DNA from: Opitutus sp.
GTDB lineage: Bacteria > Verrucomicrobiota > Verrucomicrobiae > Opitutales > Opitutaceae
Reading direction: 5' to 3'
NCBI GenBank assembly: GCA_009695065.1
Contig: SIBR01000033.1
Coordinates: 1 to 42,851 of the forward strand
Length of the DNA: 42,851 nt
Shown here: piece after piece, positions 1 to 42,851 of the stretch
Numbering within the stretch: the first letter of the stretch is position 1
Layout of the letters: each line of letters opens with the position of its first letter
Notes under the pieces: model-generated
Told to the model about the DNA's origin: nothing
What the model saw: the letters and a program-made list of their open reading frames with translations, nothing else
Databases searched by the model: none
Made by a program: the position numbers and the translations under genes

Positions 1-1
1 C

Positions 2-121
2 CTGGACACCTTCTTCCGCTTCTACAACGAGCAGCGGCCGCACAGCGCCTTCGGCATGGCCAACCCGAAAACACCGATGGAAGTCTATCGGCAGCCCATC
101 GCACTTGCCATCAACCAATGA
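2..121 (+). CDS. IS3-type transposase OrfB, C-terminal end (cut by window edge)
   Basis: Only the last 39 residues are inside the window. They carry the typical C-terminal motif of the rve/DDE integrase domain of IS3-like transposases, YNEQRPHSAFGMANPKTPMEVY-like (read as YNEQRPHSAFG followed by NPKTPMEVY), and end in TGA. The catalytic DDE residues would lie upstream, outside the window, so completeness cannot be judged. The protein would cut and join DNA during transposition. It marks mobile DNA next to the decayed region that follows. The OrfA fragment near 3.1 kb lies on the other strand and need not belong to the same element. Confidence 0.8.
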   Translation: MDTFFRFYNEQRPHSAFGMANPKTPMEVYRQPIALAINQ

Positions 122-226
122 CGACCCGATACATCCGTCCGACTTCGGGTCGACTCCTGCGGCAAGCTCTTCGGCTCCTGTCCTCGGAGTCGGCCAAGGC
201 TTCTAAAGCGCCTTTGTCTCTCATAA

Positions 227-442
227 CTTAATCTCCTCGATCCGCTGTCCAACGGATGGGGTCCACCTCACATCCTCGAAGAGATCCGCGAGGTCATCAA
301 CGCTAACATCGCTACGTTTGAAACCGAGGCGCTGGACCGGTCGCACGACTCGATCGGGTGATCGCCGCTCGTTGAGGGTGGCTACGAGGTGATCAACGCG
401 AACCTCGCGAATTTTCGGACAGACGCGACCAGTCAGGGGTAA
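227..442 (+). pseudogene. Decayed fragment with two copies of a 32-codon repeat
   Basis: The stretch 122-508 holds no intact gene. Within it one plus-strand frame reads EVINANIATFETEA from base 290 and again EVINANLANFRTDA from base 386. The copies are exactly 96 bases apart and in the same frame, with a TGA between them and a TAA at the end. This fits the remains of a protein made of 32-residue repeats, eroded next to a transposase. The minus-strand reading frame over the same bases has no recognisable features. I do not recognise the family; the repeat could also be a short tandem duplication in non-coding DNA. Confidence 0.4.
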
Positions 443-508
443 AGCTGAAGCCGCGAACAATCGCGCACGTGTTGTCACTGGCGTTGTCAGTTGGGCATTT
501 CCGAAACA

Positions 509-544
509 ACAAAAAACCCGTTAACAACTAGAGGCTAACGGGTT
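509..544 (-). terminator. Intrinsic terminator of tRNA-Val
   Basis: A perfect 9-bp stem (AACCCGTTA / TAACGGGTT, 515-523 with 536-544) with a 12-nt loop is followed, reading the minus strand, by a run of Ts (A-run at 509-516 on the plus strand). It starts about 8 bases after the CCA end of the tRNA gene, which is the expected place for a rho-independent terminator. Confidence 0.85.
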
Positions 545-551
545 CCGAAAC

Positions 552-628
552 TGGTGGACCTTACTGGACTCGAACCAGTGACCTTTTCCATGTCAAGGAA
601 ACGCTCTAACCAACTGAGCTAAAGGTCC
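552..628 (-). tRNA. tRNA-Val (anticodon GAC)
   Basis: The minus strand folds as a full cloverleaf: acceptor arms GGACCTT and AAGGTCC, a D-loop with AGCTCAGTTGGTTAGAGC, an anticodon stem TTTCC/GGAAA closing the loop TTGACAT, and a T-arm with GGTTCGAGTCC. The anticodon GAC reads the valine codons GTC/GTT. The 3' CCA is encoded (552-554). A terminator follows directly, so the gene is probably a single-gene transcript. Confidence 0.95.
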
Positions 629-850
629 GCAAAATTTGGAGGGGGGAATAAGCACTGTGAGGCATGGCTCGCGCAAGCAAAAAGCCGTCGAAAAGAACGG
701 AGCCGGTTTTGCCTGACGACGGAGCCTGATGAGCCATGCGGCCGCCGACGGGTATGCATCCGCATCGATTGCGGGTTCAAGGCGGTGGTGGATGCGAAAA
801 GTAAAAATGAGGCGCTTGAAAGCCGCGGCCATTTCGTGCGCAGATGCGGG

Positions 851-2512
851 ATGCTTCAGTCGCTCCGGATCAAGAACCTCGCTTTGCTGGAAGAAGTGGC
901 GCTCGACTTCGAGGCGGGGTTCACCGCGGTGACCGGCGAAACCGGCGCGGGCAAGAGCATCCTGCTCGGGGCGTTGAGCCTGCTGGCCGGCGAGCGCGCG
1001 GACAAGACCATCATCCGCCAGGGCGCGGCGGCGACGGAGGTCGAGGCCGGATTGTATTTCGAGAACGCGAAGCGGATGAATGCGCTGCTGGAGGAACTCG
1101 ACCTGCCGCCGTGCGAGGACGGCCGGCTGATCCTCAAGCGCAGCCTGCCGCGCGAAAAGCCGCCGAAGATCACGGTCAACGGCAGCCTCTCGACGCTCGC
1201 CGCATTGCAGCGTCTCGGCGAGCACTGGGTCGATTTTCACGGGCCGAGCGAGCCGCGGCGCCTCCTCAAGGAGAGCTGCCAACTGGAGTTGCTCGATCTT
1301 TTCGGCCGGGCCGGGGAGACCGCCGCCACCTACCGGGCGAGTTACCGCACGTGGCGCGAACTTCTCGCCGAACGCGACCGGATCGCCCGCGAAACGAAAT
1401 TGTCGCCCGATCAAATCGATTTTCTCGGCAACCAGCTCGCGCAAATCGACGCACTGGAGCTGACCGACGAGGCGATCGAGGCGCTTGAGCGCGATCACCA
1501 GCGCATGAGCCGCTCGCAGGAATTGATTGAGCTCGCGTCGGCGCTGGCCGCCGGGCTGACGGGCGAGGAGGGCGTGCAGGGCCGGGTGGCCGCGCTGTTG
1601 CGCGAGGCGCGGCAACTCGAGGGCATCGATGCCGCCAGCAAGCCCCTAGCGGACCGGCTGGCCTCGGCCGTGGTCGAGTTGAACGACCTCGGCGCCGAAT
1701 TTTCCGCGCTCGGCAACGAATTGCAGTTCGATCCGGAGCAGGCCGAGCAGCTTGAGGCGCGGATGACGACGTGGCTCGAGCTGAAGCGCAAGCATGGCGG
1801 CGACGTGCGCGCCGTGACGGCCGCGCGGGACGAACTGCGGCGCCGGCTCGAGGTGCAGGGCGATCTCGAGGGCACGCTTGGCCGTCTAAAACAACAGATC
1901 GGCACCGCCGCGCGCGCAGCGAAGAAAGATGCGCAGACCCTCCGGGCCGTACGTGAAAAGGCCGCGCGGGACCTGGCGAAAGTCGCGGCGCGCGCGATCC
2001 TCCAGCTTGGCTTTCAGAAGGCGGAGTTTCAGGTGCGGATCGTGGCGCTGCCCGAACTGGGGCCGGCCGGCGATTGCTCCTGTGAGTTTTTGTTTTCGCC
2101 CAACGTCGGCGAGGCGCCGCTGCCGTTGAACCGGGTGGCATCGAGCGGCGAACTCGCCCGCGTCATGCTCGCACTCAAGACCGTGCTCGCGGATCTCGAC
2201 GATGTGCCTCTGCTCGTGTTCGACGAAGTCGATGCCAACGTCGGCGGCGAGATTGGACGCGTAGTCGGGGAGAAAATGGCCGGGATCGCGCGCAGTCATC
2301 AAGTGCTGTGCGTGACCCACCTGCCGCAGGTGGCGGCTCAGGCCACGTGTCATCTGGTGGTGGCCAAGGATCAGTCGAAGGATCGCGCGGTGGTTTCGAT
2401 CGTGCCCATCCAGGCCAGCCGGAAGGCGCGGGTGAGCGAACTCGCGCGAATGCTGGGCGACCGCACGGCGAAGAGCGCGCTGGCGCACGCCGAGGAATTG
2501 CTGCCGCGGTAG
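851..2512 (+). CDS. recN: DNA repair protein RecN
   Basis: RecN is an SMC-like ATPase that gathers broken DNA ends during double-strand break repair. The 553-residue product has the family length and layout: Walker A GETGAGKS at residues 29-36, a long coiled-coil middle rich in Leu, Glu and Arg (about 150-370), then the ABC signature ASSGELARVMLALK and Walker B LLVFDEVDANVGGE, followed by VLCVTHLPQVAAQA with the switch His. The start MLQSLRIKNLALLEE matches the usual RecN N-terminus. An in-frame ATG at 785 would add 22 residues with no family resemblance. No clear ribosome site precedes either start. It stands alone, with an IS-related gene on the opposite strand downstream. Confidence 0.95.
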   Translation: MLQSLRIKNLALLEEVALDFEAGFTAVTGETGAGKSILLGALSLLAGERADKTIIRQGAAATEVEAGLYFENAKRMNALLEELDLPPCEDGRLILKRSLPREKPPKITVNGSLSTLAALQRLGEHWVDFHGPSEPRRLLKESCQLELLDLFGRAGETAATYRASYRTWRELLAERDRIARETKLSPDQIDFLGNQLAQIDALELTDEAIEALERDHQRMSRSQELIELASALAAGLTGEEGVQGRVAALLREARQLEGIDAASKPLADRLASAVVELNDLGAEFSALGNELQFDPEQAEQLEARMTTWLELKRKHGGDVRAVTAARDELRRRLEVQGDLEGTLGRLKQQIGTAARAAKKDAQTLRAVREKAARDLAKVAARAILQLGFQKAEFQVRIVALPELGPAGDCSCEFLFSPNVGEAPLPLNRVASSGELARVMLALKTVLADLDDVPLLVFDEVDANVGGEIGRVVGEKMAGIARSHQVLCVTHLPQVAAQATCHLVVAKDQSKDRAVVSIVPIQASRKARVSELARMLGDRTAKSALAHAEELLPR

Positions 2513-2536
2513 GTGCGGCCCGGCTTTGCCGGCGAC

Positions 2537-3106
2537 TTATCGCAGGAAAGCGCCCGCGGCCGCCCGCGCCGCCGCGCCGCCAAGGATCCGCCAGAGGTCG
2601 CCCGAGTTCACCTGTGCGGCGCTGCCGCTCAGCGTGAAGGGCATGCTCATTGGATAATATTGTTTGTCGGCGGAGGTGCCGTTGAGGACGCCGAGGCGGT
2701 TCAGGAGCTGCGCGAGGTGGGCCTTGCCCGCGAGTTTCAGCTGCAGTTCGAGCGGCTGGTTTTGATTCGGGACCCCGGCCTGGTGCGTGATGCTGCCGGT
2801 GCCGCTCAAACGCATCGACGGCGACAGGAACTCGACGGTGGTCAGCCTCAGGTTGAGGTCGGCCCCGCGCTCGATTTTCATGGTGAACGTGTCAAAGGCC
2901 ATTTCGTTCAACTCCGTGTTCTCCCGCTCCAGTTCCTTGAGGCGCTTCGCCTCGTTGACCTCCATCATGCCGAACTGTCGCTTCCAACGGTGATAGGTCT
3001 GCTCCGAGATGTTCTTTTCCTTGCTGATCTCCACGATGCTTTTGCCGCCGTCGGCCGCCCGCAAAATGCGGATCTTGTCTTCCGTCGTATGTCTTTTGCC
3101 TTTCAT
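2537..3106 (-). pseudogene. Chimera: IS3 OrfA N-terminus joined to the tail of an AsmA-like protein
   Basis: The open frame starts at the ATG at 3106 with MKGKRHTTEDKIRIL, a helix-turn-helix region (ISEQTYHRWKRQFG) and the start of a Leu-zipper region (AKRLKELERENTEL). These are typical of IS3-family OrfA. At about residue 65-68 (near base 2910) the resemblance stops. The remaining 120 residues (AFDTFTMKIERGADLNLRL, LSPSMRLSGTGSI, QLLNRLGVLNG) look like the end of an AsmA-type membrane-assembly protein of the kind common in Verrucomicrobiota. I read this as an insertion plus deletion that replaced the front of the AsmA gene. The frame is open throughout, so a 189-residue fusion could be made, but neither half should work as in its parent. 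Confidence 0.7.
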
Positions 3107-3149
3107 GGTCTGGGCCTTTTTCTTGGCCCAGACTAACACCCAAGGCGGC

Positions 3150-3171
3150 TCAAATTTTCGGGGTCAGGTCA
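3150..3171 (-). repeat. Probable terminal inverted repeat of the IS3-type element
   Basis: About 65 bases upstream of the OrfA start, the minus strand reads TGACCTGACCCCGAAAATTT. A TG start and a short AT-rich stretch at this distance from OrfA are what an IS3-family left end looks like. The partner end has been lost with the OrfB part, so the boundary is inferred from one side only. Confidence 0.45.
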
Positions 3172-3273
3172 GGAGGCTTGGCGCGGGATTGAGACGGGTC
3201 AAGCGAGGCGCCGGGATCGGCCGGCCGGGTGACAGTGCGGTGCGTGGCGGTCGCCACCGCGCCGGTCGGATGA

Positions 3274-4696
3274 TTGCTTTTCTTTCTCAGGTTCGCCGCG
3301 CAAGGATTGCGCCCGTTCCCCATAGAAAAGCTCATTCGCTTTCTCGCGGTGTTCACCGCGTTCACGGCCTTTGCCTTCGCGGAGCCGTTCGCCCCTTCCG
3401 GCATCTTCCTAACTTGGCAGCACGATCCAACCACGACCATGACGATCGACTGGCACTCGATCGACGGCGAGGACGGCGAGATCGAACTCGTTAAGAGTGA
3501 GGCCCAGCACTAGATCCCCATCACCATCCCCGTGGTGGCCAAGGCGCGGACGGCGGTGCTGGAGTATCGGGCCCTGGGAGCGGGCGCGTGGATCAAGGCG
3601 ACCGGAAAGAGCGAACCGTATCCGTTTGTCGAGGAGCGCTGCAGGGCCTGCATCGCGACGGCTACAGCCAGCCGTTCGCACCGCAGGGGAGAACCATTCA
3701 CCGGGTCGAGCTGACCGGCTTGAAATCGGACACGCTTTACGAGTTTCGCTTCGATGCCGAGGGCAAGGTGCATCGCTTCCGTACGCTCCCGCAGACGCTG
3801 TCGCGCGAGGTGCGCATCGCGATGGGTGGCGACGTGGGTTACGGGGTTTGGACGGAGCGGATGAACCGGCTCGCGGCGTCCTACGATCCCGACTTTGCGG
3901 TGTGGGGCGGCGACCTTGCCTACGGCGACGGCGAGCGGCAGCGCCTGGGCCGCTGGTACAGTTTTTTGATTCGCTGACGAAATCATTCGTGACGAAGGAC
4001 GGCCGGCGCATCCCTGTGCTCCTTACGACGGGCAACCACGAGACGACCGGTGGTTACTACGCGAGTGCGAAGATCACCGCGCTGCTCAAAGGGCCCTATG
4101 TACAGGACGACGCGACGCGCCGGAAGATCGCGCCCTATTTTTTCAGCTTCTTCGCGTTCCCGGGACAGCCGGGCTACAACGTGATGGACGTCGGCAACTA
4201 CCTGAGCGTGGTCCTGCTCGATTCGGGCCACAACAATCCGCAGGACGGCGCGCAGGCGGCGTGGCTCGACCAGACGCTCGGCGCGCGGGCGAAGGTGCCG
4301 TATGTTTTTCCTGTCTACCACGTGCCCGCATTTCCGTCGCTGCGTTCACAGACCGATCCGAGCGTCGTGGGTGGGCGCCGCAATTGGGTGCCGCTGTTCG
4401 AAAAGCACCATTTGCCGGTCGTGTTTGAGAATCACGACCACAACTACAAGCGCACCTACCCGATCAAGGACGGCAAAAAGGATCCGGCCAACGGGACGGT
4501 GTATCTCGGCGACGGCTCATGGGGCGTGCTCGTGAGCGGCGTGGCCGAGGATGCGGCGGAGAAGCGCTGGTATCTGGAGAGAGCGGAACCGCTCAATCAT
4601 TTCATCCTGGCGCGCCTGACTGGCGCCGGCGCGCAGTTCGAAGCCATCAGCCTCAAGGGCGACACGATCGATCGCTACAGCGTGAAGCCGCGCTGA
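3274..4696 (+). pseudogene. Purple acid phosphatase-like metallophosphoesterase, broken by a stop and two frameshifts
   Basis: Three frames together make one secreted phosphatase. The first (3274-3513) has a signal peptide (IRFLAVFTAFTAFAFA) and the start of the N-terminal fibronectin-like domain, and ends in TAG at 3511; the same frame continues for about 45 codons. A one-base loss near 3640 moves to the frame with GLKSDTLYEFRFD and the metal motif GGDLAYGDG. A second loss near 3958, beside a run of six Ts, moves to the frame with GNHE, YHVPAFPS and NHDHNYKRT, which supply the remaining metal ligands. All metal motifs survive, so inactivation is recent or the lesions are sequence errors. The gene begins 100 bp from the IS end at 3171. 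Substrate unknown; such enzymes release phosphate from esters outside the cytoplasm. Confidence 0.8.
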
Positions 4697-4722
4697 GGGG
4701 GAACCCGACCGGCGATCTGAGA

Positions 4723-4756
4723 AAAGCCGGAGGAAATGCTACGGCGCTCCGGCTTT
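4723..4756 (-). terminator. Possible terminator between converging phosphatase remnant and dehydratase
   Basis: A 10-bp perfect stem, AAAGCCGGAG (4723-4732) with CTCCGGCTTT (4747-4756), overlaps the stop codon of the dehydratase. On the minus strand it is followed by TTTTCT, a short and imperfect T-run. It lies between two converging genes and could work in either direction, weakly. Confidence 0.4.
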
Positions 4757-6703
4757 CGCTGCGAACGCGGCTTGTTCCGCCTTCGCACCCGCCTGCAGCA
4801 AGTGGGTGATGCACTCCACGTCGTAGACGCAGCCGCCCCAGGGTCCGCCACTCGCATTCTGCAGCGCGGCCCAGAGGCGGGTGTCGGCGGGGACGCGCGG
4901 GTCCATCGCGAGGTCGGGGTGCATGGGGCGCGCGGCGAAGTCGGACTCGGGGATGTTGAGGACATCGACGGAGCCTTCGAGCGTGCGGGTGTCGACGCGC
5001 ACGCGGATGAGGTCGCCGTTGCGGACTTTCCCGATGGGGCCGCCGGCCCAGGCTTCGGGACTCACGTGGCCGAGGCAGGCTCCCGTGGATACTCCCGAGA
5101 AACGGCCGTCGGTGACGAGCGCGATGCGTTTGCCTTCCTTCATGTATTTCAGCGCATTGGTGATTTGGGCGGTCTCGGGCATGCCAATGCCGGGGCCGAG
5201 GCCGATGAGGACCATCGTGTCGCCGGCTTTTACGCTGCCGGATTTGAGCGCCGCAATGGCGCGGGCCTCGGTCGTGAAGACGCGCGCGGGGCCTTCGTGG
5301 AGGTAAACACCATCCGCGCCGATCACGTCGGGGGCGATGGCGGTGCTCTTCACGAGTGCGCCCTCGGGGGCGAGGTTGCCGCGGAGAAACGTGATCGTGC
5401 TCGTGAGGCCGCGCTCGCGGGCGCGCGTCGGCGACATGATGACGTCGTCGGGGTCGATGCCGTCGAGGGCGGTGAGCTTGGCGCGGAGGCGCACGCGGCG
5501 CTCGGACGTTTCCCACCACGTGAGATTTTCGCCGAGGGTGCGGCCGGTGACGGTGCGGGCGTCGAGCTTGAGGAGACCGGCGTCGCGGAGGTGGAGCATC
5601 ACCTCGGGCACGCCGCCGGCTAGGAAGACCTGCACGGTGGCGTAGTGCTGCGGGCCATTCGGGAGGACGTCGACGAGGCGCGGGACGGAGCGGTTGATGC
5701 GTGCCCAGTCGTCGACGGTCGGGCGGGGGAGGCCGGCGGCGTGCGCGATGGCGGGGAGGTGGAGCGTGAGATTGGTGGAGCCGCCGAAGGCCGCGTGGGT
5801 GACCATGGCGTTGTGAATCGAATCGACGGTGAGAAGGTCGCGGGTCTTCGTGCCGCGCTGTTCCAACTCCAGCAGGGCGAGGGCGGAGCGGCGGGCGAGG
5901 TCGCGCCAGATCTCGGCGCCGGAGGGCGCGAGGGCGCCGTGCGGGAGGGTGAGGCCGAGCGCTTCGGCGACGACCTGGCTGGTCGCGGCCGTGCCCATGA
6001 ACTGGCAGCCACCGCCGGGGGAGCCACAGGCCTTGCAGCCCATCTCGGCGGCGTGGTCGAGGGTGATTTCCTCGCGCGCGAAGCGTGTCGCGAGCGTCTG
6101 CACCTTGCCGGTGTCCTCGGCCTCCTCGGCGAGGAGCGTCACGCCGCCGGGCACGAGGATGGTCGGGAGATCGGGCGAGCCGGCGAGGGCGAGCAGCATC
6201 GCGGGCAGGCCCTTGTCGCACGTCGCCACGCCGAGCACGCCGTGGCGGGTGGGGAGCGAGCGGATGAGGCGGCGGAAGATGATGGCGGCGTCGTTGCGGT
6301 AGGCGAGGGAGTCGAGCATGCCGGCCGTGCCGTTGGTGCGGCCGTCGCACGGATCGCTGCAATACGCGGCGAAGGGAATCGCGCCGTGCGCGGAGAACGT
6401 GCGCGCGGCCTCCTCCATGAGCAGCCCGACCTCCCAATGACCGGTGTGGTAACCGAGTGCGACCGGCGTGCCGTCGGGCGCGCGGATGCCACCCTGCGTG
6501 CTCAGGATCAGAAATTGTTTCCCGCGCATCGCGCCGGGGGCCCAGCCCATGCCGGCGTTTTGCGTCCACCCAAAAAGGTCGCCGCTGGCCATCGCGCGGA
6601 GCTGGGCCGCCTCGAGCGGCAGGTGGCCAGTCGGGCCGGGCGCGGTGGTGCGCAACGCGTAGATCGCTTCGTTGCCGGAATCGAAAATCGGGTGAGTGGA
6701 CAT
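4739..6703 (-). CDS. yjhG: Sugar-acid dehydratase, IlvD/Edd family, YjhG/YagF type
   Basis: The 654-residue product matches the YjhG/YagF branch of the IlvD/Edd dehydratases along its whole length. In E. coli these convert D-xylonate to 2-keto-3-deoxy-xylonate, a step in non-phosphorylative pentose use. Landmarks are [15 protein letters not shown] near the start, [22 protein letters not shown] and [13 protein letters not shown] (cysteines for the iron-sulfur cluster), [30 protein letters not shown] and the C-terminal [15 protein letters not shown]. The ATG at 6703 gives the family N-terminus; the frame stays open further upstream but that part overlaps the rhomboid gene and is unrelated. No aldolase, dehydrogenase or transporter for such a pathway is nearby, so the substrate is inferred from family alone. 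Confidence 0.88.
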
Positions 6704-6789
6704 TGGAGGGGCGAAAGAGGAGGGCGGCGAAACTGTGGCGGCTTCGGGGCGCGCGAACAGCCTGAATCGCGATCGCGCCGGCCGGATTG

Positions 6790-7650
6790 TCAGGCGGTCC
6801 GTCGTTTGACCGAGCGCGACACGGCGCAGAATCCGATCAGCAGGCCGGCGCCGAATCCGGTCACGTGCGCGAGGACGTCGATGTGGATCCCGCCGGCACC
6901 GTAGAGGCCGAGGACGGTCAGGCCCGCCGCCAGCGGAACGAACACGGAGCGCCAGCGGTGCGGATGATCGGCGCGGACGACGATGCGGATGGCGCGGCCG
7001 GTCAACAGCCCGAGCCCGGCAAAGATCGCGGTCGAGGCTCCGAGGGACCGGTAGGCGGCGGGATAGTTCATGACGGCCACGGCGAAATTCCCCGCGACCG
7101 ACGAAAGCGCGATCAGCCCCCAGCCCCGGGCGCGCCCGAGCGTCGCCAGCACGGCGGCAAACACGAGGATCCCACTGAGCCCGTTCGAGACCAGGTGGTC
7201 GGCGTCCGCGTGCAGAAACAGCGCGGTGGCCGGCCGCCACCATTCGTGGCGTTCGAAGACTGCTTCCGCGTCGAGCGCGCCGGCCCCGGTCCAAGCGGGC
7301 CGCGTGACCTGACCCCAGTAAACCGCGATGACCCCCAGGCTCCAAAACAGGGGACTGAGGAAATCCGTGAGGCGCGGAACCTCGCCCGCTTCGAGCGGTG
7401 GCGGCGGCCAGTGCAGGCTCTCGTGGTCGAAGCGGCCGAGTTGTTCCCACGCCGACCCCGCGGCGGTCGGTTCCACGAGGAGGCGAATGCGGCCGCCGTC
7501 TGCCGGCACGAGCCAGCACGGCCAGCCCGTCGCCAGCACCACCAGGCTGTGCTGAAAAGCATCGGCCGGGGTCGCGTAGGTCCCCACCTCAATGAGGTCT
7601 CCGGGCCGCGGCTCGCTCTCCGCCGCGGTTGACAAATCCGACGATGACAT
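6790..7650 (-). CDS. Rhomboid-family intramembrane serine protease
   Basis: Rhomboids cut membrane proteins inside the bilayer with a Ser-His dyad. The 286-residue product has a soluble N-terminal part of about 95 residues, then roughly six hydrophobic segments. [10 protein letters not shown] (147-156) gives the conserved H-x4-H-x3-N of helix 2, Ser206 lies in [13 protein letters not shown], and His262 lies in [12 protein letters not shown]. The residue after the catalytic Ser is Thr where most rhomboids have Gly (GxSG), so activity is likely but not certain. Start chosen at the ATG at 7650; an ATG at 7752 is also open but adds an arginine-rich stretch without resemblance. It is 86 bp upstream of the dehydratase on the same strand and may share its transcript. 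Confidence 0.85.
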
Positions 7651-7764
7651 CACCCGGATGGAAAAGCAGTCCCACGCCGGGTTCCACTGTGAAACGCGGC
7701 GGGGGCCGGCACGCGTGGAATCGTCGTTGCGGCGATTTCCGCCGCGCTTCATTTTCGAGCGCGA

Positions 7765-8106
7765 TTGAACCCTCGTAAGATAAATTTCATCTCCGTCGTG
7801 CTGCTGGCGATCGGCCTGGGCGCGGCCCTCGTCATTTATTTGACGATTCCGGAGGACATGGTCGATCCGGTGGTGGAGGGGATCCGTTCCTCGAAAAAAT
7901 ATATGCGCGAGATGCGGGTGATCGGGGGATCGGCCACCCTGATGCTGTCGGATTTTGCGCATTGGTTCGCCGGCTTCTGGCGGGGCCGGGCGCTGGGCGG
8001 CACGGTGGCGGTTCTCACCGTGGTCGCGACGTTGATCTTCCGTTTTGTGGCGGCGCGGCCCGACATCTACGCGCCCGATCGGGCGCCGGGAAACAAGTCG
8101 TCCTAG
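7765..8106 (+). CDS. Small membrane protein, unknown function
   Basis: A 113-residue product with a hydrophobic segment near the N-terminus (ISVVLLAIGLGAALVIYL) and a second around residues 78-95 (LGGTVAVLTVVATLIFRFVA), joined by a polar loop of about 50 residues with KKYMREMRV. This predicts a two-span inner-membrane protein. The start is TTG with no strong ribosome site, so the exact N-terminus is open. It diverges from the rhomboid gene (114 bp between starts) and lies about 100 bp before the BNR gene. I do not recognise the family. Confidence 0.6.
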   Translation: MNPRKINFISVVLLAIGLGAALVIYLTIPEDMVDPVVEGIRSSKKYMREMRVIGGSATLMLSDFAHWFAGFWRGRALGGTVAVLTVVATLIFRFVAARPDIYAPDRAPGNKSS

Positions 8107-8204
8107 CGCGTCGGCGCGCAGCGGGCTTTCGACCCGTGCCTCGCGTGGGAAAAAGCTGGGAGACTCGGCGGGGTTGGCTGACACTGAAGCATCCCCTCAA
8201 CCTC

Positions 8205-9470
8205 ATGAAGCCTTCCCCATCCCCGACCCGACGCCAGTTTCTCTCCACCACGGCCGCGACGGCCGGGGGCATGCTGTTGCTGGGGGGCGCGCGGAAACTC
8301 GTCGCTGCGTCCTCGGCGGTGGCTTCGACCGAACACTTTTATTATCGGCTGGGCCCGGCCTGGCCCTACATCGACTCGCAACGGAATAACAAAGCCTTCG
8401 GCTTCGGCGACGGTCAGATCGTGCTGTCCGAAGACAGCGGCAAAACGTGGCCGCATCGCGCGGCGTTCGCCGAGGCGGCCAACATCACGTTCAGCTGCAT
8501 CCTGAAGAATGGAAACATCCTCTTCGCCACCCGGGAGCGGATCTTTCTGAGCACCGACAATCTGAAATCACATCGGCCCGCCCAGGTGCAGCATCGCGAC
8601 GGCTCGCCGTATCTCCCGCACCCGCCCGTCGATCCCAAGCTGCCCGGCTGGTATTTCCACTCGCTGGATGGCGAGCACACGTGGGACGTGAACGGCCAGG
8701 AGATGCTCGTGTGGGGCAACTACTGCAATGTCGTCGGCGGCGCGGTGCCGGTGAACATCTACTATTCCACCGACAGCGGGCAGACCATCAAGGTCGCCTA
8801 TTCCTTCGGGCAGAATGCGCGTTTCCAGCAGAAGGGCGCGAAGCCGGGCACGCTGCTGGGTGCGGCCGGGAATCCGGTCATCTGCCGGCACGTTCACTGC
8901 GTGGCCTATAATCCCGACGAGAACGCATTTTACGCCTGCACCGGGGATATCGACCGCGGGATTGGCAAGGAATGCCACTGGTTGCGCGGCACGTATGACG
9001 CGAGGGCGGATGCGTGGGACTGGAAGGTGGTCCTGTCGGTGGACTCCGATTCGCGCTTCAAGTCGGGCGGCATCAATTTCGTCGACGGCAGGCTCTACTG
9101 GATTTCCGACGCGAACGGCCCCAAGGTCGGGCCCCGGCACGATCGGGGCATTTTCACCTGTGCGCCGGCCGACCTCGCGAACCGCGCCGCCCATACGCTG
9201 TTGTTCAACCCCGAGTTCGAATCCGCGAACCTGATCATTCAAGACGGCGTGATGATCGCTTCCCATTGTGCCCCGGCTTCCACTTATGCCACGGGATTCA
9301 TCTACTCGCCGGACATGGGCAAAACCTGGGTGCAGTACGACCTCAAGGAGTTCGGCCCGCGGTCGGGCGTGCGCTTCCACAAAAAGAACAGCGATGGCTG
9401 GTTTCGCGTCGATTTGAGAAAGGGCTGGATCGATTTCGGCGAAGTCCTGTTCATCAAGCCCAAGCGGTGA
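8205..9470 (+). CDS. Tat-exported BNR-repeat (sialidase-like) protein
   Basis: The 421-residue product starts with a twin-arginine leader (TRRQFLSTTAATAGG, then a hydrophobic stretch and an Ala-rich cleavage region), so it should be folded in the cytoplasm and exported by Tat. The mature part holds several Asp-box/BNR motifs, SEDSGKTW, STDSGQTI and SPDMGKTW, which form turns of a beta-propeller as in sialidases and related glycan-binding proteins. Catalytic arginines of true sialidases cannot be assigned from the sequence alone, so enzymatic activity is not claimed. The start is the ATG at 8205, which places the leader correctly. It is followed by a truncated second Tat-leader gene. Confidence 0.8.
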   Translation: MKPSPSPTRRQFLSTTAATAGGMLLLGGARKLVAASSAVASTEHFYYRLGPAWPYIDSQRNNKAFGFGDGQIVLSEDSGKTWPHRAAFAEAANITFSCILKNGNILFATRERIFLSTDNLKSHRPAQVQHRDGSPYLPHPPVDPKLPGWYFHSLDGEHTWDVNGQEMLVWGNYCNVVGGAVPVNIYYSTDSGQTIKVAYSFGQNARFQQKGAKPGTLLGAAGNPVICRHVHCVAYNPDENAFYACTGDIDRGIGKECHWLRGTYDARADAWDWKVVLSVDSDSRFKSGGINFVDGRLYWISDANGPKVGPRHDRGIFTCAPADLANRAAHTLLFNPEFESANLIIQDGVMIASHCAPASTYATGFIYSPDMGKTWVQYDLKEFGPRSGVRFHKKNSDGWFRVDLRKGWIDFGEVLFIKPKR

Positions 9471-9592
9471 ACGGAGGAGGGGGCTCCCTTTCTACCGGCA
9501 GTGGCGGATGTCGTGGGTGGAGTTCAGCCGCGCCGAGTTGCAGTTGGTAATTGGAGGAAGGTTTCATAATCACAGCGCCCGCGAAATACCCC

Positions 9593-9694
9593 GTGCTGAA
9601 GCGACGACAGTTTATCGGGATGGCCGCGGCCGGCGTCGTATGGCCCGCGGCCTTACGGGGTGGCGAATCCTTCCCTTCGGACGCGCTCGCTTAG
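9593..9694 (+). pseudogene. Orphan Tat leader, remnant of a second exported protein
   Basis: A 33-codon frame from the GTG at 9593 reads VLKRRQFIGMAAAGVVWPAA, a textbook twin-arginine signal, and stops after 13 more residues. A GGAGGAAGG ribosome-site-like sequence lies 35 bases upstream, too far to be certain. The stop (TAG, 9692-9694) falls exactly where an AGCT-rich repeat begins, so the body of the gene was probably lost in the rearrangement that brought the repeat. Confidence 0.55.
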
Positions 9695-9767
9695 GAGCTT
9701 GTAGCTATCAGCTTTGAGCTTTCGATCGATTCCGTGCTCCCAGCTCCAAGCTCTGAGCTTCGAGGGC
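9695..9767. repeat. AGCT-word repeat, copy A1
   Basis: Units of about seven bases with an AGCT core (GAGCTT, GTAGCTA, TCAGCTT, TGAGCTT) run through this stretch, ending in GCTTTCGATC. Bases 9695-9727 are an exact inverted copy of 10871-10903 (33 of 33 bases). It lies directly after the stop codon of the isomerase gene. Confidence 0.8.
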
Positions 9768-9783
9768 TTTACGCGATGTTTGC

Positions 9784-10671
9784 TCAGAGCACGAAAATCC
9801 GGTCCATCCGCTGCGCCAGGTCGCGGGCGGTGGCGACGTTTTCCGCCTGGTCGCGGGGTTGCTCGGAGATGGCCCAGCCGTTGTAGCCGGCCTGGTCCAG
9901 CGCCGCCATGACCGCTGGCCAGTTCGTGCCGCCATCCAGCAGCTTCGGGCGCGGCGGCGCCTTCGCCGCCGGGTCCACCGGCGCCGTACTGTAGTCCTTG
10001 ATATGCAGCCGCACGATGCGTTTCCCGAGGAGATTGATCCATTTCTCGGCGGCCGGACCACGCCGCCCGACATTGCCGATGTCGAAATGCCAGCCGACCC
10101 ACTCGCTGTTGATCGCGTCGAGGTAGTCGACCGCCTGCTCCGGGGCCAGGATGAAGTCGTTGCCGACATTTTCGATGGCGATTTTCACGCCGAGGTCTTT
10201 CGCGACGGGGATCGCCTTTTTGACTTCGAGGAGCGAGCGATCCCAGCACTGCTGGTAGGTGACGCCGTTGCGGGCCACCCCCGGCACGAGCAGCACGCTC
10301 GTGGCGCCGTAGGCGTGGGCGTCGTGCAAACTGTGGATGAGCCCGTCGAAGCCGAGCTGGCGCGTCGCGGCGTCGGGCGCCGAGAGGGGCTTCACCCAAT
10401 GGATGTGGCAGCACACGCTGGCGGCCTGCAGGCCGGTCTCCTTGAACGCGGCGATCACCTCGTCGCGATTCATGGCCCCCAGCGGCTCCACGCCCTCGAA
10501 GCCGGCCGCTTTCATCGCCTTGAACTGTTCGAGAACGGTGCCCTTGACGCCGATCGTCGAATGCATGATCGCCTTGCGGAGGTGACGCTTCGGGGCGGCA
10601 TGGGCGATCGGAACAAAAGCCGCCGTCGCAGCGGCGCTCGCAGAGATTTTGAGAAAGGACCGGCGGTTCAT
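9784..10671 (-). CDS. Tat-exported TIM-barrel protein, sugar phosphate isomerase/epimerase family
   Basis: The 295-residue product begins with a twin-arginine leader (MNRRSFLKISASAAATAAF, cleavage near AHAA) followed by an AP-endonuclease-2/xylose-isomerase-like TIM barrel. Metal ligands of the family are visible in order: IAIENVGNDF (Glu), VGWHFDIGN (His, Asp), VRLHIKDY (His, Asp) and WAISEQP (Glu near the C-terminus). Members convert ketoses or inositol-like substrates; the substrate here is unknown. Export outside the cytoplasm is typical of the many copies in Planctomycetota and Verrucomicrobiota. It sits between AGCT-word repeats, with gmd upstream on the same strand. Confidence 0.82.
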   Translation of the reverse strand: MNRRSFLKISASAAATAAFVPIAHAAPKRHLRKAIMHSTIGVKGTVLEQFKAMKAAGFEGVEPLGAMNRDEVIAAFKETGLQAASVCCHIHWVKPLSAPDAATRQLGFDGLIHSLHDAHAYGATSVLLVPGVARNGVTYQQCWDRSLLEVKKAIPVAKDLGVKIAIENVGNDFILAPEQAVDYLDAINSEWVGWHFDIGNVGRRGPAAEKWINLLGKRIVRLHIKDYSTAPVDPAAKAPPRPKLLDGGTNWPAVMAALDQAGYNGWAISEQPRDQAENVATARDLAQRMDRIFVL

Positions 10672-10727
10672 GCCATGATCTCTGGGCGGTTTCGCCCGCC
10701 AGTGCGAGCCCGGACTTGGCGTCGGCC

Positions 10728-10816
10728 GAAAGCTGGTAGCTCTAAAAGCCCTCGAAGCACTAAAAGCTCTGAGCAGATCGCCGAAGCAGAAATCGCCGAG
10801 CTGCGAGCTTTCGATC
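10728..10816. repeat. AGCT-word repeat, copy A2
   Basis: GAAAGCTGGTAGCTC at one end and GAGCTGCGAGCTTTCGATC at the other enclose looser units (AAAGCCC, GAAGCAC, AAAGCTC). The end motif GCTTTCGATC is shared with A1 and, inverted, with A3, which faces it 54 bases away. It lies upstream of the isomerase start. Confidence 0.7.
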
Positions 10817-10870
10817 CATGTTGATCACCGCCTTTCCGCGCTTCCGCGATCCGGTTTTATTTTCATCACT

Positions 10871-10955
10871 GATCGAAAGCTCAAAGCTGATAGCTACAAG
10901 CTCGTAGCTCATGTAAAAGCTTTGAGAGCTCGCAGCTCGCTTTTCAGCTCACCGC
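10871..10955. repeat. AGCT-word repeat, copy A3
   Basis: Starts GATCGAAAGCTC and continues in 7-bp steps (AAAGCTG, ATAGCTA, CAAGCTC, GTAGCTC), then a partly inverted second half (AAAGCTTTGAGAGCTC, GCAGCTC, TCAGCTC). The first 33 bases are the exact inverse of A1. The far end overlaps the last codons and stop of gmd, so the repeat forms the gmd 3' end. Confidence 0.8.
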
Positions 10956-11921
10956 TGCCAAATCGGCGTCGACCATCAGCTCCGCCAAGGCCTTCATCCG
11001 CGTCTTCGCTTCCCAGCCCAGATGGTTCCGGGCTTTCGTCGCGTCGCCGACGAGGAGATGGGACTCTTTGGGCCGCACAAGCCGTTCGTCGAACTTGACG
11101 TACTGCCGCCACTCTAGGCCCACTCGGCTGAAGGCCGCATCGAGGAAATCCCCGATCGAATGCGGCTCGCCCGTGGCCAGCACGTAGTCGTCGGGTTTCT
11201 CCTGCTGCAGCATCAGCGCCATCGTCTCGATATACTCCTTCGCGTAGCCCCAGTCGCGCCTCGCCTCGAGGCTGCCCAGTGTCAGCTCCTTTTGCTTCCC
11301 TATCTTGATGCGCGCCGCCGCCATGGTGATTTTCCGCGTGACGAAGTTTTCGCCGCGCCGCGGTGACTCGTGGTTGTATGCGATCCCACTGCACACGAAC
11401 AAGCCATGGGCCTCGCGATATACCCGGCACATCTGCGTCGCGAACGCCTTCGCGCAGCCGTACGGATTCACGGGATTGAAGGGTGTATCCTCGTTTTGCG
11501 GCGAGGTTTTGGGTGCACCGAAAATTTCCGAGCTCGCCGCATGGTACATCCGCACGGGGTGATCGAGATCGCGCAAGCTCTCGAGGAGGCTGAGCGTCGC
11601 CATCGCGTTTTCATGGCAGGTGACCTCGGGAATCTCGAAACTCAGGCCGACGTGACTCTGTCCCGCCAGATGATAAATCTCGGCGGGGGCGACTTTGCGC
11701 AGGAGACGCCGCAACGAGGTGGGGTCATTGAGCTCCCCGTAGTGCAACTGCAACCGCCCCTCCTGCCCCGCTGGGCCCAGCCGCAGTTGGTCGATGCGCA
11801 AGCGGTTGAACAAACTCGCACGCCGCACGAGCCCGTGCACGACATAGCCCTGCGCCAGCAAATGCTCCGTCAAATACGAACCATCCTGCCCGGTGATACC
11901 GGTGATAAACGCGGACTTCAT
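10944..11921 (-). CDS. gmd: GDP-mannose 4,6-dehydratase
   Basis: Gmd turns GDP-D-mannose into GDP-4-keto-6-deoxymannose, the precursor of fucose, rhamnose and related sugars of surface polysaccharides. The 325-residue product shows the short-chain dehydrogenase fold: NADP motif GITGQDGSY (residues 8-16), LAGQSHVGLSFE, the catalytic Ser in AASSEIFG (129-135), Tyr154 and Lys158 in NPYGCAK, and RRGENFVTRKIT, which contacts the GDP-sugar. Length fits the family. No GDP-fucose synthase (fcl) is next to it. The gene's stop codon lies inside copy A3 of the AGCT repeat. Confidence 0.93.
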   Translation of the reverse strand: MKSAFITGITGQDGSYLTEHLLAQGYVVHGLVRRASLFNRLRIDQLRLGPAGQEGRLQLHYGELNDPTSLRRLLRKVAPAEIYHLAGQSHVGLSFEIPEVTCHENAMATLSLLESLRDLDHPVRMYHAASSEIFGAPKTSPQNEDTPFNPVNPYGCAKAFATQMCRVYREAHGLFVCSGIAYNHESPRRGENFVTRKITMAAARIKIGKQKELTLGSLEARRDWGYAKEYIETMALMLQQEKPDDYVLATGEPHSIGDFLDAAFSRVGLEWRQYVKFDERLVRPKESHLLVGDATKARNHLGWEAKTRMKALAELMVDADLAAVS

Positions 11922-11955
11922 GCACCGCCGAAGCTAGGAACCGGGCATCGAATTA

Positions 11956-12056
11956 AAAGCTAATAGCGGAGCGGAACTCTCGAAGTGAGCTCCAAGCTCA
12001 AACGAGCCGCGAGCTTGTAGCTACGAGCTATGAGCTTTTAGAGCTTTGAGCGCTCG
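11956..12056. repeat. AGCT-word repeat, copy A4
   Basis: Units GAGCTCC, AAGCTCA, GAGCTTG, TAGCTAC, GAGCTAT, GAGCTTT and GAGCTTT fill the gap between gmd and the downstream end of the oxidase gene and run about 19 bases into it, including its stop. It shares GAGCTTGTAGCTA with A1. Confidence 0.75.
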
Positions 12057-13198
12057 CGCTTCAGCCGCGCGAGGCTGAACAGGCCGATGTCGTGGCGGGT
12101 TTCGCCCCGGTCCGCCAGATCGGCCAGAATCTCGCCCACGACGCTGCAGAATTTGAAGCCGTGACCCGAAAAACCGCACGCGATGCTCACCTGCGGATGG
12201 CGGGGATGGGGCGTGATGATAAAGTTCTTGTCCGGCGTGTTCGTGTACATGCAGGTCGCGCCCGTAAGGAAGCGGCCGTTCAACGCGGGGATGCGTTCCG
12301 CAATCGCCTCCCGCATCTGGGCGATCTCCGACTCGCGAATGCGGCGGTCGATCGTTTCCGGCGTGCAGACTTCCTCCGCCGGCGCCCGGTAGAACGCAAT
12401 CTTCACGCCGCCCTGGGGGCCGTCGATTGCCGGGAACCCGTAAGGGGTCGCGCCTCCATCGGTGCCCCAGATGAAAATCGGAAACCGGTCGGGGAGGAAC
12501 GGACCGATTCCGCCCACGGGATCGAACCAGTAAAGCACCTGCCGCTCGACCACCAGCGGGAGCCCGAGATCGGCCAGAATGCCCGGCGCCCAGGGGCCGG
12601 GTGAAATAATCAAGCGCACCGCCTCATACTGGCCGTGGTCCGTCGTCACCCGGACGCGGTCGGTGCCCACCGGTTCCCAGCCCAGGGCGCGTTCTTCGAA
12701 GTGCAGTTCGGCCCCGAGGCTGGCCGCGCGGTCGAGATGGGCCCGTACGGAGTCTTCGGGGCGGAGAAACCCGGCCTTGCGTTCATAGAGGGCCACCGTG
12801 TCGGCATCCGCTTGGATCGCGGGAAAGCGGCGGTGAATGTCCGCCGCTTCGAGGAGCTCGTGGGCCAGGCCGTATTCCCGGGCGCTGCGGACGCTCCCTT
12901 TGACGACGTCGGAGTCCGGCGGGCCGATCATCAACCCGCCCACCTCGCTGAGCACGGAAGCGCCGGTTTCCGCCTCGACCTGGCGCCACAGTTCGTAGGC
13001 TCGCAACAAGAGCGGAACGTAGGCGGGGTCCTCGTAATACGCCTGGCGGATGACGCGGGTTTTCCCGTGGCTCGATCCCCGGTCGTGCGGGGCGGTGAAC
13101 TGCTCGATGCCGAGGACCCGCTTGTTTCGCTTCGCCAGTTGATAAATCGCGGCGCTGCCCATGCCGCCGAGTCCGAGGACGATCGCATCGTAGGTCAT
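12038..13198 (-). CDS. solA: FAD-dependent N-methyl amino acid oxidase (sarcosine oxidase / SolA type)
   Basis: The 386-residue product (from the ATG at 13198) is a monomeric sarcosine oxidase relative. These enzymes demethylate sarcosine, N-methyltryptophan or similar amines, giving formaldehyde and hydrogen peroxide. Seen are the FAD-binding VLGLGGMGSAA (7-17), GSSHGKTRVIRQAYYEDPAY (41-60), and Cys316 in ATCMYTNTPD, the residue that carries covalent flavin in monomeric sarcosine oxidase (Cys315). SGHGFKF completes the C-terminal FAD site. A TTG start 18 bases upstream is possible but unnecessary. The C-terminal codons lie inside an AGCT repeat (A4). The substrate cannot be fixed from sequence. 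Confidence 0.85.
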   Translation of the reverse strand: MTYDAIVLGLGGMGSAAIYQLAKRNKRVLGIEQFTAPHDRGSSHGKTRVIRQAYYEDPAYVPLLLRAYELWRQVEAETGASVLSEVGGLMIGPPDSDVVKGSVRSAREYGLAHELLEAADIHRRFPAIQADADTVALYERKAGFLRPEDSVRAHLDRAASLGAELHFEERALGWEPVGTDRVRVTTDHGQYEAVRLIISPGPWAPGILADLGLPLVVERQVLYWFDPVGGIGPFLPDRFPIFIWGTDGGATPYGFPAIDGPQGGVKIAFYRAPAEEVCTPETIDRRIRESEIAQMREAIAERIPALNGRFLTGATCMYTNTPDKNFIITPHPRHPQVSIACGFSGHGFKFCSVVGEILADLADRGETRHDIGLFSLARLKRERSKL

Positions 13199-13265
13199 GA
13201 AAACGGGAAGGGGCAAAGCTCGGGTCCCTCGCCGGGGAGATCAAGCTCCGGGATCGGTGCTGAAA

Positions 13266-13835
13266 TCAGATGAGCGGCGACGCAAACTGCGCGTCGATCA
13301 GTTCGCAGAAGTGATGGATCAGGAACAGATGGGCCTCCTGCGCCGCCGCCCCGCTGTCGCCGGGCATGATGAGCTCGCACGTGGCGAGGCCGCGGGCGCG
13401 GCCGCCGCCGCGGCCGAGGAACGCGACGGATTCGAGACCGAGCTTTTTCGCCTCCTGCAGCGCCTCGATCACGTTGGCGGAATTGCCGCTGGAGGTGAGC
13501 ACCACGACGAGGTCGCCGGGTTTGGCGAGACCGGCGATCTGGCGGGCAAAGACCTGGTCGTAGCCAAAATCGTTGCCGATGCACGAGAGGAGCGAGCCGT
13601 CCGAAGAGAGCGCGATGGCCGGCAGGGAACGGCGGGGCTTCGCATAGCGCCCGACGAGCTCGGTGGCGAAATGGGCCGCCTCGGCGGCGCTGCCGCCATT
13701 GCCGCAGACGAGCAGTTTCCCGCCGCTTTGCAGCGTGGTGAGAATCATCCCGCCGGCCCGGTCGATGGCGGGTCGGATGGCCGGCAGGCCTTGGAGCGTG
13801 TGCGTGGTCTCGGCGAGCGAGGCTTCGAAGGTCAT
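13266..13835 (-). CDS. gmhA: Sedoheptulose-7-phosphate isomerase (phosphoheptose isomerase)
   Basis: GmhA makes D-glycero-D-manno-heptose 7-phosphate, the first step to the heptose of the LPS core. The 189-residue product is a single SIS domain of family length: CGNGGSAAEAAHFATELVGRY (the part 44-64 with the catalytic Glu59), ALSSDGSLLSCIGNDFGY, a phosphate-binding TSSGNSANV, and near the end AQEAHLFLIHHFCELID with the catalytic His. Its start is six bases from a long inverted repeat that fills the space to the divergent recF. Other SIS proteins such as DiaA look similar; the AEAAHFATELVGR motif fits both, so heptose function is likely, not proven. Confidence 0.85.
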   Translation of the reverse strand: MTFEASLAETTHTLQGLPAIRPAIDRAGGMILTTLQSGGKLLVCGNGGSAAEAAHFATELVGRYAKPRRSLPAIALSSDGSLLSCIGNDFGYDQVFARQIAGLAKPGDLVVVLTSSGNSANVIEALQEAKKLGLESVAFLGRGGGRARGLATCELIMPGDSGAAAQEAHLFLIHHFCELIDAQFASPLI

Positions 13836-13840
13836 ACGAA

Positions 13841-13950
13841 AAAGTAGCGGGTAGCGAGTAGCGGGTAGCGAGTAGAAAATTGGCCGGGCAGGCAGCCAGG
13901 AGTGAGAGTTGAAACATGCTCGCTACCCGCTACTCGCTACCCACTACTTT
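13841..13950. repeat. Long inverted repeat of GTAGCGR words (element B) between gmhA and recF
   Basis: The left arm (13841-13872) is a tandem of a 7-bp word alternating GTAGCGG and GTAGCGA. The right arm (13919-13950) is its inverse, with one mismatch and a 46-base spacer. The element takes up nearly the whole 123-bp divergent intergenic region, so it must overlap the promoters or leaders of both genes. Confidence 0.9.
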
Positions 13951-13958
13951 CAACCGTC

Positions 13959-15059
13959 ATGCGCCTGCGCAAACTCACGGTCCGGCATTTTCGCAATGTG
14001 GGATTTGCCGCGCTCGAATTTTCCGGGCGGCAGCAGTTCCTCGTCGGCGCCAACGGGCAGGGAAAGACCAACCTCCTCGAAGCGGCGGGCTTTATCTCGG
14101 CGCTGCGCTCGTTTCGCACCCCGGATCAAAAGCTCGTGATCGGCCACGGACAGCAATGCGCCGCCATCGCCTGCCACGTCGAGCAGGCCCGGATGGGGGA
14201 GACGCACGTCACAGTGAAGATCCGCCACGACGGCAAGGAGGTCTGGTGCGACCAGACGCGCGTCACAAAACTCGGCGACTACCTCGGGCAGTTTCCCACC
14301 GTGGTGTTTTCCTCGTCGGACCTGCAACTCGTGCGGGGCTCGCCGGCTGGCCGGCGCCGGTGGCTGGATCTCACGCTGGCCTCGGCGGCGCCGGAGTATT
14401 TCCGGGCGCTACAAACCTTTACCCGCGGGCTCGCGGCGCGCAACGCCCTGCTGAAATCCGGCCGGCCCGCGGACGCCGAGTTGGAGGCCTTCGAAGCGCC
14501 GCTGGCCCCGGCCGCGGCGGAGCTGATCGCGTTGCGCGGCGCCGGCGTGGCGGCGCTGGCGGAATCGGTGCGGCAGGCCTACGCGCAGCTCTGCGACGAC
14601 GCGGAACCGGCCGGGCTCACCTACGAACCCAACTTTCCCGACGCCTCCGCCGAGTCGCTCCTCGCGCGGCTGGCGAGCGGCCGGGCCCGCGATATCCAGT
14701 TTCGCACGACACTGGTGGGGCCGCATCGCGACGACGTGCACTTTGCGGTGAAGCACACCGCCGCGAAAAATTTCGCGTCGGAAGGCCAGCAGCGTTCGTT
14801 CGTGCTGGCGCTGCGGCTGGCGCAGGCGGCCTGGCTGAACCAAAAGACCGGTGTGCGGCCGGTCGTGCTCGCGGACGATGTGCTGGGCGAACTCGACCCG
14901 GCGCGGCGCCGGAAGTTCTGGGCGGCGATCGACCCGGAGTCGCAGGTCATCGCGACGGGGACGCATCTGCCGGACGATCAATTGGGCACGTGGCAGGTGT
15001 TTGAGGTGGCGGACGGCGTTTTTGGCGAAAAGGCGGCCTCGATGAACCCGGGCGCGTGA
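13959..15059 (+). CDS. recF: DNA replication and repair protein RecF
   Basis: RecF loads RecA at single-strand gaps together with RecO and RecR. The 366-residue product has Walker A GANGQGKT (30-37), the family start [16 protein letters not shown], the [15 protein letters not shown] region, LVGPHRDD, the ABC signature [17 protein letters not shown] and Walker [14 protein letters not shown]. The ATG at 13959 gives this N-terminus; an upstream in-frame start at 13902 would lie inside the inverted repeat. Its stop overlaps the GTG start of the following permease by four bases (GTGA), so the two are probably translated together. recF is not beside dnaA or dnaN here. Confidence 0.95.
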
Positions 15060-15787
15060 ACCTTTCCCCTTCACACCTGCTGCTCGCGATCCTGGCGGCC
15101 TTTCTCGTGGGCGTGGCCAAGACGGGGATCGGCGGCCTCGGCATGCTGGCGGTGGTGCTTTTCGCGCAAATCATGCCGGCGAAGCAGGCGACCGGGATGG
15201 TGCTGCCGCTGCTGTGCTTCGGCGATCTCTTCGCATATGCATCGTACCGGCAGCACGCGAAATGGAGCGCCTGCTGGAAATTGTTTCCATGGACGGCGGC
15301 GGGCGTGGTGGCCGGCTATTTCGCGCTGGGGCGGATGAGCGAACACCAGACGCGGACGCTGATCGGCGGCATCGTGCTCGGCCTCGTCGTGCTGCATTTT
15401 GCGCGCCGCCGTTTCTACGGGCATGAGACGGACCACGGCGCCTGGTTTGCGCCGGCAATCGGCGTCCTGGCGGGGTTCACGACCCTGGTGGCGAACGCGG
15501 CGGGGCCCTTCATGGCGATCTATTTTCTCGCGATGCGCCTGCCGAAAATGGACTTCGTCGGCACGGGCGCGGTGTTCTTCCTTTTGCTGAATCTCTTCAA
15601 GTTGCCGTTCATGGTGAACCTCGGACTGGTGACGAAGGAGAGCTTCACGCTGAACCTCCTGCTGGCGCCCGCGGTGGTGGTCGGGGGGCTGATCGGCCGG
15701 ACGATCCTGAAGCGGATCGAACAACGGGTCTTCGAGAATCTCGCGCTGGCGATGAGCGCCGTGGCGGGTTTGAAACTCTTGTTATGA
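15056..15787 (+). CDS. TauE/SafE-family membrane permease
   Basis: The 243-residue product is hydrophobic throughout, with about seven or eight predicted membrane spans. It has the family features: a short N-terminal repeat ending [20 protein letters not shown], a [19 protein letters not shown] region, and the second-half counterpart [18 protein letters not shown]. Family members export sulfite, sulfoacetate or other organosulfur anions; the substrate here is not known. The GTG start sits in the four-base overlap with recF, so expression is tied to recF although no functional link is evident. Confidence 0.85.
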
Positions 15788-15839
15788 GCGCCGCCGTGGG
15801 CCATTACCCCAGTCGAAACATGCAAAGCCAAGGAGCGCC

Positions 15840-16436
15840 ATGGCGCGGATGACGGTTCGGCAGATGTGGGCGGCGAAGCTGGCGGGGCAGCCCGTCGGGG
15901 CGAGCGCCCGCGCCACGGCGGCGGTGATGGCGCGCGAATCGCGACCGCGGGTGCCCTTTGCGGGCGTCGTGCTGGGCATCGATCCCTCGCTGCGGGGCAC
16001 GGGGCTGGCGCTGATCGAGTTTGCCCCGGGGCGCCAGCCGGTGCTGTTGCGCTGCCAGACCGTGCGCGTGCCGGCGAAACTGCCGATGGCGGTGGCCCTG
16101 GGCGAGATTCACCGGGCCGTGGCCCTGTTCCTCGACGGCGCGGAGGTGCGGCACGTCGCCCTCGAGCAAACGATCTTCGTGCAGAATTTTCAGACGGCGC
16201 AGATTCTCGGGGCGGCCCGCGGCGCGGCGATCTCGGCCGCCGCGCTGCGGGAGCGGCCTGTCTTCGAGTATGCGCCGTTGCGCGTGAAACAGGCAGTGGT
16301 CGGCGCGGGCCGCGCGAGCAAGGAGCAGATGGCCCGGACGGTGATGGCGCTGCTCGGCCACGGCCGGCCGCTGGCGCTCGACGAGGCGGATGCGGCCGGC
16401 GTGGCGCTCTGTCACGCGTTCACCTGGCGGAAGTAG
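15840..16436 (+). CDS. ruvC: Holliday junction endodeoxyribonuclease RuvC
   Basis: RuvC cuts Holliday junctions at the end of recombination. The product has 198 residues because of about 40 extra N-terminal residues compared with the usual 160-175. The core shows the four acidic residues of the RNase H-like fold: Asp in VLGIDPSLRGTGLALIE, Glu in VALEQTIFVQNFQTAQ, and two Asp in LALDEADAAGVALCHA. YAPLRVKQAVVG is the DNA-binding loop. AAGGAG lies 5 bases before the ATG, which supports this start over a shorter one. It follows recF and the permease after 52 bp and may be co-transcribed; ruvA and ruvB are not in the window. Confidence 0.93.
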   Translation: MARMTVRQMWAAKLAGQPVGASARATAAVMARESRPRVPFAGVVLGIDPSLRGTGLALIEFAPGRQPVLLRCQTVRVPAKLPMAVALGEIHRAVALFLDGAEVRHVALEQTIFVQNFQTAQILGAARGAAISAAALRERPVFEYAPLRVKQAVVGAGRASKEQMARTVMALLGHGRPLALDEADAAGVALCHAFTWRK

Positions 16437-16523
16437 CGGCGCACGAGCGGGGCACGGCGCTCCGCGCAAACCCCATCGGGTGCGAGTCTTTCCAACCCGG
16501 AGCCGCCGGAACGTGCTGGGGTT

Positions 16524-16733
16524 GTGCTCGCGTTCCGTCCACGACTGCTCGACTGCCTGCGCGACTATTCCCGGGAAAAATTTGTCAGGGATGTGCTGGC
16601 GGGGTTGACGGTTTGTGTCGTCGCCCTCCCGCTGGCCATCGGGCTCGGCATTGCCTCCGGGGCCACGCCGGCCGCCGGGATAACCACCGCCATCGTCGTC
16701 GGTTTTTTAGTTTCGGCGCTCGGCGGTCCGGCG
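16524..16733 (+). pseudogene. SulP-family anion transporter, N-terminal fragment
   Basis: From the GTG at 16524 about 70 codons match the start of SulP transporters: the cytoplasmic LLDCLRDYSREKFVRDVLAG, then the first membrane span VCVVALPLAIGLGIASG and ATPAAGITTAIVVGFLVSALGG. A real SulP has 400-700 residues. After GG the frame turns into unrelated PAGAPAGGACDASG and stops at 16772. At the same point the resemblance of the opposite strand to a DUF1275 gene begins, so two genes were joined tail to front by a deletion or rearrangement. Confidence 0.75.
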
Positions 16734-16735
16734 GG

Positions 16736-17408
16736 TGCGCCAGCCGGTGGGGCGTGCGATGCTTCAGGATAGTGTAAACGACGCCCGTCACCCCGGTGAT
16801 GGCAGCGGGAATGACGAGGCAGTCGGTGCCGAGATGAGAGAAGCGGTAACCCCCGAGCACGCCTCCGACAAAGAAGCCCGTGAGCAGAACGGCGTAAAGA
16901 CGCATGGGGCGCCAGTCCACCGACTCCCGGCGGGCCGCCAGGCCGAGGGCGATGCCGAGATCCGTGATCATGCCCGTCATGTGCGTGGAGCGGATGACGG
17001 CGCCGCTGTAACTGGTCGCCATCGCATTTTGCAGGCCGCAGGCCATGGTCGCGAGGTAGTCGGCCATGACCGAGCCGTGGCGGAGAAAGTGCGTTGCGGC
17101 GATCAGCAGGAGCGATTCACAGGTCAGCGCCACGCCGTAGCGCCGGCCGGCCTTGAGCCCGCTTTGCCGGATGATCAGTCCGCTGAGCACGCAGCCGATG
17201 AAAAGAAAACAACGATCAGCAGGGCGTGGCCGGCGAGCTGCCAGTCGGCCCGCGCGATCTCCATGCCCACGTTCGTGACCGAGCCGGAAAGGTGCGAGAG
17301 CGCCTGGTGATGGAGGCCCAGAAAGCCGACGGCATTCACCGCCCCCGCGAACGCTGCGAGCACCCCGCCGCCCAGCAGGATCCAGCGGGGAGTCGGTTTT
17401 GTGAGCAT
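16736..17408 (-). pseudogene. DUF1275 (YoaK-type) membrane protein, frameshifted
   Basis: From the ATG at 17408 the first frame reads ILLGGGVLAAFAGAVNAVGF and LSHLSGSVTNVGMEIARADW, typical of DUF1275, and runs into a stop at 17175. The rest (FLFIGCVLSGLIIRQSG, MACGLQNAMATSYSGAVIRS, THMTGMITDLGIALG, GYRFSHLGTDCLVIPAA) continues in the next frame. A one-base loss in a TTTTCTTTT run near 17205-17212 explains both. The C-terminus reaches YTILKHR, the usual end, just before the SulP junction, and no native stop is left there. Six or seven spans would be expected in an intact protein. Function of the family is unknown. A sequencing error in the homopolymer is possible. Confidence 0.75.
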
Positions 17409-17572
17409 GCCCGATGGCTGGTGGAGGGTCCCCGTTCATGCGGGGTTCCGGGCCGTGGACAACGCTTTCCGGCGGGAGGGCAGCAGCCCGAGAGGCGGCA
17501 TGGCCCGTTTCTTTCGTGCCGAGAGGGACAGCCCGCTCCGCGGCCCAGAGCGCGGTTATCCCCAATCCGCGG

Positions 17573-17591
17573 TGTCAACTAATAGTTGACA
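17573..17591. promoter_or_regulatory. 19-bp palindrome, possible operator
   Basis: The stretch 17409-17828 holds no gene. It contains this perfect palindrome, TGTCAACTA-A-TAGTTGACA, and the long inverted repeat at 17676. The same palindrome with two or three changed central bases forms the core of the aspS terminator at 32270. Here no T-run follows on either strand, so a protein-binding site is more likely than a terminator. It lies 165 bp upstream of the DUF1275 start. Confidence 0.4.
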
Positions 17592-17675
17592 ACGTAGATT
17601 GGGGCGTGGGGCGCTGCGGGAGTTGGCCGAGAGAGGCTGCAGGGAAGGGGTAAATCTTCCCCGTGGTTGTTCGTG

Positions 17676-17760
17676 CTCGTGCTCGTGATCGTAATCGTGA
17701 TCGCGGTTCGGACCCAGAAGCGGGATCGTTCAGGATCACGATTGCGATCACGAGCACGAG
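17676..17760. repeat. Long inverted repeat of CGTGMT words (element D) beyond the histidine kinase stop
   Basis: The left arm (17676-17702) steps in 6 bases: CGTGCT, CGTGAT, CGTAAT, CGTGAT. The right arm (17734-17760) is its inverse with one mismatch in 27 bases, across a 31-base spacer. A further CGTGCT unit precedes the left arm. It is 68 bases beyond the stop of the kinase gene, in the position of a 3' untranslated region. Confidence 0.88.
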
Positions 17761-17828
17761 GGGGATTGGTGGAGGCGCGGGAGGTTCCGGCGCGAAACAC
17801 CAAGGGTCGGCCGATTCGCGTCGACGGC

Positions 17829-20525
17829 TCAACCGAGGACGGCTTTTAAGACCTTGCCCAGATCCGTGACGCGGTACGGTTTCGTGAGATAGCCGCAGAA
17901 GCCCTTGTCGAGAAACTGGTGGGCCATCTCGTCATTGTCGTAGCCACTGGCCACGATCGCGCGGACTTCGGGATCGAGCTGTTTCAGCTCGGTGAAGCAT
18001 TCCTCGCCGCCCATCCCGCCGACGACCGTCAGATCCATGATCACCGCGTCGTAGGGCCGGCCGATGTTCTGGTAGCGCTTGTACAGCGCGATCGCCTCGT
18101 CGCCGTTCTTCGCGAGGTCAAACTTGTAGTCGAGGCTCTGCAGCATCGTCGCGGTCAGCGCCGAGATTTTCGGGTCGTCGTCCATGAACAGCACGCGACC
18201 GGTGCCAAAACGCAGGGAGGCGGCGCGGCGCGCCTGCACCTCGACTGGCTTGTCGGCCTTCGGCAGATACGCCGTGAACGCCGTCCCCACGCCGACCTGG
18301 GTGTCGAGCGCGATCTGCCCGCCATGTTTGCGGACGATCGAGAGCACGGTCGCAAGGCCGAGGCCGGTGCCGTGCTTTTTCGTGGTGAAAAACGGATCGA
18401 AGATCTTCTCGACGTGCTCGGGCTTGATGCCGCTGCCATTGTCGCGAACCTCGAACACGACGTGGTCGCCCGCCGCAAGGGACGGCACCTGGTTATCCCC
18501 CAGGGTCACATTGCTGGCGCGAATCTGCAGCCGCGGCTTGTGCGGCGGCGGCGGCATGGCCTGCAGCGCGTTGACAATGAGATTCTGGAACACCTGCAGG
18601 ATTTGCGCGCGGTCGACGAGCACCGGCTCGGTGCCGGCGGGGACCTCGAGGACGATCTCCGCCGTGGAAGCGGCCGCGGCGATCTTGATCGAATCCTCCA
18701 GAATTTCCCGGGCGGTGGTGACCGTCTGCGTGGCGGTGCCGCCCTTGGCGAACGCGAGTAGTTGTTTCGTGAGCCCCTTGGCGGTCATGCAGGCCTTCTC
18801 CGCGTCGCCCAGCGCGGTGTAGTCGCGATTGTCCTTCGCGAGAGAAACCGCGCCCAGAATCGTAGTCAGGAGATTGTTGAAATCGTGGGCGATGCCGCCG
18901 GCGAGGAGGCCGAGCGCCTCGAAGCGGTTGGCCTTCACCAGTTCCTCCGGCGTCAGGGTCATTTCCTCGGGGTTGCGAAAGACGATCACGACGCCGCGGG
19001 CCTTGCCATCGGGTCCGTAGGCTGCGCGCGCCGTCCAGACGATCGGCAGCGGCGGTTCGCCCTCGATCGCGGGTGCGAGGGCGTCGGTGCCGATCAGCGG
19101 CAACGGCTGGTCGGCGGACAGCACCCGCTCGACCGGGTCGTCGCCCGGGCGGTTGCTCTGGCGATTGACGAGGCGAAACACGTCGCCCACCGGCTGGCCG
19201 CGCGCCTGTGCCGCCGGCACGCGCAGGATACGGAGAGCGGCGGCATTGAGGAAAACGATTTTGCCGCGGGCATCGGTGACGACGACGGCCTCGGCCAGCG
19301 TGCCGAAGGCTTCCTCGGCCAAGGCGGTGGGCAGGGCGCCGTCGGGTTGCAGGGCGTCGGCCGGCAGGGGGCAGGCGAAGCCGACCACGCGGGTGAGCTC
19401 GCGTTTGCGCGTGACGCTGCGGTGGGCGCCGAACAACACGTGGACGGGACGCCCGTCCTTGGCGCGAAGCAGCAGCGGTTCGACGAAGCTATTCTGGCCG
19501 GGAACGCGCGCCAGCAACCAGGCGGCGACGCCCGCCGAGGCCTCCTCGGGCGGGAGCGCGGCGGCGAACGACGCCACCGCGGGAGCGAGTTCGCCCGCGT
19601 CGTAGCCGAGGAGTTTTTCCCAGGCGGGGGAGAACCAGAAAACGTCGCCGGTGAAATCGAGTTCGAAGGCCGCGAGCGGGCCGTTGCCGCTGAGGTCCTG
19701 CAGCCGCGCCTCGTTGGCAAGCGAGGTTTCCTCCAGTTCCTTGCGCTCGGTGATGTCGAGATGAAGGCCGACCACGCGTTCGAGCTGGCCGGCGGAGTTC
19801 GTGACCTGCACGCCGATAAACTGAATCCACACCCAGTGACCCCGCTGATGCTTCATCCGGAACTCGACGCTGAACGGGCGCGAGGCGGCACCGCCGGCGG
19901 CCAGCTTGCGGCTGATCTTGTCGGGTGACGCGCCGGAGTCGTCGGGATGGATCAGCGTGTGCCAGGTCTCGATCGTGTCGGGCAGTTCGGCGGGGACGTA
20001 GCCGAGGATTTTTTTCCAGGCGGGGCTGAAATGCACTCCGCCGGTGAGCAGATTAAGATCGAAGAAGCCAGCGGCGCCCTGGTCGGCCAGCAGGCCATAA
20101 CCCGCCGACGTGGCCGCCGTCGGACCGCCCGCGGCGGGCGCGATCACGGGAAATTGTACGGTGGCGATATAACCGTCGCGGTCGCCGCCCAGCGGCTCAA
20201 GCAGGACGCGCATCTCGCGGGTCGGTCCCGTGCCGGGCTGCAGGGCGAGCGAGGCTGGCTTGTGCAACGCGCTGACGAGGAGCCCGTCCCACTGCGCCGC
20301 GAGAAACTCCGGATCGCTGGAGGTCACCTCGAACTCGAACAAGGTGACGAAGGCAGCGCCGTTCAATCCGCCCGCCCGCGCGCGCCACAGTTCCCGCGCG
20401 GTGGCATTGCTCGCCGTGATCCGGCCGGACGAATCGAGCACGAGCACGGCACAGGCAGAACCGCGTCCGGCGGACGCAGTGCCCGGCGATTCGCCGCCGG
20501 CCGGGGTTAAATCAGATTCGCTCAC
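17829..20525 (-). CDS. PAS-domain hybrid histidine kinase with C-terminal receiver
   Basis: The 898-residue product is soluble, with no membrane span. In order it has an N-terminal PAS-like domain (about 25-125), PAS at 150-265 (FFDLNLLTGGVHFSPAWKKI; ending DITERKELEE), PAS at 280-385, PAS at 405-520, a HisKA-type dimerisation region with His547 in LAGGIAHDFNN, an HATPase domain (QNLIVNALQAM, DNGSGI at 696-700, GTGLGLATV) and a receiver with Asp783/784, phospho-acceptor Asp831 in VIMDLTV and Lys882. It would sense a cytoplasmic cue and pass phosphate inside itself and then to an unknown partner; no separate regulator is nearby. Its GTG start overlaps the hemH stop by four bases (GTGA), so the two are translated together. 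Confidence 0.92.
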   Translation of the reverse strand: MSESDLTPAGGESPGTASAGRGSACAVLVLDSSGRITASNATARELWRARAGGLNGAAFVTLFEFEVTSSDPEFLAAQWDGLLVSALHKPASLALQPGTGPTREMRVLLEPLGGDRDGYIATVQFPVIAPAAGGPTAATSAGYGLLADQGAAGFFDLNLLTGGVHFSPAWKKILGYVPAELPDTIETWHTLIHPDDSGASPDKISRKLAAGGAASRPFSVEFRMKHQRGHWVWIQFIGVQVTNSAGQLERVVGLHLDITERKELEETSLANEARLQDLSGNGPLAAFELDFTGDVFWFSPAWEKLLGYDAGELAPAVASFAAALPPEEASAGVAAWLLARVPGQNSFVEPLLLRAKDGRPVHVLFGAHRSVTRKRELTRVVGFACPLPADALQPDGALPTALAEEAFGTLAEAVVVTDARGKIVFLNAAALRILRVPAAQARGQPVGDVFRLVNRQSNRPGDDPVERVLSADQPLPLIGTDALAPAIEGEPPLPIVWTARAAYGPDGKARGVVIVFRNPEEMTLTPEELVKANRFEALGLLAGGIAHDFNNLLTTILGAVSLAKDNRDYTALGDAEKACMTAKGLTKQLLAFAKGGTATQTVTTAREILEDSIKIAAAASTAEIVLEVPAGTEPVLVDRAQILQVFQNLIVNALQAMPPPPHKPRLQIRASNVTLGDNQVPSLAAGDHVVFEVRDNGSGIKPEHVEKIFDPFFTTKKHGTGLGLATVLSIVRKHGGQIALDTQVGVGTAFTAYLPKADKPVEVQARRAASLRFGTGRVLFMDDDPKISALTATMLQSLDYKFDLAKNGDEAIALYKRYQNIGRPYDAVIMDLTVVGGMGGEECFTELKQLDPEVRAIVASGYDNDEMAHQFLDKGFCGYLTKPYRVTDLGKVLKAVLG

Positions 20526-21559
20526 GCGCGTTCATCACGAAGCCAGCGTTCGACGCGCTTGGCGAGAAAATCGATGAACGCAGGGTGGTCGTTCGGGCAG
20601 GGTATCTGCTGAAATGATTCGCCGCCGGCGGCGAGGAACTGATCGCGGCCCTCCTGTTGCAACTCCTCGAGCGTCTCCAGGCAGTCGGCGGTGAATGCGG
20701 GCGACATGACCAGCAGGTGCTTCACGCCGATCTTGGGGAGCCGTTCGAATTCATGGTCGGTGTAAGGCGTCAGCCACGGCTCACCGGCGAGCCGCGATTG
20801 AAACGAAAGGGAATATTTATCCGCGGCGAGGCCGGTCTGCGCGACGAAGGCCCGCGTGGTGGCAAAACATTGCGACCGATAGCAGGTCGCGTGCGCCGGC
20901 GAGCAGGTGTTGCAGCAGTCCGGAACCGTCAGGCAGTGGGCCCCCGACGAATCCGCCTTGCGCATGTGCCGCGCGGGCAGGCCGTGATAGGAAAACAAGA
21001 CGTGGTCGTGAGGCTGGGTCAGAAACGGCGCGGCGACGGCGTGCAAAACCCCGACGTAGTCGGCGTCCGCGTAGAACGGCTGTATGGTCGTGACGCGCAA
21101 GCCCGGGGCCTGTCGGGCGACTTCCTCCATGACGCGGACGACGACGGTTTCCCAGGAGGACATCGCGTAGTGCGGATACTGCGGAAACAGCAGCAAGTCC
21201 GTGATGCCGTCCGCCGCAATCTGCGTAACCAGGGAGGCGATCGACGGATTGCCGTATCGCATCGCGAGATAGACCGGGGTCGCCGCGCCGAGCTGGCCGG
21301 CGAGTTTTTCCCGCACCCGTCGTGAGATCACGACAAGCGGCGAACCCTCCGGCGTCCAAACCTGCTCGTAGGCGTGCGCCGATTTCGGAGCGCGGCGCGG
21401 GATGATGATACCTTTGACCAGCAGGGAACGGAACGGCTCGGGCGGACGATCAATCACGCGCTCGTCGCCGAGAAATTCGCGCAGGTAGCGGCTAACATCG
21501 GGAACGGAGGTCGAATCGGGGGACCCGAGATTGACGAGGAGGACGGCGCGTTTGGGCAT
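20522..21559 (-). CDS. hemH: Ferrochelatase
   Basis: Ferrochelatase puts iron into protoporphyrin (or coproporphyrin) at the end of haem synthesis. The 345-residue product starts at the ATG at 21559 with PKRAVLLVNLGSPDS. It shows VYLAMRYGNPSI, LLLFPQYPHYAMSSWETV, the metal-site His in VLFSYHGLPARHMRKAD, SLSFQSRLAGEPWLTPY, and the conserved Glu in ADCLETLEELQQEG. The insert PDCCNTCSPAHATCYRSQC carries five cysteines, which could bind a [2Fe-2S] cluster as in some ferrochelatases; this is inference. It is first in a two-gene unit with a hybrid kinase. hemB lies 18 kb away. Confidence 0.93.
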   Translation of the reverse strand: MPKRAVLLVNLGSPDSTSVPDVSRYLREFLGDERVIDRPPEPFRSLLVKGIIIPRRAPKSAHAYEQVWTPEGSPLVVISRRVREKLAGQLGAATPVYLAMRYGNPSIASLVTQIAADGITDLLLFPQYPHYAMSSWETVVVRVMEEVARQAPGLRVTTIQPFYADADYVGVLHAVAAPFLTQPHDHVLFSYHGLPARHMRKADSSGAHCLTVPDCCNTCSPAHATCYRSQCFATTRAFVAQTGLAADKYSLSFQSRLAGEPWLTPYTDHEFERLPKIGVKHLLVMSPAFTADCLETLEELQQEGRDQFLAAGGESFQQIPCPNDHPAFIDFLAKRVERWLRDERA

Positions 21560-21708
21560 GGGCAGGTGGCTGCTGCGCAGGAACCTCAATTCGCCGTCCG
21601 CCGCAAGGCGGAAAGCTCTGATCCGACTCGCCGGTGGCGGCATCCGGCTTTTCCGGTTTTGTCTTTTGACTGCGAAGCGGGGCCGGCCAACAATCTTCGG
21701 TTCCTCTT

Positions 21709-23301
21709 ATGAGCACTCCTCGCAAGCCTGTCCTCCTCGTGATCCGTGATGGTTGGGGCAAAAGTCCCGATCCGGCGCAGAATCAGACCAACGCGGTCTT
21801 TCTGGCGAAGAAGTCCTGCGACGACCGGCTGCATACCAAGTACCCGCACACCCTGATCCGGACCTCGGGCCCCGATGTCGGTCTGCCCGAAGGGGTGATG
21901 GGCAACAGCGAAGTCGGGCACGAGAACATCGGTGCCGGCCGCATCGTGGACCAGGAACTCGTGCGGCTGAACAAGCTGTTTTCCGAGAAGCGACTCGTCG
22001 CCAATCCGGTTTGGCGCGCGGCGATCGACCGGGTTAAATCCCGGCCGGGCGCGCGGCTCCATCTGATGGGCATCGTGAGCGATGCCGGGGTGCACGGCAT
22101 GCTCGAACATCTTTACGGGATTCTGCGGCAGGCAAAGGCGGATGGTCTGGGCGCCGGGCAGGTCTTCATCCACGCCTTTACCGATGGTCGGGATACGGCC
22201 CCTTCGAGCGGACTCCGCTATGTCCGCGAAGTCGACGAACAGTGCCGGGCGATCGGCATCGGCCAGATCGCGACGGTCTGCGGCCGGTTCTGGGCGATGG
22301 ATCGCGACAACCGCTGGGAACGTGTCCAGCAGGCCTACGACATGCTGGTCGGCCGCAAGGCGGTCGCGACCGCGCCGAACGCGGTGGCGGCGGTGCAGCA
22401 GTATTACGCTGCGCCGTTGAGTGAGACGCAGAAAGGCGACGAGTTCGTGGCCGCGACCTGGGTCGTGGGCCCCGACGGCAAGCCGGTCGCGACGCTGCGC
22501 GATGGGGACGCGGTGCTTTTCTACAATTACCGGGGCGATCGCCCGCGCGAACTTACGAAGGCGTTCGTCCTCGATGGCTTCAAGGGCTTCGACCGCGGCG
22601 TGAAGCTCGACCTCTATTATGCGACCATGACCGAGTATGAGGCGGGTCTGCCGGTGCAGGTGATCTCGCCCAAACCGGAAGCGTTGAAGAACATTCTGGG
22701 CCAGGTCGTGAGCGCGGCCGGCATCGCGCAGTTCCGCTGTGCGGAGACGGAGAAGAATCCGCACGTGACCTTCTTCTTTAACAACTACCGGGCGACGCCG
22801 TTTCCCGGCGAAGACCGCGCGTGTCCGGCGAGCCCGAAGGTGCCGACCTACGATCTGCAGCCGGAAATGTCGGCGGCCGAGGTGACCGCGGCAGCGAAAG
22901 CCGCGATTCTATCGGGCAAGTATGGCCTGATCGTGGTGAACTTCGCGAATCCCGACATGGTCGGTCACACGGGCTCGATCCCGGCGACGGTCAAGGCGGT
23001 GGAGGCGACGGACCGAGGAGTGGAGGAGTTGCTCGCGGCGTTGGATACGGCCGGCGGTCGGGCGGTGATTCTCGCCGACCACGGGAACGCCGAACAAATG
23101 TGGGATCCCGTGACGAACGGGCCACACACGGCGCACACGTTGAACCCAGTCGAGATCTTTGTCGTCGGCGAGGGTTTCGCCGCCGGAAAAACCCGGATGC
23201 GCGAGGGCGGCCGGCTCGCGGACGTCGCGCCCACGGTGCTCGCGCTGATGGGCTTGCCGAAGCCGCCGGAGATGATGGGCGCAAGCCTGCTTGCGGATTG
23301 A
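21709..23301 (+). CDS. gpmI: 2,3-bisphosphoglycerate-independent phosphoglycerate mutase
   Basis: GpmI interconverts 3- and 2-phosphoglycerate with two Mn ions. The 530-residue product carries LLVIRDGWG at the start (most members have LDGWG; the metal Asp is kept), the catalytic Ser67 in GNSEVGHENIGAGR, GRDTAPSSG, the MDRDNRWERV region, NYRGDRPREL, and the second metal site near VNFANPDMVGHTG, ILADHGNAEQM and GPHTAHTLNPV. The length fits. It is divergent from hemH with 149 bp between starts, and is a monocistronic gene facing a minus-strand operon. Confidence 0.95.
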   Translation: MSTPRKPVLLVIRDGWGKSPDPAQNQTNAVFLAKKSCDDRLHTKYPHTLIRTSGPDVGLPEGVMGNSEVGHENIGAGRIVDQELVRLNKLFSEKRLVANPVWRAAIDRVKSRPGARLHLMGIVSDAGVHGMLEHLYGILRQAKADGLGAGQVFIHAFTDGRDTAPSSGLRYVREVDEQCRAIGIGQIATVCGRFWAMDRDNRWERVQQAYDMLVGRKAVATAPNAVAAVQQYYAAPLSETQKGDEFVAATWVVGPDGKPVATLRDGDAVLFYNYRGDRPRELTKAFVLDGFKGFDRGVKLDLYYATMTEYEAGLPVQVISPKPEALKNILGQVVSAAGIAQFRCAETEKNPHVTFFFNNYRATPFPGEDRACPASPKVPTYDLQPEMSAAEVTAAAKAAILSGKYGLIVVNFANPDMVGHTGSIPATVKAVEATDRGVEELLAALDTAGGRAVILADHGNAEQMWDPVTNGPHTAHTLNPVEIFVVGEGFAAGKTRMREGGRLADVAPTVLALMGLPKPPEMMGASLLAD

Positions 23302-23345
23302 ATCCCTTTCCCGCCGAACGCCCGCCGCCTGACCACAGGTGCGTC

Positions 23346-24191
23346 CTACCGGCGGGCTTGTTCCGGAAAGTCGCGTTCGAAGCGCTGCACCAAGGCAGCC
23401 TCGTCCGCAGGCACGAGGTAGATCTTGCCGCGGATCACCTTCGTCTCGCGTGGCTTGAGGCCGCCGATCCGAAAATCGTTGTGGATGCAGGTGATCACGC
23501 CCTGGAAGATTTCCTGATACGGTTCCCAAGCGACGGCCATGATCATCCGGCGATCCTGCGAATAGCAGCCGCACAGGCCGTTCGAAGGCGCGAGGGCGCT
23601 GAGCGGGCGCGGGTTCACGTCGTTCCGGTCGACGTGCGCCGGAGCGTAAACCTGGCCGGGGACGTAGCGCGCTTTGTCGGCCCAGGGCTGCGTGGGCAGG
23701 GGCGTGAGCTTGCCCCCGAGAAAAAGAAAACACTGGTGCGCGTAGGGCGGCACGAGGAGACGCGCATCTTTGGGATCCGTGCCGGTGAACGCATCCACGC
23801 GGATGCAGGGCTGGGCCCAATGTGCCTGCGACGCCGTGGCGGTGGGGTTGTGCGCGGTCAGTCGAAAGTCCACCTCGTCCGCCCGCGCGGTGATCACGTG
23901 GGTGACAACGACGCCGTCGGTCAGCGTGTCCCTCAGGTTGATCACGCTGCCGTCGGAGCTGGTCGAGACGAGTTCGGCGGTATGGCGGATGACGGTCTCG
24001 CGCCAGTCGCGGTCGGTGGAGCCCGGCCGGCAATAGGCCTCCAGATAGTGGATGCGGATCGGGCCGGGCAGGCGATCGCCCGCGATGGTGAGGTAGTTTT
24101 TCTCCCAGTGGATGCGCAGCGGCGGAGCCGAGGCCGCACGCGCCCCAAGGGCGCAGAAGGCCACGGTCAGGCAGGTAAGGATGAGTTTCAT
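23346..24191 (-). CDS. Secreted protein of unknown function
   Basis: The 281-residue product starts with a signal peptide (MKLILTCLTVAFCALGARA, cleavage near AASA). The mature part is mostly beta-strand in character, with HWEKNYLTIAGDRLPG, IHYLEAYCRPGSTDRDW, PPYAHQCFLFLGG and NGLCGCYSQDRR. Repeated extended stretches of polar and hydrophobic alternation suggest a beta-sandwich, perhaps related to sugar-binding or epimerase-like folds. I do not recognise the family. It is the last gene of a four-gene minus-strand operon, 30 bp after the M23 peptidase. Confidence 0.75.
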   Translation of the reverse strand: MKLILTCLTVAFCALGARAASAPPLRIHWEKNYLTIAGDRLPGPIRIHYLEAYCRPGSTDRDWRETVIRHTAELVSTSSDGSVINLRDTLTDGVVVTHVITARADEVDFRLTAHNPTATASQAHWAQPCIRVDAFTGTDPKDARLLVPPYAHQCFLFLGGKLTPLPTQPWADKARYVPGQVYAPAHVDRNDVNPRPLSALAPSNGLCGCYSQDRRMIMAVAWEPYQEIFQGVITCIHNDFRIGGLKPRETKVIRGKIYLVPADEAALVQRFERDFPEQARR

Positions 24192-24221
24192 AAAGATGGG
24201 GAATGAGTGTTCGGTGGGCGA

Positions 24222-25694
24222 CTACGGCTCGACGATGACGTGCAGGTGTTGCACGGCGAGGGCCCCGGTGGGCTCGTCGCGGCGTTCGACGCGAACCAGA
24301 TAATGCCCGGCCTTCTGATAATGGTGGATCACCATGCCGTAACCGTTGGCGGCGTGCTGGGCGGAATCGATGTTCGACGGCACGGGAACCTTCGGCGTGC
24401 CGTCGCCGAAATCGAAGCTGTCCAGGCCGGTGCCGGTTTCACGCGCGCGGGAGCGGAAAACCACGGGGTCGCCGGGCTTGAGGCCGAACGTCGGGGCGTA
24501 GGTGGCATGCACGCCCACGACCGCAGCCGTGCCGTCCGCAGCGGTGCCGGTATAGACCCGCACCGAGGCAAAATCGTAGTCAAAGTTTCCGGCCGGGTCG
24601 GACACCTTCACAATCTCGCTGTAAATTCCCGGGCGGTCGTAGGTGCGGCGGACTGTGGGGCCGGCGGCCTGCGTGCCATCCATCAGGGACCACTCGTAGG
24701 TGCGGACGCCCTTTTTCGCCCACGACCGCGAGGCGTCGAGCGTGAGGCTTTCGCCGACGAGGACTTTTTGATGCGGCCGGGCGACGGCGATGACGGCGGG
24801 ATCGTGTTGTTCGCGGTAGGCCTGCCAGAGAAACGCATAGGAATCCTGCACGCCCCACTTGCCGGAGGGCTGGAGGCACTCGACGTGGAAATGGAGATGG
24901 GTCCAGCCGCCGCTCGAACCCTCCTTTCCGATGTAGCCGAGACGCTGGCCCTTTTTGACCCGGCCGCCCACCTTGAGGGCGGGATCGAAGGTCATCAGGT
25001 GGGAATAACGGTAGGCCCAATCGCGGCTGTCCAACGCGTAGATCACGTCGTAACGCGGCTGCACCACTGGATGTTTTTCACCCGGGACGGTCGCGGTGCC
25101 GAGCGAGAGGATCACCGCATCGGCGGCGGCGACGACCTCGATCAAGCCCTCGCTGCCGCCGAGATCCATGCCCGCGTGGTAGTAGACCTTGGCGCCCGGC
25201 TTGGGTCGGCGGGAAACCGGCTCGTTGGAGAACGACGTCGCGCTGGCGAACCAGCGTTGGCTGACCGGATAACCGAAGGTGCCCGGCTCGATCCACGGCG
25301 AATTGCCCGGCCACACCCGCACGCGGGCCGCCTTGAGCAAGACCCACCAGTCGACATTGGAATCGTCCATCAGCACCCGCGCGGCCGGAAAATCGACCTG
25401 CACGCCCCCGACCGCAACCGGCAGTTGGTAGTTGCCGCACACGAGATCGGCCGGCTGGCCGTTCACCTCCACGGTGGCCACGATCCGCGAGACGGTCTGC
25501 GTGACGGATTCACGGTGGGCATCGATCTTCAGCACCTTCACCTGCGAGGTGGATCCGTCGTGGAGGGTCACGCGTTGGGATTCGCCGACATCGAGATCGA
25601 CGATGGTGGGGACGATCGCCGCCAGCGCCGTGCCGGGGAAAGCCGTGGCCAGGGCGAAGGCGAGGAAGAGGGGAAGAGCGGACGTCGAACTCAT
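24222..25694 (-). CDS. Secreted M23-type metallopeptidase with C-terminal PKD-like domains
   Basis: The 490-residue product has a signal peptide (LFLAFALATAFPGTALA). After a region of unknown fold comes a LytM/M23 domain with the zinc ligands His173 and Asp177 in HAGMDLGG and His268 in WTHLHFHV, plus YSHL (His232) and LGYIGKEGSSG. M23 enzymes cut glycine- or D-Ala-containing cross-bridges of peptidoglycan, but many verrucomicrobial ones are untested. Two PKD-like stretches follow (LDASRSWAKKGVRTYEWSL; FDFGDGTPKVP with the closing YGMVIHHYQKAGHYLVRV), likely adhesion or spacer modules. Its ATG overlaps the stop of the preceding membrane gene by four bases (ATGA). Confidence 0.85.
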   Translation of the reverse strand: MSSTSALPLFLAFALATAFPGTALAAIVPTIVDLDVGESQRVTLHDGSTSQVKVLKIDAHRESVTQTVSRIVATVEVNGQPADLVCGNYQLPVAVGGVQVDFPAARVLMDDSNVDWWVLLKAARVRVWPGNSPWIEPGTFGYPVSQRWFASATSFSNEPVSRRPKPGAKVYYHAGMDLGGSEGLIEVVAAADAVILSLGTATVPGEKHPVVQPRYDVIYALDSRDWAYRYSHLMTFDPALKVGGRVKKGQRLGYIGKEGSSGGWTHLHFHVECLQPSGKWGVQDSYAFLWQAYREQHDPAVIAVARPHQKVLVGESLTLDASRSWAKKGVRTYEWSLMDGTQAAGPTVRRTYDRPGIYSEIVKVSDPAGNFDYDFASVRVYTGTAADGTAAVVGVHATYAPTFGLKPGDPVVFRSRARETGTGLDSFDFGDGTPKVPVPSNIDSAQHAANGYGMVIHHYQKAGHYLVRVERRDEPTGALAVQHLHVIVEP

Positions 25695-26845
25695 AGTCGG
25701 AGAAAAATTTTCTGGCGATGGAGGTAGACCAGCAGCAGCCACGCGAAGCCGAAGGTCGCCACGGCCATCCCGACGCCCGACCAGTAGTCGCCGAGATGGG
25801 CGAGCAGGCCGCCGAACAGGCGTTCGGCAAGGCTGCGAAATGGCGCCACGAATACGCTGGCGATCAGGTAGGCGAGGAGGGAATTGCTGCCGATCGCGGT
25901 GAACAGGCCGGCCCACCGCCGCAGGCCCCGGACGTCGATGATCCAGTAAAAGAGCGCCAGCAGTAGAAAGCTCCAGCCGCCGGCCCACAGCACGTAGGTG
26001 CTGGTCCAGCGATTTTTCACGATGGGGAAATGGAGGCTCCACCACCAGCCGGTCGCGAGGCACGCGGCGCCGAGCAGGAGAAGCCAGCGCAGTTTCTTTC
26101 CGGGGCCGGCGGCACCGCGAAGAATCTGCGTGGCGAAGACTCCGAGCATGGCGGTCGCCCCGTGCGGCCAGAGCGAGAGCAGGAAGCCGCGGCCGTATTG
26201 GCTGCTCCAGGGTTTGCCGAGCAGGCCGACGGAGTGGTCGTAGAGCCAATCGCTGGGAATCGCGCCCGCCTTGAACTCACCCGCCACGTGCCCCGGCACC
26301 GACACGCCCATTTGCAGCACCCAGTAGCCGACCAGGATCGCACCCGTCGCGACGATCTGGGTACGGAGTGATGTGAAGAGCACCAGCAGGACGGCGATCA
26401 GGTAGCCAAACCCTAGCATCATCAGGACGCTGTAGGACAGCCGCATCTGCGCGACGTCCCAGCTCAATAAGTTGCCGGTGGCCCACCACCCGAAGAAAAC
26501 CATCCACGCGAATCGAATCAGGGCGTGCCGCAAAATCCGGGAGGAAGTCTCGCCCCGCGCGCGGCGGCGGTCGATCGCGTAGGGCACCGCCATACCGATC
26601 ATGAAGAGGAAGAGCGGGAAGATGAAATCGTAAAAGCGAAAGCCGGCCCACTCGACGTGGGTGAATTGCTGGCGGAGGGCGTGCAGCCATGAACCCTCTG
26701 GGGCGCCTTTTGCCAGCGCAGTGACGATTTGCTGGCCGCCCAACAGGCAAAACATGTCGAAGCCTCGCAACGCATCGAGCGACCTGAGCCGCGGGTCGGG
26801 GGGCGGCGTTGCCCCGGTTGCGGGCCCGGACGTGGGCGACACCAT
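25691..26845 (-). CDS. DUF5009 / NagX-type membrane protein (acyltransferase-like)
   Basis: The 384-residue product starts LRSLDALRGFDMFCLLGG, the signature of DUF5009 and of the heparan-glucosaminide N-acetyltransferase (HGSNAT)-like family. About ten membrane spans follow, with FYDFIFPLFLFMIGMAVPY and GSNSLLAYLIASVF as other landmarks. Relatives include NagX of N-acetylglucosamine gene clusters. It probably handles an acetyl group or a sugar at the membrane; the substrate is not visible. It lies 12 bp after the CehA-type hydrolase and overlaps the M23 gene start, so these three are almost surely one transcript. Confidence 0.85.
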   Translation of the reverse strand: MVSPTSGPATGATPPPDPRLRSLDALRGFDMFCLLGGQQIVTALAKGAPEGSWLHALRQQFTHVEWAGFRFYDFIFPLFLFMIGMAVPYAIDRRRARGETSSRILRHALIRFAWMVFFGWWATGNLLSWDVAQMRLSYSVLMMLGFGYLIAVLLVLFTSLRTQIVATGAILVGYWVLQMGVSVPGHVAGEFKAGAIPSDWLYDHSVGLLGKPWSSQYGRGFLLSLWPHGATAMLGVFATQILRGAAGPGKKLRWLLLLGAACLATGWWWSLHFPIVKNRWTSTYVLWAGGWSFLLLALFYWIIDVRGLRRWAGLFTAIGSNSLLAYLIASVFVAPFRSLAERLFGGLLAHLGDYWSGVGMAVATFGFAWLLLVYLHRQKIFLRL

Positions 26846-26857
26846 GGCGGATCCCTC

Positions 26858-29239
26858 CTAGTCGACCGTCGATTCGCGCAAGAGCTGACGGTAAACCTGG
26901 CGGGCGTGATCATAGGCTTTCACCGCATCGGCCATCTCGTTGGCGGCGATGAGGCCCTTTTTCTGCGACCAGCACTGCTCCACGCCCTGCAGGCACCACT
27001 CGACGCTGCGGCGCGAGCCGCGGATGGGCTTGCCACCCACGACGACGAAAATCGGGTTGGTGTGGGAGGAGGGGAGGATGCGCAGCGAAACCCAGCTGCT
27101 GCGGTCGAGCTTCACGTCGAAGGTCACGTCCTGCACGCGCCCGTCGGCCACGATGCTTTTCCGGGCGACCGGATAGCCGTTCACGATGACCTCGACCGGC
27201 ACCTCGCGGGTGCCGCCAACCCGGGCGCGCTCAACGTCCCAATAGGGTTTCTGGGTGTAGCGCAGGTTGCGAATGGCCTCGTCGGGAGTCTCTTTCAGGC
27301 GGGCGGCGACGCGCGCGGAGAGACGCACGGTACCGGCTTGGGCGAGACGCAGTTCGCTGCCCTTTTCGCCCATCGCGACATCGTTGGCGCGGAATTCCAT
27401 GAGATGGCTTTTGCCGTCGCTGACATAGTTGCGGCCGGCGCGGATGCCTTCGCACCAATCATCGTAGGTCAACTTGCCGTCGAGCTTCACGTAGGAACGC
27501 CCGAGGCCGACGCGCTCGCCATAGATGCACGGGAAATCCGTCTCACCGCTGCCCCGCGTGCGGAAACCGGCGTTGAGCGTGTGATACCACATGTTCAACT
27601 CCCACACGCTCGGCGTATCGACGAGGGAAATGAAATCGACCGCGGGGCCCAGCCGTCCGTCAGGGCCGGGCAGCTCGTGCGTCACGTCGACGATGTATTC
27701 GTTGGCGCCAATGCCGTTGTAGGGCGGGATGATGTAATTCGGTAGGTCTTCCGTCGCGAGGCGGAGGTCGAAGGACGTCTTGCTGCCACCGTTGCGGTTT
27801 TCGCCGGGCACGGCGGGCTGCAGGCCCCAGCCCGAGTGGGCCGGACCGACCAGCGCGCCCTGGGCTTTGGCCCAGCGCAGGGTGTTCAAACACAGGGTCG
27901 GCCAGTGCTCCGAAGAATTGCCGCCTGGATACATCTGGTCGCGCAGGCGCAGGAGGCAAAGGTGACCCGAGCGATGCGAGCCAAAGCCCGAGACCTCGAT
28001 GTCGTAGCGGAGCAGGTACGGATACTCCGAGACCTTGTCGATCACCCCCGTGAAGAACTGTTTTTGGAAATCGAAGCCCGGGCCCCACGTGAGGTTGGCA
28101 CCGATCTTCAGATCCTCGCCGCGACAATGCCGGGCCATGTCGGGCGCGAGCACGCCCTCGCTGGGCTTGGTGTAGTGCGCGCAACCCGAGGCGTGGATAT
28201 GATGATCGCCCGACCACCAGCCGGATTTCGAGGGATCGATCCAACGAGCGACCTTGAACACGAGGTCCCGGGTCGCGGCGTTGACCGAGACGGCGCGCGT
28301 GGCCGGGATCGACTCGGGACCGCGCTGAAACTCGACGGTGTAGTCGCCGTCCGGGAGGCGGAGGCTCTCGCCATCCATGAGGTACACCTGGGGGTGGAAG
28401 GCGAAGTCCGGCGCGAGACGCTTGGCGAGCGACGGGTAAATGCGCTTCTGCTTGTCACGGATGATGAACGACGCGGTGGTCGGCGCGCCTGTTTCGTCCT
28501 GCACGCGGAGCCGGAGTTCGCGCGCCGGCAGGGAGGTGAAGAGCATGTCCGTCTCGTTGCGGAAGCCGATGTCCTGGGTGCCCTGGCCGACGCTGAATGA
28601 AATCTTCGCCTCCCGTTTGCCGGCGTCGCGGCTGTAGAGCTGGACGATGCGGTATTCGAGGTTCAGGCCGCTGAGTGTCGGGTTGAGCGGCTGGGCGTCA
28701 TAGGTCTGGAGATCGAGCCAGAGGTCCTCGCGCGGCGGCATCGGCATATGGGCGGCATGGGTGCGAAATTCCCGATCGGAGGAGGTCTCGACGTTCGCGG
28801 CATTGTGGACGGACTGCGCGTTCGGGCTCACCCCGAGCAGAGCCGCCGTGGTGCCGGCCTCGTTGTGAACCTTGACCAGAAATTGCCGCCAGCCGCGCTC
28901 GACGAGTTCCGGTTTGGCGGGGCCGGCGGCGACCTTGACGCGCATCTCCGGGCTGATCTCGACGCTGAAGAGGCAATAGGAATCGAGGATCTCCTGCACC
29001 GTGCGGACCGCGGCGCGGGGATCGCCCGGTTGCATGGCGGCGGCGAGGCGCTGCTGGTCGGCGGCGCTGAGCGGAGCGCCGAGGTAGTTGGTCGCGTCGA
29101 GCAGGCGTCGTACCTGCGCGAACAGGGGCTGGGACTCGACTTCGGGGATGAACGGTAGATTCGCCGCGAAGACGGAAAGGGCGGACGCCAATCCGAAGGT
29201 GACAATCGTAAGACGACGCAAAGCAGCGATGATGCGCAT
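26858..29239 (-). CDS. Secreted CehA/McbA-type (PHP-like) metallohydrolase
   Basis: The 793-residue product has a signal peptide (RLTIVTFGLASALSVFA). The middle holds a PHP-like metal centre: SGDHHIHASG at 344-352, then GPAHSGWG, DVTHELPG and WYHTLNAGFRTRGSGETDFP, with histidines and acidic residues placed as in CehA/McbA proteins of Planctomycetota and Verrucomicrobiota. CehA and McbA hydrolyse carbamate esters, but most family members have no known substrate. The N-terminal 330 residues contain beta-rich domains, and a beta domain follows the catalytic part. It is first of a tight operon with DUF5009, M23 and an unknown secreted protein, which points to work on an extracellular polymer. Confidence 0.8.
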   Translation of the reverse strand: MRIIAALRRLTIVTFGLASALSVFAANLPFIPEVESQPLFAQVRRLLDATNYLGAPLSAADQQRLAAAMQPGDPRAAVRTVQEILDSYCLFSVEISPEMRVKVAAGPAKPELVERGWRQFLVKVHNEAGTTAALLGVSPNAQSVHNAANVETSSDREFRTHAAHMPMPPREDLWLDLQTYDAQPLNPTLSGLNLEYRIVQLYSRDAGKREAKISFSVGQGTQDIGFRNETDMLFTSLPARELRLRVQDETGAPTTASFIIRDKQKRIYPSLAKRLAPDFAFHPQVYLMDGESLRLPDGDYTVEFQRGPESIPATRAVSVNAATRDLVFKVARWIDPSKSGWWSGDHHIHASGCAHYTKPSEGVLAPDMARHCRGEDLKIGANLTWGPGFDFQKQFFTGVIDKVSEYPYLLRYDIEVSGFGSHRSGHLCLLRLRDQMYPGGNSSEHWPTLCLNTLRWAKAQGALVGPAHSGWGLQPAVPGENRNGGSKTSFDLRLATEDLPNYIIPPYNGIGANEYIVDVTHELPGPDGRLGPAVDFISLVDTPSVWELNMWYHTLNAGFRTRGSGETDFPCIYGERVGLGRSYVKLDGKLTYDDWCEGIRAGRNYVSDGKSHLMEFRANDVAMGEKGSELRLAQAGTVRLSARVAARLKETPDEAIRNLRYTQKPYWDVERARVGGTREVPVEVIVNGYPVARKSIVADGRVQDVTFDVKLDRSSWVSLRILPSSHTNPIFVVVGGKPIRGSRRSVEWCLQGVEQCWSQKKGLIAANEMADAVKAYDHARQVYRQLLRESTVD

Positions 29240-29337
29240 AACGGGGGTGGGGGTTATCCTGACGCCGGCGATCGCATCGAACGCGAGCGCCGGTCCGATT
29301 ACAAGATCTGCGATCAGCCCGGCCCGCCTTGCACGCG

Positions 29338-30288
29338 CTAGTGCCGCCGCTGCTCGATCAATCGCTCCAGCTTGACGATATCCGCGGCAAAAACGCGGAT
29401 GCCCTCGGCAGTCTTCTCGTTCGCCATGGCGTCCTCGTTGAGCGCCAGCCGGAAACTCTTTTCGTCGAGGCTCACTGCCGCAACGTCGACCTGCCGCGCC
29501 CGCACCGGATCGAGTTTGCGGGGGAGCGGATCGGTGCCGGCCTGGAGTTCGCCCAGCAATTGCGGGCTGATCGTGAGCAAGTCGCAGCCGGCGAGCTCCG
29601 TGATCTGTCCCTTGCTGCGGAAGGATGCACGCATCACCTCAATATCGTGCCCGAATTTCTTGTAGTAATTGTAGATCGCGGTGACCGACTGGACGCCGGG
29701 ATCCTCGGCCGGGGCAAAATCGCGCCCCGTGCTCTTCTTGTACCAGTCGAAAATCCGGCCGACGAAGGGCGAGATGAGCCGCACGCGGGCTTCGGCGCAG
29801 GCGTCGGCCTGGGGAAAGGAGAAGAGCAGGGTGAGGTTGCAGTTGATCCCGTCTCTTTGCAGCAACTCGGCGGCCTTGATGCCCTCCCAGGTGGCGGCGG
29901 CCTTGATCAGGATGCGTTCGCGCGGGACGCCGGCTTTTTCGTAGAGGCCGATGATTTCACGCGCCTTCGCGATCGAGCCGTGGCGGTCAAACGAGAGCCG
30001 CGCATCGACTTCGGTCGAAACCCGCCCCGGCACAATTTTTAGAATCTCCAGTCCGAACGCGACAAGCAGCCGGTCCATCACCCGGTCCGACGCCGCCCCG
30101 AGCCCGGCGTCTTGGATGGCGCGTTCCACGAGGTAGGCATGGTCGGGCGCGGTAGCCGCCTTCAGGATGAGACTGGGGTTGGTGGTCGCGTCCTGCGCGG
30201 CTTAAGCCTTCATGCTCGCGAAATCTCCGGTGTCCGCGACGACCCGGGTAAACTGTTTCAGCTGGTCCAACTGGTTGGGGGCGCTCAT
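29338..30288 (-). pseudogene. tal: Transaldolase with an in-frame stop at codon 29
   Basis: Transaldolase moves a three-carbon unit in the pentose phosphate pathway. Read through from the ATG at 30288, the gene has 316 codons, matching TalB (317). LKQFTRVVADTGDFASMKA precedes a TAA at 30202-30204, then [16 protein letters not shown] continues in the same frame. Related proteins have Tyr or a similar residue at the stop. Downstream are [20 protein letters not shown], the Schiff-base Lys in [35 protein letters not shown] and [11 protein letters not shown] restart at the GTG at 30129 would lose the conserved Asp of VADTGD and Asn of TTNPS. So the gene is dead, recently mutated, or the TAA is a sequence error. 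Confidence 0.85.
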
Positions 30289-30446
30289 GGCCGGCACGGT
30301 GGGGCAAATGGGCGGGATTCGCCCGCAAATCGTACGGGAAGCGCCAAAGCCGGCGGCCGCGGGCGAGTTCGGCCGGGGCGCAAATTCTGTTTGCTCGCGG
30401 GCACGCCGGGCCGCTTAGTTTGCGGGTTTACGTCTACAAATTTACC

Positions 30447-32234
<1,788 letters not shown>

Positions 32235-32265
32235 GGCGGGATTCAGCGCCGGCTCCAGCCCTCCC

Positions 32266-32301
32266 AGGCTGTCAACCATTGGTTGACAGCCTGATTTTTT
32301 T
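32266..32301 (+). terminator. Terminator of aspS
   Basis: A perfect 13-bp stem AGGCTGTCAACCA / TGGTTGACAGCCT around a single central T is followed after GA by seven Ts (32295-32301), 31 bases after the aspS stop. The core TGTCAACCATTGGTTGACA is nearly the same as the palindrome at 17573, so it may also be a binding site. Confidence 0.8.
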
Positions 32302-32369
32302 GACGGCCCGCCCGCTGGCGCGGAGCGCGCGGACGGGTTGAGCGGAGTGCAGGCGGAGGTGGGACGGGG

Positions 32370-32392
32370 CGTTCCTCCGGGTCGGAGGAACG
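32370..32392 (+). promoter_or_regulatory. Hairpin in the region upstream of the first PII gene
   Basis: A perfect 9-bp stem, CGTTCCTCC / GGAGGAACG, closes a GGGTC loop 62-84 bases before the ATG. No T-run follows directly (ATTTCTTG), so it is not a plain terminator. GGAGG lies in the stem. It could be part of a 5' leader. No sigma-54 (-24/-12) promoter motif was found by eye between it and the gene. Confidence 0.4.
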
Positions 32393-32444
32393 ATTTCTTG
32401 CGCTGGTTCAACCGGGCGCCACACTCGCTTTCGCGCGAACTTAA

Positions 32445-32792
<348 letters not shown>

Positions 32793-32815
32793 TCGACGGG
32801 CAACGTCTCAACTTT

Positions 32816-32852
32816 AAGAGCCGGAATCGTGCGCGATTCCGGCTCTTTTTTT
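32816..32852 (+). terminator. Terminator between the first PII gene and amtB
   Basis: A perfect 14-bp stem AAGAGCCGGAATCG / CGATTCCGGCTCTT with a TGCG loop runs directly into a T-run of seven (32846-32852), 23 bases after the PII stop. It is a strong rho-independent terminator and should limit transcription into amtB. Confidence 0.93.
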
Positions 32853-32970
32853 GTCGCCGGCACCAGAGGCTGACCGCGGTCGGATGGGGCGGGTGGACAA
32901 CAATCGTCAAGAAAAGCCGCAACCGGCTCCGGAGCGGCATGAAGTTTGCTTAGAGAAGGGCGCGTCCACC

Positions 32971-34476
32971 ATGAACATTATCCGACTCAAGCCGTTCCGG
33001 GCTCTTTTCGCCGCCTGCCTGATCCTCGCGGCGGCCTTGTCCGCGTCAGCCCAGCCTGCCGCCCCCGCGGCCCCCACGCCACCCGCCGCAACGCTTGAGC
33101 AGCGGATCGCCGGACTGGAAGCTTACCTTGGGAATGGCGACCCCTCGGCCGCGTTGAAAGACCCGAAAGGCGCCATTTCCGCCGGGCTGACCACGGCCGC
33201 CGTGGGCGTGGCGGGTCCCGGGCATAATGCCTGGATGATGACCTGTGCGGCCCTAGTCCTGTTCATGACGCTGCCCGGTCTCGCGCTATTTTATGGCGGC
33301 TTGGTCCGCACGAAAAACGTGCTCTCCGTGATGGCCCAGTGCTTTGGCATCGCCGGGTTGGTCACCATTTTGTGGTGGGCGGTGGGCTACAGCCTCGTCT
33401 ATGGGAAAAGTTTCAACAGCCCCTTTCTCGGCGGCTCGGAATTTTTCTTTCTGCGGGGCGTCGAGAGTGCGCCGAACACGGACTACGCCTACTGGGTTTC
33501 GCACAACGTCTTCTCGATGTATCAACTCATGTTCGCGATTATCACGCCGGCGCTGATCATCGGCGCGATCGCGGAGCGCATGAAATTTTCCGCGATTCTG
33601 GTGTTCGTGACCGTCTGGATGCTGGTCGTCTACTTTCCGCTCGCGCACATGGTGTGGGGCGTGACGGGCCTGATGAACGGGGTCTGGAATGCCGGCGCGG
33701 CGATCAAGGCGATCGACTTCGCCGGGGGAACGGTGGTGCACATGTCCTCGGGGTGGTCGGCGTTGATCCTCTGCCTGATTCTTGGGCCGCGACTGGGCCA
33801 CGGCAAAACGCCGATGCCGCCGCACAGTCTCGTACTTTGTATGATCGGCACCGGCATGCTTTGGGTGGGCTGGTACGGGTTCAACGCGGGTTCCGCGGTC
33901 GCCGCGGATGGCATTGCGGCAAACGCCTTCACCACGACGACGCTGGCCGCGGCGGTCGCCTCGTTCACGTGGGGAGCGCTGGAATACCTGATTCGCCGCA
34001 AGGCGAGCGTGCTCGGGTTTTGTTCGGGCGCCGTGGGCGGCCTGGTGGTCGTCACCCCGGCGTGTGGCTTCATCACGGCCAGCGCGGCCATTGCGCTGGG
34101 CGTGCTCGCCGGCGCGGTGCCGTTCTTCGCCTGCACCAAACTCAAGCCGTTCCTCGGCTATGACGATGCGCTCGACACCTTCGGCGTCCACGCCGTGGGC
34201 GGCACCTTGGGCGCGTTCCTCACGGGCGTTTTCGCCACGGGAGCCGCGAATGTCAACTTGAACACGAACCTGAAGGATCTCCTAGGCAAATCGCTCTGGC
34301 AGGAACAACTCAAGGCCATCGGACTGACGGTCGCGCTTTCGGTCGTGGCCACGGTTGTCATCGCCCTGGTGCTCAAGGCGACGATGGGGCTGCGGCCCAC
34401 GGTCGAGACGGAGCAGGAGGGCCTGGACCTCAGCGAGCACGGCGAGGAAGGCTATATTTTCGAACCGAAGTCCTGA
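32971..34476 (+). CDS. amtB: Ammonium transporter
   Basis: AmtB channels ammonium across the inner membrane and is closed by a PII protein. The 501-residue product starts with a cleavable signal (RLKPFRALFAACLILAAALSASA), followed by an unusual 60-residue Pro/Ala-rich periplasmic stretch, then eleven membrane spans. Family motifs: LPGLALFYGGLVRTKNVL, DFAGGTVVHMSSGWSAL with the first pore His, GMLWVGWYGFNAGSA, and DTFGVHAVGGTLGAFLTG with the second pore His. The ATG at 32971 follows AGAGAAGGG. The second PII gene begins 21 bp after its stop, the usual amtB-glnK arrangement. Confidence 0.95.
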   Translation: MNIIRLKPFRALFAACLILAAALSASAQPAAPAAPTPPAATLEQRIAGLEAYLGNGDPSAALKDPKGAISAGLTTAAVGVAGPGHNAWMMTCAALVLFMTLPGLALFYGGLVRTKNVLSVMAQCFGIAGLVTILWWAVGYSLVYGKSFNSPFLGGSEFFFLRGVESAPNTDYAYWVSHNVFSMYQLMFAIITPALIIGAIAERMKFSAILVFVTVWMLVVYFPLAHMVWGVTGLMNGVWNAGAAIKAIDFAGGTVVHMSSGWSALILCLILGPRLGHGKTPMPPHSLVLCMIGTGMLWVGWYGFNAGSAVAADGIAANAFTTTTLAAAVASFTWGALEYLIRRKASVLGFCSGAVGGLVVVTPACGFITASAAIALGVLAGAVPFFACTKLKPFLGYDDALDTFGVHAVGGTLGAFLTGVFATGAANVNLNTNLKDLLGKSLWQEQLKAIGLTVALSVVATVVIALVLKATMGLRPTVETEQEGLDLSEHGEEGYIFEPKS

Positions 34477-34836
<360 letters not shown>

Positions 34837-34886
34837 TTCCTCCATCCGTCGCGGCCCCGGCTTTGATCAACCGGTGACGCGGGTCG

Positions 34887-34906
34887 GGCCTGGAGAAACT
34901 CAGGCC
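34887..34906 (+). terminator. Possible terminator of amtB-glnK
   Basis: GGCCTG / CAGGCC (34887-34892 with 34901-34906) with an 8-base loop is followed by TTCTTCTTG on the plus strand. The stem is short and the T-run is broken. It overlaps the last codons of the converging thrS, so it must serve both genes or only the plus-strand operon. Confidence 0.4.
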
Positions 34907-36813
34907 TTCTTCTTGTCGGGCAGGGAGCGGGTCGCGACTTCGGTCTTGAGCCGGGCCGCGAACGCATCGGCCGGCATCACGCCTTCGTCGCCCCGGGCGC
35001 GGGAGCGCACGGAAACGCTGTTGGCTTCGGCTTCCTTCTGGCCGATGACGAGCGTGTAAGGGACCTTCTCCAGTTCGGCGCGGCGAATCTTGGCGCCGAG
35101 CTTGTCGCTGTGCTCGTCGAGGACCGTGCGGAAACCGTCCGCCCTGAGGCGGGCGTGCAGCGCGCGGGCGTAGTCGATGACCTTCTCGCTGATCGGCACG
35201 AGGCGCACCTGCTCGGGCGCGAGCCAGACGGGAAAGTCGCCGCCAAAGTGCTCGATGAGCACCCCGCAGAAACGCTCCATCGAGCCGAACGGCGCGCGGT
35301 GAATCATCACCGGCCGGTGCGGCTGGTTGTCGGGTCCGATGTAGGACAGGTCGAAACGCACGGGCAGGTTGTAGTCCACCTGCACGGTGCCGAGCTGCCA
35401 CTCCCGACCGATCACGTCCTTGATCACGAAATCGATTTTCGGCCCATAGAACGCCGCTTCGCCCGGCTCCTCGGTGAAAGGCACGCCGAGCGTTTGCGCG
35501 GCGGCGCGGCAGGCCGCCTCGGCCTTGTCCCAGTGGGCTGCTTCGCCGGTGTATTTGTTGGAATCCGGATCGCGCAGGCCCACCCGCACCCGGTAGTCCT
35601 GCATGCCGAGGGTGGTGAGGATGATCTTCACGAGGGCGAGACAGCCGAGAACCTCGGCCGCGACCTGTTCCTCCGTACAGAACAGATGGGCATCATCCTG
35701 GGTGAAAGCCCTGACGCGCGTCATCCCAGTCAGCTCGCCGCTCTGTTCCCAGCGGTAGACCGTGCCGAATTCCGCTAGCCGGACCGGCAGATCGCGGTAG
35801 GAGTGGGGTTGCGAGGCGAAGATCTTGATGTGATGCGGGCAGTTCATCGGCTTCAGCATGAAGCCGTCGAGCAACTGGTCATCGGGCCGGACGCGATCGG
35901 CGGTGATCGTCTCCCGGCCGGTGCGCGCGTTGACCTTGTCGCGCAGATGGCCGGAGACCGCCTCGAGGCGGGCGAATACGTCGCCACAGGGGCAGTTTTC
36001 GCCGAGCACCTTCGCCAGCGATTCGCTTTCCAGCACGGGCGAAAACTGGGATTCCTTGTAGTAGGGGAAATGGCCCGAAGTCTTGTAGAGCTCGAGCTTG
36101 CCGATATGCGGCGTGAACACCTGCGAATAGCCCTGCTTGCGGAGTTCTTCGCTGATGAAGGTCTGCAACTCCTGGCGGATGACCGCCCCGTTGGGCGTCC
36201 AAAGGATCAGCCCCTGGCCGACCTCGTCGTCGATGTGGAAGAGTTTCAGTTCGCGGCCGAGTTTGCGGTGGTCGCGCAACTTAGCCTGCTCGAGTTGGGT
36301 GAGGTAGTTGGTCAGCTCGTCCTTCGACGGGAAGGCGGTGCCGTAGATGCGCTGGAGCTGCTTGTTTTTCTCGTCGCCGCGGTGATAGGCGCCGGCGATC
36401 GAGAGGAGCTTGAACGCCTTCAGCTTCGAGGAATAGCGGACGTGGGTGCCGGCGCAGAGGTCGATGAATTCGCCGTTTTGATAGAAAGAGATTTTCTCGT
36501 CGGCGGGGATGTCCGCGAGGCGACCCAGCTTGAAGCGCTCCTGGCCGATCTTCCTGATGATTTCGACGGCTTCGTCGCGCGAGACTTCCTTGCGGTAGAA
36601 CGGCTGGTTTTCGTCCGCGATTTTCTTCATCTCGGCCTCGAGGCGGACGAGGTCGTCGGTGGTGAACTTGTGGTCGAGGTCGATGTCGTAGTAAAAGCCG
36701 GTATCCGTCGGCGGCCCGATATCGAGCTTCGCCTCAGGAAAAAGGCGAAGGACGGCGGTCGCGAGGATGTGCGACGCGGAGTGACGGAGTTCTTCGAGCG
36801 GTGTCATGGCCAT
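34900..36813 (-). CDS. thrS: Threonyl-tRNA synthetase, lacking the TGS domain
   Basis: ThrRS charges tRNA-Thr. The 637-residue product starts directly at the editing domain (HSASH at 11-15, LCAGTH at 119-124), without the roughly 60-residue TGS domain found at the front of most bacterial ThrRS. The class II core (WTPNGAVIRQEL, KPMNCPHH with the zinc Cys325, FGTVYRWEQSGELTGMTRVR, motif 3 HRAPFGSMERF) and the C-terminal anticodon domain are complete. Between TSGHFPYY and FMLKPMNCP there is an extra segment of about 48 residues (258-315) including ENCPCGD. No further in-frame upstream ATG was seen that could supply a TGS. cysS lies 195 bp upstream on the same strand. Confidence 0.94.
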   Translation of the reverse strand: MAMTPLEELRHSASHILATAVLRLFPEAKLDIGPPTDTGFYYDIDLDHKFTTDDLVRLEAEMKKIADENQPFYRKEVSRDEAVEIIRKIGQERFKLGRLADIPADEKISFYQNGEFIDLCAGTHVRYSSKLKAFKLLSIAGAYHRGDEKNKQLQRIYGTAFPSKDELTNYLTQLEQAKLRDHRKLGRELKLFHIDDEVGQGLILWTPNGAVIRQELQTFISEELRKQGYSQVFTPHIGKLELYKTSGHFPYYKESQFSPVLESESLAKVLGENCPCGDVFARLEAVSGHLRDKVNARTGRETITADRVRPDDQLLDGFMLKPMNCPHHIKIFASQPHSYRDLPVRLAEFGTVYRWEQSGELTGMTRVRAFTQDDAHLFCTEEQVAAEVLGCLALVKIILTTLGMQDYRVRVGLRDPDSNKYTGEAAHWDKAEAACRAAAQTLGVPFTEEPGEAAFYGPKIDFVIKDVIGREWQLGTVQVDYNLPVRFDLSYIGPDNQPHRPVMIHRAPFGSMERFCGVLIEHFGGDFPVWLAPEQVRLVPISEKVIDYARALHARLRADGFRTVLDEHSDKLGAKIRRAELEKVPYTLVIGQKEAEANSVSVRSRARGDEGVMPADAFAARLKTEVATRSLPDKKKA

Positions 36814-37008
36814 GAGGTGTGGTGATTGTGGTCCGGCTTACGATTGCAGGACCTGAACCGGCAAGACCGCCGCGAAACGGAGCGGGTGTCAACGCGCGGG
36901 TGCTACCGTCCCGAGCCGGGAGCTCCGGCAGCCTGCAGGGGACCACGGATGTCCCGGGTGAGGTGCAGGGCGCAGACCTGGCCCTCCGCAGGGCACGAGG
37001 CATTTGGC

Positions 37009-38382
37009 CTACTTTTTCAGCGGTTCGAGTTTGTATTCGGTTTTGCTGTCGAGCATCGACCAGCCGGCGGCGGCGAGTTCCTTGCGGAAGGCGTCGGCGG
37101 TGGCGAAATCCTTCGCCTGCTTCGCGGCCCAGCGTTTTTCGGCGAGGGCGGAGATTTCGGCTGGCGCCGAAATCTTGGTCTGGCCTGCGGCCAGGTCGAG
37201 CCCGAGGGCGAACATGGCGCGGTCGAACCATGCCGCATTGATGTCGGCGGGCGTGGTCGTGTTAATCGTCGTGAAGAGCGAACCTAGGGCACCGGGGGTA
37301 TTGAGATCGTCCTGAAGCGCGGCGACGAGAAGTGTGAAGACGCTGAAATTTCCGCCCGCCGCGGGGAGCGCGGCGCGGATCGATCGCAGGGCCTTGAGCG
37401 CGCTCTCCGCGGCGTGCAGCGAATCGAGCATGAAGTTGAGCTGCTTCCGCGGATGGCCCATCAGCAGCGCGTAGCGAATCGCCATCGGGGAAAAGCCCTT
37501 CGCGACGAGCTCGTCCAGGGTATAGAGATTCCCGAGACTCTTGCTCATCTTTTTGCCGTCCACGAGCAGGTGCTCGCTGTGATACCAGTGATGCGAAAAC
37601 AGCGTGCCGTTGCAGCACTCGCTCTGGGCGATCTCGTTTTCGTGGTGCGGGAAGAGCAGGTCGACCCCGCCGGTGTGCAGGTCGATCGTCTCGCCGAGGT
37701 GCTTCTTGCTCATCGCGCTGCACTCGATGTGCCAGCCCGGGCGGCCGCGGCCCCACGGGCTGTCCCACGCATTGGCGCCGTCGTCGGGCTTGTGCGCCTT
37801 CCAGAGGGCGAAGTCGGTGGCGTCCTCCTTCTCGTCGGCGTCGGCGGCCTGCGATTTGCCGGCGAGCGCGGAGCCGACCTGGAGTTCACGCTCCTTCACC
37901 CGCGATAGTTTGCCGTAGTCGTCGAACGAGCTGACCTTGAAATAGACGGAGCCGTCGGGGGCGCGGTAGGCGTTCCCCTTTTTCATGAGCGCATCGATCA
38001 TGTCGACCTGCTCGCGGATGTGGCCGGTGGCGGTGGGCTCGACGTGCGGGGGGAGGCAGTTGAGCGCGGCGCAGTCCGCGTGGAATTTTTCGGTCGACTG
38101 CCTGGTCACGTCGGCGAGCAGGCGGCCTTCGTCCCGCGCCCGCCGGATGGTCTTGTCGTCGACGTCGGTGAGGTTGCGGACATGTTTCACCTTGTCCTTC
38201 CCGAATTCGAGCTCGAGCAGCCGGCGGATCACATCGTTGACCACGAAGGTCCGGAAATTCCCGATGTGCGCCGGCGCATAGACCGTCGGACCGCAGTTGT
38301 AGAAGCGGTAGACGCCGTCCGGGTGGCAGGGCTTGAGGTCGCGCAGCTCGCGGGAAAGGGAATCGTGGAGGCGGATGGGCAT
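37009..38382 (-). CDS. cysS: Cysteinyl-tRNA synthetase
   Basis: CysRS charges tRNA-Cys. The 457-residue class I enzyme shows the zinc Cys and HIGH-type signature in FYNCGPTVYAPAHIGNFR, VRNLTDVDDKTIRRA, the second zinc ligands in GWHIECSAMSKKHLG and FPHHENEIAQSE, and KMSKSLGN for the second signature. The helical C-terminal anticodon-binding part is present (LAEKRWAAKQAKDFATADAFRKEL). Its start is 13 bp from a long inverted repeat (element C) shared with the divergent hemB. Confidence 0.95.
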   Translation of the reverse strand: MPIRLHDSLSRELRDLKPCHPDGVYRFYNCGPTVYAPAHIGNFRTFVVNDVIRRLLELEFGKDKVKHVRNLTDVDDKTIRRARDEGRLLADVTRQSTEKFHADCAALNCLPPHVEPTATGHIREQVDMIDALMKKGNAYRAPDGSVYFKVSSFDDYGKLSRVKERELQVGSALAGKSQAADADEKEDATDFALWKAHKPDDGANAWDSPWGRGRPGWHIECSAMSKKHLGETIDLHTGGVDLLFPHHENEIAQSECCNGTLFSHHWYHSEHLLVDGKKMSKSLGNLYTLDELVAKGFSPMAIRYALLMGHPRKQLNFMLDSLHAAESALKALRSIRAALPAAGGNFSVFTLLVAALQDDLNTPGALGSLFTTINTTTPADINAAWFDRAMFALGLDLAAGQTKISAPAEISALAEKRWAAKQAKDFATADAFRKELAAAGWSMLDSKTEYKLEPLKK

Positions 38383-38395
38383 GAGTCGGATTTGA

Positions 38396-38484
38396 AACCG
38401 CTAATCTTCGCTAATTGGCGCTAATCAAGTGAAGGCGGCCACATTTTTTTTAAGATTAGCGTGAATTAGCGAAGATTAGCGGTT
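38396..38484. repeat. Long inverted repeat of CGCTAATYWK words (element C) between cysS and hemB
   Basis: The left arm (38396-38426) reads in 10-bp steps CGCTAATCTT, CGCTAATTGG, CGCTAATC. The right arm (38454-38484) is its inverse with two adjacent mismatches in 31 bases and a 27-base spacer holding a run of eight Ts. It fills most of the 121-bp divergent region, as element B does between gmhA and recF. Confidence 0.9.
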
Positions 38485-38503
38485 AATCCTCCGGGCCGCT
38501 TTT

Positions 38504-39517
38504 ATGGCCGACCATTTCAAGCTCGATTTGACCCAGCGTCCGCGGCGTCTGCGCCGCACCGCCAGCCTTCGGGCGATGGTGGAGGAAACCGTGCTGCGCC
38601 CGGCGGACTTCATCGCGCCGCTCTTCGTCGTCGATGGCAAGCCGGCCCCCGACGAGATCAAGTCGATGCCCGGGGTGTTCAGGCTGAACATCCAGGACCT
38701 CGTCAAGGAATGCCGCGTCCTTCACAAGCTCGGCGTCCCCGCCGTGGCGCTGTTCCCCAAGCTCGATCCCAAACTCAAGGACGACGAAGGCACCCACGCG
38801 CTCCATGAGGAGGCGCTGGTATTGCGCGCCGTGCGGGCGGTGAAGAAAGCGGTGCCCGAACTGACCGTCATCACCGATGTCGCGCTCGATCCCTATACGA
38901 CGCACGGCCACGATGGCGTGTTGACCCCGAACCGCGACGACGTGGACAACGATCGCACGGTTGAAATTCTCGGGCGCATGGCCGTCTTGCAGGCGCGGGC
39001 CGGGGTCGATCTCGTCGCGCCCAGCGACATGATGGACGGCCGGGTGGGCGAGATCCGCCGGGCGCTGGACGCGGCCGGCTTCACCGGCACGGGCATCATG
39101 GCCTACTCGGCAAAGTTCAACTCGGGGTATTACGGACCGTTTCGCGATGCGGTCGGCAGTGCCCAAGCGGCCGGCACCCGCCTGCTGAGCAAGGCAACCT
39201 ATCAGCTCAATCCGGCCAATCGCCGCGAGGCCGTCGTGGAGGCGCTGCTCGATGAAGCCGAGGGGGCGGATATCGTGATGGTGAAGCCGGCAGGCATGTA
39301 TCTTGACATCATCCGCGACGTGCGCGAAGCGACAAAAAAGCCGGTCGCAGCCTATCAGATTTCCGGGGAATACGCGCAAATTCAGGCTGCGGCCCGCCTC
39401 GGCTGGCTCGATCTGGCGCGCTGCCGGCACGAGTCCCTCCTCGCGATCAAGCGCGCCGGGGCCGACATGATTCTGACCTATTTCGCCCGCGACATGGCCG
39501 TGGCACTGAAAGCCTGA
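38504..39517 (+). CDS. hemB: Porphobilinogen synthase (delta-aminolevulinate dehydratase)
   Basis: HemB joins two 5-aminolevulinate molecules into porphobilinogen. The 337-residue product has RPRRLRRTASLRAMVEET, FIAPLFVVDG, VALFPKLD, the metal region DVALDPYTTHGHDG with Asp where zinc enzymes have Cys (so probably Mg- or K-dependent), and the two Schiff-base lysines in MAYSAKFNSGYYGPFRDA and MVKPAGMYLDI. The start at 38504 is 19 bases after the inverted repeat. It converges with the broken export gene downstream. Confidence 0.95.
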   Translation: MADHFKLDLTQRPRRLRRTASLRAMVEETVLRPADFIAPLFVVDGKPAPDEIKSMPGVFRLNIQDLVKECRVLHKLGVPAVALFPKLDPKLKDDEGTHALHEEALVLRAVRAVKKAVPELTVITDVALDPYTTHGHDGVLTPNRDDVDNDRTVEILGRMAVLQARAGVDLVAPSDMMDGRVGEIRRALDAAGFTGTGIMAYSAKFNSGYYGPFRDAVGSAQAAGTRLLSKATYQLNPANRREAVVEALLDEAEGADIVMVKPAGMYLDIIRDVREATKKPVAAYQISGEYAQIQAAARLGWLDLARCRHESLLAIKRAGADMILTYFARDMAVALKA

Positions 39518-39548
39518 CGGGGATTCCCCCGCCGCGATCGCCTCCGGC

Positions 39549-40134
39549 TCAAAACGGCGAGCGCGGGATCTGCAGCGAGTCGCCGGGAACGAGGTGGGGA
39601 TCCTGATCGCGGATTTTTTGGGCGAGCTTCACGTCGATGGGATACGCGTCCTTTTCGCGCACGAGACTCACCGCCGTTTCCTTTGCGTAGAGCGTAAATC
39701 CGCCCGCCGATTGAATGGCTTTCGTGAGATCGGGCGTCCAGATGATCCGGCCGGGCCGCTGAACTTCTCCGCCGACGTAGATGTAGCGCTCGGTCACACT
39801 CACCGAGACATCGACGGTGGTTTAGATTTTCCGGGTTACGTAGGTCTCGCGAATGCGTTGCGAGAGATCGGCCGTGGTTCCACCCGCCGCCGTCAGGGTG
39901 CCGATATAGGGCAGGCTGATCAGACCCTGCTCGTCGATTTGCACCGAATTCGTGCTCGGATCAGGCACGCCCTGAAGAGCGACGGTGGGACTGTCGCCCG
40001 AGCGCAGCTGGGCCGTCGAGGGTTGCGACTGGAATCCGGGGGTTGGCGGTTGCGCCACGGTTGCTTGCACAGCCGGCGATCAGCAGAAGGGCGGCCAAAG
40101 CGGATACCAACGGAAACTCACGGCGCGAGAGCAT
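39549..40134 (-). pseudogene. Polysaccharide export lipoprotein (Wza-type), broken by frameshift and stop
   Basis: From the ATG at 40134 the first frame reads MLSRREFPLVSALAALLLIAGC, a lipoprotein signal with lipobox Cys, for an outer membrane lipoprotein. A shift just after it leads to the second frame with the Poly_export domain (LRSGDSPTVALQG, ISLPYIGTLTAAGGTTADLSQRIRETYV). That frame stops at a TAA just before 39820 (VTRKI, TAA, TTVDVSV), and in the same frame an SLBB domain continues (YIYVGGEVQRPGRI, IQSAGGFTLYAKETAV, VPGDSLQIPRSPF) to 39549. An intact protein would carry capsule or exopolysaccharide through the outer membrane. The lesions may be sequence errors. The SLBB part cannot be expressed as a lipoprotein as it stands. 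Confidence 0.8.
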
Positions 40135-40228
40135 GGGCTGCTTTCGTGCGAGAACCGGGAGCAAAAGGCAACGTCGTGGTGGACCGACGCCAAAAACCGG
40201 CGGGCGGATTCAAGCCCCCGCGCGACGA

Positions 40229-41047
40229 TTAGCGCTTACCCTTGGTCTTGCGCTTGGGCTTCTTCTCCCCGTCCTCGTCCTCTTCTTCTTCGTCGTCATC
40301 CTCATCGTCATCTCCGTCCTCGTCCTCGTCGTCATCCGTCCCGGCCTTCTTCTTGTCCTTGTCCTTCTCTTCGCCGTCCTTGGGCTCGGTCTCGTCCTCG
40401 TCCCATTTCAGGGATTCATCGTTTTTCAACTTTTCCTCTTCCGCTTCGTCGAGTTCGGGCAGATCGTCATCCTCGTCCTCGAGGCCCTTTACGGGTGCCT
40501 CTTCGTCGGCGTCGTAGCCGGCCGGCATGTAGTCCAAAATATTCGTCATTTCCTCGAAGGCATGGACCGCCTTGCCTTGGATGAAATTGCTATTCTGGTC
40601 TTCGCGGATCTCGTCCTCGACTTCGTCGACCGAAAGTTTCGATTCGAAGTTGAAGAGGTCGTTGAGCATTTTCATCCGGCAGCGGGTAAGGTGATCGAGC
40701 AGGTCCGCGTAAGGGCCGGTTTCCTCGTCGAGAATGTCGGGCAGGACAAAAAGCTTTTCTTCAGAATCGAAGAGCGACTCCTTGACCCGCTTGAGGCGCA
40801 CCTTGGCCTCGCCGAGGTCCTTTTCGATGCGAAACGGGATGAACGCGTTCTCGAACACGTCCTGATCGAAACCGTAATCCCGGAGGGAATCGACGAGCTC
40901 GGTCAAGTGGGCAAGTTGGCGCGGATCGACGATGCTCAGGCCGTCAACATCCCACCGGACCGGGTCGCTCGTTTCTGCGACCCACCAATTATGGTCGTCG
41001 CCGAGCCGCACGATGCACCAGCTGAGAGTGGAAATAGCTTTAGCCAT
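40229..41047 (-). CDS. Unknown protein with a long acidic C-terminal tail
   Basis: The 272-residue product has an ordered N-terminal part (1-175) with Trp-rich ISTLSWCIVRLGDDHNWWV, LVDSLRDYGFDQDVFENAF, a helix-like KDLGEAKVRLKRVKESLF and DHLTRCRMKMLNDLFNFESK. From about residue 178 the chain is almost only Asp, Glu and Lys, ending in a basic PKRKTKGKR. The tail should be disordered; such tails bind basic proteins, metal ions or DNA-binding partners. No signal peptide or span is present. The gene sits alone, 177 bp from divergent pyrD. I do not recognise the family and give no function. Confidence 0.75.
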   Translation of the reverse strand: MAKAISTLSWCIVRLGDDHNWWVAETSDPVRWDVDGLSIVDPRQLAHLTELVDSLRDYGFDQDVFENAFIPFRIEKDLGEAKVRLKRVKESLFDSEEKLFVLPDILDEETGPYADLLDHLTRCRMKMLNDLFNFESKLSVDEVEDEIREDQNSNFIQGKAVHAFEEMTNILDYMPAGYDADEEAPVKGLEDEDDDLPELDEAEEEKLKNDESLKWDEDETEPKDGEEKDKDKKKAGTDDDEDEDGDDDEDDDEEEEDEDGEKKPKRKTKGKR

Positions 41048-41224
41048 GGATACGAATGTGAATTTTTGCGCAGCGTGCGAGGGGAGGTTGAAAAAACAAG
41101 CACAAAAGGCGCGGCGCGCGGCACCGGTGGTTGGGAATTTTTTCTAGTGCGAAAAGCCGGCAATCCCCCCGGGCGGCGGCTGGTGGCTTGCTAAATTTCC
41201 GGTGGAATTTCACCGTGCTGTAAC

Positions 41225-42289
41225 ATGGGCAAATTCTACGAACGTTTCATCCGTCCCGCGCTTTTCGCGGACGATCCCGAGCGGGCCCACGAACGGGCGG
41301 TGATCCTGATGAGGCGGCTTGGCGGCCTGCCGCCGGTGTGCCGGGCGCTGGAAACCTGGATCGGCCTCGCGCCAAAGCGGACCCGTCCGATCGAGGCCTT
41401 TGGGCTGACGTTTTCGAATCCCGTGGGCCTCGCGGCCGGTTTCGACAAGAATGCGCGGGCCTGGCCGGCGGCGGCGGCCCTTGGTTTTGGGCATGTGGAG
41501 GTGGGCACCGTGACGGCGTTGCCGCAGCCCGGTAATCCGCAACCCCGCGTGTTTCGCTACCCCGCCGAGGAGGCGGTGATCAACCGGATGGGATTTAACA
41601 ACGAAGGAGCCCAGGCCGTCGCCGTCCACCTTGCCAAACTGCCTCCGCCCGGCCGGCGCCGCATCCCGCTCGGGATCAATCTGGGCAAATCCAAACTCAC
41701 CGAGATCGAAAACGCCGCCCAGGATTATCTCGCGAGCTTCGCGGCGCTGGCGGACTGGGCCGACTACCTCGTTCTCAACGTATCGAGCCCCAATACGCCG
41801 AACCTCCGCCAGTTGCAGGACGAGGGGCGCTTGCGTGAACTATTGGGCGCCGTCACGGGAGCCAACCGTGACCGCGCCGCACGGGCGGGGAAGCGCCGGT
41901 TGCCGATTCTCCTGAAAATTGCGCCCGACCTGACGTGGCCGCAGATCGAGGCCGTGCTGGGTGTGATCGAGGAATACCGGCTCGACGGCATCATCGCCAC
42001 GAACACGACGCTGGCCCGGCCGGGATACTTCGCCTCGGTCAACGAAGCGGGGGGATTGAGCGGCGAGCCCCTGCGGCGGCGATCCACGGAGATCGTCTCG
42101 TTCATCGCCCGCCTCACCCAAGGCCGGTTGCCGATCATCGGTGTCGGCGGGATCATGGACCCGGAGAGCGCTGCGGAAAAACTCGATGCGGGAGCAACGC
42201 TGATCCAAGTCTATACTGGCCTGATCTATCGGGGTCCGTTTTTTGCGGCGGAGCTGGCGGCGGAGCTGGCGCATCGCCGGCGGCCCTAG
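41225..42289 (+). CDS. pyrD: Dihydroorotate dehydrogenase (quinone), class 2
   Basis: PyrD oxidises dihydroorotate to orotate with membrane quinone as acceptor. The 354-residue product is class 2: an N-terminal helical region (FYERFIRPALFADDPERAHERAV) that contacts quinone and membrane, VGLAAGFDKNARA, VGTVTALPQPGNPQPRVFRY, NRMGFNNEG, the catalytic Ser region NVSSPNTPNLRQLQ, VKIAP-like LLKIAPDLT, and the FMN phosphate site GVGGIMDPESAAEKL. The start ATG lies at 41225 after CTGTAAC with no clear ribosome site. A tRNA-Leu gene follows. Confidence 0.95.
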   Translation: MGKFYERFIRPALFADDPERAHERAVILMRRLGGLPPVCRALETWIGLAPKRTRPIEAFGLTFSNPVGLAAGFDKNARAWPAAAALGFGHVEVGTVTALPQPGNPQPRVFRYPAEEAVINRMGFNNEGAQAVAVHLAKLPPPGRRRIPLGINLGKSKLTEIENAAQDYLASFAALADWADYLVLNVSSPNTPNLRQLQDEGRLRELLGAVTGANRDRAARAGKRRLPILLKIAPDLTWPQIEAVLGVIEEYRLDGIIATNTTLARPGYFASVNEAGGLSGEPLRRRSTEIVSFIARLTQGRLPIIGVGGIMDPESAAEKLDAGATLIQVYTGLIYRGPFFAAELAAELAHRRRP

Positions 42290-42412
42290 ACGATTTTACG
42301 AGCGGAACGGATGGTCGTTGGCTGGCCGAATCCGATCTGAATGTAAAATCATTTCAGGGCTGGACAAGCGTGGGGCGTTCTCTCCTAGTCCCTGTTCCTC
42401 TTTTTGGAAACT

Positions 42413-42497
42413 GCTCAGGTGGTGGAATTGGTAGACACACACGTTTGAGGGGCGTGTGCCGTAAGGCGTAAGGGTTCGAGTCCCTTCCTGAGCACCA
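42413..42497 (+). tRNA. tRNA-Leu (anticodon GAG)
   Basis: The sequence folds as a class II tRNA: acceptor arms GCTCAGG and CCTGAGC, a D-arm with TGGAATTGGTAGACA, an anticodon stem CACGT/GCGTG (last pair T-G) around loop TTGAGGG, a long variable arm (GTGCCGTAAGGCGT) and a T-arm GGGTTCGAGTCCC. Anticodon GAG reads leucine CTC/CTT. The CCA end is encoded (42495-42497). The gene has no other tRNA beside it. Confidence 0.95.
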
Positions 42498-42851
42498 ATT
42501 CTAGAGGCAAACCCCAAACAGGGGACGGATAGGGGACAAAGCGGCCGGGATTAGAGCCTTCGGGCCGTGTTAGCCGGAATTTGAGACCCCCTTCGCGTTG
42601 CCGGCGAACGGCCGAACGTCGCTCACTGGTCCGTTTGAACCAAGCGCACGCTACTCCGCAAAGAGCATCGCCCGAATCTTGTCCTGTGAGCGTGCGGTGA
42701 TCCTGACGGGATACGCTTTTTCGAGCCACTCGGAGAGTTAGTCGGAGTGATGAGTTGAGGTTGGGGTGGTGGTTGTGGTTTGTCGATCTTTGACAGAGGG
42801 TGGCCGGAGGCCAACCGGAGTCGGAGATCGAGAGAGTTGGGCGGCGTAGTG
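42498..42851. other. Gene-poor region after tRNA-Leu
   Basis: No intact gene is visible. On the minus strand a 27-codon piece, LSEWLEKAYPVRITARSQDK and onward, ends with TAG near 42657; it might be the tail of a small DNA-binding protein such as an excisionase, but it is too short to assign. The bases after the tRNA hold GGGGACGGATAGGGGACAAA, a direct repeat of GGGGAC. tRNA ends are common phage and island insertion points, so this could be the edge of an integrated element; no integrase is in the window. Confidence 0.3.

Follow-up and report, generated by a model that had tools for sequence, protein, structure and literature searches.

Three elements between the genes of an Opitutus sp. contig combine short tandem words with long inverted arms, and their common design in different words raises the question of whether they are hairpins, products of inverted copying or independent word arrays that face each other across a gene gap.

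Tandem words and inverted repeats in the window

In a scan of the whole stretch analysed (the window, 42,851 bases), these elements, designated B, C and D, are the three top-ranking inverted repeats, with scores of 28, 23 and 23, respectively, where 30 dinucleotide shuffles reach at most 15. The arms of B lie at 13841–13872 and 13919–13950 (32 nt, one mismatch, spacer of 46 nt), those of C at 38396–38426 and 38454–38484 (31 nt, two mismatches, spacer of 27 nt) and those of D at 17676–17702 and 17734–17760 (27 nt, one mismatch, spacer of 31 nt), which reproduces exactly the arm lengths, mismatches and spacers given in an earlier note on this DNA. The tandem words of 7, 10 and 6 bp described there for B, C and D were recovered with the same periods, and at least one arm of each element beats 500 shuffles of its own letters in periodicity (the lower P of the two arms being kept per element). 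Rfam at gathering score matches two tRNAs only in the whole window, with no match at B, C, D or the AGCT arrays (A) described below.

Element B (13841–13950) is composed of (GTAGCGR)n at 13841–13875 and an opposed (YCGCTAC)n at 13919–13950, the 46-nt spacer being counted between the matched arms, and occupies the whole gap that separates two divergent start codons, those of recF and of a SIS-domain gene that we take to be gmhA. Read on the plus strand, the arm on the SIS-gene side (13841–13872) is 5 nt from the start codon of that gene, and the arm on the recF side (13919–13950) is 8 nt from that of recF. The spacer edge of the recF-side arm is CATGCTCGC, and the polarity of the window copy therefore faces the SIS gene. 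Element C (38396–38484), with three words of CGCTAAT plus 3 nt in each arm, is also placed between divergent starts, those of a cysteinyl-tRNA-synthetase-type gene (13 nt away) and hemB (19 nt away). Element D (17676–17760), built of the hexamer CGTGMT, lies between a hybrid histidine kinase gene (17829–20525, minus strand) and a DUF1275 gene (minus strand) and is flush with neither. The strict D design is absent from 40 genomes searched and the D tandem alone occurs in one of the 40 (two matches, one coding-like by eye); D is known from the window only, and family status is not supported by the 40-genome search.

The AGCTNNN words of A form array A1 (9692–9761), downstream of a TIM-barrel gene (9784–10671, minus strand), arrays A2 (10727–10941), between a GDP-mannose-dehydratase-like gene (10944–11921, minus strand) and the start of the TIM-barrel gene, and array A3 (11957–12056), which overlaps the stop of an FAD-oxidoreductase gene (12038–13216, minus strand) and runs toward the start of the dehydratase-like gene. 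The AGCT array pattern is seen in 9/40 genomes, but the backwards control TCGANNN finds matches in 15/40, and the precise letter sequence of A therefore has no special status.

Recurrence and polarity of the B family

The strict B design is present in 39 of 120 genomes of the family, at 1–24 matches per positive genome (strict copies only, overlapping matches counted apart), whereas reversed and scrambled word controls are found in 0/120. At the upstream border of recF, B words occur in 16 of the 41 relatives' loci read and are lacking from 25 (L131 and L132, incomplete or unread, and the second pieces L135 and L136 were unused), and at the upstream border of hemB element C occurs in 7 of 29 readable loci and is lacking from 22 (L226, incomplete, was left out). 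B and C belong to repeat families, and the earlier judgement that common descent is unlikely finds no support within a set, as B and C recur at orthologous places. Because this recurrence at the same gene borders is seen in separately assembled genomes, an assembly artefact is argued against for B and C. The earlier note would have taken the pattern for chance or artefact had it been absent elsewhere and in relatives; B, C and A do recur, whereas D may still be such a case.

Of 72 inverted B elements gathered, 2 were dropped for low score. In the 62 elements that are polar by motif alone, the start codon lies on the expected side only in 46, on both sides in 7, on neither in 9 and on the wrong side only in none; in an earlier polarity count on 70 elements, the one-sided cases agreed in 33/33. 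In gene orientation, the layout runs from an upstream stop through (GTAGCGR)n ending in GAGCAT, the spacer, TTTCTA and (YCGCTAC)n to the ATG, mostly after 4–14 nt (47/53 arm-to-ATG distances). The free spacer measures 18–90 nt, its recurrent edges are GAGCAT and TTTCTA, and many arms end in TTT. In these elements, which occur between co-directional frames in many cases and between divergent starts too, the reading direction of the word is away from the gene border closest to it. Single, non-hairpin GTAGCGR arrays follow the border rule at stop codons (13/25 versus 4/55, P = 2e-5, array-made TAG stops having been left out beforehand) and do not follow it at start codons (9/38 versus 7/42, P = 0.58). 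Because each reading frame of the repeated word contains TAG, 31 of the 56 left-hand stops at single arrays fall inside the array itself, and the stop count of 56/62 among B elements is inflated.

These counts bear on the possibility that the arrays are neutral slippage microsatellites (VNTR-like), functionless and surviving only in gaps, which we doubt without dismissing it. Heptamer arrays, already in print, outnumber the other simple classes in 388 kb of close relatives (14, versus 0 in triplet shuffles); because A, B or C words led to part of this set, its densities are not fair estimates. GTAGCGR is found in many phyla as simple tandem arrays. Viral contigs hold the B word in 14 stretches, two of which, L300 and L302, went into the B census. 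Among close relatives the arms also change at about the same rate as the spacers, L140 and L142 differing at 2/37 and 5/35 arm positions and 2/41 spacer positions, and L120 and L140 by 1 and 5 in the arms and 5 in the spacer, and short-range constraint on B words is weak. A functionless origin is nevertheless at odds with the fixed polarity toward the start codon (46 to 0), the recurring spacer edges, the recurrence of elements at orthologous borders and the word number of the SIS-gene-side array, which is constant at four in the close relatives L120, L139, L140 and L142.

Polarity of the gmhA–recF spacer varies among relatives, both polarities being found, and in the tree L158 is sister (100/99) to L159 and L162, which have the opposite polarity at recF (L146 and L134 are absent from this tree). 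Among five inverted-spacer cases only L121 versus L157 is clear; L150 versus L158 is weaker (0.037 of shuffles), the L122 spacer matches L141 better without inversion (22 versus 15), and the L162 spacer also matches others better without inversion, in part because array words remained in the extracted spacer. As regards the recombination sites of the earlier note, these polarity differences would fit occasional inversion, for which they are only suggestive.

Independence of the two B arms

According to the earlier note, the B tandem is repeated as an inverted copy; across the 62 elements, however, own arms are no more complementary than foreign ones. Complementarity is 0.785 for own arms versus 0.798 (sd 0.006) for exchanged arms, own-arm pairing being lower than in 99.6% of 1000 permutations, and near-perfect arms (at least 27/28 positions matching) make up 2/49 of own and 68/2352 of exchanged combinations. 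A genome dialect sought among the arms gave none (P = 0.14 and 0.43), and no covariation between arms was found in the 62 elements in motif-fixed register. An apparent matching of own arms (0.872 versus 0.793 for exchanged arms) had come from a comparison in which the best palindrome was picked for own arms only, and vanished once the register was fixed by motif. The two B arms are independent of each other. This is demonstrated for B only, since an inverted pair of 36-nt pieces within A (9692–9727 in A1 versus 10871–10906 in A2, 97% complementary, 1143 nt apart in separate gene gaps) proves that copying also occurs. Inverted copying by template switching, with one arm serving as template for the other, would suit this A1/A2 piece as well as the nearly perfect arms of the window (31/32 in B, 29/31 in C and 26/27 in D), but for B the polymerase of this kind proposed earlier is contradicted, the arms of one element being not more alike than foreign arms with the near-perfect tail included, and we consider such an origin highly improbable.

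Selection for an RNA hairpin in the messenger, as an intercistronic attenuator, terminator or RNase III site, appears unlikely on the same data. Predicted folds of B, C and D lie far below shuffles on both strands (z of −7.9 to −12.5), the many elements between co-directional frames could be transcribed, and polarity tracks the downstream gene; yet the arms of an element pair a little less well with each other than with foreign arms, and covariation is absent. Nor is there a wobble preference, because the A.C mismatches that exceed G.U pairs in B (155 to 107, gene orientation) do so at a similar ratio in exchanged arms (115 to 80), and on the same ground a reading of the A.C excess in the first arm comparison (P = 1e-7) as opposite-strand pairing was dropped. 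B is unlike an intrinsic terminator, which has a short loop followed by a T run at the 3′ ends of genes: although many of its arms end in TTT, its spacers are 18–90 nt long, a start lies mostly 4–14 nt downstream and divergent gaps are included. RNA hairpins, as the earlier note had suggested, may form, but the variable positions of B bear no sign of pairing selection.

Proposed border arrays and their relation to known systems

Strong inverted repeats number 24 in the same, partly word-selected 388 kb, and 10 of these have a tandem-periodic arm: three are B or AGCT words and seven are other words, including ACCGGAR, AAGCGGA, AACACGGATG, CACACGGAA and GGCACAA, in agreement with the earlier claim of one design in several words. 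In a wider 400 kb sample 2/17 strong inverted repeats have such an arm, and 50 kb of E. coli contain no strong inverted repeat. The stop–array–array–ATG layout is found with other words at distances of 8/7 nt in L250, 12/14 in L255, 1/7 in L316, 17/20 in L245, 18/26 in L266, 9/10 in L195 and 1/10 in L201. Some instances of C and of several other words follow a B-like layout; among the elements compared, several, D included, have no border layout or only an unclear one. Something general is supported, as the earlier note had proposed in a shared process that makes or keeps such structures.

On balance, we lean toward the explanation that these are intergenic word arrays at gene borders, with the B arms independent, the words acting as recognition units for a putative leader-acting factor and the hairpin tolerated. 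For B, one array stands near each border of the gap with its word reading away from that gene, and the same word at both borders gives two mutually inverted arrays with the look of a long hairpin, which would be tolerated rather than selected. Slippage would generate the arrays, together with the transfer of copied array pieces from one gap to another, and the words would keep close to one consensus because each is recognized as a unit by a putative conserved nucleic-acid-binding factor that acts on the downstream gene's leader. B probably acts at the 5′ end of the downstream gene, and its strict polarity toward start codons makes a role in ordinary gene expression directly testable. If border arrays are the correct explanation, many long inverted repeats called hairpins by genome scans would be two independent border arrays, and a single rule of placement, applied to different words, may govern the heptamer arrays of Xanthomonas, Nostoc, Beggiatoaceae and Opitutaceae. 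We hold it rather unlikely that this extends to a general marking of gene borders in bacteria of the family, in which a conserved factor would recognize lineage-specific words, set in outward arrays, within the leader of the gene that follows, the word being a dialect, the border layout the signal and hairpins two marks meeting in one gap.

Neither the B nor the C family is described among the matches listed from the running text of the open PubMed Central library, and the array words looked for there are not mentioned. The STRR heptamers of filamentous cyanobacteria are tandem heptamers, as in B. Another candidate is offered by REP/BIME-type miniature transposons of the GTAG superfamily, moved by RAYT transposases. 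GTAG-tagged REPs, in which Opitutus terrae is rich, resemble B in being intergenic and in inverted pairs, the dimers often 20–100 bp apart, and the B word contains GTAG; their usual sites, downstream of genes, are co-directional and convergent gaps, as described in the relevant passages of Di Nocera et al. (2013, PMC3733652). Y1_Tnp genes occur in 28/30 genomes, but are not confined to carriers of the strict B design (G024 and G021, for example, lack it). B double words number 0 at 30 Y1_Tnp loci (90 kb, part of the matches), which carries little weight because only 1.4 clusters would be expected there (6 in 388 kb). The REP unit in those passages is a tagged stem-loop with a 5–13 bp stem, whereas B arms are tandem heptamers without a stem of their own (PMC3733652): an unpaired GTAG tag beside a self-contained short stem-loop is absent from B, where the predicted fold pairs the two arms with each other. 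B spacers moreover differ from place to place, and the GTAG stem-loops that these genomes do contain are unlike B, pairs like classical GTAG REPs occurring separately (e.g. L316 343–398). Such a transposon origin of B is, in our estimate, very doubtful.

The closest published parallel is found in heptamer arrays placed at gene borders in Xanthomonas, Nostoc and Beggiatoaceae. The TAACTGA repeats of Beggiatoaceae, common to distant phyla, are like B oriented intergenic heptamers, mostly just upstream of a start codon, but in the sections of MacGregor (2015, PMC4679880) that treat them only 1 of 170 sets is inverted, whereas the inverted pair is the B design. The GGGNATC heptamers of Xanthomonas and Nostoc are intergenic with a period of 7, are found close to gene borders, with the word on the non-coding strand ahead of a start and on the coding strand past a stop, and generally have no tie to mobile elements, according to the corresponding passages of Rehm et al. 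(2015, PMC4692102). B shares with them the period of 7, the location in gaps and the border-and-strand rule (PMC4692102); period-7 tandems in gaps are formed by A and B and not by C (period 10) or D (period 6). The GGGNATC heptamers are, however, G-rich, quadruplex-forming in vitro and under-represented between divergent ORFs (PMC4692102), whereas no word described here holds the GGG of a quadruplex run, GTAGCGG making GGG only across the word border, and B differs in its two opposed arrays per gap, its recurrent spacer edges and its inclusion of divergent gaps. Border-placed heptamer arrays are already known; the presence of two opposed arrays per gap with fixed polarity we read as new.

Inverted arrays of the window and their neighbours

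Elements B (13841-13950), C (38396-38484) and D (17676-17760) have the arms, mismatches and spacers described in the earlier note and are the top three inverted repeats in the window, with scores of 28, 23 and 23, respectively, as against a maximum of 15 from 30 dinucleotide shuffles of the window. The tandem periods of their arms are 7 (B), 10 (C) and 6 (D). Set A (9692-12056) comprises AGCTNNN arrays spread over three gaps, the first and second of which have a 36-nt piece in common in inverted orientation (97%); set A thus shows copying. By Pfam name, the neighbours of B are a RecF/SMC N-terminal protein and a SIS_2 protein (which we take to be encoded by gmhA), and those of C are a class I tRNA synthetase (presumably CysS) and ALAD (hemB). 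Set A adjoins genes for a TIM-barrel protein with a TAT signal, a GDP-mannose dehydratase and an FAD oxidoreductase, and D adjoins those for a hybrid histidine kinase and a DUF1275 protein. Gene borders, here and in relatives, were assigned by simple open-frame rules. An Rfam search of the window returned two tRNAs and nothing else. The window also holds a low-scoring quasi-palindrome at 17560-17604 (CCCCAATCCGCGGTGTCAACTA / TAGTTGACAACGTAGATTGGGG, arms of 22 nt), an imperfect tandem of TCCTCG/TCGTCGTCATCC with a period of 6/12/24 bp at 40266-40337 and, by eye, a stretch at 16530-16780 that resembles the beginning of a SulP-type transporter and then stops short.

Placement, polarity and independence of the B arms

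The inner edges of B are unlike, as GAGCAT closes one arm and TTTCTA precedes the other. From the loci surveyed, 72 unique inverted B elements were gathered by word patterns, and 70 of these were scored; with further loci added, 62 polar elements were defined by the GAGCAT/TTTCTA motifs. An ATG with a long frame lies on the TTTCTA side only in 46 of these (a number that includes orthologues, and hence not 46 independent events); 7 elements have one on each side, 9 have none, and no element has one on the opposite side alone. In 47 of 53 cases, 4-14 nt separate the arm from the ATG. The far end falls within ∼30 nt of a co-directional stop codon in 56/62, a count that is inflated because the B word itself contains TAG.

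If the arms were inverted copies, as the earlier note had proposed, or pairs kept by selection, those of one element should match at variable positions. Own arms match no better than exchanged ones in 49 elements (0.786 versus 0.789), and in 62 elements the own-arm match (0.785 versus 0.798) is below 99.6% of permutations. Near-perfect arms like those of the window are about equally common among foreign pairs (68/2352) and within elements (2/49), and no genome dialect was found in the B arms. For B, the inverted copy is therefore not borne out: the element is two arrays rather than a single hairpin, a claim limited to B, and its arms are complementary because both arrays lie near one consensus word in opposite orientation. 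The slight own-arm deficit may reflect loss of long perfect palindromes.

Among orthologous loci, L120 and L139 are identical throughout the element, whereas L140 and L142 differ at 2/37 positions in one arm, 2/41 in the spacer and 5/35 in the other arm; the arm facing the SIS gene keeps four words in close relatives. The arms behave neither as a hypervariable tandem repeat nor as strongly constrained sequence. Both spacer polarities are seen in the divergent gap upstream of recF, where L158 has one polarity and its sisters L159 and L162 the opposite (tree support 100/99). Compared with the reverse complement of L157, the L121 interior outscores 300 shuffles as well as 36 spacers taken from elsewhere, over a short match of 10 letters plus a 2-letter gap; the remaining pairs give weaker matches, and for L122 the better match is the one without inversion. 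These observations are suggestive of spacer inversion at this gap, the alternative being fresh arrays laid down in the other orientation. Because a start codon stands on either side of a divergent gap, both polarities are permitted there, in keeping with the polarity rule.

Recurrence of words and designs in relatives

The window RecF was matched in 16/18 and 107/120 genomes, and B words occur upstream of recF in 16 of the 41 loci whose upstream side was read (L119-L122, L126, L134, L139-L142, L146, L150, L157-L159 and L162). Several of these elements have a decayed arm, and in L126 a C-like tail comes after a single B array. There, at 1231-1500, the B array and the C-like 10-bp array stand at opposite sides, so that one gap can combine words of two families. 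HemB was matched in 38/40 genomes, with C at the hemB border in 7 of 29 readable loci (L219, L229, L231, L232, L236, L237 and L238).

The tandem word GTAGCGRGTAGCGRGTAGCG matches at least 118 stretches of many phyla across the species collection; among the matches listed, divided by record title, the inverted form is found in 20/37 Verrucomicrobiota stretches versus 6/81 others. The presence of one word in distant phyla could stem from an old factor that many lineages have kept, from transfer or from a word prone to slippage. In the family around genome G017, 39 of 120 genomes have the inverted B design, and the backwards pattern and scrambled word gave 0 in the same genomes. Metagenome bins account for many named records. 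The earlier note would have read absence from relatives as chance or artefact; the B, C (8/40 genomes) and A (9/40) patterns recur, whereas the strict D design was found in 0/40. Genome G004 alone has 34 overlapping A matches, and the A backwards control occurs in 15/40 genomes versus the 9/40 of A. This control, TCGANNN x4, is frequent in G033 and G011 (17 overlapping matches each), G094 (14), G002 (9) and others, and is itself another type of array with a period of 7, its core being palindromic.

An arm is tandem-periodic in 10 of 24 strong inverted repeats in 388 kb of close relatives and in 2 of 17 in 400 kb from 20 family genomes; a small control of 50 kb of Escherichia coli K-12 had no strong inverted repeats. 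Period-7 arrays number 14 in the close set and 2 in the broad set, and 0 in both E. coli and triplet-shuffled sequence; some contigs of the close set were reached via words of A, B or C. A 9-10 bp word forms inverted arrays at L245 5884-5972, L255 19300-19412, L266 420-518, L251 4816-5033 and L318 12607-12692, with CAC-type words (CACRGAG, AACACGGATG, CACACGGAA, GACACGAAA); three have the outer edge AACC, as does element C, and these three and C may form one superfamily. In several gaps of G004, inverted arrays of the heptamer ACCGGAR also occur beside its AGCTNNN arrays (L246 4616-4751, L249 17600-17714, L250 18781-18932). Where frames are clear, words other than B repeat the stop-array-array-ATG layout, with stop/ATG distances (nt) of 9/10 (L195), 1/10 (L201), 12/14 (L255), 8/7 (L250), 1/7 (L316), 17/20 (L245) and 18/26 (L266); the remaining cases have a one-sided stop without a clear start, or neither, as for D.

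Possible origin and comparison with known repeats

Arrays most likely begin at gene borders through slippage or copying of array pieces, and a conserved binding factor that acts in the downstream gene's leader would most likely hold them near one word. For B, the data establish placement, polarity and arm independence; both this factor and an effect on expression are inferred.

Head-to-head pairs of GTAGGAGCNTGCTTGCANGCGAT in genomes of the same family (L257 5889-5958 and L316 343-398) resemble GTAG REP dimers. Such REPs are reported from Opitutus terrae (Di Nocera et al. 2013, PMC3733652) and have an anatomy that B does not share. TAACTGA heptamers, according to MacGregor (2015, PMC4679880), are oriented and adjoin start codons, with 1 of 170 sets inverted. 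GGGNATC repeats close to an ORF, according to Rehm et al. (2015, PMC4692102), mostly occupy the non-coding strand 0-50 bp ahead of it or the coding strand 0-50 bp past its stop, and this rule of border and strand is the one obeyed by both B arms.
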